Part shown: piece by piece, positions 1-64,000 of the stretch
How positions within the stretch are numbered: position 1 is the stretch's first letter
How the letters are laid out: each line of letters opens with the position of its first letter
Assembly: GCA_003666485.1 (NCBI GenBank)
Contig: CP032931.1
Span: 992,001-1,056,000 of the forward strand
Reading direction: 5' to 3'
DNA from: Levilactobacillus brevis
Lineage (GTDB): Bacteria; Bacillota; Bacilli; Lactobacillales; Lactobacillaceae
Length of the DNA stretch: 64,000 bases
Made by a program: the position numbers and the translations under genes
Notes under the pieces: generated by a model
Seen by the model: the letters and a program-made list of their open reading frames with translations, nothing else
Database searches by the model: none
What the model was told of the DNA's origin: nothing

Positions 1-213
1 ACTAAACTGACCTGCGATGGTTAGATTTCTTAATGCTTGGTAGGCTGGTACGTTCATCACCAATGATGATTCGGGTAATTGCCAATCGGTTGCGCCACTC
101 CCTCACATCGACCGACTTGGCTAGCATCTAGGCATATCCATAGATTTTCAGAAACTTTTTTGATAGGATTGCTTCCAAGCATTGTGCTTAACTATTTTTG
201 GGAGGAATTGATT

Positions 214-975
214 GTGGCATCAGAGTTACAGTACACGCAATATTTAGACTCGATTCGGTCCTACACGGAGCAGGACCAACTCACCAAGGCGATGATTCTG
301 ATTGGTTACGTGGAGCGTGATTTCATTCGGTTTTACCGGGCCGGGCGAATTGCGGAAGGCGTGCGGTTCGCTGAAGAAAACTTGGCGCGCTCGAAGGATT
401 TGCTGAACCGGTTGACGCCGGAGCAGAAGGTCGCGCAACTGCATGCGCTGGTCGACATTTTATCGTTTGAGGGGATTCAGAATCACGTGAAGATTTTTAA
501 ATTCGTCCAGTTGCGAACCCAGTACCACCAACATCTGCTGGACCTCCCGGTGACAACGGCCAAGTACGTGCCATTGCTAAAACGCATCATCACGGACTTT
601 GGCCAGCTGGCACAGACGGATGGCCTGGCCTATGCCGACCACCTGGAGTCGACGCTGGATGTGATCTACTACATCAACGCCCACGTGCGTGAAAAGCTGA
701 CCGTCAAGCAGGTGTTGGCGCACGTGAATCAGCGATGCAATCCGATCGGTGTTCAGCGCGGCTTCAACACGGAGATGCACATGTCGATTCGGGATTATAT
801 CAACGTCAAGAAGATTCGCGAGGCGCAGCGCATTCTCCTGCTGACCACGATGCGGATCGGCCAGATTGCCCAGGAATTGAATTTTTATGACGCGGCTGAT
901 TTTTCCAAACGGTTCAAACGAGAACTGGGGATGACGCCGCTGGAATATCGCCAGCAGAATAGTGAAGTAGATTAA
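214..975 (+). CDS. AraC-family (HTH_18) transcriptional regulator
   Basis: The last 60 or so of 253 residues form an AraC-type double helix-turn-helix: IREAQRILLLTTMRIGQIAQ is the first half and DAADFSKRFKRELGMTPLEY is the classic second recognition region. The N-terminal 190 residues resemble no sensor domain I know. The frame is open upstream to base 79, but I choose GTG at 214 because GGAGG lies 8 nt before it at 201-205 and the upstream residues look non-coding. It probably binds DNA as a local activator; the next gene, same strand, is a surface adhesin, so control of that gene is an inference from position only. Confidence 0.8.
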   Translation: MASELQYTQYLDSIRSYTEQDQLTKAMILIGYVERDFIRFYRAGRIAEGVRFAEENLARSKDLLNRLTPEQKVAQLHALVDILSFEGIQNHVKIFKFVQLRTQYHQHLLDLPVTTAKYVPLLKRIITDFGQLAQTDGLAYADHLESTLDVIYYINAHVREKLTVKQVLAHVNQRCNPIGVQRGFNTEMHMSIRDYINVKKIREAQRILLLTTMRIGQIAQELNFYDAADFSKRFKRELGMTPLEYRQQNSEVD

Positions 976-1149
976 CTTTATTAATTTGCCAAATGGCGAC
1001 TTGCAGGGAGGTATCCCGGAAATATGCAGGCATTGTATTTTTCTGGGCCACTTGGAAAAATTAAATACAAATTCGCGTTTATCAGCAAATTCTCCCGGTA
1101 TACTCAATACCAATTAGTTGAGTGGATTGAAGTTATGGGGGTAAAAACG

Positions 1150-3348
1150 ATGATGCGGAATCAAAATTATCGACAGCTGTGGGTGTTTTCAGGAGCTGTT
1201 TTGTTGGGCTTGAATTTACAGATGGTCGCGGCAGCGGGGGCTACCGTCCCCAATCCCGTCGCGGGTCAAGAAACGGCTACATCTGTAAAGCACGAGTCCC
1301 CAGCAGCGACTGCGGCAGATGACCCGGCAACCAGTGAAGGGTCATCCTCGCCGACACCCACCGATGAGCCGGTGACCGAATCAGTACCGGAGCGGTCAAC
1401 ATCGGCGCCTGATGACGCGGTCACCACGACACCGACACAGCCGGCAGCGGTGGCCAAGCAGACCGCGGCGAAACTGCCCACGGATGTGACCGTCCGGAAG
1501 AATGTCGTGCCTGCCGTCAAGGAAACAGCGCAGACCGTCAGCCGCTCACACGTCGATGCACAAAATTTCACGGACTACTTTGAGCTGAATGGTGACGCGA
1601 CCTATGACCAACAGACGGGTATCGTGACGTTGACGCCGGATAAGAACGATCAAGTCGGTAATTTTTCGCTGAAGAGTAAGATTGATATGGGGACCAGTTT
1701 TTCACTGGAAGGACAGGTGAACCTGGGCGACAAGACGTCCGCACAGGGCGGGGCAGATGGGATTGGCTTCGCTTTTCACAATGGCAACGTGAGTGACGTC
1801 GGCAATGCTGGGGGCAACCTCGGCATCGGCGGCTTGGTCTCCGCTCTGGGCTTTAAATTAGACACGTGGCACAATGACGCGGCGCGACCGACGGCTGATA
1901 TATCGGGGGCGCAACTTGCTGCGAACGACTCCAACGGCTTTGGCTGGTCGGCCGATCCCAGCACGCCGCAGTTTGGGGCGTTCGTGACGACCAGCAAGCG
2001 ACTCGTGCAAACGGTGAGTCGTCAGTTTCACGACCGGTGGTGGGCGGAGACGGACCAGTCCTCTGTTCAAGCCTTGGCCGCCAGCGATTTGGACAGTAAA
2101 TTTCACGACTTCAGTGTCAACTATGATGGTGACAGCCGGGAGCTGACGATTCGATTTACACAGGCCGATGGCACGCCACTGGTTTGGCGCAAGACGGTGC
2201 CGACCACGGATGAGGCCTTGGCCATGATCGTGAGTGCCTCAACTGGTGGCGCCAAGAACCTCCAGCAGTTCAAGCTGACCCGGTTCGACTACCAACAGGC
2301 GGCCACGGTCAATGTGAAATACGTGGATCTGCAGGGCCAACAACTTGGTCAGGCCGCAGTCACTTATCCGGACGGTCCCACTGTGGGCGCGGATTACGCG
2401 ACGACACAGTTAACGATTCCCCACTACCGGTTCGTGCGAATGGACACTGGCTCGGTCACGGGCCAAGCCAGTCTACCCGCCACGGGCACGCTGGCTCAGC
2501 CTGGCGACAACGGGGATGTGATTTACGTGTATGCCCCGGATTATCAGGCGACACAACACGTGGTCAACGAAACGATTCACTACGTCGATGAACAGGGAAA
2601 AGCGGTCGCTCCGGACTTTCAGGCAGCGCCGTTCACCTTCTTGACGGTGACCGACCCCACCACGGGTGACCAGCGCGTGTACTATACCGTTGGCAAGCCA
2701 GCGACACCTGAACTGACGGAAACGGGCGCGCCAATTGACACAGCTGAGACCACCTGGATACCGGGAGTCGCAGGTGAGTTTGCAGCGCGGCAACACCCAA
2801 TGGTTGCGGGTTACACGGTCGTTGCCAATGATGCCCCGGACGGCGATTTGACCCAGTTAACGGCCCAGTCCGTCTGGTCGGATAGCCAGGACTTGGTCTT
2901 CACGGTCGTTTATCGGCCAACGACGCCTACCAAGCCGGTCGATCCGGAAAAGCCAGTGGACCCAGAGAAACCGGTTGACCCGGTAAAACCAGTGGACCCA
3001 GAAAAGCCGATTGATCCAGGGAAACCAGTAACCCCAGCAAACCCAACTGACCCAGATCAATCGGTTACGCCACAAAAACCAGGTGACGCAGAGCAGCCAG
3101 CGGACACTGCGGCATCGCAGCGCTCAGAAAGCCAGAAACTACCAGACTTCCTGCAGCCAATGGCACACCGATCAACGGCCTTAGGGGCGATCGTTTCCCA
3201 GCCATTTGCGACGGATCACGTTAAAAACACGGCGTCACAGTTACCCCAGACTGGTGAACGATCGACCACTGAGGGCCGCTGGTTAGGTGCCTTGTTACTG
3301 GCGATTACCGGTGGTTGGGGATTACATTTCTGGTGGCGTCGGCGGTAA
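1150..3348 (+). CDS. LPXTG-anchored surface protein with L-type lectin and MucBP domains
   Basis: A 732-residue sortase substrate. Order of parts: signal peptide (about 1-32), Ser/Thr/Pro-rich stretch, legume-type (L-type) lectin domain at about 138-384 (motifs GGADGIGFAFHN and LGFKLDTWHN), one MucBP-like domain at about 386-464, a second mucin-binding-like domain at about 470-587, a wall-spanning proline/lysine repeat (units like PEKPVD) at about 593-647, then LPQTG at 698-702, a hydrophobic segment and a WWRRR tail. This is the standard architecture of cell-wall-anchored adhesins binding glycans or mucus. I chose ATG 1150 because GGGGG lies 8 nt upstream; ATG 1135 is also possible. It ends at a terminator, so it is monocistronic. 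Confidence 0.9.
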   Translation: MMRNQNYRQLWVFSGAVLLGLNLQMVAAAGATVPNPVAGQETATSVKHESPAATAADDPATSEGSSSPTPTDEPVTESVPERSTSAPDDAVTTTPTQPAAVAKQTAAKLPTDVTVRKNVVPAVKETAQTVSRSHVDAQNFTDYFELNGDATYDQQTGIVTLTPDKNDQVGNFSLKSKIDMGTSFSLEGQVNLGDKTSAQGGADGIGFAFHNGNVSDVGNAGGNLGIGGLVSALGFKLDTWHNDAARPTADISGAQLAANDSNGFGWSADPSTPQFGAFVTTSKRLVQTVSRQFHDRWWAETDQSSVQALAASDLDSKFHDFSVNYDGDSRELTIRFTQADGTPLVWRKTVPTTDEALAMIVSASTGGAKNLQQFKLTRFDYQQAATVNVKYVDLQGQQLGQAAVTYPDGPTVGADYATTQLTIPHYRFVRMDTGSVTGQASLPATGTLAQPGDNGDVIYVYAPDYQATQHVVNETIHYVDEQGKAVAPDFQAAPFTFLTVTDPTTGDQRVYYTVGKPATPELTETGAPIDTAETTWIPGVAGEFAARQHPMVAGYTVVANDAPDGDLTQLTAQSVWSDSQDLVFTVVYRPTTPTKPVDPEKPVDPEKPVDPVKPVDPEKPIDPGKPVTPANPTDPDQSVTPQKPGDAEQPADTAASQRSESQKLPDFLQPMAHRSTALGAIVSQPFATDHVKNTASQLPQTGERSTTEGRWLGALLLAITGGWGLHFWWRRR

Positions 3349-3386
3349 TTGATTTAGGATCCATCATTCAGTGGAATAGATAATGA

Positions 3387-3417
3387 GCGACTGAGTCTGA
3401 CGGCTTGGTCGTTTTTT
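3387..3417 (+). terminator. Rho-independent terminator after the lectin gene
   Basis: A 9-bp stem with G-U pairs (3387-3395 with 3404-3412) is followed directly by a run of six T. Confidence 0.7.
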
Positions 3418-3447
3418 AATGCGGTAATAAATTTGCGCAACCAACCA

Positions 3448-3524
3448 TTAACTGTTCTTGATTATTACGGTCCTAATATAGGAAAGCTTATCGCAAACTT
3501 AAAAGCACGTGGCTGAACAGTTAA
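3448..3524. repeat. Perfect 10-bp inverted repeat with a 57-nt loop
   Basis: TTAACTGTTC at 3448-3457 is the exact reverse complement of GAACAGTTAA at 3515-3524. It lies in the gene-free stretch 3349-3827 between the lectin gene and the XrtG locus. No coding potential is seen here; function unknown. Confidence 0.45.
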
Positions 3525-3708
3525 ATGACTTGTGGGCGACAAAAAATGACAGTAATCTCTCGCCTACCACTTAAAAACCTAGTACAATAGAGGTGGTTAA
3601 GGGACACAGGTGATGATGAAAATCACGTTGAAAACGGATATTTTCAGTGAACATTAAGCCCTAGGTTACCGAACGATTAGAAGTTATATATTGTGTAAAA
3701 ATGTTAGC

Positions 3709-3737
3709 TTGCTTAATTGCCAATGATAGCATAGTAT
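3709..3737 (+). promoter_or_regulatory. Candidate sigma-A promoter for the XrtG locus
   Basis: TTGCTT at 3709-3714, a 17-nt spacer and TAGTAT at 3732-3737 give a plausible promoter with a leader of about 85 nt before the Firmicu-CTERM gene. A second possible -10 (TACAAT, 3583-3588) lacks a good -35. Confidence 0.4.
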
Positions 3738-3827
3738 TACCGTAGAATGGTTTTTGACAGTTGCATGATTAGCAACCGGCCGATGTGGCAGGTTGCTAAA
3801 GGTTTTTTGGAGGGAGGATTTGACCTC

Positions 3828-5036
3828 ATGAAGTTGTGGAAGTTAATGATGGCAGGTGTGGTTGCGCTAGGACTAGCTGGCGCAGCCGCCGTGAGCGCGA
3901 CACCAGTGACAGCGCACGCGAGCGATAACATCACGATTGATGGTAAGTTTTCGGATTGGAAAGGGGCAGACCTGACCATTGGCTATAGTGGGGCAATGGC
4001 TGTAAAGAGCGATGGACAGTACATCGATGTCTACGTCAGAATGCAGAATGGATCAGTACCTGGATATGGCGACTATAGTATTCAAGTTGATGGTAAAACG
4101 TATCATGCCTGGTCTGGCGATGATCTGAGTGTTAGTGGAGATCAAACAAAGTCATTTACGTTAACAGGTGGGAAAGGTAATAACGGCCATGATTATGGAA
4201 CTGTTGGGGCCGGATACGTTGGTACTGAGGGCTCTCATGAAAGTGGAGAGTTCCGGATTGATCTCAGTAAGTTTGGCCTGACTGATTCAGTTAACGGTAA
4301 AAAAGTTTCGGTTTCTAACCCTAGTATTGGGAGTGACAGTGCAACGACGACTGTTGATAATATTAGTGATGCCGACCAGAATAGTGCATCCGGTGTTATT
4401 GATGGTAAAGCTGATAGTAGCTCCAAAGCGACGACCACGACGGATACCAATGCCAGCAACGACAATGATAATCTCAATATTAAGATTGACGGAAAGTTCG
4501 CGGATTGGAAGCATGTCACTCTAACTGGTGGTTATAACGGATATACGGCCATGGTTAGTGATGGTGATAAGGTGTACGTCTATGTGCGAATGATAAAAGG
4601 CAATGGGCAAGTTCCTGGCTACGGGGATTATAATTTTGATTTTAATGGGAAAAAGATTTATATTTGGTCGAATAACATGCCTAGTTCCACGGTTAGTTCA
4701 GACAGGGCTCAAGCGGTGACTTTCACTGGTGGAACTACGAATGAAGGTCCCCAATATGGGACTGTTGGAAATGGTTATGTTTCCAGCAACAGTAATGGAG
4801 AACCGATTGCTGAATTCCAAATCGATCTTAGTAAGCTTAATCTATCGAGCATGACCGGTCAGACTATCACCATGTACAACCCCAACATCGGTAATGAAAA
4901 AGTCACCGTCGCCGGTGGGTCCACCGGCCCCTACGTCATCTCTGGTATCGGCTTGGGAATTGCGGGTCTTGGCTACTGGCGGTTACGCAAGTCTGGTAAG
5001 CTGAAGCGTCAAGGCAACCGGACGAGTGGCAAGTAG
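3828..5036 (+). CDS. Firmicu-CTERM sorting-domain protein, candidate XrtG substrate
   Basis: A 402-residue secreted protein. Residues 1-31 are a signal peptide ending AHA. Two homologous copies of a domain of about 140-150 residues follow, each opening with an IDGKFxDWK motif (about 34 and 216) and each carrying VPGYGDY, YGTVGxGYV and IDLSKxxL, so the protein arose by internal duplication. The opening motif resembles CBM9/DOMON-like beta-sandwich domains. The C-terminus has no LPXTG: it is a glycine-rich membrane segment (about 369-386) then a Lys/Arg-rich tail, the Firmicu-CTERM layout known to accompany XrtG exosortases. ATG 3828 follows GGAGGGAGG by 10 nt. The adjacent xrtG is broken, so how this protein is now processed is unclear. 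Confidence 0.85.
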   Translation: MKLWKLMMAGVVALGLAGAAAVSATPVTAHASDNITIDGKFSDWKGADLTIGYSGAMAVKSDGQYIDVYVRMQNGSVPGYGDYSIQVDGKTYHAWSGDDLSVSGDQTKSFTLTGGKGNNGHDYGTVGAGYVGTEGSHESGEFRIDLSKFGLTDSVNGKKVSVSNPSIGSDSATTTVDNISDADQNSASGVIDGKADSSSKATTTTDTNASNDNDNLNIKIDGKFADWKHVTLTGGYNGYTAMVSDGDKVYVYVRMIKGNGQVPGYGDYNFDFNGKKIYIWSNNMPSSTVSSDRAQAVTFTGGTTNEGPQYGTVGNGYVSSNSNGEPIAEFQIDLSKLNLSSMTGQTITMYNPNIGNEKVTVAGGSTGPYVISGIGLGIAGLGYWRLRKSGKLKRQGNRTSGK

Positions 5037-5195
5037 TCTTTGATAACGCTGGGAGGCCAACGTTAGGGAAGTTAATTAATAGGACTGGTGCGAATGAAGA
5101 TAAGTATCCTAGTGGGAACGGTCGTGTGGTTATATGCGTTATCGGTGTTAAAGCGAGCTCGGCTATCTGCCTACTTCTTTATTGTAGGGAGTGCC

Positions 5196-5203
5196 GGACT
5201 CTT
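5196..5203. repeat. Target-site duplication of the IS256-family element, left copy
   Basis: GGACTCTT here is repeated at 6556-6563 on the other side of the element. Removing one copy with the element restores the xrtG reading frame exactly. Confidence 0.9.
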
Positions 5204-6555
5204 GAGAGCGTAAAATATCTTGTGTAAATGCATAAAAGATTTCTGAATTGTATAGAAATAGGGAATGCCTTCCCTTATGATATTTAGTAACCACAGAAAA
5301 CATCACAGGAGGCATTCCCCATGAATGAACTTACCACAGAAATTATCGCTGCACTAGCCCAAAAGCAAGATTTGGACGAAGTTTTTCGTCACCACCTCGA
5401 AATTGCGATTAACCAGCTGCTTCAAACCGAATTGGTAGAGTTTTTGGGTTACGAACGCTACTCATACGCTGGGACTAACACTGGTAATAACCGCAACGGC
5501 AGTTATGAGCGCTCGTTTGATACGAAGTACGGCCAACTTAACTTAACCATTCCTCGAGATCGCAATGGCCGGTTTAAAAATCATACCTTGCCAGCCTACG
5601 GTCGGCACAGTGATAATTTAGAAACAACGGTCATTCAGTTGTATACCAAGGGAATTACCACTGCTGAAATTGCCGAACTCATTGAGAAAATGTACGGTGC
5701 TCACTACTCCAAAGCCACGGTTTCCAACATGACTAAAGCCGTCAATGAACAGGTTCAAGCTTTCCAGCAACGTCGACTGGCTTCACAATATGCGGCCATC
5801 TTCTTAGATGCCACTTACTTGCCGTTAAAGCGGGATACCGTTCAAAAAGAAGCCGTTCATATTGCGATTGGCATTCGTCCAGATGGTACGAAAGAAGTGC
5901 TGAACTACCAAGTGGCGCCAACGGAATCGACTGGAATCTGGACTGAACTGCTGGGAACCTTGATCAAGCAGGGCGTTAAAGATGTGCTGTTGTTTGTGGC
6001 CGATGGGTTAGTTGGTTTGGATGAAGGCTTGAATCGGAATTTCCCTAAAGCCAAACGACAACGTTGCCTGGTTCATGTTGGGCGGAATCTGATGAACAAA
6101 GTTCGCGTAAAAGACCGCAAGGCCGTGATCAGTGACTTTAAACAAGTTCATCGGGCCGCCAACCGTGAAGCAGCCGAACTGAAACTGAATGAGTTCGCCA
6201 ACAACTGGCATCAGACCTATCCCAAATTAATCAAAGATCTGCTTAAAATGCCGAATTTACTCACTTTCATGGACTTTCCACCAGCTATCCGGCAATCACT
6301 ATACTCCACTAACCCGATTGAGAACTTTAATAAGCATCTCAAGCGCACCACCCACCACAAAGAACAATTTCCAACGGAAGATTCACTGGATCGCTTCCTG
6401 GTTTCTCAGTTTAATGTTTATAACGAGAAGTCTCTGAAGCGGATCCACCGAGGGTTCAAAGGACTCCAGGACACCTTGGAAGCATCATTTATTTAAGTTA
6501 GATACATATTATATGTACGAAGGCATTTCGTTTACACAAGATTCTTGACGCTACC
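5204..6555 (+). mobile_element. IS256-family insertion sequence, 1352 bp
   Basis: The ends form imperfect inverted repeats: from the left AGCGTAAAATATCTTGTGTAAA, position 5207 onward, matches the reverse complement of 6527-6553 with a few mismatches. It carries one transposase gene. The 8-bp sequence GGACTCTT flanks it on both sides, as expected for this family, and two further bases (CC) also match by chance or as part of a longer duplication. The insertion point lies inside xrtG after codon 34. Confidence 0.92.
5321..6496 (+). CDS. IS256-family transposase
   Basis: A 391-residue DDE enzyme of the mutator-like IS256 family, full length. The first Asp is in FLDATYLPLK (about 163), the second in FVADGL (about 226) and the Glu in NPIENFNKHLKR (about 332), followed by the conserved Lys/Arg-rich helix. 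It has its own ribosome site (AGGAGG at 5308) and start ATG, and no internal stops, so it is probably active and able to move the element. Confidence 0.95.
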   Translation: MNELTTEIIAALAQKQDLDEVFRHHLEIAINQLLQTELVEFLGYERYSYAGTNTGNNRNGSYERSFDTKYGQLNLTIPRDRNGRFKNHTLPAYGRHSDNLETTVIQLYTKGITTAEIAELIEKMYGAHYSKATVSNMTKAVNEQVQAFQQRRLASQYAAIFLDATYLPLKRDTVQKEAVHIAIGIRPDGTKEVLNYQVAPTESTGIWTELLGTLIKQGVKDVLLFVADGLVGLDEGLNRNFPKAKRQRCLVHVGRNLMNKVRVKDRKAVISDFKQVHRAANREAAELKLNEFANNWHQTYPKLIKDLLKMPNLLTFMDFPPAIRQSLYSTNPIENFNKHLKRTTHHKEQFPTEDSLDRFLVSQFNVYNEKSLKRIHRGFKGLQDTLEASFI

Positions 6556-7052
6556 GGACTCTTCTTTATCCTGTCAGCCATTAGTCGGCCGTACTGGGTC
6601 TGGTTCTTCACGCACGCCGTCATCCACGGGGTGGCGATATTCCGTGACCTGACCGGGTGGTGTACGATCATGTACAACACTGGGCTGGTCTACATTACCA
6701 ACGGCGCCAATCCCGTGATCATGTCGATCGACTATGAGTGTTCGGGTATTATTGAGACCTGTGCGTTTGTGGCGCTGGTGGTTTTCTTCCCCACGTATCA
6801 ACGTAAGGAAAAAGTCTTCTACGCGCTGTTTGGCCTGGTCTACATTTATGCCATCAACGTTATCCGGTTGTGTGTCGTGATTATCATCGTCCACTTTGGC
6901 GGCGGCCAGACGTTCTTTATCGCACATTCAATCGTTGGGCGGCTGGTCTTTTACGTGCTCGTTATTGCCCTGTACTACAACGTGTTTACCTATTCACAGT
7001 TGGCGCATGGCATCTATCGGGAGTTCGTTGATTGGAGGCAAGAGAAACTTTG

Positions 7053-8408
7053 ATGTATTGGATCAATTTAGCCCTGACACGAATGGGGTTTTGGATTACC
7101 TGGGCGTTGATTCCAATCGTGGTGGAAATTATTCCCGCCCTGATCTCAACTGCCAAGCTGATCCACTTACACCTGCATGAACCGAAGTTGACGCCACCAG
7201 GCAAATGGCCCTGGGTGACGATCATCGTCCCGGTTTATAATTCTGAAGATACCTTATTTGAGTGCATCCGGTCCATCAATAATCAAACCTATCCCAAGAA
7301 TGCCATGCAAATCGTTCTGGCCAATAACCAGAGCACCGATGACAGCTTCGGCGCTTATGCGCGGGCCCAGAACACCTTTCCTGAGCTTATCCTGCGGTAC
7401 GTAAACACGGATAAGGGCAAGGCACGGGCGCTCAACACCGCTATTTACGAAAGCATCGGCATCTACGTCATCAACATCGACAGTGATGGCTTGCTGGAGA
7501 AGAACGCCGTGAAGAACATGGTGTTGCGCTTTGAAAATGACAACAGCATCGCTGCCATGACCGGGGCGATCCTACCCAAACGGGAGATGGTCCAAAACGT
7601 CAAGGGGTTCTGGCACCAGCTGTTAGCGAAAAATGAATACTACGAGTACGCCCAGGCCTTTCTGTCAGGGCGGACCATTGAATCGTCTAAAGATCAGCTG
7701 TTTACCATGTCTGGCGCCTTTTCCGCCTTTCGTCGAGAAGTCTTGATGGAGACCTTTCTCTACGACATCGACACGATCGGGGAGGATACCGACATGACCT
7801 TTCAGATTCGGACACGGCTGGGGAAAAAGGTCGTTATCTGTGCCGATGCCATCTTCTACGTCGAGCCGATTTCTGGCTTCTCCGAGCTGTATACGCAGCG
7901 CCAACGCTGGCAACGTGGCGAGCTGGAAGTTACCGAGAATTACATGTCACAAACGGCAGGGCTGAACCGCTTTTTCAAGAACTTCTTGATTCGCCGGATG
8001 CTGGTCGATCACACCTTCACGTTTCCACGAATGATTTGGACCTTTGCTAGTTTTGTGCTGGTGGCCTTTGGGTATGCGCCGCTGGTCTTGATCTTGTCTT
8101 ACGTCTTGATCTATGCGCTTTACGTCTTCGTGGCCATCGTGAACTTTGTGAGTGTTTACTTTATTTTACGGAGATATCCGGACGAACAGCATTTTTACGT
8201 CCGACTCTGGTGGGTCACGTTACTGTTGCCACTATATATGTTTATCAACTCTTGGATTCGGCTGGTCGGCATCATCAACGCCATGACCACCAAAGCCACC
8301 TGGCACATGCGCGGTGTCGGTGAGGAGGGCAGCCGCGTCGTGGCCGTTATCCGCGACGACATCAACACGGTCAGAGAACAGCGTCGTCGTGATCGGAAAG
8401 GAAAATGA
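7053..8408 (+). CDS. XrtG-associated family 2 glycosyltransferase
   Basis: A 451-residue membrane glycosyltransferase of the type found next to XrtG. One N-terminal membrane segment is followed by a GT-A catalytic domain: VTIIVPVYNSEDTL at about 55, DSD (NIDSDG) near 142, and QRQRWQRGE (the QxxRW motif of processive GT2 enzymes) near 283. Three or so membrane segments close the protein. The start ATG overlaps the xrtG stop (TGATG) and the stop overlaps the next start (ATGA), so translation is coupled along the operon. Sugar donor and acceptor are unknown. Expression may now depend on read-through from, or a promoter within, the insertion. Confidence 0.88.
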   Translation: MYWINLALTRMGFWITWALIPIVVEIIPALISTAKLIHLHLHEPKLTPPGKWPWVTIIVPVYNSEDTLFECIRSINNQTYPKNAMQIVLANNQSTDDSFGAYARAQNTFPELILRYVNTDKGKARALNTAIYESIGIYVINIDSDGLLEKNAVKNMVLRFENDNSIAAMTGAILPKREMVQNVKGFWHQLLAKNEYYEYAQAFLSGRTIESSKDQLFTMSGAFSAFRREVLMETFLYDIDTIGEDTDMTFQIRTRLGKKVVICADAIFYVEPISGFSELYTQRQRWQRGELEVTENYMSQTAGLNRFFKNFLIRRMLVDHTFTFPRMIWTFASFVLVAFGYAPLVLILSYVLIYALYVFVAIVNFVSVYFILRRYPDEQHFYVRLWWVTLLLPLYMFINSWIRLVGIINAMTTKATWHMRGVGEEGSRVVAVIRDDINTVREQRRRDRKGK

Positions 8409-8857
8409 GTATGCCAAAACAACGGAGTTATAAAATTAAATCCTACGTCAACGCCAGTCACGCGGTTCGCTGGAAATCCGGGACTGGGAAGAAGCACAAC
8501 CACACCTGGGAAATCGTCTGTGAGCTGCACGTGTTTGAGGGGATGGTTTCTTTCTTTGACATTGAAAAGTCCCTGAACAAGGCCATCGACGCCTTGTCTG
8601 GTAAGTATTTGAACGACCTGCCAGAATTCAAGGTGATCAATCCCACGGTGGAAAATGTGACGGAGTACCTGTTCAATCAGATTGACGGTATCTTACGGCA
8701 AAATAACGCCGTGCTCCTGCGCATTGAAGTCAGCGATTCGCCGACCCGGTCGTATTGTATCGACATCACGGAGCGGCAATTTCCGACGAAAGAGGCGGTC
8801 TTAGCCCAAGAAGATGCCGCGGGCAAGCCAGCCACCCAGGCGGACGACCATGCGTAG
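8405..8857 (+). CDS. XrtG-associated 6-pyruvoyltetrahydropterin synthase-like protein
   Basis: A 150-residue protein with the PTPS/QueD T-fold pattern: a zinc-type His in NASHAVRW, HNH in KKHNHTWE, NPTVENVTEYLF and EVSDSPTRS. The catalytic Cys that normally precedes the HxH pair is missing (the segment reads KSGTGKKHNH) and the usual LDH motif is replaced (KYLNDLPEF). The family associated with XrtG is known by context only. Loss of the Cys suggests it does not perform classic PTPS chemistry; a modified cofactor step or a binding role are both possible. Start overlaps the preceding stop as ATGA. Confidence 0.85.
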   Translation: MSMPKQRSYKIKSYVNASHAVRWKSGTGKKHNHTWEIVCELHVFEGMVSFFDIEKSLNKAIDALSGKYLNDLPEFKVINPTVENVTEYLFNQIDGILRQNNAVLLRIEVSDSPTRSYCIDITERQFPTKEAVLAQEDAAGKPATQADDHA

Positions 8858-10430
8858 GTTTTATAACTTCAGCCAAAGTGTCATTAATTTATTCTGGCGG
8901 ATCTTATTTTTCCTGACGTTGTTTTTCGCATTGACCTCACCGAACATTATTTTCGGCGACAACGCCACGTTTGGGACCAGTACCACGCTACTGACGACGG
9001 GGCTGATAATCGCGATTGTGGCCATCCTGGTGATGAACTACGCCTATCCACGAATTCATGCGTGGCTGGTCAAGGTGTTGGTGACGGAGCAATTGCGAAC
9101 AGGTCGCTGGCTACTGTTGATGGTTTTAGTAGGTCAAATTTTCTTTGTCTACTTCGTTCACCCCAATAGTGGGTTTGACTCGGGGATGCTATTGCATACG
9201 GCAACGGACCCCACCAGTGTGCTGGATCCTGATGTGACGTCATACTTTAGCCTCAACGTAAATAACCTGCCAATCATGTTGTTCATGCACTGGCTATCAA
9301 CGACTTTTAACCAAACCACTTGGGAATTCTTTGATTACGTCACGTTGTTTTTCGTTGACCTGTCAGCGATTTTTAATCTTTTGAGCGTCAAACTCGTTCA
9401 AGAGAAGGCGTTAGGCACAGCCATGTACATCCAAGCGGCGTGGTTAGCGGTCTTTCCCAGCATCATCATGCCTTATACCGATGCGTGGGGGCTACCGTTA
9501 GTGTCGTTTTATTTATTGTGTTACTTTGCGATGCGCAAGTCTACGCTGCCATCTCTGGTTCGGGCGGCCGCTGCCAATGGGTTTGGCATCAGTGTCATGT
9601 TAACTTACTTCATGAAGCCTTCTTCCATCATCCCGGTAATTGCGATTGCCATTATTGAAATTTTGGTGATGATGAAAAATCACAAACGGCAAACGATGGA
9701 GGGCCTCTTCATTGCCTTCGCGATGCTCTTATTCATTGGGCGTAGCGGTTATGAGACTTATCGATATGTGAATCATAAAGTGGAGACGCAGACGTACATT
9801 CAGGTCGATAAATCCCGGGCGATTCCAGCAATCCACTTTGCGGCCATGGGTGTTTACGGCCAAGGTGGCTACAGTTGGTGGCAAGCGGTCGAGATGACCT
9901 TCCTGCCGACTAAAAAACAGAAAACGGACTACTCTGTCATGATGCTGAAGAAGCGCTTGAAACAATTGGGGCCGGTCGGGTATCTTAAATTTTTGGTCAT
10001 GAAGCAGCGAAATAACACGGCCGATGGAACCTTTGGCTGGCTAAAAGAAGGACACTTCTTTCTAGAGAACCAAAAACCCAACAATAAGGGCATTACCAAT
10101 AAACTGAAAAATTTCATCTACCTGTATGGGCGCCATATCGCTGATTTTCGGTTTGTCGCACAAATGTGGTGGATTAGCTTATTGGTAATTATTGCGCTGG
10201 GGTTTGGCCCAGAACGACGTGTCATTCAGATCCTCCGTCTAGCCATGGTCGGTGGCTTCATGTTCCTTCTGCTCTTTGAAGGGGGCCGGAGCCGCTACAT
10301 CATCCAGTATTTGCCGTGTCTACTGTTGTTAGCGGAACGGGTGGTCATCAACGTCAAACGGCTGTCTGGCGTGTATGAGCGCAAGCTGGACGCTGCGATT
10401 GCGGCGGATGAAAGCGAACAGAGTCAATAA
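8850..10430 (+). CDS. Polytopic membrane protein of the XrtG locus (TIGR03766-like)
   Basis: A 526-residue protein with about a dozen hydrophobic segments, resembling the conserved integral membrane protein that ends XrtG loci. A dolichol-mannosyltransferase-like (GT-C) role fits the topology, with a large non-membrane stretch at about 300-440. ATG 8850 overlaps the end of the preceding gene, so translation is probably coupled. I place the function as glycan transfer or export in the XrtG pathway, by inference only. This gene is intact. Confidence 0.8.
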   Translation: MRRFYNFSQSVINLFWRILFFLTLFFALTSPNIIFGDNATFGTSTTLLTTGLIIAIVAILVMNYAYPRIHAWLVKVLVTEQLRTGRWLLLMVLVGQIFFVYFVHPNSGFDSGMLLHTATDPTSVLDPDVTSYFSLNVNNLPIMLFMHWLSTTFNQTTWEFFDYVTLFFVDLSAIFNLLSVKLVQEKALGTAMYIQAAWLAVFPSIIMPYTDAWGLPLVSFYLLCYFAMRKSTLPSLVRAAAANGFGISVMLTYFMKPSSIIPVIAIAIIEILVMMKNHKRQTMEGLFIAFAMLLFIGRSGYETYRYVNHKVETQTYIQVDKSRAIPAIHFAAMGVYGQGGYSWWQAVEMTFLPTKKQKTDYSVMMLKKRLKQLGPVGYLKFLVMKQRNNTADGTFGWLKEGHFFLENQKPNNKGITNKLKNFIYLYGRHIADFRFVAQMWWISLLVIIALGFGPERRVIQILRLAMVGGFMFLLLFEGGRSRYIIQYLPCLLLLAERVVINVKRLSGVYERKLDAAIAADESEQSQ

Positions 10431-10520
10431 CTAAAGGTTACAGGTTTGAAAGTAGCTAAATTCATTGTGACATCAGGGGTTATGGCGATAAATTAGTCTT
10501 CGAACGCAAGGTGGTCTTGT

Positions 10521-10819
10521 GCTGGCCGCCTACCGTCCACCAAATATGGGTCGGAACGCTGTGGGCGGACGGGTCGAGCCAAGAATCGGTCTCGACGCCT
10601 CGCCTTTGAGCCGAAGGTCGCGTCTCAAAGACGCCAGTTTCCTAAGCGGCATGAATCGCGCCGCTAAGGAAACTCCCACGGCTGAGCCCATATTTGGCGG
10701 ACTCTCGGCTACAGACGTACTTGCCAACAATAATCGATTTAATCCCTGGCTGACGCAGGCTCCTGGTTTCACCGATTTGGGTGGACAGAACACTGTCGTT
10801 CCGGAATTAACGTGTTAAG
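10521..10819 (+). repeat. R1-A, structured intergenic repeat, full copy
   Basis: Core 10521-10712 runs from GCTGGCCGCC to CTCGGCTAC. The 16-nt closing arms 10535-10550 and 10687-10702 pair with one mismatch. Inside are an inner helix GCTGTGGG/CCCACGGC and three hairpins (GTCGAG/CTCGAC, CTTTGAG/CTCAAAG, and a long one with arms CTAAGCGGC-like and GCCGCTAAGG). A 3' tail to 10819 is shared with R1-B. It follows the last XrtG-locus gene by 90 bp and fills much of the gene-free stretch 10431-11333. Confidence 0.85.
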
Positions 10820-10853
10820 CTGACCTGCAACCTTTTGTCAATACGAATCAAGT

Positions 10854-10882
10854 GAGTCTGGGACCAGTTCTCAGGCTTTTTT
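10854..10882 (+). terminator. Rho-independent terminator downstream of R1-A
   Basis: AGTCTGGGA pairs with TCTCAGGCT-type sequence through 9 bp including G-U pairs, followed by six T. Confidence 0.6.
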
Positions 10883-11192
10883 GTCGCCGAAATCTAAAGA
10901 AATCCGTAAGCTCGGGTCAAACCTAACAGATCAAGGGTGCCTCGCCAAAGACTCTGCTATACTCAGGCCATTGATTACGCCAGCAAGTCAGTTTTCATCG
11001 GTATTTTGACGAAAATTGCGGTTGGGTGAGCAAACCAATGCGTGTTGGTTCAGAAATTTGCTATACTATGAGCGGAAATGTGTTTCATTCAGGAAAGCTT
11101 GTCAGGACAACTACCAGAAAGGATGTGCCTGTCGAAGACAAATGAATTCGAACCGCAATTTTTCCAAATTGGTGCTCATGAAAATCAATTAA

Positions 11193-11222
11193 TTTTATAA
11201 TTGGGACGAACCAATTATAAAA
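11193..11222. promoter_or_regulatory. Perfect 12-bp palindrome just upstream of the xfp promoter
   Basis: TTTTATAATTGG and CCAATTATAAAA are exact inverted repeats separated by GACGAA, ending 4 bp before the -35 box of xfp. An operator is likely; an AT-rich terminator for upstream transcription is the alternative. Confidence 0.6.
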
Positions 11223-11226
11223 AAGG

Positions 11227-11254
11227 TTGACTTTTCGGAAAACTTTAGTATGAT
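11227..11254 (+). promoter_or_regulatory. Promoter of xfp
   Basis: TTGACT at 11227-11232, a 16-nt spacer and TATGAT at 11249-11254. The leader of about 75 nt ends in GAAGGAG before the start. Confidence 0.7.
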
Positions 11255-11333
11255 TAAAGAATACAAATTAGCTACGGCTGATTGACGTTAATTGTTGCAA
11301 AGCAAGTTACCTAACGAAGGAGTGTAAGAATTC

Positions 11334-13793
11334 ATGGCAGTAGATTACGATTCCAAGTCTTACTTGGAAAAAGTTGACGCTTGGTGGCGTGCCACGACGT
11401 ACCTTTCCGGTGGTATGATCTTCCTGAAGAGCAACCCATTGTTCTCAGTGACGAACACACCAATCCAAAAAGATGACGTTAAGGTGAAGCCTATCGGGCA
11501 CTGGGGTACTATCTCAGGACAAACGTTCCTGTACGCCCACGCCAACCGTTTGATCAACAAGTACGGCTTGAACATGTTCTATATCGGTGGTCCCGGTCAC
11601 GGTGGCCAAGTTATGGTAACGAACTCTTACTTGGATGGGACTTACACGGATGCATATCCAGAAATCACCCAAGACCTTGAAGGGATGTCCCGTTTGTACA
11701 AGCGTTTCTCCTTCCCTGGTGGTATCGGTTCCCATATGACTGCCCAAACGCCTGGTTCACTCCACGAAGGTGGGGAACTTGGTTACTCTCTTTCCCACGC
11801 AACTGGTGCTGTCTTAGACAACCCAGACCAAATCGCCTTCACTGTTGTTGGTGATGGGGAAGTTGAAACCGGCCCAGCCATGACTGCTTGGAACTCCATC
11901 AAGTTCTTGAACCCTAAGAACGACGGTGCCGTTTTACCAATCCTTGACTTAAACGGGTTTAAGATCTCTAACCCAACGTTATTCTCACGGATGAGCGATG
12001 ACAAGATTTCTAAGTTCTTCGAAGGCTTAGGCTGGTCACCACGCTTCCTTGAAAACGAAGATATCCATGATTACATGACTTACCACGAAAAGGCTGCTAA
12101 GTTATTTGATCAAGCAATTGCTGATATTCAACAAATCCAAAAAGATGCTCGCGAAAACGGCAAGTACGAAGATGGGACTATCCCAGCTTGGCCAGTTGTT
12201 ATCGCACGTTTGCCTAAAGGTTGGGGCGGTCCTCAAAAGAACCCTGCTGGCGAACCTATCGAAGGCTCCTTCCGTGCTCACCAAGTTCCGCTTGGCTTAG
12301 CACAAGGTAAGCTTGATGAATTACCAGAATTCGAAGCTTGGATGAACTCATACAAGCCAACCGAATTATTCAACACTGATGGTTCATTGAAGGCAGAAGT
12401 CGCTGATTTTGCCCCTAAGGGTGACAAGCGGATGGCTGCTAACCCAGTTGCTAACGGTGGCCGTGCTCGCGGTGCCAAGGCCGACATGCTCGACCTGCCT
12501 AACTGGAAAGACTTCGCTAACGACATCGACGCTTCTAACCGTGGGACCCAATTGCCAGATGGCAACAAGAACATGGACATGAACGTGCTGTCAACCTTCT
12601 TCGCTGGTGTTGCAACGAAGAACCCATCATCATTCCGGATCTTCGGACCTGATGAAACGATGTCTAACCGTCTTTGGGAAATGTTCAAGATCACCAACCG
12701 TCAATGGATGAGCAAGGTCAAGGAACCAAATGACCAATACGAAGCCCCTGAAGGCCGGATCTTGGATGCCCAATTATCAGAACACCAAGCTGAAGGCTGG
12801 CTTGAAGGTTACACCTTAACTGGTCGTACCGGTGTGTTCACGTCTTACGAATCATTCTTGCGGGTTGTCGACTCAATGACGACGCAACACTTCAAGTGGA
12901 TCCGTCAGGCCGCTGCTGAACCATGGCGTAATGATTACCCATCATTGAACCTGGTTTCAACTTCAACTGTGTTCCAACAAGACCACAACGGTTACACCCA
13001 CCAAGACCCAGGTATGCTGACGCACTTGGCTGAAAAGAAGTCTAACTTCATCCGCCAATACCTGCCAGCTGATGGGAACACGTTATTGGCTGTCTTTGAC
13101 CGGGCCTTCAAGGACCGTCAAAAGGTTAACCATATCGTTGCTTCCAAGCAACCTCGTCAACAATGGTTCTCCGTTGCTGAAGCCGAAGAACTGGCTAACA
13201 CTGGTTTGAAGACGATCGACTGGGCTTCTACTGTTGCTGAAGGTGAAGATGCTGATATCGTCTTTGCTTCTGCTGGTGTTGAACCAACCATCGAAACTCT
13301 GGCTGCACTTAGCCTGATCAACGATGCTTTCCCAGCCGTTAAGATGCGTTACGTCAACGTGGTTGAATTAGAACGTCTGCAAAAGAAGAACGGGCCTCTG
13401 AACGACGACCGTGCTTTGAGCGATGCTGAATTCAGTTCACTCTTCGGCGAATCCGGGACACCTGTTGTCTTTGGTTTCCACGGTTACGAAGACTTGATCG
13501 AATCCTTCTTCTACGAACGTCAACACTTAGGCTTACACGTTCACGGTTACCGTGAAGACGGTGATATCACGACTGCTTACGACATGCGTGTATACTCCGA
13601 ACTTGACCGGTTCCACCAAGCCAAGGATGCTGCGAACACCTTAGCCGCTAAGGGCGTTATTGACGAAGCTGCCGCAAAGGCCTTCGACAAGAAGATGGAT
13701 GACATCTTAGCTAAGCATTTCAAGGTTACCCGTGACGAAGGTCATGATATTGAAGAATTCACGAAGTGGGCATGGTCTCCACTGAAGAAGTAA
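11334..13793 (+). CDS. xfp: Xylulose-5-phosphate/fructose-6-phosphate phosphoketolase
   Basis: An 819-residue thiamine-diphosphate enzyme, full length for the family. It splits xylulose-5-phosphate (and fructose-6-phosphate) with phosphate into acetyl phosphate and an aldose phosphate, the defining step of heterofermentative sugar breakdown. Visible signatures: GPGHGGQ near 84, GGIGSHM, the ThDP/Mg motif GDGEVETGP near 172 and QDHNGYTHQDPG in the pyrimidine domain. Codon choice is strongly biased to a small set (AAC, GAC, CGT, GGT), unlike most neighbours, as expected for a very highly expressed central enzyme. It has its own promoter and terminator. Confidence 0.98.
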   Translation: MAVDYDSKSYLEKVDAWWRATTYLSGGMIFLKSNPLFSVTNTPIQKDDVKVKPIGHWGTISGQTFLYAHANRLINKYGLNMFYIGGPGHGGQVMVTNSYLDGTYTDAYPEITQDLEGMSRLYKRFSFPGGIGSHMTAQTPGSLHEGGELGYSLSHATGAVLDNPDQIAFTVVGDGEVETGPAMTAWNSIKFLNPKNDGAVLPILDLNGFKISNPTLFSRMSDDKISKFFEGLGWSPRFLENEDIHDYMTYHEKAAKLFDQAIADIQQIQKDARENGKYEDGTIPAWPVVIARLPKGWGGPQKNPAGEPIEGSFRAHQVPLGLAQGKLDELPEFEAWMNSYKPTELFNTDGSLKAEVADFAPKGDKRMAANPVANGGRARGAKADMLDLPNWKDFANDIDASNRGTQLPDGNKNMDMNVLSTFFAGVATKNPSSFRIFGPDETMSNRLWEMFKITNRQWMSKVKEPNDQYEAPEGRILDAQLSEHQAEGWLEGYTLTGRTGVFTSYESFLRVVDSMTTQHFKWIRQAAAEPWRNDYPSLNLVSTSTVFQQDHNGYTHQDPGMLTHLAEKKSNFIRQYLPADGNTLLAVFDRAFKDRQKVNHIVASKQPRQQWFSVAEAEELANTGLKTIDWASTVAEGEDADIVFASAGVEPTIETLAALSLINDAFPAVKMRYVNVVELERLQKKNGPLNDDRALSDAEFSSLFGESGTPVVFGFHGYEDLIESFFYERQHLGLHVHGYREDGDITTAYDMRVYSELDRFHQAKDAANTLAAKGVIDEAAAKAFDKKMDDILAKHFKVTRDEGHDIEEFTKWAWSPLKK

Positions 13794-13837
13794 TTCTTCG
13801 ATTCAACTAACTTAACATTTCGCGCGTCATGCGCAGA

Positions 13838-13873
13838 AAAGGATCAACTCATTTGTGGGTTGGTCCTTTTTTT
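13838..13873 (+). terminator. Terminator of xfp (copy 1 of a duplicated terminator)
   Basis: An 11-bp stem, AGGATCAACTC with GGGTTGGTCCT, loop ATTTGT, then seven T. The 29 bases 13843-13871 recur unchanged at 14489-14517. Confidence 0.85.
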
Positions 13874-13945
13874 GCTCAAATCGCTGGATAAGTTGTACTT
13901 TTTATTGTACAATTTAATAAAATTTGATACGTGGGAGGACTTTTT

Positions 13946-14212
13946 ATGGACGCGGTATCCTATTCAGTTTTTCGGAAAAATTTGAAGTATTATTTGCGCC
14001 AAGTAAATGATGATGCCACAACGTTGTTGATTACCAATCGAGATAGTGATGATGATACAGCCGTGTTAATGTCGAAACAAGATTATGATAGCATGGTTGA
14101 AACTCTACGAATTATGAGTAATCCAGATTTGATGGCAAAAATTCGCCGTGGGCAGAAGCAAATTGCGGCTGGGAAGGCAAAGCAGCATGAGCTGATGGAT
14201 CCAGATGATTAA
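13946..14212 (+). CDS. yefM: YefM/Phd-type antitoxin
   Basis: An 88-residue protein with the Phd/YefM pattern: N-terminal DNA-binding fold (SYSVFRKNLKYYLRQV), then VLMSKQDYDSMVETLRIM and an acidic, flexible C-terminus that would neutralise the toxin. ATG 13946 follows GGGAGG by 7 nt. The end overlaps the toxin gene by 8 bp. Antitoxins of this type usually repress their own promoter; a TTGTAC...GTACAA palindrome lies just upstream near 13893-13913. Composition is more AT-rich than the surroundings, in line with acquisition. Confidence 0.92.
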   Translation: MDAVSYSVFRKNLKYYLRQVNDDATTLLITNRDSDDDTAVLMSKQDYDSMVETLRIMSNPDLMAKIRRGQKQIAAGKAKQHELMDPDD

Positions 14213-14462
14213 AGCATGGACTGATGAAGCTTGGGACGATTATATGTACTGGCATCAGCAAAATGACAAGCAAATGATTAAACGAATTAATAAGTTAGTA
14301 AGAGATATTGAACGACATCCATTTGAGGGACTAGGAAAACCTGAGCCTTTAAAGCATGAATTGACCAATCTATGGTCTCGAAGAATTACGCAGGAACATC
14401 GTCTGGTTTATCAGGTTGTGAAGGATAATTTGTATATTATTTCGGCGCGGAATCATTATTGA
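14205..14462 (+). CDS. yoeB: YoeB-type mRNA interferase toxin
   Basis: An 85-residue RelE-superfamily ribonuclease that cuts mRNA at the ribosome. The expected catalytic set of YoeB is present: Glu in HPFEGLGKPEPLK, Arg in WSRRITQEHR, and the terminal His-Tyr (ARNHY). Length and ending match E. coli YoeB closely. It overlaps the antitoxin gene, so it is made from the same message. It seems complete and presumably active. Confidence 0.94.
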   Translation: MIKAWTDEAWDDYMYWHQQNDKQMIKRINKLVRDIERHPFEGLGKPEPLKHELTNLWSRRITQEHRLVYQVVKDNLYIISARNHY

Positions 14463-14485
14463 TGTCTTGTATGACTAATTTTAGA

Positions 14486-14517
14486 AGAATCAACTCATTT
14501 GTGGGTTGGTCCTTTTT
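14486..14517 (+). terminator. Terminator after yoeB (copy 2 of the duplicated terminator)
   Basis: The same 29 bases as in the xfp terminator (14489-14517) end in five T. The stem base is slightly altered (AGAAT instead of AGGAT), otherwise the hairpin is the same. Confidence 0.8.
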
Positions 14518-14643
14518 GTTTTGGCAGAATCTTTGAAACGGCGGTTTACTTTTACAGAGTAACGCTTCATAATGGTGGATATGGTCTTGGTTAATTCGGT
14601 GATGAACTAATTACATAGTGACATAGTGAGCGAGGTGAGAGGG

Positions 14644-15591
14644 ATGCAAAGCAATCAGCGAATCGCGGAGTTAATGGTGCGGTTGATGTCTGGCGAAACG
14701 TTAAAACAAAGCGATTTGGAAGCAAAATACGGTGTCAGTCGTCGTACCTGCCAGCGCGACTTTGCCTACATTCGCCGGGCCCTTTCAGAGTACGTCGCCG
14801 GTAATTTGCTGGAGGAACAGGGGACCTATCGCCTGGCCCGGCAAAGCGAAGAGACCGACTTCGAAATGGCGCTGACTACCAGCAACATCCTGATCGGCTC
14901 ACGGGCCTTGGATCAAGAAGAATTGAACGGAACGCTGGACTTCTTGAGCAGCAGTCTCTCACCGCAAATGCAAGAGGCTGTGCGCCAACAATTAACGCTG
15001 TCGCGAGGCAGTTATGTCCCGTTGGTACGCGCCAAGCCACTATTGAAACGTCTGAAGGACATGACGGCCAGCATTGCCCAAACGCAACGGTTAGTCTTCA
15101 CGTATTGCGGGAGTAGCGGCGACGACCAAGTGCCTCAAGTCCACCATGCCCAGCCGGTCGCCTTGTTCTTTGAAACATACTACTTCTACGTAGCGATGCT
15201 AAGCGAGGAACACGGCGGCTACTGGTTGTATCGGCTCGACCGTATCGTGGAAATCTTGGCCCAACTCCCCGGCGACAAGCTGGATTACGCCAAGCGCTTC
15301 TCGTTGCAGGAACACCGCAACTATACTTACCTACTGGATACGGGCAATCTCACGCAGATTCGCTTCTTGTACCGCAATTATCCGCAGACGGCGCTGGATC
15401 ATTTCCCTGGATCGCGAATCGTCAAGAAAAATGCGGATGGTAGCTGCGTCATCGAAGCCTACGTCAAGACGGACGGGGCCATGTTGTGGCTGCTGAGCCA
15501 GGGGGCCGGACTACGCGTCTTGTCGCCAGTCTCGCTGATACGGCGGGTCCGTAATGCCTTGGCCGCCGCATGGGATCAGTATGATGATTAA
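14644..15591 (+). CDS. HTH and WYL-domain transcriptional regulator
   Basis: A 315-residue regulator. Residues 1-60 form a DeoR-like winged helix (DLEAKYGVSRRTCQRDFAYI); the middle and C-terminal part is a WYL domain with GYWLYRLDRI, a ligand-sensing fold often controlling stress, DNA damage or defence genes. ATG 14644 is preferred over GTG 14626 because GAGGTGAGAGGG precedes it. It stands alone between terminators, so its target is not evident; no defence genes lie next to it. Confidence 0.85.
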   Translation: MQSNQRIAELMVRLMSGETLKQSDLEAKYGVSRRTCQRDFAYIRRALSEYVAGNLLEEQGTYRLARQSEETDFEMALTTSNILIGSRALDQEELNGTLDFLSSSLSPQMQEAVRQQLTLSRGSYVPLVRAKPLLKRLKDMTASIAQTQRLVFTYCGSSGDDQVPQVHHAQPVALFFETYYFYVAMLSEEHGGYWLYRLDRIVEILAQLPGDKLDYAKRFSLQEHRNYTYLLDTGNLTQIRFLYRNYPQTALDHFPGSRIVKKNADGSCVIEAYVKTDGAMLWLLSQGAGLRVLSPVSLIRRVRNALAAAWDQYDD

Positions 15592-15632
15592 GATAAAGGC
15601 GATAGGGTTTATTTAGATGAGCGATTAAATTT

Positions 15633-15668
15633 CAGGTTACGCCGAAACTGGCGGGCCTGTTTGTTTTG
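15633..15668 (+). terminator. Rho-independent terminator after the WYL regulator
   Basis: CAGG and GCC pair with GGC and CCTG across a short internal loop, followed by a T-rich run. Confidence 0.5.
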
Positions 15669-15720
15669 CCTTTTTTACCAGTTTATTTGGCAAGCGTCAA
15701 ATTGTGGCACCCCTATTTTG

Positions 15721-15726
15721 TATAAT
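15721..15726 (+). promoter_or_regulatory. -10 box for the secreted protein gene
   Basis: A perfect TATAAT 54 bp before the start codon. No convincing -35 box stands at the right distance. Confidence 0.4.
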
Positions 15727-15779
15727 CAAGTCAGTGCTTGGCGGTGTGGCCGAGCCAATTTTAGAGGAGGCAGATACAT

Positions 15780-16427
15780 ATGAAGATGGTTAAGTTGATC
15801 AGCACGCTGTTGGTGGCGACGGGGTGTGGATTATTTGCTAGCGGTGCCATGACAACGTCCACGACGGCGCAGGCAGCGGTGAAGACCCATAAGGTGACGA
15901 AGCTGCCCAAGGCTTTTCGGGGAACTTGGTATAACAAGGGACAGAGGTTTAAGGTGACGGCGAAAAAATTTGGTCCCTCGACCTATCGGAAGAAGCATGA
16001 CACCAACACGATTGCCAGTAGTGAACGCTACTTCATGCCTTACACGCTGAGCAAGCCCAAACAGACCATGTACCTGGTGACGAGCGTTGGTATCAACACG
16101 ATTCGGCGGACGAAGATTGGTGGGCGGGCTGTGTTGATTCGCTACGATGAGCAGGAACACACGAACGAACTGACTATTTACACCAAGACTAAACGGGCTA
16201 AACAACAAGAGGACGTTGTTGCCACCAATCCTTTCGGCATCAATATCACAACGCGTAAGGATGCGCTGAAGAATCAAAGGGGTTACCTCCAGATGAATCC
16301 GACCGTAAAGAAATACCTTGGTCAAGCGATGAAAAAGAAAATTGATAAAATCAATGCCAAACCATTTAAGGGGATTAAAATTACGTCCTACACGGCTTAT
16401 GGTTTCTTCAACAAGGTGGTTCACTGA
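15780..16427 (+). CDS. Small secreted protein of unknown function
   Basis: A 215-residue protein with a signal peptide (about 1-32, ending AQAA) and a basic mature part. The mature N-terminus reads VTKLPKAFRGTWY, close to TPKILRGKWV in the secreted protein at 48257, so both belong to a family of small exported lactobacillar proteins whose role I do not know. No lipobox, anchor or catalytic motif is visible. RBS GAGGAGG precedes ATG 15780. Confidence 0.75.
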   Translation: MKMVKLISTLLVATGCGLFASGAMTTSTTAQAAVKTHKVTKLPKAFRGTWYNKGQRFKVTAKKFGPSTYRKKHDTNTIASSERYFMPYTLSKPKQTMYLVTSVGINTIRRTKIGGRAVLIRYDEQEHTNELTIYTKTKRAKQQEDVVATNPFGINITTRKDALKNQRGYLQMNPTVKKYLGQAMKKKIDKINAKPFKGIKITSYTAYGFFNKVVH

Positions 16428-16453
16428 TAATTATTCTGAAGGGTGAAAGCAGA

Positions 16454-16631
16454 CTTAACACGTTAATTCCTGGAATGACAGTGTTCTGCCCGCTAACATT
16501 GTTGAAACCAGGAACCTGCGTCTTTGAGACGCGACCTTTGGCTCAAAGATGAAGCGTCGAAACCGTTCTTTGGCTCGACCCGTCCGCCCACAGCGACCCG
16601 ACCCATATTTGACGGATGGTAGGCGGCCAGC
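16454..16631 (-). repeat. R1-B, deleted copy of the structured repeat
   Basis: Read on the minus strand it matches R1-A from GCTGGCCGCC through the second hairpin, then jumps to the shared tail (AGAACACTGTC ... GTGTTAAG). The third hairpin and the 3' closing arm are missing. In R1-A the missing part lies between two GACGC copies, so a deletion between short direct repeats explains it. Confidence 0.8.
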
Positions 16632-16659
16632 ACGGACCATTTATCCATAGATGACTAAA

Positions 16660-16692
16660 ACGGGCCTGGGACAAAAGTCTCGGGCCCTTTGT
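16660..16692. terminator. Terminator-like hairpin between R1-B and R2
   Basis: GGGCCTGGGAC (16662-16672) pairs with GTCTCGGGCCC (16677-16687), loop AAAA, then TTTGT. The genes on either side converge, so it could act in both directions. Confidence 0.55.
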
Positions 16693-16710
16693 GTCTCCGA
16701 ATATCTGGTG

Positions 16711-16832
16711 TTGAAACCTGGGCCAAAAGGCAGCTGGTTCCGCTTAAAACTGATAAGCAAACAATCCAAGCCCGGGATTATTCGCTTACCAGCCTTAATG
16801 CTCGCCAGCTAACCGCCTTTTGGCCCACTCTC
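16711..16832. repeat. R2, structured intergenic repeat, copy 1
   Basis: About 120 bp nearly identical to 39233-39355. The outer arms GGGCCAAAAGGC and GCCTTTTGGCCC pair perfectly; inner arms CTGATAAGC and GCTTACCAG pair with one mismatch, and AATCC/GGATT forms an apical stem. No coding potential is apparent. Confidence 0.8.
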
Positions 16833-16852
16833 TGTTTTTAATTAGGTAAATC

Positions 16853-18109
16853 TTACTCGTCTGTCGACAAAGCCGTCAATTTCTGCTGCATCTGTGCCAA
16901 GCCCTGTTTAGGCGTGGTCTGCAACGTGGCGAGCTCGTCGGCGACTTGGCTGGCGGCGTTTTGCGTTTCGCTGTAACCGTAGAAGGCGACGTCTGGTTTA
17001 CCATACGGCAGGGAGTTGACGGTGGCCTTGGCAGCGGGGTTCTTAGCCAGGTAGTTGCGGTAATCCCGGCTCCGCAAGGCTTTGGTGGTTAGGGGCAAAT
17101 AGCCCGTGGCCTTGGCCCATTTGAGCGTCTGCTTTTCCGTTAACAGGAAGTTCATCAGTGCTGCGGCGCCGCGGCGTTGGGCCTTAGAAGCTGAGGTGAA
17201 CATCACCAGGTCATTGCCTTGCACGGAGCGAATCTGGGGGTTGCCCCGGAAGCTTGGCATTTTGGCAGTGGACCAGTGAAGACCCTTGGGCGTGCTGTGT
17301 TGCATGATGCCAATGGCCGCGGAGGTGCCGGTGTAAAAGAGTGTCCTGCCCTTGAGAAAGCGGACGTTGCCGAAGCCATCCGTTCCCGCCGTGGCTGCGG
17401 TCTGGTGCTTGATCATTTGGTAGAGCACGTTGGTCGCGGCCAGCATCTTGGGACTCGCCAGCTGAGGATGCTTGGTGATTATCGGGGTGCCCGCCTGATA
17501 GGTTAGGATGTCCCACTGCGGCAGGAAGTTCTGGTCAAGAGCCAGTCCCGTCAATCCGTGGGCGTGGGCTTTGGCCGCATCTTGCTGAAGGTCGTTCCAG
17601 GTCTTGGGCACGGTCAGATGAAGCTGTTTTAACAGGTCCTGATTGTAGAAGAGGATACCGACGGATTTGGAAAATGGCATGGCGTAGGTCTTGCCGCGGT
17701 ACTGGCTGACCTGGCGCAAGGTGGGGTCGATGCGGTTGCGTGTGTTCTTCGTGATATAGCCATCGAGCGGCACGATGAATTTGCCATGCAGGTAATCCGG
17801 CACCTTGGTATAGGTGGTTTGCGCCAATGTGGGTAACGTCTGTGACTTGGCCGCGGCCGTGATCTTCTGCTGGACGTTGGCAAAGTTACCTTGACCGCTG
17901 GCGACCACGCGGTATTTGGTCTGAGAATGGTTGAAATCACGGATCATGGTGTTGAGCGTCTGCTGGTTGGCACCTGTCATGCCGTGCCAGAAGGTCACCG
18001 TGGTACGTTTAGTTGCAGGGGCCGTCGCCTGTTGACGACCACAGGCACCGAGCGTCCCCGTCAAGCTGAGAGCGGCGATGACGAGAAGATAGCGGGAAAA
18101 CTTTTTCAT
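16853..18109 (-). CDS. ABC transporter solute-binding lipoprotein, carbohydrate type
   Basis: A 418-residue family 1 extracellular binding protein. The signal peptide ends in a lipobox (LTGTLGAC, Cys about 23), so it is tethered to the membrane outside the cell. The motif TVTFWHGMTG at the mature N-terminus is typical of glycerol-phosphate and oligosaccharide binders. Start ATG (18109) has GGAAAGGAA upstream and overlaps the end of the second permease by 4 bp. It is the last gene of the ATPase-permease-permease-binding protein operon. The substrate cannot be told from the sequence; glycerol-3-phosphate or an oligosaccharide fit. Confidence 0.88.
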   Translation of the reverse strand: MKKFSRYLLVIAALSLTGTLGACGRQQATAPATKRTTVTFWHGMTGANQQTLNTMIRDFNHSQTKYRVVASGQGNFANVQQKITAAAKSQTLPTLAQTTYTKVPDYLHGKFIVPLDGYITKNTRNRIDPTLRQVSQYRGKTYAMPFSKSVGILFYNQDLLKQLHLTVPKTWNDLQQDAAKAHAHGLTGLALDQNFLPQWDILTYQAGTPIITKHPQLASPKMLAATNVLYQMIKHQTAATAGTDGFGNVRFLKGRTLFYTGTSAAIGIMQHSTPKGLHWSTAKMPSFRGNPQIRSVQGNDLVMFTSASKAQRRGAAALMNFLLTEKQTLKWAKATGYLPLTTKALRSRDYRNYLAKNPAAKATVNSLPYGKPDVAFYGYSETQNAASQVADELATLQTTPKQGLAQMQQKLTALSTDE

Positions 18110-18933
18110 TGCGTTGTTCCTTTCCACCGGGACTGCGTGATCCCTAGCATGAGATATTTTTGTAAGCACAAATAAAGAATCAGTAATGGTAAGATCACAC
18201 AGACCGTCGCCGCCATCAGGAGCGGGTAGTTGGTCCCCTGCTCGCTGGTAAAGGTCATCAAGCCGACTGGCAACGTGCGCAGAGAGTCGTTGTTGGTCAT
18301 GATCAGCGGCCACATGAAGGCGTTCCAGGAGGCAATTACCTGGAGGACCGCCACGGCCGTGATGATGGGCCGGTTGGTCGGCACCAGAATGTGCCAGAGG
18401 TATTGCCAATCACTGGCGCCATCGATGTGCGCGGCGTAGTAGAGCGACCGGGGTTGTGACTGGAAGGCTTGATGGAGCGTGACGACCATGAAGACGCTGG
18501 CCAGCCACGGGATGATCAACGCGGCATAGGTGTTGATCCAGTGCAGCTGCGAAAGCGTCACGAAGTTGGGAATCAGCAGCAGTTCGCCGGGCACCAGCAT
18601 CAGTGCGACGAGCAGGCCGAACAAGACGCGCCGGCCGTAGAATTGTAAATGGGTGAAGGCAAAGGCGGCCAGCAAACTACTGAAGAGTTGTCCCAGCGTC
18701 GTGGCGGTCGTGACTAGCAGCGAGTTCAGGCAATAGCGCGCAAAGGGTGCGAGCTGCCAGACATGTTGATAGTTGACCCACTGCAGGCTTTGCGGCAACC
18801 AATGGGTCGGCATCGTCAGGGTGGTCGTTGCCGGTTGCAGGCTGGTCAGCAACATCCAGCCGAAGGGTAAGAGCATCAAAATGGCCCCGCATATGAGTAG
18901 GAGGTACCACAGTGTGGTTGTCAAGACACGCAT
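18106..18933 (-). CDS. ABC transporter permease, MalG/UgpE type
   Basis: A 275-residue inner-membrane subunit with six hydrophobic segments and the cytoplasmic EAA loop (YYAAHIDGASDWQYLWHILVP) that contacts the ATPase. It is intact. ATG 18933 overlaps the stop of the broken first permease (TGATG), with AGGGGGG upstream. With its partner permease disrupted, the heteromeric channel cannot be assembled as usual. Confidence 0.9.
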   Translation of the reverse strand: MRVLTTTLWYLLLICGAILMLLPFGWMLLTSLQPATTTLTMPTHWLPQSLQWVNYQHVWQLAPFARYCLNSLLVTTATTLGQLFSSLLAAFAFTHLQFYGRRVLFGLLVALMLVPGELLLIPNFVTLSQLHWINTYAALIIPWLASVFMVVTLHQAFQSQPRSLYYAAHIDGASDWQYLWHILVPTNRPIITAVAVLQVIASWNAFMWPLIMTNNDSLRTLPVGLMTFTSEQGTNYPLLMAATVCVILPLLILYLCLQKYLMLGITQSRWKGTTQ

Positions 18934-19083
18934 CAAGACCGCCCCCCTAACCGCCGTCGTTGCCAGCGAAAGTAGCCATAAGTCAGCAGGGTCAAGCACC
19001 CAACGAGGACGAACAGGACCACGCCGCTAGCCGCTGCGACCGTGAATTGGTTATCGATATAAAATTTTTGATAGAGATAAAAC

Positions 19084-20732
19084 CCTGAATTATTCACCAG
19101 AAACTCCAAAATCCCCATCAAACACATGATTCAAGTGCTTGATGGGAATTTTACGTTTTCACCTTTTAAGTGCAGAAAAAGAGCCTCAGCTCTGGTATAG
19201 TTAACTCGACCAAAAGACACTATAAAGAGAAGAGGACTCTATAATGAAAACTGTACAGGAAATGGCATTTAGTTTCAATAAAAACATTCTAGCATCGCAT
19301 ACCGGCGGTCAATTATCTTCTGATGGTGGCCTAACCTTGTGTGTTGAACTGATGGCAAAGTTTCAGTTCACGAACTTAGCTGACAATCTATTGAAGTTCA
19401 ACGACCATCGACAATACTGCCGACATAGTAATTCAAGTATCTTAATGCAGTTGGTTCTGCAGATCATTGCCGGTTATAATACAGATTCTGCTGCAACCTC
19501 ATTGGTTGCAGAACCATTGTTTAAACTTTTATTGGACAAACCAGCCTTAGCTTCACAAGCGACGATATCCCGTTTCTGGCAACGTATCGATTCCGCAGGT
19601 GTGGACGCCTTCCAGACTTTAAATCAAGCTCTTATTGATCAAGCTCGACTGCTAACTAATCAGACGACCACCATTATTGATATTGATTCAACCCATTCTG
19701 ACACTTATGGCAATCAAGAAGCTACTGACTATAACGCCCATTATGGCTCGGAGGGGTATCATCCATTACTAGCTATCGATAATGATGGTAATCTCATGAA
19801 AGCCATCCTACGGCCTGGTAATGCCTATACCAGCACAGATATAAAAGCCTTTTTAGAACCGTTATTAAAACATTATCAAGACCAATTGCCAGAAACTGAT
19901 ATTCTGGTTCGCGGTGATAGCGGGTTCGCCACACCAGCTGTTTATGATACCTGCGAGGCCGATGATGTCTTTTACATTATTCGCCTCAAACGTAATAAGC
20001 GACTACACAACTTGGCAGAAGAGTTTGTACAGATAAGCGACACAACTGAGTGGCATGAAACCGAAACTCACTATTACTCAGCAACTTATCAGGCCACTTC
20101 GTGGCCTAAACCGCGTCAAGTATACGTTAAGTCAACTCGTGTAGCTGGCGAATTGATCTTTTCACATGAATTTATTGTGACTAATCTGACAAATTTAACC
20201 GTAGAAGCAGCATTTGAACTGTATCATAAGCGTGGTCAGATGGAGAATTATATCAAGGAAGCCAAAGAGGGCTTCTTCTTTGATAAGACTGATAGTTCAA
20301 CGTTTACCGCCAACGCTGCCCGTATGATGGTTAGTGTATTAGCGTACAATATTATCAATTTTATGAAGCAAATAGCCCTACCTAAAACAGAGACCGGATT
20401 GCGTGTTAGTACATTACGAATCCGTTTATTCAAAGTCGCTGCCCGCGTTGTGTTTACCGGTCGACGAATCCAGTTACGACTGAGTTCTCATCACGTTTAT
20501 CATCGACTCTTTTATCAGGTATTACAGCGTATTCAGGCTATTAAATAGCCCCAATTAAAAAAAATTCTGTACGATCAAGGGATAAGTGCACCCAAAAATT
20601 CAAAAATGACTCACCGTTAGGTGATACCATCAAAATTTAGAGTCTCAATACATAGTAAGCAAGATCAAAAGCCGTCAGTTTTTGAAAAACATGAAAACTG
20701 ACGACTTTTTTGAAAGGTATGAATAATTCAGG
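19084..20732 (+). mobile_element. IS1380-family insertion sequence, 1649 bp
   Basis: Terminal inverted repeats CCTGAATTATTCA (19084-19096) and TGAATAATTCAGG (20720-20732) are perfect over 13 bp. AAAAC flanks both ends (19079-19083 and 20733-20737) as a 5-bp target duplication. It carries one transposase on the plus strand, opposite to the disrupted operon. A strong hairpin with a T run lies inside the right end near 20670-20714 and could stop transcription. Confidence 0.92.
19244..20548 (+). CDS. IS1380-family transposase
   Basis: A 434-residue DDE enzyme, full length. Family signatures: SSDGGLTL near the N-terminus, IIDIDSTHSDTYG (first Asp), ILVRGDSGFATP (second Asp) and the YHKRGQMENYIKEAKEGF block (Glu). 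No internal stop, so likely active. ATG 19244 has AGAGGA upstream. Confidence 0.93.
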   Translation: MKTVQEMAFSFNKNILASHTGGQLSSDGGLTLCVELMAKFQFTNLADNLLKFNDHRQYCRHSNSSILMQLVLQIIAGYNTDSAATSLVAEPLFKLLLDKPALASQATISRFWQRIDSAGVDAFQTLNQALIDQARLLTNQTTTIIDIDSTHSDTYGNQEATDYNAHYGSEGYHPLLAIDNDGNLMKAILRPGNAYTSTDIKAFLEPLLKHYQDQLPETDILVRGDSGFATPAVYDTCEADDVFYIIRLKRNKRLHNLAEEFVQISDTTEWHETETHYYSATYQATSWPKPRQVYVKSTRVAGELIFSHEFIVTNLTNLTVEAAFELYHKRGQMENYIKEAKEGFFFDKTDSSTFTANAARMMVSVLAYNIINFMKQIALPKTETGLRVSTLRIRLFKVAARVVFTGRRIQLRLSSHHVYHRLFYQVLQRIQAIK

Positions 20733-21487
20733 AAAACAATAACGTGAGGGCCGAATTCCCGGGACCCGCGGAGCCGTGAAACAGCGCGAAGGCCTGGTCG
20801 AAGACTTTGATCGTGGTAACGGTCGTGTTGATTATGATTAAAACCGTCATTGGTAACAAAAGCGGCCAGGTCACGTTGGTAAAGCGTTGCCAGGCGTTGG
20901 CCCCGTCGAGTTGGGCGGCGTGCAGATACTGGTCGTCCAGGCGGTTGAGCCCGGCCAAAAACAACACGACGTTGAAGCCCAATCCCTGCCAGACGCAGAC
21001 CACGATGAGCGCCAACAGGGCGTAATGGGGGTCGTTGAGCCAGTCAACGGCGGGAATGCCCAGGTGGTGCAAGGAGACATTTAGCAGGCCACCGTCTAAG
21101 CGGAAGATCCAGTTCCAGACCAGTCCCGTAGCAATCGTCGCGGTGACGAAGGGGAGAAAGTAGATGGTCTGAAAGAAGCGGGCCAGCCAGGGGATGCGGT
21201 TGAGTCCCAGTGCAATCAGTAGCGCTAGCGCCACGGTTAGGGGCATCGCCACTAGCACCAGGCACAGGGTGTTGCGCAGGGCGAGGTGAAAGAGCGGGTC
21301 ACGCCAGAGGTAAATGAAGTTGTCCCAACCCAGCGCGCCCACGTGATTGGTGAAGTAGTTGTAGTGGACGTAACTGCTCATCAGTAGGGCGTGAATCAGC
21401 GGCCATACAGTGAAAATCAACGTGATGATGAGTAGCGGCGCCAGGTACAGGAGCGCTTTGAGCGTTGACTTGACGGTCGGTTTGGCA

Positions 21488-22531
21488 TTAAGCAAGGTCA
21501 GCACCCCCAGACCAGAGGCAGGCCCCCTGCGCGTCAAATAACAGACAGCCCTGCGCCGCAATCGTGAGTGGTAGGGCGGCCGCCGTGGTGGGTGCGATGG
21601 CGGTGCTGACGAGGTCGCCGTAACTGGTATGTAAATGTGTTTGCGTATCACGGCCGAGACGAACCTGTGTGGTCAGCGTGGCGGTCAGTGGGGAGGGTGT
21701 CGTGGCCACGTGCAAGGCTTCACTGCGAATGCCTAAGGTCGTGGCCTGGGCCAGGTGCGCCGCGGGGAGTTGTTCACACAACGCGGTCGGTAATTTAGCG
21801 ACGGCACAGAGATTGAGCTGTGGCTTGCCAATGAACCGGGCCACTGTCAGGTTCTGAGGGGATTGGTAGAGGGCTTGTCCCGTGCCACTCTGTTGGAGAC
21901 GGCCACGAGCCAGGACCATGATCTCATCGGCGATTTGAAGCGCGTCTTCTTGATCATGGGTCACCAATAAGGTCGTCACGCCGGTCTCGCGTTGGATGTG
22001 GTGGATGACCGCCCGTAATTCCTCACGTAGGGCCGTGTCGAGACTGGACAAGGGTTCATCAAGTAGTAGTAACGCCGGGTGTTTGGCCAACGCCCGGGCA
22101 ATGGCGACGCGTTGTTGCTGGCCGCCAGAGAGTTCCTGGGGAAATTTCCCCAGCTGATCGGTCAATTGAACTAGGTCGGCCAACTCAGCCACGCGTTGGT
22201 AACGGGCGGCCTTTTTGACGTGGGCCATTTTTAAAGGAAAAGCGATATTGTCGCGGACGGTTAGATGCGGATACAGTGCATAGTCCTGAAAGACCATGCC
22301 GATGTTGCGTTGGCGGCTGTCCTGGGCGGTGACGTCGGTCTGGTCAAAGAAAATCTGACCAGCTTGTGGCGTCAGGAGTCCGGCGAGTAGATTCAAGATC
22401 GTCGACTTGCCGCTGCCACTGGGGCCCAGTAGCGCCACTAATTGACCATCGGGCAACGTACAGTTAAAGTGCTTGAGGATGGCGGGGTGACGGTCGTATG
22501 CCAAAGTAATCTCGTGAAGCGTGACCTGCAT
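21488..22531 (-). CDS. ABC transporter ATP-binding protein, MalK/UgpC type
   Basis: A 347-residue ATPase that energises sugar-type import from the cytoplasm. Walker A GPSGSGKST (about 36), Q-loop VFQDYALYPH, signature LSGGQQQRVAIARAL (about 134), Walker B LLLLDEPLSSLD and switch His in LVTHDQEDA are all present. The C-terminal 110 residues form the regulatory TOBE-like domain. It opens the operon; RBS AAGGAGGA precedes ATG 22531. The gene looks intact although the downstream permease is broken. Confidence 0.93.
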   Translation of the reverse strand: MQVTLHEITLAYDRHPAILKHFNCTLPDGQLVALLGPSGSGKSTILNLLAGLLTPQAGQIFFDQTDVTAQDSRQRNIGMVFQDYALYPHLTVRDNIAFPLKMAHVKKAARYQRVAELADLVQLTDQLGKFPQELSGGQQQRVAIARALAKHPALLLLDEPLSSLDTALREELRAVIHHIQRETGVTTLLVTHDQEDALQIADEIMVLARGRLQQSGTGQALYQSPQNLTVARFIGKPQLNLCAVAKLPTALCEQLPAAHLAQATTLGIRSEALHVATTPSPLTATLTTQVRLGRDTQTHLHTSYGDLVSTAIAPTTAAALPLTIAAQGCLLFDAQGACLWSGGADLA

Positions 22532-22569
22532 GAAACGAGTTCCTCCTTTTCACAAACTAGCACGCCCTT

Positions 22570-22588
22570 AACGACATTATACGTCGTT
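22570..22588. promoter_or_regulatory. Palindrome over the -10 box of the ABC operon
   Basis: AACGAC (22570-22575) and GTCGTT (22583-22588) are inverted repeats that bracket a minus-strand TATAAT (22576-22581), 45 bp before the ATPase start. A repressor bound here would block transcription. No regulator gene lies in the operon. Confidence 0.5.
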
Positions 22589-22820
22589 GATTGGGGCTAT
22601 TGTCCCTTAATTATAGCCTATTCCGACAGCGGGTGGTATCAATAATTTTTCTGAAAGAAAGTTGGGGGCAACGATTGGCTGGCTTGTGAAATTTGCCGAC
22701 CGGTAGCGGTCAGTGTCCACACGGCCCGCAACGTTTCTTTAAGAATTAGCAAACGTGATGGCGTGACCGGCAAAACATGCTAAACTAAAACCAACACCTA
22801 CATCAAAGGGGGAGCACGGT

Positions 22821-23525
22821 TTGAAAGTCACAATTTTACTAGTCGAAGACGAAGCGGGGCTGCGCACGCTATTGAGTGCCGAGCTGGGATTTGAGGAATA
22901 CACGGTGATCCCGTGTGCCAGCGGGGAAGAGGCGTTGACACAATTTGCCCAGCACCAGGCCGACATCTCACTGATTATCTTGGATTGGATGTTGCCGGGC
23001 ATCGATGGCCTGGGCGTGTTGCGTAAGATTCGCCGGCATTACGACGTGCCCGTGATTATGATGACGGCCCGCGACTACGTGGGTGACAAGGTCTCGGGAC
23101 TGGATGCCGGGGCGGATGACTACATCACCAAACCCTTTGATACCGAAGAGTTGTTGGCCCGTATCCGGGTGATCTTGCGCCGCAACGTGATTCGCAATTT
23201 GAATGACAAGAAATTTCACGTGGGACCGTTGACCCTCGATACCAAGACGCGGCAAGTCTTTGCGGGGGATGCCGAGATTCAGCTGACCCAGCGGGAGTTC
23301 GACTTGTTACTGACGTTCATGCAACATCCCGGAGAGGTGCTGACGCGCGATGACCTGTTGGACGCCGTGTGGGGCACCAGCTTTGACGGCCAGGTCAATA
23401 TCGTAGACGTCTACGTGCGGTACCTGCGGAATAAGTTAAAGGCAAGTGTGGCCGGCCAGCCCATCCAAACGGTGCGGGGTGTCGGCTACAAGTTAGGCGA
23501 TGACGATGAAGAAAACCCTCTTTAA
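22821..23525 (+). CDS. OmpR/PhoB-family response regulator
   Basis: A 234-residue two-domain regulator. The receiver has acidic VEDE near the start, the phospho-acceptor Asp in IILDWMLPG (about 54), Thr in MMTARD and Lys in ITKPF. The C-terminal winged helix holds LTQREFDLLLTFMQHPGEVL and VDVYVRYLRNKL. The start is TTG 22821, with GGGGGAG 8 nt upstream; no ATG is available. It overlaps the kinase gene by 26 bp, so the two are made together. Regulated genes are not evident. Confidence 0.93.
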   Translation: MKVTILLVEDEAGLRTLLSAELGFEEYTVIPCASGEEALTQFAQHQADISLIILDWMLPGIDGLGVLRKIRRHYDVPVIMMTARDYVGDKVSGLDAGADDYITKPFDTEELLARIRVILRRNVIRNLNDKKFHVGPLTLDTKTRQVFAGDAEIQLTQREFDLLLTFMQHPGEVLTRDDLLDAVWGTSFDGQVNIVDVYVRYLRNKLKASVAGQPIQTVRGVGYKLGDDDEENPL

Positions 23526-24906
23526 TACCAGTGCGGCGCGGATCACCAAGGTCTACGCGCTGCTCTTGTTAGGCATCACGGTCATCTTGAGCGCCGTGAT
23601 CATTTCCGTGGTCGGCTGGAAGCAGGCCCAAGTCCAGCGACACCAAGCGTTGGGCATCGTGCGCGGGCTTAAACGTAGCTTCATCGCCAATCAAAACGAC
23701 TGGTACTGGTGGCGATTGGGTAGCTCGGCCGATACCGACACGACTTTTATTCGCATCAGCGTGGCCAAGCCCGGTCAAGCGCACCGGTATTTGTACTCGC
23801 CGCACGCCAAACATTTTTTGGCCACCGAACGGCGGGGGACGCTGCACCGGATCACGCCCAACATCGGCTACCTGAGCAACAGTGGCTTTGTGTACCACGT
23901 ACGGGCCTCGGACGTGTCGACGGACCGGCACGACCCCACCGTGCGCTACGACGTGTGGGTCAAATTAAACGGCGTGACCGACCTGTTGCTCCTGTTGATC
24001 AAATTAATTTTGCTGATTGCGCTGGCATTTTTGCTGCTGGGGACCTGGTTCATTTACCTGTTGGCCCGCAAGCTGAACCAGCCGCTAGTCGAGCTGACCG
24101 GGGCGACCAAGGCCATCAACCAAGATATTTCGGAAAATTTCCAGCGGCAACTGCCAGTGCCGGCCGCGCCACAAGAAGTGCACGACTTGACGGTCGAGTT
24201 CAATCAGCTGCTGAATTCGCTGAGTGAACAGGAACTGGCCGACCGGCGTTTCGTGGCCAATGCCTCGCACGAACTGAAGACGCCGATCGCCACGATTCGG
24301 GGATACGTCTCAATGGTCAATCGCCGCGGTCAGGACCATCCGGAGGTGATTCCGACCGCGCTACAGTTCATCGACCAGGAATCAGAACGCATGCAGCGCC
24401 TGGTCACCAGTCTGTTGACCTTGTCGCGGGCCAACCAGTTGGAACTGACCACGACGACCGTTGACCTGAGCCAAGTGGTCACGACCACGGCGCATAATTT
24501 TGGTGCCTCGCTGGACCGTGAGATGGTGTTGCAGGTCCAACACCACGTGGTCGTCGCGGCCAACCAGGACAGCGTGACCCAGATCTTAACCAGCCTGCTC
24601 AGCAACGCGCAGAAATACTCGCCGGCAGACACTGCCATCACAGTCAGTCTGACGGCGGTCGGTAAGCTGGTCACACTGACCGTTGCCGATCAGGGCCGCG
24701 GCATTCCGGATGACCAAAAGGACTTGGTCTTCGGCCGCTTCTACCGCGCCAGCAGCGTCCGCAACGAGGTCGCTGGCAACGGCTTAGGCTTAGCCATCGT
24801 CCAACAGCTGGTCACGTTAACCCACGGCCAGATCAAGGTACGAGACAACCAGCCGCAAGGCACCCGCTTCGAAATCACCTGGCCGCGCGACACACCACAG
24901 GATTGA
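23500..24906 (+). CDS. Sensor histidine kinase with extracellular sensor domain
   Basis: A 468-residue membrane kinase. Membrane segments at about 16-36 and 160-185 enclose an extracellular domain of about 120 residues; HAMP follows, then HisKA with the phospho-His in ASHELKTP (about 257), N box LLSNAQKYSP, G1 DQGRGIP, F box FGRFYRA and G2 GNGLGLAI. It phosphorylates the regulator encoded just upstream. ATG 23500 or 23506 are both possible starts. The signal is unknown. Confidence 0.93.
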   Translation: MTMKKTLFNTSAARITKVYALLLLGITVILSAVIISVVGWKQAQVQRHQALGIVRGLKRSFIANQNDWYWWRLGSSADTDTTFIRISVAKPGQAHRYLYSPHAKHFLATERRGTLHRITPNIGYLSNSGFVYHVRASDVSTDRHDPTVRYDVWVKLNGVTDLLLLLIKLILLIALAFLLLGTWFIYLLARKLNQPLVELTGATKAINQDISENFQRQLPVPAAPQEVHDLTVEFNQLLNSLSEQELADRRFVANASHELKTPIATIRGYVSMVNRRGQDHPEVIPTALQFIDQESERMQRLVTSLLTLSRANQLELTTTTVDLSQVVTTTAHNFGASLDREMVLQVQHHVVVAANQDSVTQILTSLLSNAQKYSPADTAITVSLTAVGKLVTLTVADQGRGIPDDQKDLVFGRFYRASSVRNEVAGNGLGLAIVQQLVTLTHGQIKVRDNQPQGTRFEITWPRDTPQD

Positions 24907-25145
24907 CCCGGAGATGCCCCTGAACGGCAAATAATGGCGGTTTAAGACGGAAGATGGTTTCACACAACTAAATACCCGTTTGGCGAATAAATTAGCTGAG
25001 AGGGGAATCTGGAGTGCCTGTTGGGGAGCGCTCGCATAGTTCCTTGTTGCGTGAGCTACGTTAAATTGGCCAGTTAATTCAGGTAGAATGATGGGGAGTT
25101 ACCTCGCTTCATAGGGTGAGTCGGATATTGCGGATAATTGTGATT

Positions 25146-25320
25146 GTAGCCGAAAGTGGAGAAAAACTAGGCTCAGCCGGGGAATTTTGCAGCGATTTTT
25201 GCTGCGAAATTGGTGACTTTGAGACGTGGGTCGTCGGCTCAAAGCAAGGCACGAGACCTTGGCTCGGGCCGTCCTCCCCCAGCGTTCCAGCCTAGTTTTT
25301 CGCAACGGCAGGCGGCCAGC
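25146..25320 (-). repeat. R1-C, structured intergenic repeat, full copy
   Basis: On the minus strand it runs from GCTGGCCGCC to CGGCTAC. The closing stem is GAAAAACTAGGC with GCCTAGTTTTTC, a sequence unrelated to the closing stem of R1-A or R1-E yet still fully paired. The third hairpin AATTTCGCAGC/GCTGCAAAATT also differs and pairs with one G-U. Conserved parts: GGAACGCTG, CTTTGAGCCGA, GTCTCAAAG, CCCCGGCTGAG. It fills part of the gene-free stretch 24907-25545, which otherwise shows nothing recognisable. Confidence 0.85.
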
Positions 25321-25545
25321 TACCCAAGACCATTTCTGAGAAAATCTCAGACAGTCTTCGTTTTATTTAACTAGAACCCCCCACATAACCCGTGTAGAAT
25401 AACCTTCAGTTAATCAATTTGATTAACCGAGGGGCGTGCGCCAGGGGGTAAGCAGAATAGAAGGTATCATGGTCATTGGAGAAGCAAACGAAAAGTCGTG
25501 TGTCAGCTGTGGGGACAGCGAGACGCATAGTCAGGAGGATGCCAA

Positions 25546-26214
25546 TTGATTAGTAAACTACACATTAGAGTGATGCGGTATGAAGATGTGCCGGCCCTGG
25601 CCAAAATCGTCGGGCGACTCTGGCGCTTTGACTGGACGAACGGTCAGTTGAATGACTTGGCGGCACGGGTGTATTTCCGCCGCTGCATGACCCAGCAAAA
25701 TTACGTGCGGGTCGCGGTGTGGGACGGCCAGGTGGTCGGTGCCATCTTAGCGGACACCAAGTATCAAAAGAAAGAACGGTCCTACGACGTCTGGCAATTG
25801 CTGGTGGCTAAGGCGGCTTTAGCCGTCCGGCCTGGGGGACGGCACTTGCTGAAGCAGTTAAATGAACGTAGCGAAATCGACGAGCGCCTACTGGCCAATT
25901 TGCAACGACGCGAATTCTTGGGGGAAATCGTATTGTTGATGGTCGACCCAGAGTATCAGAATCTGGGAATCGGCCGGGAACTGATGCACACGGTTGCTGA
26001 GTATTGGGATGCGGCGCCGGTCGACAAGGTGTACCTGTTCACGGCGGTAGCCACGACCGGCCACTTTTACCGGCAACACGGCTTTCAAGAAAGCCAGCAC
26101 GAACAGATCGATTGGCAAACAGCGCCGCAACCTCGGCGACTGACTGGGTATTTGTACACGGGTCACGTTCATGACCTGGCGGCAGACACCGCGCACCACT
26201 TACTGGTCGACTAA
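25546..26214 (+). CDS. GNAT-family N-acetyltransferase
   Basis: A 222-residue protein with the GNAT core: the acetyl-CoA pyrophosphate loop QNLGIGRELM at about 144-153, preceded by strand 4 EIVLLMVDPEYQ, then VYLFTAVATTGHFYRQHGF. A 50-residue insertion (about 75-125) between early and late core strands is longer than usual. The acceptor is unknown. TTG 25546 is the start because AGGAGG lies 7 nt upstream. It is monocistronic. Confidence 0.85.
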   Translation: MISKLHIRVMRYEDVPALAKIVGRLWRFDWTNGQLNDLAARVYFRRCMTQQNYVRVAVWDGQVVGAILADTKYQKKERSYDVWQLLVAKAALAVRPGGRHLLKQLNERSEIDERLLANLQRREFLGEIVLLMVDPEYQNLGIGRELMHTVAEYWDAAPVDKVYLFTAVATTGHFYRQHGFQESQHEQIDWQTAPQPRRLTGYLYTGHVHDLAADTAHHLLVD

Positions 26215-26343
26215 TGGCCGATCGGTAGGACTAATTTTGAAGTGACTAACTAGAAATTTGGCCAACAAGTTCCTAGTTAAAAAAGTCTACTACCTACGTC
26301 GAATCTGCTTGAGTTCGGCGTGCACAGCAGACAAACAATGAGG

Positions 26344-26372
26344 GACTGGCTCAAAGGAGCTGGTCTTTTTTT
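26344..26372 (+). terminator. Rho-independent terminator after the GNAT gene
   Basis: GACTGGCTC (26344-26352) and GAGCTGGTC (26357-26365) pair with two G-U, loop AAAG, then seven T. Confidence 0.85.
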
Positions 26373-26607
26373 CGGGTTCAGGGAAACCAAAGTAAGCGTG
26401 TAAACCGGTCGCCGATAAACGTTATTGGATTATTAGTTAACCATCAACTTAGAACCGTAATAAAAATTATTTACATAATTCAGCACTTTTAACTATCTGG
26501 GCATAGTTTTCCAAGGATAATCGGTCTAACATGGGACACATGTTCTTACCTGGGGTTAATCCCCACCGGTCCACTTTTTCTTGTGAAGAGCCGGTTACGT
26601 AAAACGT

Positions 26608-26627
26608 TTCGGTCAACGTCGACCGAA
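26608..26627. promoter_or_regulatory. Near-perfect 20-bp palindrome upstream of the GGDEF gene
   Basis: TTCGGTC and GACCGAA are separated by AACGTC, so 18 of 20 bases are symmetrical. It lies 74 bp before the start codon, as an operator might. The rest of 26373-26700 shows no recognisable riboswitch or gene. Confidence 0.4.
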
Positions 26628-26700
26628 TCGGTTGTCTTTTGCCAACCAGGGCCGTTCGCGGTACCTGGTTATTCACGTAAACTAAAAAGAGGGGTACGTC

Positions 26701-27831
26701 ATGACTTGGTCTCACTGGCAAGTGCCACCATTTATTACCAGTGTGTTTTTTGTTCTCGGTGTCTTCACGTTCTACTGGGTATCCTACAACTGGATCGCCT
26801 CGTGGGCGCGCACACGACGCCTGAAAATCTCTGAAGAAACCATCAATAGTTGGTATGGCATTATCTACATGGTGGTCTTTGCCTTTAGCATTCAAACGCT
26901 GGTGGTCGGCAAGAGTACGGCTTGGGAGTTCATGAATTTCCAGCTGATTGCCATCATCTTTTGCGCATACTTTTTAAAAATTCATATGCCGTATTATTCA
27001 TTAGTGCCGATTTTACTGGTCTACATGGTCTTTGACGGCTCGCTGGTTTACTGGCAGTCTTGGGGCCACGCGATTACGCTGCTGACCTTCTTCGTCGTCT
27101 TGAATCAGGTCCGGCGCAAGTTCTACGATCATCGCTATGCGCCGCTGATGTATATGGCGGTCGGCATCCCGTTTGGCGGCATGTTGTGGCTGTGGATGAA
27201 GTGGAAGTTCGACTTTGCCTGGCTGACTTTTTGGCAGGAGTGGCTGTACCTGGTCATTTTTGAAATTCTGTTGTACATCTACGTGTCGATGCTGTCACAC
27301 GATACGGAGCTGAAATTACGGCTGGCTAAGTTTGCCAGTCATGACGCGTTGACCCATACGCGTAACTTCGCGGCCTATACCGAGACCATCGAGTACCTGT
27401 TTGATGAGAGCCACACGTCCAACCGGCCACTGACAATGATGATGTTTGACATCGATCATTTCAAACAGTTCAATGACACTTACGGCCACGCGATTGGCGA
27501 TAAGGTCTTGCAAGATGTCGCCAGCACGGTCCAAACGGTCTTGGCTGAAAACGACCCGAAGCTCCAACTGTACCGAACCGGGGGCGAGGAGTTCAACGTG
27601 CTCTTCCCGGGTTACGACTTGGACGCCACTAACCGCGTGGTTAAGCAGGTGTTCATGGCGGTTAATCACATGAATATTCACTCGGCCAAAACGGTACTTC
27701 AAGTCTCAATCTCGGTGGGCGTGTCTGAAATCGTGGGCAAGGACCAGTCGCCGCTGGACTTCTACAACCGCGTCGACCACAACCTCTATCGGTCCAAACG
27801 CAACGGCCGGATGCAAATTACTACTGACTAG
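26701..27831 (+). CDS. Membrane-bound GGDEF protein, probable diguanylate cyclase
   Basis: A 376-residue protein with about six N-terminal membrane segments (1-200) and a C-terminal GGDEF domain (about 205-375). Active-site signature GGEEF is intact (YRTGGEEFNVLF), as are the metal site MMFDIDHFKQFND and the SISVG motif, so it should make cyclic di-GMP from two GTP. The inhibitory RxxD site before GGEEF is absent. No EAL or PilZ gene is seen in the window. ATG 26701 has AGAGGGG upstream. Enzymes of this kind are patchy in lactobacilli. Confidence 0.88.
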   Translation: MTWSHWQVPPFITSVFFVLGVFTFYWVSYNWIASWARTRRLKISEETINSWYGIIYMVVFAFSIQTLVVGKSTAWEFMNFQLIAIIFCAYFLKIHMPYYSLVPILLVYMVFDGSLVYWQSWGHAITLLTFFVVLNQVRRKFYDHRYAPLMYMAVGIPFGGMLWLWMKWKFDFAWLTFWQEWLYLVIFEILLYIYVSMLSHDTELKLRLAKFASHDALTHTRNFAAYTETIEYLFDESHTSNRPLTMMMFDIDHFKQFNDTYGHAIGDKVLQDVASTVQTVLAENDPKLQLYRTGGEEFNVLFPGYDLDATNRVVKQVFMAVNHMNIHSAKTVLQVSISVGVSEIVGKDQSPLDFYNRVDHNLYRSKRNGRMQITTD

Positions 27832-27840
27832 ATTGGTGTA

Positions 27841-28023
27841 GGTTGGTCCGCCTTACCGTTCGCCAAATTTGGACCGTGACGCTGTGGGAAGGACCGGTCG
27901 AAGCCGGAGGGCGGTCTTCAACCTCGCTTCGAGCCGAAAACCACGTCTCGAAGACGTCCGTTTTCAAGTAGGTCGCTTGAAAACGCCCACGGCTGAGTCC
28001 AAATTTAGCTCACTCTCGGCTAC
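27841..28023 (+). repeat. R1-D, structured intergenic repeat, full copy, plus strand
   Basis: It starts 10 bp after the GGDEF stop. Closing arms CAAATTTGGAC and GTCCAAATTT pair. The second hairpin is CTTCGAG/CTCGAAG where other copies have CTTTGAG/CTCAAAG, a compensated change. The third hairpin CGTTTTCAAG/CTTGAAAACG is perfect and unrelated in sequence to the other copies. Confidence 0.85.
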
Positions 28024-28130
28024 GTGGCAGATTGGCGCTTGTCATTGACACCAAATTTGGTCAGATTGGACTGTAGTTCACCTGTTACCAAGGACTGACC
28101 CGATTGGTAGATTGGTAGTGAAACATCTCC

Positions 28131-28321
28131 GTAGCCGGGAGTCCGCCAAATATGAGCTCAGCCGTGGGAGTTCCCTTAGCGGCAGGGTTCACGCCGGTTA
28201 GGGAACTGGCGATTTTGAGACGCTAACTTCGGCTCAAAGTCGAGGAGACGAGACCGCTCTTCGGCTCGTCCCGCCGCCCACCGCGTTCCGGCTCATATTT
28301 GGCGGACGGGAGGCGGCCAGC
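28131..28321 (-). repeat. R1-E, structured intergenic repeat, full copy, minus strand
   Basis: The best-paired copy: closing arms GTCCGCCAAATATGAGC and GCTCATATTTGGCGGAC match over 17 bp without mismatch. Inner hairpins GACGAG/CTCGTC, GACTTTGAG/CTCAAAATC and an AGTTCCC/GGGAACT stem follow. It faces R1-D across a 107-bp spacer (28024-28130). Confidence 0.88.
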
Positions 28322-28380
28322 TCCCATAGTAGGTGTTTTTACACTTGTAACTTTTAATGATGCCTTTCATGGCAAACAAA

Positions 28381-28412
28381 AACAGGCAGAGCCAGCGGTT
28401 CTGTCTGTTTTT
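28381..28412 (+). terminator. Rho-independent terminator downstream of the R1-D/E pair
   Basis: A 13-bp stem (28381-28393 with 28397-28409, two G-U) with a 3-nt loop and a T run. Orientation fits transcription coming from the GGDEF gene through the R1 pair. Confidence 0.8.
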
Positions 28413-28686
28413 GGCGTCATTTAAATGTTTGTGTAAGGGGATACGACAACGTTATTGGTTAAATGGCGCAAATGACAATGTGAGTGAGTCCAAATCCGAC
28501 TGTGACTGGGGATTGGTATTCTGCTGAACGCCAATTCCTTAAGACTTATGATAACGGGAATCCGTTGTTCTTGCACTGGGTTTTTCCTGAAGGTTTGCTG
28601 AAAATTTCTCAGAAAGCTGGGGCACCAGCCTCTTAAAGGTGTTGACGAGGGCCGTGTCCTGACCGTGGTGCAATTAGCGCTAGAAA

Positions 28687-28730
28687 AATACCAATGCGTT
28701 TGGGACAAGATGCCCAAACGCATTGGTATT
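28687..28730 (-). terminator. Terminator of the WxL gene at 28774
   Basis: A perfect 18-bp inverted repeat (28687-28704 with 28713-28730), loop of 8, followed on the minus strand by ATTTTTC. Its 3' flank on the plus strand resembles the sequence just before R2 copy 2 near 39200-39235. The stretch 28413-28686 shows nothing else. Confidence 0.85.
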
Positions 28731-28773
28731 TCTGAGTTTATATGACTGAAGTCAGCTAACCGTCTGCTACCCA

Positions 28774-30234
28774 TCAGCTAGGTGCGACGGACAAGGTCCA
28801 AGTGATAACGCTCTGGTAGTCGCCAGCCGTTACTTCTGGGGAGGCCGTCAGATCCAAGTTACTATCGGTAACGTCGAAGTCCTGGCCATCGTAGTCGCTA
28901 GAAGTATAGATCTTCGTGGCTTCCGAATTATCGGGGATATTTTCGTCCAACCGATTTGTTGGGTCGTACAGGTCGAGAATTGCGGACCCCAGATTGCCGT
29001 CGCTGCCATCGCTTAACGTGAAGGGTGCAAGACTGGCAGTTAAGGTCCAGTCGCCGCCGGTCGTCCGACTATCCATGACGGACAATTCACCGTTGTCATT
29101 GCCATCATACGCGCTGCCGCTAGTCGTCGTATCCGTATTTTCTAGAGCGGCATCGTTTTCAATCAGCGTTTCCACGTCGACGGAACCAAAGTTCAGGTCA
29201 GGCACCGCCGTCAAGGTTAACAGACCACTCTTGTTGACCGTGAGCAAAGCGGCGTTGGTGTTGACTGATTTCGTACTGCCATTGACCGTGTAGTTCAGGG
29301 TCGCGTAGTAAGAAGTTCCATTGTCGCCGCCGACCGAGGTCTTGGAAACGGTATAACTGGTGCTGGTCGAGTTCAACGCGGTCGCGGTCCCGTCTTGAAC
29401 CCGATACCAGTTGGAAACGGTCACGCCGTCCGGTAGATCGTTCAGGGTAAAGGTGGCGTCACTACCTTCGTTGACCGTGACATTTTGCAGGGCCCCAACC
29501 GTGATTTTGACGGAATCACTGTGGCCATTGCTGGTCCCGGTAATCGTGACGGTGCCGTGGTCGTTAGCGGTCCCCGTGGTACTACTCGAGGCGCTAGTTG
29601 CCGTGACGTTCCCGTATTCATCGACTGAGGCCAGCGATGGATTACTGCTGGTCCAAGTGATGGGGTCGGTCGCCGTCGAAGGCGTCAAGGTGGCATTTAC
29701 CGTGGTTGACGCACCGTTGTAGAGGCTTGGACTCTCACTCGTGACTTGAATATCCGTCGTGGGTACCCGAGCGGGGGTGACGGTGACGGTCGCAATGCGT
29801 GACCATTCATTATAGAACAAGCCAATACCAGTAAAGTCATATTCACATTGAAATTGTAACTGCGTCGTCGTTGAAACTGATGGCGCTGTAAACGTATACG
29901 TTCGACTATTGGAGCCAACCTGGCTGTAGGTCGTTCCACCATCAGTGGATTCCCACCAAACATATTTCCGACTCCCTAAAGGGTTGGTCAATGTTTCCAA
30001 AATGTTCCGGGTCCCCTTCGCGGAAAGCGTGACGGAATCCCCAGAAATATGGTTGGAATCGATTGGTTGCTGCGTGAAGCCGCCGGCCAGGTTGATACCC
30101 ATAATCGTCGTTGGTGGCGAGGTCGGTGGTTGTGGTGCACTGGTGGCAGCGTGTGCGGAGACGCCGACACTCAAGCCGGCAATCAAGACGAGCAGGCTGA
30201 CAGCTAGTCGCTTAATTTGTTGCCAAATTCCCAT
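28774..30234 (-). CDS. WxL-domain surface protein with a bacterial Ig-like domain
   Basis: A 486-residue exported protein. A signal peptide (about 1-30, ending AHAA) is followed by a Ser/Thr-rich N-terminal part, a BIG_2-like Ig domain near 145-225 (ITWTSSNPSLASVDEYGNVTA), a second Ig-like stretch, and a C-terminal WxL domain with both tryptophan motifs (GGDWTLTASL and ITWTLSVAPS). WxL domains bind peptidoglycan non-covalently. ATG 30234 has GGAGG 8 nt upstream. Usual partners with DUF916 domains or a small LPXTG protein are not nearby. Confidence 0.9.
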   Translation of the reverse strand: MGIWQQIKRLAVSLLVLIAGLSVGVSAHAATSAPQPPTSPPTTIMGINLAGGFTQQPIDSNHISGDSVTLSAKGTRNILETLTNPLGSRKYVWWESTDGGTTYSQVGSNSRTYTFTAPSVSTTTQLQFQCEYDFTGIGLFYNEWSRIATVTVTPARVPTTDIQVTSESPSLYNGASTTVNATLTPSTATDPITWTSSNPSLASVDEYGNVTATSASSSTTGTANDHGTVTITGTSNGHSDSVKITVGALQNVTVNEGSDATFTLNDLPDGVTVSNWYRVQDGTATALNSTSTSYTVSKTSVGGDNGTSYYATLNYTVNGSTKSVNTNAALLTVNKSGLLTLTAVPDLNFGSVDVETLIENDAALENTDTTTSGSAYDGNDNGELSVMDSRTTGGDWTLTASLAPFTLSDGSDGNLGSAILDLYDPTNRLDENIPDNSEATKIYTSSDYDGQDFDVTDSNLDLTASPEVTAGDYQSVITWTLSVAPS

Positions 30235-30649
30235 GTCCACTGCCTCCAAACTTAAAAGTCATTTTCCTTATTGTCGGTCAAGCTGCGAGGGGTGCTTGGC
30301 GAATCAGTAAGCACCGAAACTTAACAAAGTGGCCGATAACAGGCACAAAAACCCTAGCGGATCAGGCTGGGTTAAAGAAGTGTAGGTGGCGGTCTGGCGT
30401 CTGTAGGAGATGAAATTACCGCTGACCTTCCAGATGCACTGACCGCTGTTGGTCCAGGCGGATGATGTCGTCAAAGCAGCTGGTCAATCCTGAGATTCGG
30501 GCGCTAGACGGCCTGGCAAAAACTGGCGGCCAAGCGTCTCGTCCCGGTTGGATTAGCGAAGTGGCACAATCGGTTTGGACTGAAATATATTCCACTTATG
30601 GGCATTGCGTAAAGCGAACGAAAAGGTAGTCCGGACCGCACAACACCTG

Positions 30650-30677
30650 ACGCGCACCACGTGGGGTGGTGGCGCGT
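30650..30677. other. GC-rich hairpin between the two WxL genes
   Basis: ACGCGCACCAC pairs with GTGGTGGCGCGT, one bulged base, loop of 5. There is no T run on either strand, so termination is uncertain. The rest of 30235-30756 shows no gene. Confidence 0.35.
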
Positions 30678-30756
30678 TAGGCGTGTGCAGCAGGGGGGTC
30701 TACCCTTTCATTCGGAAACACAGTGTGCTAGGCACGACTGTCGTCAATCAGACAAA

Positions 30757-31482
30757 TTATGAAGCTGGCGTCGTTGCTGCTGGGGCATTTTGCAAAGCCC
30801 AGTAGAGCGTTGCATCATAAGTGCCGGCGGCGATATTAGCTTGTTTCGTAATCTGTAAGTTGCTGGTTGCGGCTGTCGTTGCGGTGTTGTCACCTTGACC
30901 AGTGCCAGCTGCAGCATCCCACAACAATTGTGGATTGCTGATCCAGTCATTGGAAACGGTCGATTGTGACAACTTAACGCTGGTAGGAACGGCAGTTGCG
31001 GTGTTATCCAGCGCACCCGTTGTTTGGTCCAGAGTTAAGGTTGCGTCACTAACTGTAGAACTACCAGAAGTGAATGGACCCATCCCAACGGTTACTGACC
31101 AGCCGGCACTATTGCCCCGGTAGTCAGTGACGTTCAAGGTCCCGTTGTTATTCCCATCATAAGCGGTTCCGGCAGTTGGTGCGGTATCCGTGACCGTCAA
31201 ATCAGCATTACCAGAAGCAATGGACTTAACGCTGGTGTTTTCCAAGACAACGTTAGGAACTTGATTCAAGGTCAAAGTCCCTGGCATGACGGTAAATTCG
31301 GCGTTCGAAGTCGCTTCAGCATTGCCGGTACTATCGGCAACGTAGCCAGTGGAGACGTTCGTCAGGTTACTGGTCGCTGTGCCAGGACCCGCAGCGCTGG
31401 CAGCGACTGGACTCATTCCCAAGACAACTGCCGCAATGGCGACGGTACTACTAATTCCGCCTAATAGCTTTAAAACATGCAT
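30757..31482 (-). CDS. WxL-domain surface protein
   Basis: A 241-residue protein made up of a signal peptide (about 1-31) and one WxL domain with motifs AGWSVTVG and the terminal LYWALQNAP; the first motif reads WSV rather than WTL. The AYDGNNNGTLNVTDYRG segment is shared in pattern with the larger WxL protein next to it (AYDGNDNGELSVMDSR), so the two domains are related. ATG 31482 follows GGAGGAG by 7 nt. It is probably transcribed separately from its neighbour because of the 520-bp gap. Confidence 0.88.
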   Translation of the reverse strand: MHVLKLLGGISSTVAIAAVVLGMSPVAASAAGPGTATSNLTNVSTGYVADSTGNAEATSNAEFTVMPGTLTLNQVPNVVLENTSVKSIASGNADLTVTDTAPTAGTAYDGNNNGTLNVTDYRGNSAGWSVTVGMGPFTSGSSTVSDATLTLDQTTGALDNTATAVPTSVKLSQSTVSNDWISNPQLLWDAAAGTGQGDNTATTAATSNLQITKQANIAAGTYDATLYWALQNAPAATTPAS

Positions 31483-31649
31483 AAAATACTCCTCCAATCT
31501 GTTTGCCAAAGCTAGGAACGAAGTGAAGTGCAAACTTTATTTTGGTGGTCGCAAGACAAGTGACCGGCGCAATAATTTGCTGGTCGCAAGTGACTTAAAA
31601 GGTCAGCAACCAAAACCAAGTTCGGTTGGCAAATTCTTTCTCTACTCCG

Positions 31650-31681
31650 TTGACAACTATATCCTAACAGCTTCTTGTCAA
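31650..31681. promoter_or_regulatory. Inverted repeat with promoter-like sequence upstream of the small WxL gene
   Basis: TTGACAA (31650-31656) and TTGTCAA (31675-31681) are inverted repeats about 170 bp before the WxL start. A minus-strand TTGACA is present, but the nearest TATAGT is only 14 bp away. Otherwise 31483-31979 shows no gene. Confidence 0.3.
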
Positions 31682-31979
31682 GGGGTGATACTAGAAGACA
31701 CCCATTGAACGTAACATATACTAACTGCTAAAGATGAGATGCGTTTTACTGGTAAAATGACGAATTCCGTTATGGCTACGGCAGGGTCAACGCAAATAGG
31801 CGGCCAATCTGTCTGGTGCAGAATTGGTCGCCTGGGTTGATTGCTTATGGGATGGTGCGAGTGGGGATGAGGATGCCCGGCTACAGAGCGTTAAAGGCGG
31901 AAAGCGACTAAATCGCGGCTGAGCGCCGGAGCTATTGGCGGCTACACCTGGAATGCCAGACACCCCTAGCGAAATAGTG

Positions 31980-32405
31980 TTAGGCTAGCCGCTGCAGGAG
32001 GGTGACGTCGTTGAGAAGGTCTTGGAGCGTGATTTTTGCCATCTTGGCTTCAGCTGCGGCTTGAATCTCCTGATAATAAGTCGTCAGTACTTGCGGCACC
32101 GCGCGGCCGACGGGGCAATTCTGCGAGGTGTGCGTGTCCACGTTGAACAACGGTGGCTGGCCGGGCAAGATGGCATAGATATCGCGCAGCGTAATGTCAG
32201 CGGGGTCGCGAGCCAGCGCCAGTTGGGTTGGCCCGTGGGTGGGGGCAAGGAGCTGATGGCGTTTTAAGTTGGCCATGATTTTCCGAATCAGGCTCGGCGA
32301 CGTCTCCAGACTGCTGGCGATTTCTTGGCTGGTCATCTTATTGCCCTTGAAGTAGGCAATGTAGACCAGCACGTGGATGGTGTCACTGAATTGGGTGTTT
32401 GCCAT
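31980..32405 (-). CDS. Rrf2-family transcriptional regulator
   Basis: A 141-residue winged-helix regulator: TSQEIASSLETSPSLIRKIMANLKRHQLL is split here by positions 25-53 and is the typical Rrf2 HTH and wing. Only one Cys is present (SQNCPVGR), not the three of iron-sulfur Rrf2 proteins, so a [2Fe-2S] cluster as in IscR is unlikely; a YwnA/CymR-like or redox-thiol mode is possible. It is divergent from the reductase gene at 32628 and probably controls it. Confidence 0.88.
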   Translation of the reverse strand: MANTQFSDTIHVLVYIAYFKGNKMTSQEIASSLETSPSLIRKIMANLKRHQLLAPTHGPTQLALARDPADITLRDIYAILPGQPPLFNVDTHTSQNCPVGRAVPQVLTTYYQEIQAAAEAKMAKITLQDLLNDVTLLQRLA

Positions 32406-32543
32406 AACGATGACCTCCTAAGGTGATTTCTGTATCTTATTCTATAACAGTTTACCAAAAAATGCTCAGAAAAGCGATGGCTATTTACGATGAGTGAACG
32501 AACTGGTAGACTGAACAATTTTAAAATTTCTCAAGCAAACGAA

Positions 32544-32572
32544 TTGACTTTATCCAGCAGGTGTCGTATCTT
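32544..32572 (+). promoter_or_regulatory. Promoter of the F420-type reductase gene
   Basis: TTGACT at 32544-32549, 17-nt spacer, TATCTT at 32567-32572. It lies in the divergent interval with the Rrf2 gene, where that regulator would bind. Confidence 0.6.
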
Positions 32573-32627
32573 AAAAGTGTACTTAAAAATAATACAAAAT
32601 TTAAAAAACTTACAGGGGGTCTGCATT

Positions 32628-33203
32628 ATGGCAGCAATCACAATTTTTGGTAAGGGTAACATGGGTCAAGCAATCGGTGACGTTTTCCAGCAGGGTGGCA
32701 ATCAGGTCAGTTTTATTGATTCCGGTGATCCGGTTGAAAATTTAGGGAGCATCGTCGTTTTGGCTGTCCCTTACAACGCCGCCTTAAGCATCGCCAAGGC
32801 TAACCAAGCCGCGCTGGCGGGCAAGGTCGTTGTGGACATCACCAACCCACTGAACTTTGATACTTGGGACGAATTGGTCGTTCCCGCAGACAGCTCAGCC
32901 GCAGCCCAAATCGCTGCGCTGTTGCCAGATTCTAAGGTCGTTAAGGCGTTCAACACCACCTTTGCGGCGACCTTACAGAGCCGCAAAGTCAGCGACCAAG
33001 CCCAAACGACCGTGATGGCCGCCGGGGATGACGACGCTGCTAAGCAAGAATTAGCAGATGCCTTGACCGACAGTGGCGTGGCCTTCGTGGATGCGGGTGC
33101 CTTGAAGCGGGCCCGTGAATTGGAAAGCTTTGGCTTCTTACAAATGACCTTAGCCGCTAAGGAAACCCTTGGCTGGACTGGCGGTTTCGCAGTTTTGAAG
33201 TAA
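32628..33203 (+). CDS. NADPH-dependent F420 reductase-like oxidoreductase
   Basis: A 191-residue single Rossmann-domain protein. GKGNMGQAIGDVF at the N-terminus is the dinucleotide loop, followed by VVLAVPYNAA, VVDITNPLN and KAFNTTFA, the layout of the F420H2:NADP oxidoreductase family. Lactobacilli do not make F420, so the electron partner is probably a flavin or another acceptor. ATG 32628 has AGGGGG 7 nt upstream. Divergence from an Rrf2 gene suggests redox or stress control. Confidence 0.83.
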   Translation: MAAITIFGKGNMGQAIGDVFQQGGNQVSFIDSGDPVENLGSIVVLAVPYNAALSIAKANQAALAGKVVVDITNPLNFDTWDELVVPADSSAAAQIAALLPDSKVVKAFNTTFAATLQSRKVSDQAQTTVMAAGDDDAAKQELADALTDSGVAFVDAGALKRARELESFGFLQMTLAAKETLGWTGGFAVLK

Positions 33204-33290
33204 AGTTAAGTAGAATAGAAGAGTGATTTAGTGAAGAGACCGGCGTGGTGGGAACTGTGCGGGCCTTTTTTCGTAAAATGGATTGATTAA

Positions 33291-33331
33291 AAAGGGCGCT
33301 CAGCTTGCGATTCGCAAACTGGGCGTCCTTT
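33291..33331. terminator. Bidirectional terminator between convergent genes
   Basis: AAAGGGCGCTCAG...TTGCG pairs with CGCAA...CTGGGCGTCCTTT, with A and T runs on both sides. Confidence 0.8.
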
Positions 33332-33350
33332 AGTCAGTCAATTTTAACGA

Positions 33351-34391
33351 TTAATCCACAACGATCAGTGACTTAATGGCTTCACGCTTGGTCATGGCTT
33401 GGTAAGCGTCATCGATTTCATCCAGCTTAAAGGACTTCGTGAAGACCTTTCCCGGGTGAATATCGCCGTCTAAGACAGCCTTCAATAAGACCTGCTTGTC
33501 GTAAGTGGTTACGGAAGCAGGGCCCCCAGCAATAATCGTGTTGCTGTAGAAGGATTCGCTCATATCCATCTTGGGTTCATGAGGCAGACCGACCCGGCCG
33601 ACGATGGCGCCTGGACGGGCAACCTTCATGGCCGTATCGTTGGATTGTTCCGTCCCGACACATTCGAGGACGGCATCGGCACCGGCGTTGTTGGTCAAGG
33701 CCATCACCTTGGCCACGGCTTCGTCGCCCCGTTCGGCGATGATGTCGGTGGCACCGAATTCGGTGGCCAACTTTTGCCGGTCTTCGTGACGACTCATGGC
33801 GATGATCCGCTTGGCGCCACGCATTTGTGCGGCGATGACCCCACACAGACCCACGGCACCGTCACCAACGACGACGACCGTGTCACCAGCAGAGACGTTG
33901 GCAACTCGGGCGGCGTGATAACCGGTGGCCATGACGTCAGCCAAGGTCAAGAGAGACTTCAACATGGCTTCGCTGTAATCTTGCGGTTGGCCAGGAATCT
34001 TGATCAGTGCCCATTCGCCGTGTTGGAAACGAATGTATTCGGCCTGCACACCGTTACTGAAGTTATCAGTGTGGTTTTGGCAGTCGCCTTCAAAGCCGGC
34101 CCGGCAAGCAGCACAGTGCCCGCAACCGTGGGTGAAAGGTGCGATGACGAAATCACCGGGTTGGACGGTCGTGATGTCGCTACCGACTTCCTCGACGATT
34201 CCGATAGCTTCGTGACCGCTGTTTTCAGAATGGGTGGCCTTGTCTTCTAACCCGCGGTAAGCCCACAGGTCGGACCCACAGACGCAGGTCCGGACCACGT
34301 GAATAATTACGTCGTCGGGTGCCTGAATCGTCGGCTTGTCAATATCTTCAATTTGTACTTTTCCTGGTTCCATGAACATGGTTGTTTTCAA
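33351..34391 (-). CDS. Zinc-dependent alcohol dehydrogenase (MDR family)
   Basis: A 346-residue enzyme. Catalytic zinc ligands: Cys and Asp-context in CVCGSDLW (about 37-41), HE in SGHEAIG (about 60). The structural zinc loop has Cys in GCGHCAACRAGFEGDC. The nucleotide loop is GDGAVGLCG at about 176. It should oxidise or reduce small alcohols and aldehydes with NAD(P). Substrate not defined. Start ATG 34391 has AGGAGG upstream. It stands alone. Confidence 0.92.
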   Translation of the reverse strand: MKTTMFMEPGKVQIEDIDKPTIQAPDDVIIHVVRTCVCGSDLWAYRGLEDKATHSENSGHEAIGIVEEVGSDITTVQPGDFVIAPFTHGCGHCAACRAGFEGDCQNHTDNFSNGVQAEYIRFQHGEWALIKIPGQPQDYSEAMLKSLLTLADVMATGYHAARVANVSAGDTVVVVGDGAVGLCGVIAAQMRGAKRIIAMSRHEDRQKLATEFGATDIIAERGDEAVAKVMALTNNAGADAVLECVGTEQSNDTAMKVARPGAIVGRVGLPHEPKMDMSESFYSNTIIAGGPASVTTYDKQVLLKAVLDGDIHPGKVFTKSFKLDEIDDAYQAMTKREAIKSLIVVD

Positions 34392-34491
34392 GATTGTGAC
34401 CTCCTAAACATGTCTAAGTGAATTTTAAGCGTTTGCAAAATGAAAGTAAAGTCACGACCCTTACAAACTACTAGCAGCGACTGAAACCGCC

Positions 34492-35355
34492 TTACTGTGG
34501 CCAAATGGCCGTGACTTGGTCGATCACCGGTTGGACACGGTGGGCGTCTGGACGTAAGTAGTTGGCGTAGACCGGCATTTGCGCTGCGGCATCCGTAATG
34601 GGTAGTCGGCGGCGATTGTCGTCCGGTTCGGTAGGCGTTGGGTCCAGCGGCGTGATGTTGGTGCTGAAGTAGGGGAAGTCTGAGAATTGGGTGATGGCGG
34701 CCAGGGCGTCACGCTCCTCTTGGTAGAAAAACTTGGCGTTGGGAATGTGCTGCTGAATCACGGCACGCCACGGACCGATGTCGTCAAGGACCACGAAGCT
34801 CAGGTCTTTGAGTTGGGCAAACGTGATGCTGGGTTGGTTGGCCTGGCTCATGAACTGGTTGAGGTTAACGGCGAGCCGTTCGGTACCGACGCGCTGGCTA
34901 ACAATGGTGGGCGCATGTAAGGGCGCGTTGGTGAAGACCAGAACGGCCGCGTGGGTAGTGAGCGCGGCGACGGGGTCCGTGGTTAGTGCGTGGTTGGCCC
35001 AATGGGCGGTCGCTGGGAGTTGATCAGCAAGCGCATCGAGTACGATCAGTGCGCCGGGAAGGGTTGACGCAATCGGAAGCTGGCGTTGGCTGCGGTCGAA
35101 ATTTTGAATCCGCTGGACGGCCTGTTGCTGGACCTGAATCACGTGGGCCGCTTCACGCGCTGCCAATTCGCCGGTGGGCGTTAGGCTGAGCCGGTTGGGC
35201 TGGCGTAAGAAGAGTTGGACACCCAGTTCCGTTTCTAGTTTTTGCATGCCGCGGGTCACGGTTGGCTGGGTGACGTGCAGGGCCGCGGCCGTTTGGGCCA
35301 GGGTGCCGCAGCGCGCAAAGGTGACGAGTTCTTCAAGTAGGTAATTGCTGAGCAA
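34492..35355 (-). CDS. LysR-family transcriptional regulator
   Basis: A 287-residue regulator: N-terminal LysR HTH (TAAALHVTQPTVTRGMQKLETELGVQLF) at about 22-49, then the periplasmic-binding-like effector domain. It is divergent from two aldo/keto reductase genes, the usual arrangement of a LysR gene with its target. A palindrome in the interval is a likely binding site. Confidence 0.9.
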   Translation of the reverse strand: MLSNYLLEELVTFARCGTLAQTAAALHVTQPTVTRGMQKLETELGVQLFLRQPNRLSLTPTGELAAREAAHVIQVQQQAVQRIQNFDRSQRQLPIASTLPGALIVLDALADQLPATAHWANHALTTDPVAALTTHAAVLVFTNAPLHAPTIVSQRVGTERLAVNLNQFMSQANQPSITFAQLKDLSFVVLDDIGPWRAVIQQHIPNAKFFYQEERDALAAITQFSDFPYFSTNITPLDPTPTEPDDNRRRLPITDAAAQMPVYANYLRPDAHRVQPVIDQVTAIWPQ

Positions 35356-35372
35356 GGGACAGACTCCTTTCG

Positions 35373-35393
35373 AGTATACGTTACTCGTATACT
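35373..35393. promoter_or_regulatory. Candidate LysR operator
   Basis: AGTATACG and CGTATACT are perfect 8-bp inverted repeats separated by 5 bp, in the divergent interval right before the LysR start. Confidence 0.6.
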
Positions 35394-35472
35394 AGCATGA
35401 CCAATTGGTAATTTTCAACTGTCGCGTTTAGTCTTATAGTGGCCTCATGAACGAAAAGGAAAGGTGAGTAAT

Positions 35473-36342
35473 ATGGTTGAAGTTCCAACAGTTAAGTTAA
35501 GCAATGGTGTCACGATGCCGCAACTCGGCTTCGGTGTCTTTCAAATCCCCGACTTAGCGGCATGCGAGGCGGCGGTGACCGCTGCGTTAGAAGCCGGCTA
35601 CCGCTTGATCGATACGGCCGCGGCCTACCACAACGAAGAAGCCGTTGGCCGGGCAATCCAAAAGAGTGGGATTGCCCGCGAAGACCTCTTCATCACGTCG
35701 AAGCTGTGGGTGTCTGATTTCACGTACGACCGGGCCAAGCAAGGCATCGACGCCTCACTGAAACGGTTGGGCCTGGACTACCTGGACCTGTACCTCTTAC
35801 ACCAACCCTACGGCGACACCATGGGCGCTTGGCGGGCGCTCTCTGAAGCCTATCAGGCGGGTAAAATTCGGGCCATTGGCGTCTCGAACTTTTATGCCGA
35901 TCAGCTAAAAAACCTAGAACTGACCATGCCGATTCCGCCGGTACTGAATCAGATTGAGGTCAACCCGTGGTACCAACAACCAACCGAAGTGGCCTTTAAC
36001 CAGGGCGAAGGGGTTCGCGTTGAGGCCTGGGCACCGTTTGCGGAAGGCAAGCAGGCCATCTTCACCAATCCGACGCTCCAGACGATTGCCCAGGCTCACC
36101 ACAAGACAGTCGGCCAGGTCATCTTACGCTGGCTCCTGCAACGCGGCATTACCGTGATCCCCAAAACCGTGCACGCCGCGCGTATGCAAGAAAATATTGA
36201 CGTATTTGACTTCGAGCTAACAGCGGCCGAGATGCAGACGATTGCCGGATTGGACCAGCAGACCAGCCAGTTCTTTGACCACCGCGACCCGGTTACGATC
36301 GAACAGATCTTTGGCGCCAGTTTGAAACAATTAAAGGAGTAA
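35473..36342 (+). CDS. Aldo/keto reductase 1 (2,5-diketo-gluconate reductase type)
   Basis: A 289-residue NADPH-dependent TIM-barrel reductase. The catalytic tetrad is visible: Asp and Tyr in LIDTAAAYHNEEAVG, Lys in TSKLWV, His in LLHQPYG. Late signature IPKTVHAARMQEN binds the cofactor. It is 45-50 percent similar by eye to the next gene, so the pair is a tandem duplication. ATG 35473 has AAGGTGAG upstream. It probably reduces aldehydes; control by the divergent LysR gene is likely. Confidence 0.92.
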   Translation: MVEVPTVKLSNGVTMPQLGFGVFQIPDLAACEAAVTAALEAGYRLIDTAAAYHNEEAVGRAIQKSGIAREDLFITSKLWVSDFTYDRAKQGIDASLKRLGLDYLDLYLLHQPYGDTMGAWRALSEAYQAGKIRAIGVSNFYADQLKNLELTMPIPPVLNQIEVNPWYQQPTEVAFNQGEGVRVEAWAPFAEGKQAIFTNPTLQTIAQAHHKTVGQVILRWLLQRGITVIPKTVHAARMQENIDVFDFELTAAEMQTIAGLDQQTSQFFDHRDPVTIEQIFGASLKQLKE

Positions 36343-36347
36343 TTAAA

Positions 36348-37214
36348 ATGACTAAACAACCAACGATTCACTTAAATGATGGTAATGATATTCCCGCTAT
36401 TGGGTTCGGGACCTTCCTGATTCCCAACGACGGCTCGACGAAACAAGCGGTCACCGCAGCCTTGCAGGCGGGTTACCGGCACATCGATACGGCCGTTGCC
36501 TACTTCAATGAAGGCGAGGTCGGCCAGGCCATCGCAGCCAGTGACGTCTCGCGTGACCAGATCTGGGTCACCAGCAAACTGTGGCTGCAGGATTACGGCT
36601 ACGAAGCGGCTAAGCAGGCCATCGACACGTCACTGACGAAGCTGGGGTTGGACTACCTGGACCTTTACCTGATTCATCAACCTTACGGCGACGTACCAGG
36701 TGCTTGGCGCGCCATGACGGAAGCCCAACAGGCCGGCAAAATCAAGTCGATCGGGGTCTCTAACATGACGCCTAAGATCTGGCAGAAATTTGTACCGGAC
36801 TTTGCCGTTAAGCCGGCAATCAACCAAGTTGAGTTCAACCCGACATTCCAACAAGCACCGTTACGCCAATTGTTGGCCGCCGATGATGTGAAGTTAGAGG
36901 CCTGGGGACCCCTGGGCCAAGGTGATCAAGGCCTGTTACAAAACCCTGTCATCACGCGGCTAGCGGCCAAGTACGGCAAGGACGCGGGGCAGATCATCTT
37001 GCGGTTTGAAAACCAACTGGGGGTTATCGTCTTGCCCAAGTCGGTTCACGCCGCGCGCATCAAGAGTAACCTGGACATCTTTGACTTCACGCTGACCGCT
37101 GATGAAATGGCGGCCATGACCGCGCTGGACACGGGCAAAGGGCGGCATGATCCGGATGCCCCAGGGGTGCAGGGCATGTTGTTGGGGGCCTTTGACGTGC
37201 ACGCCAACGATTAA
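36348..37214 (+). CDS. Aldo/keto reductase 2 (tandem paralogue)
   Basis: A 288-residue paralogue of the preceding gene with the same tetrad (HIDTAVAYFNEGEVG, TSKLWL, LIHQPYG) and the cofactor motif LPKSVHAARIKSN. Only 5 bp separate the genes and the ribosome site AAAGGAG lies inside the end of the first, so they form one operon. The C-terminus differs (VQGMLLGAFDVH), consistent with a different substrate. Confidence 0.92.
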   Translation: MTKQPTIHLNDGNDIPAIGFGTFLIPNDGSTKQAVTAALQAGYRHIDTAVAYFNEGEVGQAIAASDVSRDQIWVTSKLWLQDYGYEAAKQAIDTSLTKLGLDYLDLYLIHQPYGDVPGAWRAMTEAQQAGKIKSIGVSNMTPKIWQKFVPDFAVKPAINQVEFNPTFQQAPLRQLLAADDVKLEAWGPLGQGDQGLLQNPVITRLAAKYGKDAGQIILRFENQLGVIVLPKSVHAARIKSNLDIFDFTLTADEMAAMTALDTGKGRHDPDAPGVQGMLLGAFDVHAND

Positions 37215-37228
37215 TGACAGATTTTTTG

Positions 37229-37264
37229 AAACCGGTCGGAGCCTAGCGCTGCGGCCGGTTTTGT
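37229..37264 (+). terminator. Rho-independent terminator after the reductase pair
   Basis: AAACCGGTCG (37229-37238) pairs with CGGCCGGTTT (37252-37261), followed by T and G-T rich sequence. Confidence 0.7.
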
Positions 37265-37347
37265 GTCGCGTTGATTTGAACACTAATTAATTGGGGGAAC
37301 ATGTTATAATGGAGTTCATTGTGTGACATGAGGTAACGGAGGAAAAC

Positions 37348-38511
37348 ATGCGTGAGAAAGATTTTCAATTAAATATCCCCGCGGAGATTGGGGAACAGCT
37401 ACAGCTAAAGCCGGAGACGTCGGTCAAACTGGTCGTAAAGCGCAATCGGCTGGTCGTTCAGCTCGAGGAGCCGCGGCTTCAGCTATTTCAGGACAAGGTC
37501 CTGTTATGGCCGGTCCTGACCGCGTTGTTCGTGAGTCTGGGCTTTTATCTCTACAGCCTGCAACAACGACTGCGAACGATTAAATTGGTCGGCGACTATT
37601 CTTTAGCCACGGCCATTATCGTCCTGGGTGTGTTGATGGGGACGGCCCTATTTGCCGGTTTCTTCATCCGGGGTCGGCACGATCCGGAGAACCATTTTAG
37701 CCAAAACGTTTACTGGCGAAATTTTCCCGTGATTGTGTTGTCATTTGCCCTGATTTTGGGTCTGTTGCTGGTCGGGAGCATGTGGCTACTGGGCGTGCTG
37801 TTCAAGGGGGCCAGCTTTGGCATCCTGACGGCGAGCATTATTTTATTTGCGTTTGGCGTGGTGACCAACGCCGTCATGATTTATTTTGCGCTGGTGGTCG
37901 ACGCTGGCGTCCTGTCAACGGTCCTGATTCTGGTGATCATCAGTGGCGTTATCATCGCAATGGCCGTGAATAACCAAAAATACTGGTGGCAACACAACCT
38001 GAGTTTTCTAGGAACCAGCGGCGCATCAAGTGGCTGGCAGTTCAACGCGACCCTGATCTTCTCGGCGTTGCTAATGATTGCCTTGATTGATTACCTGTTC
38101 GTGCGGTTACAGGAATCCCTGCCGCAGACCCGGCGATTGTTGATTTTACGGGGATTGTTGACGTTGACGGCATTTGATTTGGGCCTGGTCGGGGTCTTCC
38201 CCAACAATATCAGTTCTCATGCGCTACATGATCAGGTGTCCGTCTTCTTGGTCTATCTGATTATTGCCCTGATTGTGAGTGTCCGCTGGCTGCTGCCGCA
38301 AGTCACCCAAGACTTCTTATACCTATCGTACGGTATCGGCGTGGCCTTGGTCGTGGCCGCAGTCTTGTTCCAGGTCATCGGCTACTTTTCTCTCACGGCC
38401 TTTGAAATGGTCGCATTCGTGCTGGCGTTTGGCTGGCTATTGATGCTGCTAGACCGGATCGAAGCATTGATTGACGTGGGAACAGAAGGGTTGATTACGC
38501 GGCGGGAGTAA
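37348..38511 (+). CDS. AbrB-like domain fused to a DUF998 membrane protein
   Basis: A 387-residue protein. Residues 1-42 (FQLNIPAEIGEQLQLKPETS ... VVQLE) match a SpoVT/AbrB swapped-hairpin DNA-binding domain. The rest holds about ten membrane segments of the DUF998 type. Function unknown; the fusion would place a DNA-binding domain at the membrane or use the AbrB fold for dimerisation. It is flanked by terminators, so it is transcribed alone. ATG 37348 has GGAGGA upstream. Confidence 0.82.
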   Translation: MREKDFQLNIPAEIGEQLQLKPETSVKLVVKRNRLVVQLEEPRLQLFQDKVLLWPVLTALFVSLGFYLYSLQQRLRTIKLVGDYSLATAIIVLGVLMGTALFAGFFIRGRHDPENHFSQNVYWRNFPVIVLSFALILGLLLVGSMWLLGVLFKGASFGILTASIILFAFGVVTNAVMIYFALVVDAGVLSTVLILVIISGVIIAMAVNNQKYWWQHNLSFLGTSGASSGWQFNATLIFSALLMIALIDYLFVRLQESLPQTRRLLILRGLLTLTAFDLGLVGVFPNNISSHALHDQVSVFLVYLIIALIVSVRWLLPQVTQDFLYLSYGIGVALVVAAVLFQVIGYFSLTAFEMVAFVLAFGWLLMLLDRIEALIDVGTEGLITRRE

Positions 38512-38534
38512 ATATAGTCCCGTGATTTTTTACA

Positions 38535-38583
38535 AAAAGGTGGGTGTTACCGGAAAAATTCTGGTAACACCCACCTTCTTTTT
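38535..38583. terminator. Bidirectional terminator
   Basis: A 17-bp stem (38537-38553 with 38561-38577, one mismatch) between convergent genes, with A and T runs outside. Confidence 0.9.
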
Positions 38584-38589
38584 GTTTTG

Positions 38590-39129
38590 TTATTTGTGAT
38601 TTAGCACGGTCAGCTTCGTCGGCATCTGGCGAACCTTCTGGGCTGCGTGCTGGGCGTTGATGCGGGCCACGATTTTGGTCAAAGTAGTCGTGGCCGTTTG
38701 GTCTTTACGAAACGAGTGCACGATCATACTATCATAGGTGACCCGATTGCCTTGCAAAGAGAACCAGTTGGGTGCGAGATTCTTGTCTGCGGCCGTGATG
38801 TGTTGATCGGGCCAAACTAGATAACGGGTGGGGTGCTTGGTGGCATAGTGTTCGACTTGCCAACCAGCCTTGAAGTCATTGACCTCTTGCCACCGCTGTA
38901 GCTGGGGGTCCTTGATGGCGTAGTAAATGATGGCGCTATAGGTCAACTTTGGGTGATGCTTGAGTTCGGTTGTGGTCAGTTTGCTGACAGATTTTTTGGC
39001 GTGTTTGCTCGTCGTGGGCTTTGCCGGCGATGAGGTGGATGGGGTGGACCGAATCAGGGCGATATACGCGCCACCCAAAATCAATAGGGCACTCACGCCA
39101 ATGAGCACGCGTTTGGCTAATGTTGCCAT
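38590..39129 (-). CDS. Membrane-anchored protein of unknown function
   Basis: A 179-residue protein with one N-terminal membrane segment (about 7-27), a Ser/Thr/Lys-rich linker and an extracellular domain of about 125 residues I do not recognise (YSAIIYYAIKDPQLQRWQEV, FSLQGNRVTYDSMIVHSF). The start ATG 39129 has GGAGG upstream. The pattern resembles small lipoprotein-like DUF4767-type proteins of lactobacilli, but this is a weak guess. Confidence 0.7.
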   Translation of the reverse strand: MATLAKRVLIGVSALLILGGAYIALIRSTPSTSSPAKPTTSKHAKKSVSKLTTTELKHHPKLTYSAIIYYAIKDPQLQRWQEVNDFKAGWQVEHYATKHPTRYLVWPDQHITAADKNLAPNWFSLQGNRVTYDSMIVHSFRKDQTATTTLTKIVARINAQHAAQKVRQMPTKLTVLNHK

Positions 39130-39232
39130 CGTGAGACCTCCTGCGGAAATAATAATTCTAGTGTAGCGGTCGCATCAACTGGCGTAAAGGGGACAAAACG
39201 CCCAAATCCATTGGTAGCTCCGAATTTATATG

Positions 39233-39355
39233 GCTGAAACCTGGACCAAAAGGCAGCTAGCTCCGCTTAAAACTGATAAGCAAACAATCCAAACCCGGGA
39301 TTATTCGCTTATCAGCCTTAATGCTCGCCAGCTAACTGCCTTTGGTTCCACTCTC
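39233..39355. repeat. R2, structured intergenic repeat, copy 2
   Basis: Nearly identical to 16711-16832. Here the inner arms CTGATAAGC and GCTTATCAG pair perfectly while the outer arms are less complete. Sequence just upstream also resembles the 3' side of the terminator at 28687-28730. Confidence 0.8.
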
Positions 39356-39394
39356 AAAAAAACCACCTAAGAGCAGTCTACGCTTAGGTGGTCA
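39354..39394 (-). terminator. Terminator of the Apf-like gene
   Basis: AACCACCTAAG (39361-39371) pairs with CTTAGGTGGT (39383-39392); on the minus strand a long T run follows. Confidence 0.88.
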
Positions 39395-39414
39395 TGGCTA
39401 AATTCAATTGTTGT

Positions 39415-39813
39415 TTAGTACCAGTGGTGATGTTGCCAGAAGGACTTTGCCTTGGTCCAAGTCCCGTAACGACCAGCCACGTACTTGTTAGCGGTCTTTT
39501 CTTGGTTGACGGCAGATAAGTTGCCGTGCAGGTAAGACTTCAGTAATTGGTAACGACCATAACAGTTACCGTTACGTGCCGTGTAGCTGTAGCGGGATTC
39601 ACGGTAAGCAATCCACTTCTTGGCAGCCTTTTGCTTCTTTGATAAGCCAGAGTTGATCTTGGCGATTTGCTTCTTTTGACTGGCGGACAATGTTGCGGCT
39701 TCCGCAGTCACCGTTGGTTCAGCATTAAAGCTGGTAGCGACGTTGGTAATCATCCCAAAGGAGATACCGAAAACTAATAAGATTGAAGCTAATTTGATTT
39801 TAAATTTAGTCAT
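39415..39813 (-). CDS. Apf-like secreted protein with lysozyme-like fold
   Basis: A 132-residue exported protein. Signal peptide at about 1-39; the C-terminal 70 residues match the aggregation-promoting-factor / transglycosylase-like domain (KKWIAYRESRYSYTARNGNC, GRYQLLKSYL, ATKYV-type and YGTWTKAKSFW). The Glu in YRESR fits the catalytic residue of the fold. It lacks the LysM domain often found in longer relatives. Probably acts in peptidoglycan turnover or cell shape outside the cell. Confidence 0.85.
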   Translation of the reverse strand: MTKFKIKLASILLVFGISFGMITNVATSFNAEPTVTAEAATLSASQKKQIAKINSGLSKKQKAAKKWIAYRESRYSYTARNGNCYGRYQLLKSYLHGNLSAVNQEKTANKYVAGRYGTWTKAKSFWQHHHWY

Positions 39814-40042
39814 ATTTTTTTAAACACTCTTCCTCGTTTGTTAATCTCTACCTAGTAGCATACGCGATGAATGTTGCAGTCATGTTACTACGCAATTAAA
39901 AGGCCGTCACAAGCAGGTAAAGTTATATGACGAGATTAGGGGGATTGCCCCCCGTCAGAGTGCTTTGAAACCGTGAGCTGTGGGGATTGGTAACGGATTT
40001 AAATAAATATTTCAATAATGAATAGGCCAATTGATTAGCTGG

Positions 40043-40879
40043 TTAGGAAAAGAGTTGTTGCCACCCGAAAAAGACCATGACCACGATTCCCAACGCAATT
40101 CGGTACCAACCGAAGAGTTTGAAATCATTGTTGCGGATATAATTGAGCAGAAATTTGATGGCCAAGTAAGCCACGATGTAGGAGACGATGACCCCGGTCA
40201 GTAAGATGATCACCTGGCTATAGGTAAACGTGTTGCCATGGATCAGGTATTTTAAAACCTTGAGGGATGACGCGCCAAACATGGTGGGAATCGCCAAGAA
40301 AAAGGAAAACTCGGTGGCCACGTAGCGGGAGGTTCCTAGCAAGATGGCCCCTAGGATGGTGGCGCCCGAACGCGAGGTCCCCGGCACCATCGCTAAGACT
40401 TGGAAACAGCCGATTAGAACGGCCAGCTTGAACGGCAGGGTATTGAGGTCGGTAAAACGTTGTGTCTTGGCCCGATTGTAATTTTCAATCACGATAAAGA
40501 GAATACCATACAGAATTAAGGTCGTCGCGATGACCTGCCAGCTGGTCAGGTGCGCGTCCATCCAGTCGTTGAGCGGTAGCCCCACGATAATTGCTGGTAA
40601 GACGGCGACCACCACCTTGACCCAGAGTGACCAGGTTTGGCGGCGTTCCACGGGGGTCTTCGTTGCGGCCCACGGATTGAGCTTGCTAAAGTACAGGACT
40701 AATACGGCCAGAATGGCACCCAGTTGGATAACGACCATGAACATATTGATGAAGGCGGTCGGCTCGTCTAGCTTGATGAATTCATCAGACAGGTATAAGT
40801 GCCCGGTAGAACTGATGGGTAGAAATTCAGTGATCCCTTCAATGATGCCGAGAATAATGGCTTTAATAATGTCTAACAC
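40043..40879 (-). CDS. uppP: Undecaprenyl-diphosphate phosphatase UppP (BacA)
   Basis: A 278-residue membrane enzyme that recycles the lipid carrier for cell-wall synthesis and gives bacitracin tolerance. Both signature regions are present: [14 protein letters not shown] near the N-terminus and [10 protein letters not shown] near 165. Length and seven or eight membrane segments fit the family. It stands alone, with a ribosome site AAAGGGG before the start. Confidence 0.96.
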
Positions 40880-40969
40880 GAGTAATTCCCCTTTGTAAGT
40901 AGCAGTATCTACAAGGTTATCAGACCGACGTAAAGGGCATGTCTTGGTTGTGTAAAATCTATGTAAAAC

Positions 40970-40995
40970 AAAAAGGCCGAGATGTCCCGACCTTG
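40970..40995 (-). terminator. Terminator of the membrane protein at 41021
   Basis: AAGGCCGAGA and TCCCGACCTT pair with wobbles; the minus strand ends in a T run. Confidence 0.65.
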
Positions 40996-41020
40996 GTACG
41001 ACTGGTGTTATGGGTAGTAA

Positions 41021-41938
41021 TTACCCGTTATTTTCTGAAGCAAAGCTATGCTGGTGTGCCAAAACCTTGCGGAAAACAAAGACGGTGCCGAGGAAGAAGC
41101 ACGCGGCCAGACTCGCTGCGATTGGCAATGTGTGAAACATGTTTTCTGGTAAGACCAGCGCCAACAGCGGAAAGGCGTAGGCGGCGGGTAACTTGATGTG
41201 TAACAGCTGTAAGAGCACGAAGACCAGCGGTAGCGCCAGCAACGTGGTCAGCAGCCAAGACGCCAGTAGCGTGTGGATCAGCACGCCTAACGTGGCCGCA
41301 CCGGCGAGGGCAATGATTTGGCGAATTGCCAGCTTGCCAGGATAATCGGGCAGCTGAGAAACCTCAAAGAAGACCACCAATACTGGCGGAATCCCGGCCA
41401 TTTGCGGGAAGCCAGCTAGCCAAACGGCCGCGACCCAGACGGAAGCGACCAACGTGAAGCCCAGCATGTGGGAAACGTGGAGTGACTGACCCGCGGGTTT
41501 GCCGCGATAATGGCCTTGTAACAGGACACCCACTGTCAGCGTCAACGTGAAAAACAGGATTGCCAGAATAAAGGACCAGTGCGTGGCGTTAATAATGATG
41601 GGCAACAGTCCGGTGGCAAATGAAGGGGCGAGGGTAGAGCGCAACACGCTGAGTAAGAGTAGGATTAAGATCAAGGTCAGATAGACCTTCTCGGCGTAAG
41701 TGATGCCGAGCTGATTGACCAGAAAGCCAATCACCGCGGTCCCGGACGGTGCCAGGAAGATTTTAAATGGCTGAGCAATCCAACTACTGTTATGATAGAT
41801 CCAGGTACCAGCCGTCAGCGCGCCAATCTCGGGCAGGATAATTTCGTAGTCGCCGAGTAGCGTTGCGGCTGCGACCATCAACAGGACGAACGCAAAGCCA
41901 ATCAGGTAGTCGCGCCGCTCAAGCTTGGATAAAGACAT
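41021..41938 (-). CDS. Polytopic membrane protein, possibly HPP-related
   Basis: A 305-residue protein with about eight to ten membrane segments. The segment LAPSGTAVIGFLVNQ resembles the APFGASAVL core of HPP-family membrane proteins, and IPPVLVVFFEV sits where a second half-repeat would be; the diagnostic His-Pro-Pro is absent. Function unknown. ATG 41938 has GGAGG upstream. It is monocistronic. Confidence 0.7.
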   Translation of the reverse strand: MSLSKLERRDYLIGFAFVLLMVAAATLLGDYEIILPEIGALTAGTWIYHNSSWIAQPFKIFLAPSGTAVIGFLVNQLGITYAEKVYLTLILILLLLSVLRSTLAPSFATGLLPIIINATHWSFILAILFFTLTLTVGVLLQGHYRGKPAGQSLHVSHMLGFTLVASVWVAAVWLAGFPQMAGIPPVLVVFFEVSQLPDYPGKLAIRQIIALAGAATLGVLIHTLLASWLLTTLLALPLVFVLLQLLHIKLPAAYAFPLLALVLPENMFHTLPIAASLAACFFLGTVFVFRKVLAHQHSFASENNG

Positions 41939-42193
41939 GGGTCAAGAATACCTCCTTATAATTTTTTATATAAATTTGGATTTTTTGCCTAAGCGGTTTT
42001 GATTATAGCACGATGATTTCAAAATTTCAGGTTGAAAATATCGTGAAAACGTTGCCACTTCTGCTATTGTGGGCCTTAGAAATTTGGCCGCTCCTTGTCA
42101 TGAGAAGCGTAGCAGCAGACTGGAAAATCTCCCGTTTCATTTCGTGAGCCTTGGGGTATACTAAAGAAACAACCAAACCTCAGGAGGAACACC

Positions 42194-42982
42194 ATGATTG
42201 CATTAAAATCACAACGCGAGATTGCTGGCATGCAGGCGGCGGGAGACATCCTCGTCGGCCTCTTCCACGAGCTTGAAGACTATATTAAACCCGGGATCAC
42301 AACCTGGGACATCGACCACTTTTCCTACGAATATATCGTGGGTCACGGCGCCACGCCAGGTGAGCTGAACTTTGAAGGCTACAAGTACTCGACCTGTGTC
42401 AGCGTCAATGACATGATCTGCCACGGTTGCCCCAGCAAGGACATCGTGTTGCACGACGGTGACCTAGTCAAGATGGATACAGTCATCGATTACGACGGCT
42501 ACCTCAGTGACGCTTGCCACGCCTTTGTTGCGGGCACCCCGTCGGCTGAAACACAAACGCTGATGGATGTTACGCTCAAAGCGCTATACAAGGGTATCGA
42601 TCAGGCCGTGGTGGGCAACCGCATTGGTGACATCGGCTTTGCCATCCAGGATTACGCGGAAAACCAATTGGGCTACGGCGTGGTTCGCGACTACATCGGC
42701 CACGGCATTGGGCCGACGATGCATGAAGATCCCGACGTGCCACACTATGGTCGCGCCGGTCATGGCACCCGTTTGAAGGCAGGGATGACCATCACCATTG
42801 AACCCATGATCAACGTTGGTAGCTACGAGTGTAGTGCACCGGCTGATGATGGCTGGACGATTCGCACGGTCGACGGCAGTTTGAGCTGTCAATATGAGCA
42901 CACCATCGTGATCACCGACGACGGTCCTAAGATCTTGACGTCGTTTGATCATGAGTTGGATGCGCGGTATTTGTTAAAATAG
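42194..42982 (+). CDS. map: Methionine aminopeptidase, type I
   Basis: A 262-residue metallo-enzyme removing N-terminal Met from new proteins. The five metal ligands are in place: two Asp in KMDTVIDYDGYLSDACHAF, His in IGHGIGPTMHED, Glu in TITIEPM and Glu in QYEHTIVIT. The catalytic His is in NDMICHGCP. ATG 42194 has AGGAGG upstream. The region where most relatives read VDxGA reads MDTVID, a small departure shared by the lactobacillar type. Confidence 0.95.
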   Translation: MIALKSQREIAGMQAAGDILVGLFHELEDYIKPGITTWDIDHFSYEYIVGHGATPGELNFEGYKYSTCVSVNDMICHGCPSKDIVLHDGDLVKMDTVIDYDGYLSDACHAFVAGTPSAETQTLMDVTLKALYKGIDQAVVGNRIGDIGFAIQDYAENQLGYGVVRDYIGHGIGPTMHEDPDVPHYGRAGHGTRLKAGMTITIEPMINVGSYECSAPADDGWTIRTVDGSLSCQYEHTIVITDDGPKILTSFDHELDARYLLK

Positions 42983-42989
42983 GTAGCGA

Positions 42990-43026
42990 AAAGGGGCTTG
43001 CGAACAAACACGCGCAGGCCCCTTTA
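42990..43026. terminator. Terminator between map and the MazE-like gene
   Basis: AAAGGGGCTTGCG (42990-43002) pairs with CGCAGGCCCCTTT (43013-43025), usable in both directions. Confidence 0.85.
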
Positions 43027-43042
43027 ACATTGGATTTTTAAG

Positions 43043-43255
43043 TTAAGACGTTGGGAAGAAATCATCATCAGTTAGTGCGTTCTGATGTGCTTGAATGAAC
43101 TGCTCATCCGTGAATGGATTGGGCGTTTTGGGTAAGAAAACAATGGCCCCATCGCGACCAGCGTAGACTTCGTATTCCTCAAACGGACTGTTGGTGCTTG
43201 CGGGAACGGGTAAGACGATTGCTTGGCCGAGCCGCTGTTTTTTAACCACCGTCAT
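43043..43255 (-). CDS. MazE/AbrB-type antitoxin without adjacent toxin
   Basis: A 70-residue protein with the AbrB/MazE beta start (VVKKQRLGQAIVLPVPAS) followed by YEVYAGRDGAIVFLPKTPNPF and an acidic tail, as in PemI/MazE antitoxins. The expected MazF/PemK gene is absent: downstream is the map terminator, upstream (23 bp) an SDR gene on the same strand. It may be an orphan regulator. GGAGAA precedes ATG 43255. Confidence 0.75.
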   Translation of the reverse strand: MTVVKKQRLGQAIVLPVPASTNSPFEEYEVYAGRDGAIVFLPKTPNPFTDEQFIQAHQNALTDDDFFPTS

Positions 43256-43278
43256 CGCATTTTCTCCTTTGTGATTGT

Positions 43279-44022
43279 CTAGACCGCCGTATACCCACCG
43301 TCGACCGTGAATTCTGAACCGGTCACGTAGTTGGATTCGTCCGAGCCTAAGTAGACGCAGATTTCACCGATGTCTTGCGGTTGACCGACCCGTTTCATGG
43401 GGATGGCAGCGGAAACTTGAGCAACTTGATCGTTAGGACCACTGGTCATTGGCGTGTTGATGACGCCCGGGTGAACCGAGTTGACGCGGATGTTGTAGCC
43501 CTTGGTAGTTGCGTCGATGGCGGCAGCCTTGGTCAGCATGCGCGTGCCGCCTTTGGACGCCGAGTAAGACGAGATGAGTGGGCTGGCAACCATGCCGGCG
43601 ATGGAAGAAATGTCGATGATGGACCCGCCAGACTGCTTCATGGCTTTGATGGCGTGCTTCATGCCCAAGAAGTTACCCGTCAAATTAATATCCATGACCC
43701 GTTGCCATTCGGGCAAGGTGATCTCGTCGAGGGGTTTCATTTCAGGCAAGATTCCCGCGCAGTTGACCAGAATATCAAGCTGGCCAAACTGGTCGACAAT
43801 GTGGCCAATCGTGGCTTGCCAAGCGGCTTCATCAGTGACGTCTAGTGAGACAAAGCTAGCGTTGTCGTGGTCCCGGACGATGGCCCGTTCGCCGTCGCTT
43901 TCCTGTAAGTCAGAGAGGATGACGCGAGCGCCTTCCCGTAAGTAACATTTGGCGATGCCGATACCGATACCCCCGGCGCCACCCGTAATCAATGCCGTCT
44001 TGTTTTGCAAACGTGCTGTCAT
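43279..44022 (-). CDS. Short-chain dehydrogenase/reductase
   Basis: A 247-residue classical SDR: cofactor loop TGGAGGIGIGIA, NCAG (NNAG equivalent) at about 85, catalytic Ser-Tyr-Lys in ISSIAGM and YSASKGG, and the VHPGVINTPM motif. An Asp after strand 2 (LSDLQE) suggests preference for NAD. Substrate unknown; similar proteins act on cyclic alcohols or ketones. ATG 44022 has GGAGG upstream. Confidence 0.92.
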   Translation of the reverse strand: MTARLQNKTALITGGAGGIGIGIAKCYLREGARVILSDLQESDGERAIVRDHDNASFVSLDVTDEAAWQATIGHIVDQFGQLDILVNCAGILPEMKPLDEITLPEWQRVMDINLTGNFLGMKHAIKAMKQSGGSIIDISSIAGMVASPLISSYSASKGGTRMLTKAAAIDATTKGYNIRVNSVHPGVINTPMTSGPNDQVAQVSAAIPMKRVGQPQDIGEICVYLGSDESNYVTGSEFTVDGGYTAV

Positions 44023-44254
44023 CAAATGACCTCCTTGTAGATTCTAAGTTCATGGTATCACAAATAGAAAGTGAGGGTGTCGTGATTTGTTGGGAAAATG
44101 GTTGGTGAGGCAAGCCGTTGTGGTCCATGAGATAGTGCGGGAAATTATTAGTAAAATTGTGAAACGTCTACAAAAGTTTTACACAACCCACATCAAAATG
44201 CGACAAGGGCCTGCTATCCTAGGTGAGACTTAAAATTCTAGGAGGCTATCCATC

Positions 44255-45127
44255 TTGAAATCAAAATTACGCTTAGGCCTGTCATTGGGCGCACTCATCA
44301 TGACGTTGGGGATTGGGGCACAGACCATCGTTACTCCGGTTCAGGCAGCGACGCACGCCACCACGACTCAGGCAGGAAAGCAAATCAAGCTGCAGGGCGC
44401 CGATAATGTCCGCGACTTAGGTGGCTACCGGACCAAGACGGGGAAGACCGTCAAAGCCCACGTCTTACTGCGGGCAGCGGCACTGAACAAATTGACCAAG
44501 GCCGATGCGAAGAAGCTCAAGCAGGTGTACCATGTTCGGACCGACATTGACTTGCGGTCTAAGGCGGAAGCTGCCAAGGCGCCTGACGTGAAGATTTCTG
44601 GTGTGACCTACAAATTTGATCCCGTGGTCAAGGATGTGTCCCAACAGTTCTCCATGACCAGTAAGGATGGCGTCAAGATCATGGAAAATGGCTACAAGGC
44701 CATGGTTACAAGCACGCAGGGCAAGAAGGCGTACAAGCAGATGTTCAAGATCCTGCTGAAGAATCCGAAGGGCCAAGCGGTACTCTGGCATTGTACAGCT
44801 GGTAAGGACCGCACGGGGGTAGGCACAGCTTTGGTACTGTCTGCTCTGGGTGTGAGTCGTAAGACGGTCATGAGCGATTACCTCTTGTCCAACAAGTACC
44901 TGGCCGCTAGCAACAAAGCTGCTATTCAACAGTTGAAAGACAAGGGCGCTGACGCCGCAACCATCAAGCTGATGACGGACATGTTGAGCGTGAAGAAGTC
45001 TTATTTGAACGCGGCCTTCTCTGCAATTAACAAGAAGTACGGCTCCGTGGATAAGTACCTGCAAAAGGGCTTAGGTCTGACGAAGACGGATCGGACGAAG
45101 CTACAGAAATTGTATTTGACCAAGTGA
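44255..45127 (+). CDS. Secreted tyrosine-protein phosphatase (Y_phosphatase3)
   Basis: A 290-residue exported enzyme. Signal peptide about 1-31 (ending VQAA); N-terminal motif NVRDLGGYRT; P-loop HCTAGKDRTGVGTA with catalytic Cys at about 179; acidic loop in the DPVVKD region. This is the LipA/PtpB-like family with a P-loop Lys and Asp, often with dual or phosphoinositide activity. The start is TTG 44255, with AGGAGG 9 nt upstream. It lies alone, divergent from the SDR gene. Confidence 0.9.
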   Translation: MKSKLRLGLSLGALIMTLGIGAQTIVTPVQAATHATTTQAGKQIKLQGADNVRDLGGYRTKTGKTVKAHVLLRAAALNKLTKADAKKLKQVYHVRTDIDLRSKAEAAKAPDVKISGVTYKFDPVVKDVSQQFSMTSKDGVKIMENGYKAMVTSTQGKKAYKQMFKILLKNPKGQAVLWHCTAGKDRTGVGTALVLSALGVSRKTVMSDYLLSNKYLAASNKAAIQQLKDKGADAATIKLMTDMLSVKKSYLNAAFSAINKKYGSVDKYLQKGLGLTKTDRTKLQKLYLTK

Positions 45128-45187
45128 TTGCCAATTCTCCCTTAATTTTCAGGCACAAGGTATAACTAGTTTCAAATGAGAGTTGAG

Positions 45188-45215
45188 CAACGAGGCTACA
45201 CATGAAGCCTCGTTG
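45188..45215. terminator. Hairpin between the phosphatase and the RelBE-type module
   Basis: CAACGAGGCT and AGCCTCGTTG pair perfectly with an 8-nt loop. Only a short T-rich tail follows. Confidence 0.5.
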
Positions 45216-45247
45216 TGTTACAATTATTGCTGAGGAGGTGCCTTAAA

Positions 45248-45466
45248 ATGACAGTCACATCACTACGCTTTAAGGATGATCAGTATCAGGAAGTTAAAGC
45301 GTTAGCAGATTTTTATGGAGAATCGGTTACGACTTTTATGCGTAGAACAATTTTGGAGCGACTAGAAGATGAAGCTGATTATCGTGATGCGGTTAGCAAT
45401 TTACAAACTAGTCATGGTGAGACAGTTTCACGCCAAGAAGTTATGCAGCGATTAGGGTTGAAATGA
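45248..45466 (+). CDS. RelB-like ribbon-helix-helix antitoxin
   Basis: A 72-residue protein with an N-terminal ribbon-helix-helix (TSLRFKDDQYQEVKALADFYG, shown by its flanks TSLRF and TFMRRTILERLED), the DUF6290 type of antitoxin. It overlaps the toxin by 4 bp (ATGA). ATG 45248 has GAGGAGGTG upstream. The module is more AT-rich than its surroundings. Confidence 0.88.
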   Translation: MTVTSLRFKDDQYQEVKALADFYGESVTTFMRRTILERLEDEADYRDAVSNLQTSHGETVSRQEVMQRLGLK

Positions 45467-45732
45467 AATCTTACACTTGGAAATTTGCCAAAAAAGCCGA
45501 TAAAGATTTTCAAAAACTCGACCGGCAAGTACAATTGCGGTTGGTCAATTGGTTGGACAAACACATCGAAGGGGCTACCAACCCCCGAATCTGGGGGAAA
45601 GCGTTGGTAGGAGATTTGGGAACTTTTTGGCGCTATCGCGTGGGAGGCTACCGAATTATTGCTGAAATTCAAGATGAGCAGTTTGTTGTCCTGATCGTGA
45701 AAACGGCAAAGAGAAATGATGTTTACAAATAG
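45463..45732 (+). CDS. RelE/ParE-superfamily toxin
   Basis: An 89-residue RelE-fold protein: KFAKKADKDFQKLDR at the start, WRYRVGGYRIIAEI in the centre and VLIVKTAKRNDVY at the end. The basic residues Arg in WRYRVGGYR and the final Lys-Arg ... Tyr fit ribosome-dependent RNases of the RelE branch. It is complete and paired with the antitoxin above. Confidence 0.9.
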   Translation: MKSYTWKFAKKADKDFQKLDRQVQLRLVNWLDKHIEGATNPRIWGKALVGDLGTFWRYRVGGYRIIAEIQDEQFVVLIVKTAKRNDVYK

Positions 45733-45799
45733 TGTCCCCTTTTCAAATTGGTCTACACCATGGTACACTAAGTCTAAACCAATGAGGGAGCGAATCAGC

Positions 45800-46606
45800 T
45801 TGTACAAGATTATTACCAGCGACTTAGACGAAACGCTATTGCGAACGGATGGTAGCATTTCTCAGGCTAACATTGATGCCATTGCGGCGGCTTCGGCCCG
45901 CGGGGTCAAGTTTGTCCCCAACACCGGACGTAGCTTCTTGACCGTGCAGAACCTGTTGAAGAAGCTACACCTGTATCAACGCCCCGATGAATACGTCGTG
46001 TCCTATAACGGCGGTGTGGTCGTTGAGAACCAGGAAAATCGCGTCATCGTCAGCAATCAAATGCCCTTTGCCGAGGCAAAGAAAGTCTTTGAGATCATGA
46101 CGCAGTTTGACGTTGACATCCACGTCTATACGCTGGATCATCTGTACATTTACCGGCCGCGCGCGGACGACATGGCTTATTTGAAGACGCGGGGCGTGAC
46201 CTTTGACGAGCTGACTGGCTCCTTTGACCAGTTTGTCGACGACCGCATCATGAAGGTTATCGTCATGAATCCAGATTTGACCGTGCGGCGGGCCGTGTAT
46301 GATGCGATTACTGCGGCGTTTGACCAGATCAACTGTACCTATTCTTCTGGCATCTATATGGAAGTGAACCACGCTGGCGTGGATAAGGGAACGGCAATCT
46401 TAGACCTCGGTCGTCAATTGGGCGTTGGGGCCGATGAGATCATGGCCATCGGCGACAATGCCAATGATTTGGGGATGTTGACCAAGGTGGGGATGCCGGT
46501 TTCCGTGGCCAACGGGATTCCCGAGGTCAAGCAGGTTGCCAAGTTCGTGACGCCGCATGATTTTGAGTCAGGCGTGGCGGATGCCATCCATGAATTTGTT
46601 TTGTAA
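45800..46606 (+). CDS. Cof-type HAD-IIB family phosphatase
   Basis: A 268-residue haloacid dehalogenase-type sugar-phosphate phosphatase. Motif I is SDLDETLL, motif II TGRS, motif III Lys near GVDKG and motif IV GDNANDLGML. TTG 45800 (YKIITSDLDE) is taken as the start because GAGGGAG stands 9 nt upstream; this shortens the frame by 28 codons. Substrate unknown. Confidence 0.9.
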   Translation: MYKIITSDLDETLLRTDGSISQANIDAIAAASARGVKFVPNTGRSFLTVQNLLKKLHLYQRPDEYVVSYNGGVVVENQENRVIVSNQMPFAEAKKVFEIMTQFDVDIHVYTLDHLYIYRPRADDMAYLKTRGVTFDELTGSFDQFVDDRIMKVIVMNPDLTVRRAVYDAITAAFDQINCTYSSGIYMEVNHAGVDKGTAILDLGRQLGVGADEIMAIGDNANDLGMLTKVGMPVSVANGIPEVKQVAKFVTPHDFESGVADAIHEFVL

Positions 46607-46611
46607 ACTAG

Positions 46612-46638
46612 AGCTGGGACTGCGGTCCTGGCTTTTTT
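46612..46638 (+). terminator. Rho-independent terminator after the HAD gene
   Basis: AGCTGGGAC pairs with GTCCTGGCT, loop of 4, then six T. Confidence 0.85.
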
Positions 46639-46702
46639 ACGTTGACAGCGCGGACGAAATCCCGTATGGTGGAAGAACTTTAAACGAGAGGGGTGACAAC
46701 CC

Positions 46703-46768
46703 ATGGAACTGACGAATTTGATGGCGTGTGTCCCCGCAAACGGACAAGGACGTTTTTCCCTAGATTAA
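46703..46768 (+). CDS. 21-codon small ORF upstream of the MFS gene
   Basis: ATG 46703 has GAGGGGTG 8 nt upstream; the peptide starts MELTNLMACVP and ends GRFSLD before TAA, 19 bp before the transporter start. A leader peptide or a small remnant of a longer gene are both possible. There is no homology I recognise. Confidence 0.35.
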   Translation: MELTNLMACVPANGQGRFSLD

Positions 46769-46787
46769 CTTTAAAAGGAGAAAACTT

Positions 46788-47987
46788 GTGAAAAACGTCC
46801 GTCAATCGGCCCCGTCATTGGGACTGATCATTGTGCTGGTGGGGTTTCCCCAGATCAGCGAATCAATTTTTACCCCGGTCTTGCCACAACTGCAACACGT
46901 CTTACGTGTGAGTGCCAACCGGGCACAGTTAACCATGAGCAGTTACTTTATCGCCTTTGCCATTGGGGTACTCATTTGGGGCCAACTGGCCGATAAATGG
47001 GGCCGCCGACCGGCCATGTTAGCCGGCATTGGGGTGTACTTGCTGGGAAATTTAGGCTTATTTTTGAGCCCGGATTTCACCTGGCTATTGGGTAGTCGCT
47101 TGGTTCAAGCCTTTGGCGCCAGCGCGGGGTCCGTGGTAACGCAGACCATCATGCGTGAAAGTTTCAGCGGCCTGACTGGAGCTCGAATATTTGCTCAAAC
47201 CAGTGCCGCGATGGCCCTAGCCCCGGCATTGGGACCGCTGATTGGTGGTATCATGCAGACCTACTGGGGGTATCGCAGCGTGTTTGGAACACTGATTGCG
47301 ATGGCCGTTGCTGTCGGCTTGTACGCGCTCAGTCGTTTACCAGAAACACAACCAATTGACGCGCAGACGCAGTCGGTCAAGCAGTGGCCCTTGGTGCGTC
47401 GGTTATTAAGCGACCGCATTGTTTGGGGATACGGGTTGTTGATCGGTGGCATCAATGGCGTATTGTTTAGTTATTACGCTGAAGCGCCGTTTATCTTCAT
47501 GACCCATTTTGGCTATTCAGCCGTTCACTACGGGTGGCTCGGGTTGATCCTAGCGGGTGCCAGTCTGCTAGGTGCCGTGCTGGTCAATTGGTTACTAAAT
47601 TGGTTCACGCCGGAGCAGGTGGCATTAGGTGGCCTGATCTTCAGCGTGGTTGCTAGCGGCAGCCTGGTGATTGCGGCTTATGGGCAGAGTGCCGGGGCTA
47701 TGTTGGTTACCATTTTCCTGACCTTTCTTGGGCTAAATGTTACGTTGCCCAACGCTTTGAACCGGGCACTGGTTGGTTACGAGGACGTGATGGGCAGTGC
47801 CAGCGGCTGGTTTAGCCTGGGATACTACTTACTCGTCAGCGCCTTCACTTATGGCATGAGCTGGTTGCACAATGGTGCGGTTGAAACACTGCCGTGGTAC
47901 ATGTTGGGCTTGTGTGGCGGCATGTTACTGAGCTTTGTGGGGTTGATCGTGCGTCAAGTGCGTGCCACCAGTGAAATTTCAGAATAG
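46788..47987 (+). CDS. MFS drug-efflux transporter, Bcr/CflA type
   Basis: A 399-residue permease with twelve membrane segments. Motif A variant GQLADKWGRRPAML lies between segments 2 and 3, and the Bcr/CflA-type motif C GPLIGG in segment 5 (drug/H+ antiport). It probably exports drugs or small metabolites. The start is GTG 46788, with AAGGAG 8 nt upstream. Confidence 0.9.
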   Translation: MKNVRQSAPSLGLIIVLVGFPQISESIFTPVLPQLQHVLRVSANRAQLTMSSYFIAFAIGVLIWGQLADKWGRRPAMLAGIGVYLLGNLGLFLSPDFTWLLGSRLVQAFGASAGSVVTQTIMRESFSGLTGARIFAQTSAAMALAPALGPLIGGIMQTYWGYRSVFGTLIAMAVAVGLYALSRLPETQPIDAQTQSVKQWPLVRRLLSDRIVWGYGLLIGGINGVLFSYYAEAPFIFMTHFGYSAVHYGWLGLILAGASLLGAVLVNWLLNWFTPEQVALGGLIFSVVASGSLVIAAYGQSAGAMLVTIFLTFLGLNVTLPNALNRALVGYEDVMGSASGWFSLGYYLLVSAFTYGMSWLHNGAVETLPWYMLGLCGGMLLSFVGLIVRQVRATSEISE

Positions 47988-47995
47988 AAAACGTT

Positions 47996-48037
47996 ACGGG
48001 CGTGGGTTCAGCGAATAGCTGTCTCACGCCCGTTTTA
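47996..48037 (+). terminator. Rho-independent terminator after the MFS gene
   Basis: ACGGGCGTGGG pairs with CTCACGCCCGT, followed by four T. Confidence 0.85.
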
Positions 48038-48256
48038 CAATGAAATTTGTAAGCCGTTCGAACAGCGACCACGCCACGGCGGTGGTACACGGGCGAGGTA
48101 AAACTGGTTGTGAGTGACCAGGACCTGAAGACCTTGCGGCAAGATGCGGTGCATAGTGTGCGGTGAAGTCGCGGTGGATGTTTGACGACAGATTCTTACG
48201 TTGGGTGTATGATTAATCCTGTTAGTGTTAATCCATCTAAATGAGGAGAGGTTTGC

Positions 48257-48712
48257 ATGAAGATAGTGAGCGCAGGCGTTGTGACGGTGGCAGTTGCGGC
48301 CGGTTTGACAATTGGTGGGGTGACCACGCCATCGGCCAAAGCAGCGACCTGGCATCAGGGCACACCGAAGATTTTGCGGGGGAAGTGGGTCGATGGGAAG
48401 AAGAATCAACTGTTGAACTATTACCCGACTTTCGTTGGCAAGGCGAATGAACTCAGTTTTAGCGGTATTGATCCGACAATTAATAAGCATATGCATTACC
48501 GCCACAAGAAGGGGAGTCCCATTTACTACGTCAAGGGGCATGAAACGCTGTATAGTCACGGCAAACTCGTGAATTACTACAAGTTCAGTCTGCACAAAAC
48601 GACGCGCAAACATAAAAAATATCGAGCTAAATTTTACATCTACTATCAAAATAATGATGGCCAAATTTGGCGAGCGAAAAAGGCACATTACGGCCATTAT
48701 TTCTACAAATAA
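48257..48712 (+). CDS. Small secreted basic protein of unknown function
   Basis: A 151-residue exported protein: signal peptide about 1-30 (ending AKAA), then TPKILRGKWV and a mature part rich in Lys, His and Tyr. The N-terminal mature motif matches LPKAFRGTWY of the protein at 15780, so the two are distant relatives. No known domain. GGAGAGG precedes ATG 48257. Confidence 0.75.
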   Translation: MKIVSAGVVTVAVAAGLTIGGVTTPSAKAATWHQGTPKILRGKWVDGKKNQLLNYYPTFVGKANELSFSGIDPTINKHMHYRHKKGSPIYYVKGHETLYSHGKLVNYYKFSLHKTTRKHKKYRAKFYIYYQNNDGQIWRAKKAHYGHYFYK

Positions 48713-48717
48713 ATCAA

Positions 48718-48745
48718 TAAAACCCGCTAATCGGCGGGCTTTTTG
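48718..48745 (+). terminator. Rho-independent terminator
   Basis: AACCCGC pairs with GCGGGCTT, loop TAATCG, then five T. Confidence 0.85.
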
Positions 48746-48866
48746 ATCCGCTGAGCACGATATCAATTTGCTGGGACAAAGTAGTTGCGGCCCACAACTA
48801 GATAGCCTAAAATCAACTTAATTAGAACAGAATTCAGGCTAAGCGAGTTGAAGGGAAGGTCACGCT

Positions 48867-49580
48867 GTGAAAATTGTCAGACGCTTGTTACTTGCCATGG
48901 TTTTGGGCATCGCCGTTTTTATTTGGGTCAATTGGCAGCCCTTGTCGACGCAGTTTCAGTATTATCGGGCCGCCATTTGGGCGACGGTCACTGGTCGCTC
49001 GGAAACGGCTGCAAGTCAGGCGGCTGGTAATTACCAGTCAAGTGGGTACATTTTGCGTAATCTGAAGGATGCCACTACCAAGACCGGGGCGGATGATACG
49101 CCGGTGGAAGAGGCCATGCAGAGGCTGTTATTACAGAAAAAATACTATTACCACTTTGCCAAGAACACGCCAGCGAAGGCTCGGCAAGCCTTTACGTATG
49201 CCGTCGACGTCTACAATCAGACCGGTATCGTTCAGCTGGTTGCCGGTGCGGGTACCTCGGAGACGAATCGGGTGACGTTTGGCATTTATCACAAGCGCGA
49301 GCCCAAAGACCAGGCGACCATCGAGTATGGTCACGGCGGGCCGCAGATCACCCAGCGTATCAGTTGGCGGGGCATCCTGACCACTAACACCGCGACGGCC
49401 GAGCTGAATGCCACCTATCCGCAGGCCTTTAAACGGTCCGTGGCTGTTCATGAGCTGGGACATGCATTAGGGCTGGATCATAGCTCGGACAAATCCTCGG
49501 TCATGACGCCCATCGACCAGGGCAAGACGCAATTGTCAGCGGCGGATCTCAAGAGCCTGCGCGCAATTTACCAAAAATAA
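48867..49580 (+). CDS. Matrixin-family zinc metalloprotease
   Basis: A 237-residue secreted or membrane-anchored peptidase. An N-terminal hydrophobic segment (about 7-22) precedes a linker and a catalytic domain with the metzincin zinc motif HELGHALGLDH near 195 and a Met-turn (SSVMTP) 11 residues on. Such lactobacillar matrixins act outside the cell on unknown proteins. The start is GTG 48867, preceded by GGGAAGG. Confidence 0.9.
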   Translation: MKIVRRLLLAMVLGIAVFIWVNWQPLSTQFQYYRAAIWATVTGRSETAASQAAGNYQSSGYILRNLKDATTKTGADDTPVEEAMQRLLLQKKYYYHFAKNTPAKARQAFTYAVDVYNQTGIVQLVAGAGTSETNRVTFGIYHKREPKDQATIEYGHGGPQITQRISWRGILTTNTATAELNATYPQAFKRSVAVHELGHALGLDHSSDKSSVMTPIDQGKTQLSAADLKSLRAIYQK

Positions 49581-49690
49581 GGCTGCGGCAAATTAAAGGC
49601 ATTCGTGACCTGACTGGTGTATGATTAACTTGTATACAACTAATACAAAGTGAATCAGTACAAGCAGTTAACCAGAAGGGATGCGGTTTT

Positions 49691-50170
49691 ATGGCAACGA
49701 TTTACGATTTTACGGAAACGGAAATGAGCGGGCAAGCCATCGACTTCAAGGATTATCAAGGCAAGGTCTTGTTGATCGTCAATACCGCCAGCAAGTGTGG
49801 CCTGGCGCCGCAACTGGAAGGGATTGAAGCCCTTTATAAAAAATATCATGACCAAGGCTTCGAGGTCTTGGGCCTGCCGTCCAATCAGTTCCACCAAGAA
49901 TTGGCGACGGATGAAGAGGTCAATGATTTTTGCCAAATGCATTACGGCGTGACCTTCCCAATGACGCAACGTGTTGCAGTCAATGGGGAGGATGAAGATC
50001 CACTGTTTACCTACCTTAAAGAAACCGCGGGTCATGGCCGCATCAAGTGGAACTTCACCAAGTTTCTCATCGGGCGCGACGGTCAGTTGATCGACCGCTA
50101 TGCGCCGGTCACCAAGCCGGAAAAAGTAGAACCAGCCATCGTAACGGCTTTAGCCCAGTCTCAAAAATAA
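49691..50170 (+). CDS. Glutathione peroxidase (Cys type)
   Basis: A 159-residue thiol peroxidase. Peroxidatic Cys in NTASKCGLAP (about 37), Gln in LPSNQF, and Trp-Asn in IKWNFTKFLI complete the catalytic tetrad. A second Cys in NDFCQMHY can act as resolving residue, so a thioredoxin-dependent reaction is likely. ATG 49691 has AAGGGATG upstream. Confidence 0.94.
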   Translation: MATIYDFTETEMSGQAIDFKDYQGKVLLIVNTASKCGLAPQLEGIEALYKKYHDQGFEVLGLPSNQFHQELATDEEVNDFCQMHYGVTFPMTQRVAVNGEDEDPLFTYLKETAGHGRIKWNFTKFLIGRDGQLIDRYAPVTKPEKVEPAIVTALAQSQK

Positions 50171-50183
50171 GTAACAGCATATT

Positions 50184-50216
50184 AAAAAGGTCGAGACAAC
50201 TGTCCCGGCCTTTTTG
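50184..50216. terminator. Terminator between convergent gpx and copper operon
   Basis: AAAGGTCGAGACA pairs with TGTCCCGGCCTTT, flanked by A and T runs; CAGCATAT/ATATGCTG extends the stem outside. Confidence 0.8.
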
Positions 50217-50230
50217 ATATGCTGTATGAG

Positions 50231-50335
50231 TTAATGACCCACGATTAGTGCCCCAACGCCGGTAGCCACGACCACGTAAATGGCGGCGACTAGTGCGGTC
50301 AGCCAGGTGCTTTTACTCCAGAATTTTTCTGACAT
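50231..50335 (-). CDS. 34-residue single-pass membrane peptide of the copper operon
   Basis: The reading frame begins ATG at 50335, with AGGAGG 9 nt upstream, and ends TAA at 50231. The peptide starts MSEKFWSKSTWL and continues into one hydrophobic helix (about 12-31). It lies 12 bp after the copper ATPase stop and right before the terminator, so it belongs to the same message. A small regulator or subunit of the ATPase is a reasonable guess by analogy with other small pump peptides, but I know of no named family. Confidence 0.6.
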   Translation of the reverse strand: MSEKFWSKSTWLTALVAAIYVVVATGVGALIVGH

Positions 50336-50347
50336 GGTGATTTCCTC

Positions 50348-52282
50348 CTAAGCCACTGACTTGGTGGCTGGCGTTGATGTTAATTTTGACTTGTTCAGCA
50401 GGAGCGAACTGGCCACCACGGACAGTGAGCTGAGCGCCATGCCGAGGCCGGCGAGTTCGGGACTTAATGACAGACCGAAGACCACGAAGATACCGGCAGC
50501 CACGGGAATGCCCAACGTGTTGTAAATGAATGCCCAGAACAGGTTGAGCTTGATTCTGTTGAAAGTCTTTTGACTGAGCTCCAGCGCACGAACCACGTCC
50601 ATCAGGTCATTCTTGACCAGGACGATGCCGCCAGATTCAATGGCGATATCTGTACCAGAACCCATGGCGATACCCACATCTGCGGTCGTCAGTGCAGGCG
50701 CGTCGTTGATGCCATCGCCCACGAAGGCTACGGGACCATCGGCTTGGAGCTGCTTGACGTGATCGGCCTTGTCGCCGGGCAACACGTCGGCGATGACGGT
50801 GTCGATACCGACTTCATCCGCAATGGCTTGGGCCACGCGTTGGTTATCGCCCGTCAACATGACGGTCCGTAAGCCACGATGCTTAAGGGCTGCAATGGCG
50901 GCTGCGGAACTGGCCTTGGGTGCGTCTTGGATGGCAATCAAGCCAATGATTTGATCCGCCACGCCGACCAGAACGACGGTCTTAGCTTCGGCTTGGAGCT
51001 GCGCCATTTGGTCGCTCAAGGTGGCGTCTAATTTGTAATCCGCAATTAATTTATCATTACCGATGACGGCAGGCTGACCAGCGACCGTGGCCTGAACCCC
51101 TTTGCCTTCAATGGCTTGGAAATCCTGGGCCGCGGTGACCGCGATATTCTCCGCCTTGGCCTTGTCCAAAATGGCAGTGGCCAGTGGGTGTTCAGAAGCG
51201 ACTTCGAGGTTAGCGGCGACTTGTAAGACTTGCTGGGGGTCACCCACGATGTCGGTCACTTGGGGATGGCCAGCGGTGATGGTCCCCGTTTTATCAAAGA
51301 CCACCGTCTTGACGCGGTTGGCGGCCTCGAGGACCTCACCGTTCTTGATCAAAATGCCCATCTTGGCACTACGACCAGTGCCGACCATCAAGGCCGTGGG
51401 GGTGGCAATCCCTAAGGCACACGGGCAAGCGATGATCACGACGGAAACGGCGAAGAGCACTGCACTGACCAGCGGTGCGCCGAGGAAGACGTACCAAATG
51501 GTAAAGGTGACAATGGCCGCAATCAGTACGGCCGGTACGAAGATATCAGCGACCTTGTCCACCGTCTTTTGAATGGGCGCGTGACTGGTTTGGGCCTTCT
51601 TGACCATTTCGACGATTTGCGACAGTAACGTATCGTTGCCGACCTTGCTAGCCTTAAACGTAAAGGTCCCGGTATTGTTCATCGTGGCGCCGATAACCTT
51701 ATCACCGGTTTGCTTGGTGACGGGCATACTTTCGCCGGTCACCATGGATTCGTCAATGGTTGAAGACCCGTCAACGATGACCCCGTCGACGGCAATCTTT
51801 TGGCCGGGACGAACGCGAATGACGTCGTTAACGGCGACTTGGGCCAATGGAACCTGCGTCCACTGGCCATCGCGCATGACTTCGGCGTCCTTAGCCTGTA
51901 AGTCGACCAGCTTGCTGACGGCACCAGAAGCGGAGTGCTTCATTTTCTCTTCGAAATACTGGCCCAACAAGATAAAGGTGACCACGAAGGCGGCACTTTC
52001 AAAGAAGACAGCCTTACCCGCTAACATGGCGTAGAAGCTGTATAAGTAGGCTGTGATCGTCCCAATGGCGACCAGCGTATCCATGTTGGCGTGGTGGTGA
52101 CGGAAGGCAGCCCAAGCACTTTGAATGAATGGCCCGGCAGATACGGCCATGACGGCGGTTGCCAGCAAGAACATCGTCCAAGCACCGCCGGGTAGCATCA
52201 GGCCAAAGGGTTTTGTAAACATTTCGACTAGCATCGGTAGGGAGACGACAAGCGAGAAGACGAACCGATTCTTGATGCTCAT
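50348..52282 (-). CDS. Copper-translocating P-type ATPase (P1B)
   Basis: A 644-residue pump. The metal-site motif CPC is in [10 protein letters not shown]; phosphorylation motif DKTGTIT; TGES; HP locus SEHPLA; ATP-hinge GDGINDAP. The last membrane segments carry [11 protein letters not shown] and [12 protein letters not shown], the Cu+ signature. It has no N-terminal heavy-metal-binding domain, and the N-terminus has HHH instead. ATG 52282 overlaps the cupredoxin stop (ATGA). Copper export is the likely role, supported by cop boxes upstream. Confidence 0.93.
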
Positions 52283-52548
52283 GGTTTGACGACCACCTTT
52301 CCAAAGAACATGTCCATGCCACAACTAAACGGGAACTCGCCGGCTTGACTGGTATCGACGGTCACGGTTTGCGGCTGGTTCAGGGGTAGCGCACGGCTGA
52401 AGCACAATGTCTTCGAATGAACTTGGTCCAAACACCCAGCATCATTGACCCGGGTGAAGGTCAACTCGGCCGGTGTGCCTTGGGTTAAAACGACTGTGGC
52501 GGGCTGGTAGCCGCCATCAACGGTGATATTAGCAGTTTGTTTTGTCAT
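52279..52548 (-). CDS. Cupredoxin-domain protein without signal peptide
   Basis: An 89-residue protein with a cupredoxin_1-type fold; possible copper ligands are Cys in DAGCLDQV, His in QVHSK and Cys/Met in SCGMDMFFG. It is a paralogue of the next protein without the membrane helix, so it could act inside the cell as a copper buffer or donor for the ATPase. Its stop overlaps the ATPase start. GAGG precedes ATG 52548. Confidence 0.85.
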
Positions 52549-52562
52549 GTGTGAGACCTCCA

Positions 52563-52934
52563 TTATTTGATAATGACTTTGCCGTGAAACATGTTCATGC
52601 CACATGCGTAATCGAATTCGCCGGACTTGCTGGTGTCAATGGCAATTGCGTGGGCTTGATTTTGCGGGAGAAATTCGTTAATCCCAAAGTCGGGGAAGAC
52701 GACTTGTTCCAGACAGCTGGACGGATCCTTGCGGTTAAAGGTGACCGTGGCCGGTACGCCCTTCTTTAAGACCACCGTGCTAGGGGAATAGCCCCCGCTG
52801 ACTTCGACGTCCACGTCTTGCGTGTGGTCACTGACCGCGGCATCGACAGCGGCGGTCGCGTGATTGCCGAAGAACCACCAGGCAATGAAACCAACGAGAA
52901 TAATGGCAACAATTAGAACAATAAGTTTAATCAT
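52563..52934 (-). CDS. Membrane-anchored cupredoxin-domain protein
   Basis: A 123-residue protein: one N-terminal membrane helix (about 3-22), a spacer, then a cupredoxin-like domain with Cys in PSSCLEQV and Cys/Met in ACGMNMFHG. First gene of the operon; 14 bp separate it from the second cupredoxin. ATG 52934 has AAGGAGAT upstream. A role in extracellular copper capture is inferred. Confidence 0.88.
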   Translation of the reverse strand: MIKLIVLIVAIILVGFIAWWFFGNHATAAVDAAVSDHTQDVDVEVSGGYSPSTVVLKKGVPATVTFNRKDPSSCLEQVVFPDFGINEFLPQNQAHAIAIDTSKSGEFDYACGMNMFHGKVIIK

Positions 52935-52955
52935 GAGGCGGATCTCCTTCTTGTT

Positions 52956-53013
52956 TACATTTGTAATCCTTAACTGATGAGTTAAGCATACCGCCATCGT
53001 TTACAATTGTCAA
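52956..53013 (-). promoter_or_regulatory. Copper-responsive promoter with two CopY-type boxes
   Basis: On the minus strand TTGACA (53013-53008), a 17-bp spacer and TATGCT (52990-52985). A perfect cop box TACATTTGTA lies at 52956-52965 just downstream, and a one-off match TACAATTGTC at 53002-53011 overlaps the -35. This is the TACANNTGTA pattern bound by CopY/CopR repressors. The repressor gene is not in the window. Confidence 0.82.
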
Positions 53014-53087
53014 CGATAAAAATCCGGTATGCCAAGATGATATATTTTTTTGGGTATAGAAGTGGGGTGGTGGCAATCGTGAGAATC

Positions 53088-53117
53088 AAAAAGAGTCCAG
53101 GCCATCAGCCCAGACTC
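53088..53117 (-). terminator. Terminator of the serine hydrolase gene
   Basis: GAGTCCAGGC and GCCCAGACTC pair with wobbles; on the minus strand five T follow. Confidence 0.7.
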
Positions 53118-53125
53118 ACGTTATG

Positions 53126-54106
53126 CTATTTCAGTTGCTTCACTAACTTTGGATTATAAACTAATTTTTGAATGTGCTTGGTGATTCTTCCCATCCGGGG
53201 GAAGCCGCTAAAGCCGCTTTGACCGGCGCCGTGGGTCATGATGACCAGGACGTAACGTTGACCGTTGGGCAGGGTGACGATGCCGGCGTCGTTGTTGGTG
53301 TCTGCTAGCCAGCCGACCTTGTCAGCGACGACGGTTCCCTTGGCTGCGGCAGTCGCACCGGCGGGAATACCATCACGATAAACCTGTTGTTTCATTAAGG
53401 ATAACAGCCAGGAACGGTTGTGGGCATTGTTAAATGGCGCCTCGGCCCGTGCTAATTTGACCAGCACCTTGCGCAGACTCGTGGCGGTCGTGGTGGCCTC
53501 CTGACCAGGCACGAAGGTTGGTGAATACAAGCCCTCGTTGGCGAGAAATTCATTGATTCCGCTTAAGCCATAGGTGTCGAGGATGCCCTCAGGGAAATCA
53601 TTGGCGCTATTCACGATCATCCGGTGAAAGCCATCCTGATTGGTCGGCGTCCAGGTGTAAGCGTGCTGTTGGCTGAGGTGAAAGAGGTAGGCCGCAATGA
53701 ACAGCTTGTAGGTGCTGGCCGAAACCTCGGGCGTGTGGGCATTGGCGGATGCCGCCAGCTTGCCCCGTTGGTAAAATTTCTGGGCAACGGGTGACTGGGC
53801 GGCGCGACTACCGGGCACGGCGCCGAGATTGTAGAAACTTACGCTGGTGTTGCCATCGGCGGTGATGTGCTTCAGATATGTATGCAACTGCTTCTTGACG
53901 TGGCGCTGCTCACGCGTGATCTGTCGACTGGTCGTTGGCTGTGGAGACGCTGTGGTTGCTTGGGCCTGCGTGGCGTTTTTTTGCCGCGCTTGCACGCTAA
54001 AAATCCCGGTGAAGCCAAGTACCACGATGGCAGCGGCCATCACGATGATTCGGTACTTAAAGAGTAAGTGACCGATTGAATTCGGACGAGCGTGTTTCAT
54101 TGGCAT
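53126..54106 (-). CDS. Class A beta-lactamase-like serine hydrolase
   Basis: A 326-residue protein with an N-terminal membrane segment (about 18-38), a Gln/Thr/Ala-rich linker and a penicillin-binding fold. Motifs: SxxK in SASTYKLF, SxN in NSANDF and KTG-like DKVG. It is probably attached to the membrane with the enzyme outside. This type rarely hydrolyses beta-lactams; peptidoglycan or amide hydrolysis is more likely. ATG 54106 is preferred. Confidence 0.85.
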   Translation of the reverse strand: MPMKHARPNSIGHLLFKYRIIVMAAAIVVLGFTGIFSVQARQKNATQAQATTASPQPTTSRQITREQRHVKKQLHTYLKHITADGNTSVSFYNLGAVPGSRAAQSPVAQKFYQRGKLAASANAHTPEVSASTYKLFIAAYLFHLSQQHAYTWTPTNQDGFHRMIVNSANDFPEGILDTYGLSGINEFLANEGLYSPTFVPGQEATTTATSLRKVLVKLARAEAPFNNAHNRSWLLSLMKQQVYRDGIPAGATAAAKGTVVADKVGWLADTNNDAGIVTLPNGQRYVLVIMTHGAGQSGFSGFPRMGRITKHIQKLVYNPKLVKQLK

Positions 54107-54241
54107 ATAATCACTTCTTTAATGTTGGTCTACTGAACTAATTAATGGTTTTAATTATACGCCCAATTTTGGGCGGCGTATACGTGAAAATGACGGGAGA
54201 TGGGAGAATTTAGCCAGTTTAAACTTGAGACGCCAAACAAC

Positions 54242-54295
54242 ACTGGCCGCTTACCGTCTGCCGTCCACCAGATGTGGGTTGGATTGCTGTGGGCA
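54242..54295 (+). repeat. R1-F, remnant of the structured repeat
   Basis: Only the 5' edge remains: TGGCCGC ... CGTCCACCAGATGTGGGTT ... GCTGTGGGCA matches R1-A 10523-10567. It ends right at the 3' end of the response-regulator gene. Confidence 0.7.
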
Positions 54296-54299
54296 ATCG

Positions 54300-55133
54300 T
54301 CAGACTTCCTGCACCAACCCATCAAAGAAACGTTTCAATGAAGTCTTGCCGCCAGTAGTGCGGGTGCCTTCCAGCAGGAGCATTTCACTCCGCACATTCT
54401 TATATTCATATAGGGTGTTGGCATATTCGACCACGATTTCATCCCCCATGCCGTCCAGACTGATATTGGCCAGGTTGGTCAGTCCCGTCTTGATGGCCCG
54501 GCGAATGCGCTGGAACATGATTTTCTTTTCCCGGTCGTCGATGTGGTAGGCCGCATTGAAGTCAATTTCACGGAAGCTCAGGTTCTGGTCGAGCATGATC
54601 TGCGCGATGGCTAGAATGTCTGAGGACCCCGCTTCAGACGTAATCCCTAGGAAGCGGAGAATCGACAGGATCTTTTCCTTTTGATGTTGCTTCTGGTCAA
54701 CGACGGGCGCCGTGGCCACGGCCCCACCGCCAACGAGCGACTGGATATTGTTGAGCTTGGTTGCCATCTGGACGCTCTGGGAGACCTTTTCAACGACAGT
54801 CTTCACTTCAATGATGTTGATTGGTTTATCAATGAAAAATTCAATTCCCGCTTCGTAGGCCTCGGCCCGCAGATCGCTGTCCTTAACCTGTGAGATCATA
54901 ATAGCCCGCAGCGTCGGTTTGAGCGTCTTGAGTTTTTTGATCAATTCAATCCCGGAGATGCCCGGCATCAAGAGATCAGCCAGGACAATGTCGACATCCA
55001 TGATCATGATATCGGCCAGGGCCTTCTTGGCGTCATGGGCAATGCCAATCACCGTGTTCTCGGGGTTCTTTTCCAAAATCTGACGTAAAATCATGGGAAT
55101 CGACGGGTCGTCATCGACAATATAAAAATTCAT
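54300..55133 (-). CDS. Response regulator, GlnL/YcbB type
   Basis: A 277-residue regulator: receiver (1-120) with DDD at 7-9, phospho-Asp 53 in VLADLLMPG and Lys in IDKPI, then a C-terminal YcbB-type DNA-binding domain (FLGITSEAGSSDILAIAQIM ... RIRRAIKTGLTNLANI by flanks). In Bacillus the homologue GlnL controls glutamine-related genes from TTTTGT repeats. Start overlaps the kinase stop by one base. The next transcription unit upstream is arcB-arcC-yfcC. Confidence 0.85.
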   Translation of the reverse strand: MNFYIVDDDPSIPMILRQILEKNPENTVIGIAHDAKKALADIMIMDVDIVLADLLMPGISGIELIKKLKTLKPTLRAIMISQVKDSDLRAEAYEAGIEFFIDKPINIIEVKTVVEKVSQSVQMATKLNNIQSLVGGGAVATAPVVDQKQHQKEKILSILRFLGITSEAGSSDILAIAQIMLDQNLSFREIDFNAAYHIDDREKKIMFQRIRRAIKTGLTNLANISLDGMGDEIVVEYANTLYEYKNVRSEMLLLEGTRTTGGKTSLKRFFDGLVQEV

Positions 55134-56428
55134 TAGGCATCTGCCTCCTGTTCTAAGCGTTTTTTACTGAGTTTGACGGTAAAAGTGGTGCCCTTCCCCA
55201 GTTCGGATTCAACGTGAATGTCGCCGTCGAACTGTTCTTGGGCAATGATCTTGACGTGGGACAGGCCAATACCCCGGTAGACGTCACCGTTTTCGTTGAA
55301 CTTGGTGGTGAAGCCTGGCTGAAAGATCATGGCCAGCGTCTCGGCATCCATTCCACTGGCGTTGTCACTAACATTTAGCAAAATATCACTGCCGCGATCG
55401 ACCACGCTGACGATGACGGCACCGCTGGGGCGGCCCTCCATGGCGTCGACACTGTTAAAAATCAGATTGGAAAGAATGGAGACTAAGTAGTAGTGATTGG
55501 GCACCATCAAGTCGACGTGGTTGTGGACCTCGATCGTGACGTTGGGAAACTTGGGCTTGATGGATTCACGGATATAGTCGGTGGTGACCTTCAAGATGTC
55601 TGCCAGCTGCATGGCCGTATCGGTGTCGTCGTTGAAGTAATCGCCCAGACCCCGAATCACGTTTTGATAATCCTTCTTGATTTCGTGCACGTCGCGGGCA
55701 ATTTGCAAGGCCTTGTCGCGTTCCGCCTCGCTCACGTTTTCCTGTTGCAGGTCTTGGTTCAAGAGGTAGGCGTTCTTCATGACGTTTTCAATCTCGCTGA
55801 TATTTTTGCGCATGAAGTAGACCTCACTGTTCACGGCTGAGGCCACCCAGATGAAATGGTAGTAGCGTTGCTCATGATTTTCTTGTCGTAGCATTAATTG
55901 GAAGTAATGGTACAAAAAGGCCAAGAGGCAGCTGACCAGACTGCGGATGAGGGCCGTGATGAACAGAATCTGGAAGAGCTGATACGTATAATGTGAAAAG
56001 CTGGTCAGCAGGCTGACTTCTAGCAGATTGGCCACGTAATCGCAGAGCACGATGGTTAGGAAGAAGGTCGTGTTGCTACGTTGCCCACGCCGCCAGTATA
56101 GGAGGTAGTAAATCAGACCGTAACACAAGTAAAAGGCCATGTCGGCCAAAATATAAATAACATTGTCATGGGAATCGACATCGTGACTGATGAACAGCAG
56201 AATTCCGCGAAAGACGGGCGAGGCCACCGCCACGGCGACGGTCAGCGAGATGGGGTTAAAATCCCGATTGAAGTAGAGAATGACTGGCAAGATAAAAACG
56301 GACAAGGTGACGATAAAACCGGGTGCATATGTTTGAAAATTCACTTGTGAGGCCAAAGCAATACAAATCGCTGATAAGCCAATTCTTTGGTAGCGTTCGT
56401 GCGTGAAGAAACGGGACTGCTTAAACAT
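55133..56428 (-). CDS. Sensor histidine kinase, GlnK/YcbA type
   Basis: A 431-residue kinase with six N-terminal membrane segments (about 18-185), a coiled coil, the phospho-His in DVHEIKKDYQNV (about 255) and a C-terminal ATPase with SNLIFNSVDAM, SDNASGMD and GIGLSHVK. No extracellular sensor loop is large, so sensing through the membrane helices or a transporter is likely. It is the partner of the downstream regulator and divergent from the arc-like operon. Confidence 0.88.
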   Translation of the reverse strand: MFKQSRFFTHERYQRIGLSAICIALASQVNFQTYAPGFIVTLSVFILPVILYFNRDFNPISLTVAVAVASPVFRGILLFISHDVDSHDNVIYILADMAFYLCYGLIYYLLYWRRGQRSNTTFFLTIVLCDYVANLLEVSLLTSFSHYTYQLFQILFITALIRSLVSCLLAFLYHYFQLMLRQENHEQRYYHFIWVASAVNSEVYFMRKNISEIENVMKNAYLLNQDLQQENVSEAERDKALQIARDVHEIKKDYQNVIRGLGDYFNDDTDTAMQLADILKVTTDYIRESIKPKFPNVTIEVHNHVDLMVPNHYYLVSILSNLIFNSVDAMEGRPSGAVIVSVVDRGSDILLNVSDNASGMDAETLAMIFQPGFTTKFNENGDVYRGIGLSHVKIIAQEQFDGDIHVESELGKGTTFTVKLSKKRLEQEADA

Positions 56429-56450
56429 GAATTTTACTCCTTAGAAAAAG

Positions 56451-56485
56451 TTTTAACAAAGTTTTGAAGCATTTTGAAGTTTTAT
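56451..56485. promoter_or_regulatory. Phased TTTTRA repeats, candidate GlnL-type binding site
   Basis: TTTTAA (56451), TTTTGA (56462), TTTTGA (56472) and TTTTAT (56480) stand about 10 bp apart, so on one face of the helix. The central pair is TTTTGA-N4-TTTTGA, close to the TTTTGT-N4-TTTTGT site of Bacillus GlnL. They cover and precede the -35 region of the arcB promoter. Confidence 0.6.
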
Positions 56486-56503
56486 GAAACCGCTTACTAT
56501 ACT
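56474..56503 (+). promoter_or_regulatory. arcB promoter with overlapping cre site
   Basis: TTGAAG at 56474-56479, 18-bp spacer, TATACT at 56498-56503. ATGAAACCGCTTACT at 56484-56498 matches the CcpA consensus WTGNAANCGNWNNCW at every defined position, so catabolite repression is expected. Confidence 0.65.
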
Positions 56504-56535
56504 AGTCATTGTAAATAACAAAGGAGGAACTTACA

Positions 56536-57534
56536 ATGTTTAATCTTCGTAACCGTAGCTTTTTAACTTTATTGGACTACACCCCAAAGGAAATGGGCTT
56601 CTTACTGCAATTGGCTGAAGACCTGAAGAAGGCCAAGTACGCTGGGACGGAACAACAAAAATTAGTCGGCAAGAACATTGCATTGATTTTCGAAAAGAGT
56701 TCCACGCGGACGCGCTGTGCCTTTGAAGTCGGTGCCTATGACCAAGGCGCCCACGTGACCTACTTAGGCCCTACTGGTACGCAAATGGGCAAGAAGGAAT
56801 CCGCTGCTGACACGGCACGGGTACTGGGCGGCATGTTCGACGGCATTGAATATCGTGGGTTCTCCCAACGGACAGTTGAAACCTTAGCCAAATACTCCGG
56901 GGTACCGGTTTGGAACGGCTTGACTGATGAAGATCACCCAACCCAAGTGCTGGCTGACTTCTTAACTGCCAAGGAAGTTCTGAAGAAGAACTACAGTGAC
57001 ATTCACTTTACTTATGTGGGTGATGGCCGGAACAACGTGGCCAACGCCTTGATGATCGGTGGCGCAATCATGGGGATGACCTTCCACCTGGTTTGCCCTA
57101 AGGAATTGAAGCCAACCAAGGAACTGCGCGACAAGGTCAATGCCATTGCGGCTAAGACAGGCGCTGACATCTTGATCACTGATGACATCGACGAAGGGGT
57201 TAAGGGCTCTGACGTGCTCTACACCGACGTTTGGGTATCCATGGGTGAACCAGATTCAGTTTGGAAAGAACGGATCGAATTACTCTCACCATACCAAATC
57301 AATAGCGAAATGATGAAGAAGACGGGCAACCCTGACGTAATCTTTGAACACTGCTTACCTTCATTCCACAATGCTGAAACCGGCGTGGGTAAGGAAATCG
57401 CTGACAAGTACGGCATCACTGAAATGGAAGTTACTGACGAAGTCTTCGAAAGCGATGCTTCAGTTGTCTTCCAAGAAGCTGAAAACCGGATGCACACCAT
57501 TAAAGCTGTGATGGTCGCAACCTTAGGCGAATAA
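56536..57534 (+). CDS. arcB: Ornithine carbamoyltransferase, catabolic
   Basis: A 332-residue enzyme converting citrulline and phosphate to ornithine and carbamoyl phosphate. Carbamoyl-phosphate loop SSTRTR (about 55), HPTQVLADF (about 139), ornithine loop DVWVSMGE and HCLP (about 273) are intact. The SMG motif and HCLP argue for ornithine rather than putrescine as acceptor. Next to carbamate kinase it serves ATP production. Codon choice is strongly biased, so expression is high when induced. No arginine deiminase gene lies in the window. Confidence 0.95.
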
Positions 57535-57548
57535 TCGGAGGCGTACAG

Positions 57549-58478
57549 ATGGCTAAAATCGTAGTTGCTTTGGGCGGTAACGCCTTGGGCAAATCTCCAG
57601 AAGAACAATTGAATTTAGTGAAACACACGGCTAAGTCCTTGATTGGACTGGTCGCTGCGGGTCACAAGGTCGTCATCAGCCACGGCAACGGTCCCCAGGT
57701 TGGCGCCATCAATTTGGGCATGAACTTTGCCGCTGAACACGGCCAAACGGCAGCCTTTCCGTTCCCTGAATGTGGGGCCATGAGCCAAGGCTACATTGGC
57801 TATCATTTACAACAAAGCCTGCACAACGAACTGCACCGCCAAGGCATTCAAAAGGATGTTGCGGCCGTGGTCACGCAAGTAGAAGTCGACGAAAGCGACC
57901 CGGCCTTTGACCATCCCACGAAACCGGTTGGGTCCTTCTACAGTAAGGAAGACGCCGATAAAATCGTGGCGGAAAAGGGCTACACGTTCGTTGAAGATGC
58001 TGGCCGTGGTTACCGGCAAGTTGTCCCATCACCACTTCCGAAGGCCATCATTGAAATCAAGAGCATCAACGACTTGATTGAAAATGATAACTTGGTCATC
58101 GCTGGCGGTGGGGGCGGGGTGCCCGTTGTCGACACGGCTGACGGTCTCAAAGGCGTGCCAGCAGTGATTGACAAGGACCGCTCCAGTGCCTTGTTAGCCG
58201 CAAACATTTCCGCAGACCAACTGATTATTTTGACGGCCGTTGATGACGTTTACGTCAATTACGGCAAGCCAGAACAACAAGCACTGCGGGAATTGTCCAG
58301 CGCAGATGCGCAACGCTACATTGATGAAGGTCAATTTGCGCCCGGCAGTATGCTACCGAAGATTGAGGCTTGCTTAGGCTTCGTCGCTTCCGGTAACGGT
58401 CGGACTGCATTGATCACGTCACTTGATCACCTCGATGACGCCTTAGCGGGCAAGGTCGGGACCCTGATCAAGGCCTAA
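57549..58478 (+). CDS. arcC: Carbamate kinase
   Basis: A 309-residue enzyme that uses carbamoyl phosphate and ADP to make ATP, CO2 and ammonia. Motifs [10 protein letters not shown] at the N-terminus, SHGNGPQVG at about 50 and a GGGGGVPV loop at about 195 are complete. 14 bp separate it from arcB and the two form one operon. RBS CGGAGGCG is present. Confidence 0.97.
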
Positions 58479-58494
58479 GAAATTAAATTAACGG

Positions 58495-58550
58495 AACGTG
58501 GTCCAATCGTGCGGTGATGTTGGTGACACCCGTTCTTGGACCACGTTTTT
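58495..58550 (+). terminator. Hairpin with T run between arcC and the yfcC gene
   Basis: A 12-bp stem (58495-58506 with 58536-58547), loop of 29, then TTTTT. It should partly stop transcription, so the transporter would be made in smaller amounts than arcBC. Confidence 0.75.
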
Positions 58551-58589
58551 CATTTGCTAAGCGTCAAATCACTTAAAGGGGTGAACTTA

Positions 58590-60137
58590 ATGGATGCATC
58601 AGTAGAACCAAAACCCAAAAAGAAATTCAAATTAAGAATGCCCGGCGCGTTCGTCATTTTATTCATTCTGACCATCGTCGCCGTTTTCGCGACTTGGATC
58701 ATTCCGGCCGGTTCATATTCTAAGCTATCATATAGCGGCTCACAACTCCAGATCTCCCGGCCTTCCGGGAAGACGGTCAAGGTGCCCGCCACCCAGGAAC
58801 AACTGGATAAACTGGGCGTTAAGATCAATATCAAAGAATTTACGTCTGGGGGAATCACCCAAGAAGTCTCGATTCCCAACACGTATCACCGGTTGAAGCA
58901 ACGGCCGGCGGGACTCGGCGCCATCACCAGTAGTATGGTGCGGGGAACCATCGAAGCCGTTGATATTATGGTGTTCATCTTCGTATTAGGGGGCCTAATT
59001 GGCGTGGTTAAAGCCAGTGGGGCCTTCGAATCCGGCTTGATGGCCTTAACGAAAAAGACCAAGGGCCACGAATTTATGCTGATCTTCATGGTGTCCATCT
59101 TGATGGTCCTCGGGGGAACGCTCTGTGGGATCGAAGAAGAAGCCGTGGCATTTTACCCGATTCTGGTGCCCATCTTCATTGCGATGGGCTACGACTCAAT
59201 CGTCTGTGTGGGGGCTATCTTCCTCTCCAGTTCAGTCGGGACGGCCTTCTCCACGATTAACCCGTTCTCCGTGGTTATCGCGTCTAACGCAGCTGGGATC
59301 AACTTTACCGAGGGGATCAGTTGGCGGATCGGTGGCTTAGTGGTTGCCGCAATCTTCGTGCTCTTCTACCTGCACTGGTACAGTAAGAAGGTCAAGGCGA
59401 CCCCGTCATTCTCCTACACCTATGAGGATAAGAGTTCCTTTGATAAAATGTGGTCCGTCTCCTCTGACGACACCAGCAATCAGGACTTCACGTTACGTAA
59501 AAAAATTATCCTGATTCTGTTCGTGATTACCTTCCCAATCATGGTGTGGGGCGTTATGTCCCAGGGCTGGTGGTTCCCAACCATGGCCTCCTCATTCCTG
59601 TTATTTGCCATTATCATTATGTTCATGACCGCTACCGGTAAGTACGGTATTGGTGAAAAGGGCGTTGTGGATGCCTTCACGAATGGGGCGGCCAGTCTGG
59701 TCGGGGTTTCCCTGATCATTGGGTTGGCACGGGGCATCAACCTGGTTATGAATGAAGGGATGATCTCAGATACCATCCTGCAATACTCCTCATCACTGGT
59801 CGCACACGTCAGTGGTTCGGTCTTCATCATTGTCATGATGCTGATCTTCTTCGTCCTGGGCTTCATCGTGCCATCCTCATCAGGATTGGCTGTGCTGGCG
59901 ATGCCAATCTTTGCGCCATTGGCCGATACGGTCGACATTCCGCGGTTCGCCGTGGTGACCGCTTACCAATTCGGGCAATACGCAATGCTCTTCTTGGCAC
60001 CAACTGGTTTGGTCATGGCAACGCTGCAGATGCTGGACATGAAGTACTCACACTGGTTCAAGTTCGTTTGGCCAGTGGTGGCCTTCGTGCTGGTCTTCGG
60101 TGGTGCCATCCTGGTCATGGAAGTCATGCTGAGCTAA
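58590..60137 (+). CDS. YfcC-family (DcuC-like) amino-acid antiporter
   Basis: A 515-residue transporter with about 12 membrane segments. FILTIVAVFATWIIPAGSY near the N-terminus, LGGTLCGIEEEAVAFYPIL and VPSSSGLAVLAMPIFAPLAD are hallmarks of the YfcC family. Position after arcBC suggests exchange of arginine or citrulline for ornithine. ATG 58590 has AAAGGGG upstream; the frame is open 54 bp further. Confidence 0.9.
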   Translation: MDASVEPKPKKKFKLRMPGAFVILFILTIVAVFATWIIPAGSYSKLSYSGSQLQISRPSGKTVKVPATQEQLDKLGVKINIKEFTSGGITQEVSIPNTYHRLKQRPAGLGAITSSMVRGTIEAVDIMVFIFVLGGLIGVVKASGAFESGLMALTKKTKGHEFMLIFMVSILMVLGGTLCGIEEEAVAFYPILVPIFIAMGYDSIVCVGAIFLSSSVGTAFSTINPFSVVIASNAAGINFTEGISWRIGGLVVAAIFVLFYLHWYSKKVKATPSFSYTYEDKSSFDKMWSVSSDDTSNQDFTLRKKIILILFVITFPIMVWGVMSQGWWFPTMASSFLLFAIIIMFMTATGKYGIGEKGVVDAFTNGAASLVGVSLIIGLARGINLVMNEGMISDTILQYSSSLVAHVSGSVFIIVMMLIFFVLGFIVPSSSGLAVLAMPIFAPLADTVDIPRFAVVTAYQFGQYAMLFLAPTGLVMATLQMLDMKYSHWFKFVWPVVAFVLVFGGAILVMEVMLS

Positions 60138-60182
60138 GGGTGACTGCCAGCTATCACAGTTTCAGAATAATGATGAGCAACG

Positions 60183-60212
60183 AAAAAAGTCGACTTGCGG
60201 GTCGACTTTTTA
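60183..60212 (+). terminator. Terminator of the arcBC-yfcC operon
   Basis: AAAAGTCGAC pairs with GTCGACTTTT, loop TTGCGG, then T. Confidence 0.9.
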
Positions 60213-60334
60213 TGTGGATAAATACCATACTTTTAAATTTGTTTAATAAATCACATGCCACGACTACCAAAAACTGCTAAACTAAAATCATGAGCAAATA
60301 AAACGGTTACATAATTTAAAGGAGGACTTCATCC

Positions 60335-61303
60335 ATGAAGTATCGGCAGTTAGGTAAATCAGGATTACGTGTCAGTGAATTGGCGTTGGGCAGTTGGATG
60401 ACCGACGTTAGCGACACTAGCAAGCAGGATCTGGCGGCGCAAAGCATCAAGTTGGCCTACGAGAAGGGTATCAACTTCTTTGACTGCGCGGACGCTTACA
60501 GCGGTGGTGCGGCCGAGCGGTTCTTGGGGAAGACGTTGAAAGAGCTGCCCCGCAAGGAATTGGTTCTATCCAGCAAGGTGTTCTTCCCGACCGGTGACGG
60601 CGTGAACGACCGCGGTCTCTCACGCAAGCACATCACGGAATCGCTCGACCAGTCGCTGACCAACATGCAGACGGACTACCTGGACCTGTATTTCTGTCAC
60701 CGCTTTGACCCTGAAACACCCCTGGCAGAAACGTTGAGCACCCTCAGCGGCTTGGTGGATCAAGGCAAGATCTTGTACTACGGCGTGAGTGAATGGCGGC
60801 CGGTCCAAATTCTGGAAGCACAACTGATCATTCAAGAACGCGGCCTGCACCCGATGACGGTGGTTCAGCCGCAATACAACATGTTTGACCGCTACATCGA
60901 GCATGAGTTGCTGGATGTTTGTGAAAAGTTGGGACTGGGTGTCGTGCCATTTTCACCGCTGTCCCAAGGCCTGCTGACCGGGAAATACCGCAAGGATCAG
61001 GCCATTCCGGCAGGCTCACGGGCCACGTATCAAGGACAAATCAAGGCCTTGTTGACGGATGCCAATTTGGACAAGGTCGAAGCACTGCTCAAGATGGCCC
61101 AGGAATTAGATACCGACCTGGCCACGTTTGCCTTAGCTTGGGGATTACGTGATTCACGAATCTCCAGTCTGATTACCGGTGCCAGCAAGCCAGCTCAACT
61201 GCAAAATAATTTGAAGGCGTTGGACCTTGAGATTCCGGCTGAGTATTATGACCGAATCGACCAGTTATTTGGGTTTAAGAAGTTCTCGCGGCAGATCGGG
61301 TAG
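60335..61303 (+). CDS. Aldo/keto reductase, Kv-beta type
   Basis: A 322-residue NADPH-dependent reductase. The tetrad is Asp and Tyr in FFDCADAYSGG, Lys in LSSKVFF and His in FCHRFDP. The longer form and YGVSEWRP motif put it in the potassium-channel beta-subunit/YajO branch, unlike the two reductases at 35-37 kb. GGAGGA precedes ATG 60335. Substrate unknown. Confidence 0.92.
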   Translation: MKYRQLGKSGLRVSELALGSWMTDVSDTSKQDLAAQSIKLAYEKGINFFDCADAYSGGAAERFLGKTLKELPRKELVLSSKVFFPTGDGVNDRGLSRKHITESLDQSLTNMQTDYLDLYFCHRFDPETPLAETLSTLSGLVDQGKILYYGVSEWRPVQILEAQLIIQERGLHPMTVVQPQYNMFDRYIEHELLDVCEKLGLGVVPFSPLSQGLLTGKYRKDQAIPAGSRATYQGQIKALLTDANLDKVEALLKMAQELDTDLATFALAWGLRDSRISSLITGASKPAQLQNNLKALDLEIPAEYYDRIDQLFGFKKFSRQIG

Positions 61304-61379
61304 AGTTGGGCTTCGCCACCCCGTGTGGTATGCTTATTAATCGTAAGCACCCGTGACACGGGGAAAGGGAGGGACCATT

Positions 61380-62036
61380 TTGGCTTTAACGACCGCCAAA
61401 AATTTTTTACTACTGACTGAACACATCGACAAGCGACCGATGCTGCGGACCCGGTTCACCACGCAGGCCTACCTGGTGTTGGCCGCCGTGCTGGACCTGG
61501 TCGACCAGGGCATTCTGGCCGTGAATGGCGACCAAATGGCGATTGCCGATGCCGCGCGCTTTGACCAGCTACCGCAGTACCTGAACGCCTTTAAAATTCG
61601 CCTCAGGTCGGATCTGGCGCAGGATGCCCACCTCAAGACCGCACTGAAGTTGGTCACCAGCTGGGATATCGTCAATGCCCTCTATGATGGCTTGGGGGCC
61701 GAAACGTTGGCTGAGCAGACCACGGAACGGGTCATTTTTCAAAATAACTTAAAGCCCCACGTCATCTACGAACCCACCGCTGCCAGCCGACAACGGGTCC
61801 GCGATGCACTGCTGCAGCAGTTATTGGCTACGCAACCAGCCGGCGCTGCCTGGAATTTATACGTGATTTTAGCCCAAGAACAGGCGTTGACCTGGCTGTT
61901 TTCTGCCGATCAACTGGCACAGTTGCGGGCTGCCGTGGCGGCGCATCCCGGTAGTGCAACGGCTAGTAGGCTGGCGACTCAGGCCGGCGATATCATTCAA
62001 GCCAAGAAATTCGAAATGGACGGCTGGTTAAGCTAA
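61380..62036 (+). CDS. Unknown protein, possibly GPP34-like
   Basis: A 218-residue soluble, helical protein. The pattern NFLLLTEHIDKRPMLRTRF followed by YLVLAAVLDLVDQGILAV is similar in layout to the GPP34 (Golgi phosphoprotein 3-like) family found in some bacteria, where phospholipid binding is suspected; this is a weak match by eye. The start is TTG 61380, with AAGGGAGGG 7 nt upstream. Confidence 0.65.
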   Translation: MALTTAKNFLLLTEHIDKRPMLRTRFTTQAYLVLAAVLDLVDQGILAVNGDQMAIADAARFDQLPQYLNAFKIRLRSDLAQDAHLKTALKLVTSWDIVNALYDGLGAETLAEQTTERVIFQNNLKPHVIYEPTAASRQRVRDALLQQLLATQPAGAAWNLYVILAQEQALTWLFSADQLAQLRAAVAAHPGSATASRLATQAGDIIQAKKFEMDGWLS

Positions 62037-62052
62037 AACTCGGCTGTCAAGA

Positions 62053-62088
62053 AAAGATTCTTCAATAAACTGTTGAAGAATCTTTTTT
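62053..62088 (+). terminator. Rho-independent terminator
   Basis: AAAGATTCTTCAA pairs perfectly with TTGAAGAATCTTT, then T. Confidence 0.92.
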
Positions 62089-62244
62089 TAATGGACAAAT
62101 GGTCTAAAAGATTGCTAGATTGCGACTTAACCGCATTGGTCGGTCACCTTACTAACGGATTAATTATGCCGGCTAGACTTGTTTTAGCCGCTTGGGGGAC
62201 CTATGATGAAATTGTGAACTAATTCTCAAAAGGAGATGGGTGGC

Positions 62245-63432
62245 ATGTCATTAACGATTGCTGCTTTACGAGAGGCCCCCGGGGAAAACCGGGTCGCACT
62301 CTCGCCAGAAGTCGTGCGTAAACTGGTAAAAGGTGAGTTTCAGGTCTTGATTGAAACGGGGGACGGTGACCGGTCGTTTTACCCGGACGCGGTCTTTGAA
62401 GCCGCGGGTGCTAAGATTTGTGACCGGCAAGCCGCAATTCAAGGGGCCGACGTCTTGGCCACGATTGGCCAACCGGGTAAGGATGTCGTCGACCAACTGA
62501 AGGCTGGTCAGACCCTATTAGGGTTGTTACAACCCCTGACGGATTTGGACTACGTGAAGGAATTGGCGGATAAGAAAATTAATGCGTTGGCATTTGAACT
62601 CTTGCCGCGAACCGTTTCCCGGGCTCAGAGCATGGATGTCCTGAGCTCGCAAGCCAGTGTGGCCGGCTACAAGGCCGCCTTGTTGGCCGCGGACCGGTTC
62701 TCCCGGTATTTACCAATGATGATTACGGCCGCTGGGACCGCTAAACCCACCAAGGTTCTGGTTCTAGGGACCGGGGTGGCGGGTCTGCAAGCCATCGGAA
62801 CGGCCAAACGGCTAGGCGCGATGGTTTCTGGCTACGACATCCGGCCTGCTTCTCGCGGTGAAGTCGAATCGTTGGGGGCCACGTTTCTGACGACCTCTGT
62901 TTCGGCAACTGGTGAAGGCGGGTACGCCCGGGCATTGACCCCGGAGGAAACCGCCCAGCAACAGGCCGAGTTGGCTGAATTCATTGCGCAAAATGACGTC
63001 ATCATTACCACGGCACAGGTTCCTGGACGGCGGCCACCATTGTTAGTCACCCAGAAATCCGTTGATGCGGCCAAGGCGGGTACGCTGTTCATTGACTTGG
63101 CGGCCAGCGACCTCGGCGGCAACGTGGCCGGTTCCCAGCCCGACAAGACCGTGACCACGGCCCAACAAGCCCAAATCATCGGCGCGGGTGATATGGCCAG
63201 CCAGTTGCCCGCTTCGGCTTCCGACATGTTTGCCAAAAACGTTCAGGCCGTCCTCAACGCCATTATCCAAGATGACCAATTGGTTTTGGATGTCGACGAT
63301 GAAGTGGTCGGTGAACTGCTGGCAACGACCAACGGCGAGATTATCAGTAGCCGGGTCCGGCAAGCCATGAAGTTGCCCGACCGGCACCCCGCCAAGCCAG
63401 CGGAATCAACTGATAGTAAAGGAGTTGATTAG
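62245..63432 (+). CDS. pntA: NAD(P) transhydrogenase subunit alpha 1
   Basis: A 395-residue soluble domain I of the proton-translocating transhydrogenase; it binds NAD(H). ALREAPGENRVALSPEVV, QASVAGYKAAL, VLVLGTGVAGLQA (Rossmann loop near 175) and YDIRPASR are family signatures. In this split form the alpha subunit is two genes. ATG 62245 has AGGAG 9 nt upstream. The complex makes NADPH at the expense of proton motive force. Confidence 0.95.
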   Translation: MSLTIAALREAPGENRVALSPEVVRKLVKGEFQVLIETGDGDRSFYPDAVFEAAGAKICDRQAAIQGADVLATIGQPGKDVVDQLKAGQTLLGLLQPLTDLDYVKELADKKINALAFELLPRTVSRAQSMDVLSSQASVAGYKAALLAADRFSRYLPMMITAAGTAKPTKVLVLGTGVAGLQAIGTAKRLGAMVSGYDIRPASRGEVESLGATFLTTSVSATGEGGYARALTPEETAQQQAELAEFIAQNDVIITTAQVPGRRPPLLVTQKSVDAAKAGTLFIDLAASDLGGNVAGSQPDKTVTTAQQAQIIGAGDMASQLPASASDMFAKNVQAVLNAIIQDDQLVLDVDDEVVGELLATTNGEIISSRVRQAMKLPDRHPAKPAESTDSKGVD

Positions 63433-63434
63433 CC

Positions 63435-63749
63435 ATGAGTCAGGAATTATTTACGAATTTAGCGATTTTTGTCTTAAGTCTGTTAGTGGGGTTTGAAGTC
63501 ATGAGTAAAATCCCCGCGACCCTACAGACGCCAATGATGTCCGGGGCAAACGCGATTCACGGAGTCGTTGTCGTCGGGGCGTTTGTTATCGCCGCGGAGG
63601 CCAACAGTGTGCTGTTTTACGTGTTGGCCTTTCTCGGGGCCTTCTTTGCCGCTGTCAACGTGGCTGGTGGTTACACCGTGACCGACCGGATGTTGGGCAT
63701 GTTTGACCGGAAACCGGCCGCGAAGAAGGGGGAGGCTGAGCAGAAATGA
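63435..63749 (+). CDS. NAD(P) transhydrogenase subunit alpha 2
   Basis: A 104-residue membrane subunit with three helices (FVLSLLVGFEVMSKIPATLQ start, SGANAIHGVVVVGAFV, and the last). SKIPATLQTPMMSGANAIHG is diagnostic for the domain II part of alpha. It starts 2 bp after pntA1 stops and overlaps pntB. Confidence 0.93.
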   Translation: MSQELFTNLAIFVLSLLVGFEVMSKIPATLQTPMMSGANAIHGVVVVGAFVIAAEANSVLFYVLAFLGAFFAAVNVAGGYTVTDRMLGMFDRKPAAKKGEAEQK

Positions 63750-64000
63750 GTGCGCTAGAAACAATTTCTTCGTTAATTTATTTAGTCTCGGCGGTCTGCT
63801 ACGTCCTGGGGGTCCACTTTATGCGGTCCCCGAAGACCGCGCGGCGGGGCAATGGCCTGTCTGCGGTCGGGATGTTTCTGGCCGTGATCACGATCATCGT
63901 GACGATTATTGTTGAAGGGAAAATCGATCCTATCGGCTGGGTCGTCCTGTTAGTGGGCCTGGCGCTGGGGATTCTCTACGGAGTTGTCAAGGCGCGCAAG
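63746..64000 (+). CDS. pntB: NAD(P) transhydrogenase subunit beta, partial at the window end
   Basis: The first 85 codons of the beta subunit are present: several membrane helices with RSPKTARRGNGLSAVGMFLA, the conserved domain II segment. ATG 63746 overlaps the previous stop (ATGA). The NADP-binding domain would lie beyond the window. Confidence 0.9.
   Translation, partial: MSALETISSLIYLVSAVCYVLGVHFMRSPKTARRGNGLSAVGMFLAVITIIVTIIVEGKIDPIGWVVLLVGLALGILYGVVKARK

Follow-up and report, generated by a model that had tools for sequence, protein, structure and literature searches.

Large ornate bacterial RNAs such as GOLLD, ROOL and HEARO have many-branched folds. REP and BIME sequences occur as many palindromic intergenic copies, the REPs being 20–40 bp long, and single-strand HUH transposition is not known to leave a target duplication. 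Closer to the element described here are the MITEs: Correia/NEMIS, ERIC, RUP and QMITE elements have inverted ends, a target duplication, no protein and transcripts predicted to fold, QMITE2 makes duplications of 7–9 bp, and bacterial MITEs are mostly shorter than 200 bp and A+T-rich with long stem-loop folds (PMC2229807, PMC10969869). The repeats bcr1 to bcr18 of the Bacillus cereus group are described as high-copy intergenic sequences of 100–400 bp that occur in one species group only and have a mobility tied to a TTTAT motif; bcr1 to bcr3 are called MITE-like, and an RNA structure is conserved in bcr10 and bcr18. In one strain, transcription was seen for roughly half of the copies (PMC3446304, PMC6542083).

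Analysis of the window, a 64,000-nt stretch of Levilactobacillus brevis DNA (C1:992001–1056000 of the 3.1-Mb genome), revealed that the repeat R1 of about 190 nt makes up the central part of a longer non-coding mobile element, as conserved flanks, inverted ends and target duplications all lie outside the 190 nt. This element behaves like a MITE and has the tested defining features of one apart from a known autonomous partner. With the bacterial MITEs it shares inverted ends, target duplication and the absence of a protein, the duplication size being equal to that of QMITE2; it differs from them, as they are described there, by its greater length, a many-branched covarying fold of more than 500 nt, a core G+C content of 0.49–0.63 (28 covariance-model matches) and its presence in 12 genera. 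Like the bcr repeats it is high-copy and intergenic, but unlike them it measures 540–640 nt, carries 14-bp inverted ends and 7–9-bp duplications and is spread over 12 genera; its duplicated targets vary from copy to copy, in contrast to a bcr1-type TTTAT target motif. The many palindromic intergenic copies recall REP/BIME, but length and target duplication separate the element from the short tagged palindromes of the REP/RAYT type. In size and many-branched fold it resembles GOLLD, ROOL and HEARO, from which it is distinguished by the lack of an Rfam match, by many copies and by transposon ends. We consider it probable, mainly in view of the duplications, the covariation and the two covariance-model searches, that R1 represents the core of a MITE-like DNA transposon of Lactobacillaceae, non-autonomous and non-coding, which is moved in trans and whose fold matters to the source copies; the ends, the duplications, the high copy number, the covarying multi-domain fold and the core in 12 genera are the observed part of this reading. 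Published accounts usually portray bacterial MITEs as short hairpins; the element found here is larger, and compensatory change preserves its many-branched fold even though most individual copies seem to decay.

The six R1 copies A to F reported by the sequence-only reading were all recovered by blastn with copy A as query, and that description holds for the edges, the inner helix and the junctions as well as for the variability of the closing stem and of the third hairpin (Table 1). Element A, also labelled L001:1414–1820, is a deletion derivative that has lost much of the 3′ domain. For core C (25146–25320) inverted ends were not identified. D and E turned out to be two inverted cores of one composite element, which is collinear with L110 (also L023), a copy with both ends and inverted composite cores, at identities of 91.8% over 183 nt and 85.9% over 297 nt; the left end of the composite, on the side of D, is not present. 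Hairpins 1 and 2 of R1 (e.g. window 10570–10640) have a common apical motif, GAGCC-RA...CG-GTCTC, as if one had been duplicated from the other or both bound one partner.

Table 1. Features of the R1-type elements in the window (positions are those of the window).
Feature	Position	Strand	Details
Element A	10431–10837	+	407 nt; both inverted ends with 2 mismatches each: CTAAAGGTTACAGG ... CCTGCAACCTTTTG
Left target duplication of A, TCAATAA	10424–10430		right flank 10838–10844 is TCAATAC, one mismatch
R1 core of A (closing stem, inner helix, three hairpins)	10518–10712	+	blastn self-match
Element B, deleted copy	16436–16633	-	one end 16436–16449; partial core 16510–16633, blastn E 9e-40
R1 core of C	25146–25320	-	blastn E 1e-13; closing stem of its subfamily: GAAAAACTAGG
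R1 core of D, first half of composite D–E	27846–28023	+	blastn 27848–28023, E 7e-16
Spacer between inverted cores D and E	28024–28130		mostly inside the second L110 match
R1 core of E, second half of composite D–E	28131–28322	-	blastn 28131–28321, E 8e-60
Outer end of composite D–E	28344–28357		CTTGTAACTTTTAA versus CTTGCAACCTTTAG, read from the sequence
Remnant F, left part of R1 core	54254–54294	+	blastn 82.9%, E 4e-6
Element-free site	58546–58555		counterpart L103 (5855–6125) holds a left-truncated copy

Full-length copies measure 600–644 nt in Levilactobacillus and about 540 nt in a second genus (g55; genomes G343 and G201), which has the same ends, the same duplication size and a similar layout. 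In Levilactobacillus the inverted ends are 14 bp long with the sequence CTRAAGRTTGMAAG; allowing one mismatch, this 14-mer occurs at 62 sites of the L. brevis genome compared with 5 for the reversed control. G343 contains 84 perfect 13-mer ends, and since its elements were picked through such ends, end perfection in this genome merely reflects that choice. Paired terminal inverted repeats were found in two genera. Of the 73 calls in which an element has two ends (at most two mismatches per end and three in total), 46 are flanked by an exact target duplication, of 7 bp in 19, 8 bp in 25 and 9 bp in 2 cases; 13 further calls show a duplication with one mismatch and 14 none. In a few cases (L097, L191, L256) one element enters the count under more than one pairing of its ends, so that the proportion with a duplication comes out too low. 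Shuffled right flanks gave a mean of 0.7 exact duplications and a maximum of 4. The full-length query copies L026 and L027 from the L. brevis genome belong to those without an exact duplication. In the second genus, target duplications are exemplified by L189 (GCTAATAA), L206 (TCAAAAAG) and L213 (GACGCGAC). Across 53 elements longer than 500 nt the longest complete open reading frame has 39–102 codons' worth of amino acids (39–102 aa), so that, as in MITEs, high copy number goes along with the absence of a transposase gene.

In the L. brevis genome, blastn with copy A gave at least 42 matches, at least 40 of them nearly full length at E < 1e-60, with 40 of 301 candidates scored, which is well above chance. 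Six copies per 64 kb extrapolate to about 290–300 genomic copies, a figure that was not obtained by counting copies singly and assumes that the window density and the 301 candidates hold. By blastn, 28 of 35 genomes of the genus match (this one included) and none of 23 genomes from other families. The covariance model of the core and the search of Lactobacillaceae that the sequence-only reading had proposed were carried out, and 86 of 301 genomes, belonging to 12 of 40 genera, match at E ≤ 1e-4 (at most nine matches scored per genome, often several copies each, with rough E-values); across 299 genomes drawn from the class the same model detected the L. brevis genome only. A pattern scan of named genomes returned 52 stretches from L. 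angrenensis, L. suantsaiihabitans and Lactobacillus sp. HBUAS51381. In a separate search with a pattern for the flanks, the locus L036 was missed. Many intergenic repeats of these food-related lactobacilli are explained by the element, and the model can serve for the annotation of R1-type repeats.

No blastn match to the 195-nt core of A was found in 72,556 plasmid records or in 50,697 phage records, and IMG/VR contained no match to one exact 20-base pattern; near records may be missing from these collections. The earlier remark that no Rfam family matches R1 stands: the window has no Rfam match at gathering, and at eight loci searched at E ≤ 1 the four matches lie far below gathering, none of them an intron or ribozyme, so that R1 does not belong to a known Rfam RNA, group I and II introns included. 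The sequence-only reading has to be corrected in that R1 is part of a mobile element with inverted ends and target duplications. No description of an R1-type element was found in open-licence literature, judged by titles and abstract openings among the matches listed; one paper mentions Lac-1, a family of Lactobacillus johnsonii, and marks it with a G in its table (PMC2267715).

Four of six rows comparing filled with empty sites were examined, the other two being L095/L060 and a first L099/L036 row. The comparison lends support to mobility, but the four contain no clean pair with R1's own ends. Two rows are readable. In the first, the left-truncated copy L103 faces the element-free site of the window; in the second, L074 is filled and L092 empty with CAATCATCT duplicated, and here the duplication is made by the ends of a D1-type repeat that encloses the R1 element. 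L083/L058 and L036/L099 show no clean borders. In L329 and L330, too, D1 copies are split by R1-type insertions; the far side of the insertion into the D1 copy was searched for in L330 and not found. D1 itself is a second intergenic repeat family of 148 nt, represented in the window at 16685–16832 and 39208–39355 by copies 87% alike. Its arms are GGGCCAAAAGG / CCTTTTGGCCC, and comparing L074 with L092 shows a duplication of 9 bp; the family has 56 matches in the L. brevis genome, about 20 of them nearly full length and weak antisense self-matches included.

Compensatory change in the R1 stems, first noticed among the window copies, holds in a wider alignment of 28 diverse cores (A2), composed of 25 of 31 representatives plus three more window copies, with ends set by hand in 10 rows; L005, the second L044, the third L046, L083, L094 and L121 were left out. 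Of 53 pairs common to the consensus folds of both strands, 35 change on both sides compared with 19.8 after shuffling, 91.5% of the cells pair (78.1% shuffled), and covariation scores 0.336 where shuffled alignments score 0.108. None of 500 shuffles reached any of five covariation measures, although relatedness of the cores can inflate this test, and sliding the columns by 1–3 lowered pairing to 33–51%. In the closing stem every one of the 13 pairs varies in both partners, whereas the GGAACGC / CACGGCTGA junction is largely constant. Beyond the core, the consensus fold of 20 full-length Levilactobacillus copies consists of a 5′ part, the R1 core, a middle domain and a 3′ domain, and 16 elements of the second genus have a similar domain layout (L219 being badly aligned). 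Four full-length copies gave minimum free energy z-scores of -4.7 to -9.2 (30 shuffles each). The core is not uniform: in eight alignments shown to other loci, hairpin P3 is absent in three.

The relation of G.U to A.C oppositions was used as a strand test. For the plus-strand fold of the 20 full-length copies it amounts to 293:116, a ratio biased by folding itself, and on the pairs common to both strands to 85:79; by domain the values are 39:33 (5′ part), 6:23 (core), 6:8 (middle) and 34:15 (3′). The corresponding values are 128:267 in 146 home-genus cores, 21:51 in A2 and 51:46 in G343. The test points to opposite strands in different domains and so does not single out one strand. In the MITE-like reading the fold of one strand, as a transcript or as single-stranded DNA, would help source copies to spread, for example by conferring stability, recruiting a protein or rendering insertion near gene ends harmless. 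A further-reaching version, in which the whole non-coding body is a selected RNA or single-stranded DNA device whose fold, retained over 12 genera despite free sequence change, aids transposition or escape from the host, one enzyme reading both ends and fold, appears possible to us but rather doubtful. Either way, the element raises the testable question whether the spread of a transposon can depend on RNA or single-strand structure.

Covariation might also arise without selection on structure, if template switching or inversion at quasi-palindromes copies one stem arm onto the other and an otherwise ordinary MITE drifts. Several observations agree with this: the core of L108 is inverted relative to its own ends, the composite cores of L110 and D–E are inverted, closing stems are very variable and yet paired, and singletons break pairs. 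L022:1119–1301 is a mosaic R1 copy that resembles the A subfamily on its left and the D subfamily on its right, a pattern that gene conversion or recombination would produce. Copying of arms should, however, erase asymmetric loops. The GGAAC internal loop, lost or changed in four of the eight alignments and kept in the other four, fits this expectation, but the apical AGCC...CGGUCU hairpin motif is kept in seven of the eight; the largely constant junction of A2 and the similar predicted order of domains in two genera likewise argue against arm copying, and we rate it as an unlikely explanation.

Whether selection acts on every copy can be judged from rare changes. In 146 distinct home-genus cores, 55 singletons fall on paired sites (0.0032 per site) and 17 on unpaired sites (0.0028 per site); the 55 comprise 32 mismatches, 9 G.U, 11 changes that are still Watson–Crick and 3 facing a gap. 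Since singletons hit paired sites as often as unpaired ones and mostly break pairs, single copies appear to drift and the compensations to have occurred in lineages that were still spreading. Individual copies thus seem to drift, whereas the fold is retained in the lineages that spread. Of the selection on structure postulated by the sequence-only reading, the part that concerns subfamilies is retained; selection on each copy does not follow from covariation within one genome, given the pair-breaking singletons of the 146 cores. In 15 elements of G343 (L219 left out), singletons are rarer at paired (51; 0.0118) than at unpaired sites (41; 0.0178), so that a mild constraint on single copies is possible there.

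These data bear on the idea that R1 is an RNA useful to the host, a regulatory or stabilising module for neighbouring genes with many copies individually selected and mobility explaining only the spread. The strong covariation of the 28 cores and the G343 singletons would agree with it, as would the gene context: at 39 of 40 L. brevis loci callable by simple open reading frame detection, 16 copies lie between convergent, 21 between tandem and only 2 between divergent genes. This distribution is also expected if promoter-near insertions are lost. Individually useful copies are, however, difficult to reconcile with the free breaking of pairs in the 146 cores, with the many truncated, nested or inverted copies and with candidate numbers that differ widely among species of the genus, and we hold this idea to be improbable. 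In the MITE-like reading favoured here, each new copy would mostly drift and then be cut down or rearranged via deletions and inversions between stem arms.

With regard to movement, mobilisation by the folded RNA itself, as in a group II intron, a retrozyme-like element or similar, is suggested by size and many-branched predicted fold but appears very improbable in view of the inverted ends with 7–9-bp target duplications and the absence of an Rfam intron or ribozyme match at the eight loci. The MITE-like element would instead be moved by a transposase acting in trans on its ends, and inverted ends together with 7–9-bp duplications suggest an enzyme of the DDE type. An autonomous partner with the same ends was not found in 35 G343 stretches and 61 transposase loci. 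The 35 stretches, read inward from single ends, lead into R1-type sequence in 32 cases and into ordinary genes in 3; L230, L231 and L237 have an end and ordinary genes without an element. G343 gave no match to the transposase families ISL3, IS256 or DDE_Tnp_1 and one rve match under the cut-off. At the 61 loci of the ISL3, IS256, DDE_Tnp_1 and rve families no convincing pair of ends was seen, three of 11 weak candidates (at most four mismatches at an end) having been examined.

Several candidates were rejected. The right end of the L301 pair is unlike a transposon end, L259 and L313 have R1-type ends beside an insertion sequence, L259 being an R1-type element of 599 nt, and L204, a 3.7-kb end pair in G343, shows no duplication and encloses genes that by eye resemble a glycosyltransferase cluster. 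IS6 ends and those of the R1 element have GTTGCAA in common at equivalent positions, and the size of the duplication would agree; IS6 was nevertheless discarded as mover, since PF13610 had no match in the L. brevis genome and, where ends could be read, the IS6 loci of the genus show the differing sequence GGYTCTGGTGCAAA. The window itself encodes an IS256-type transposase (Transposase_mut) at 5321–6496, one of 20 matches in the L. brevis genome, and a DDE_Tnp_1 transposase at 19244–20548, one of 14 equal-scoring copies in the same genome.
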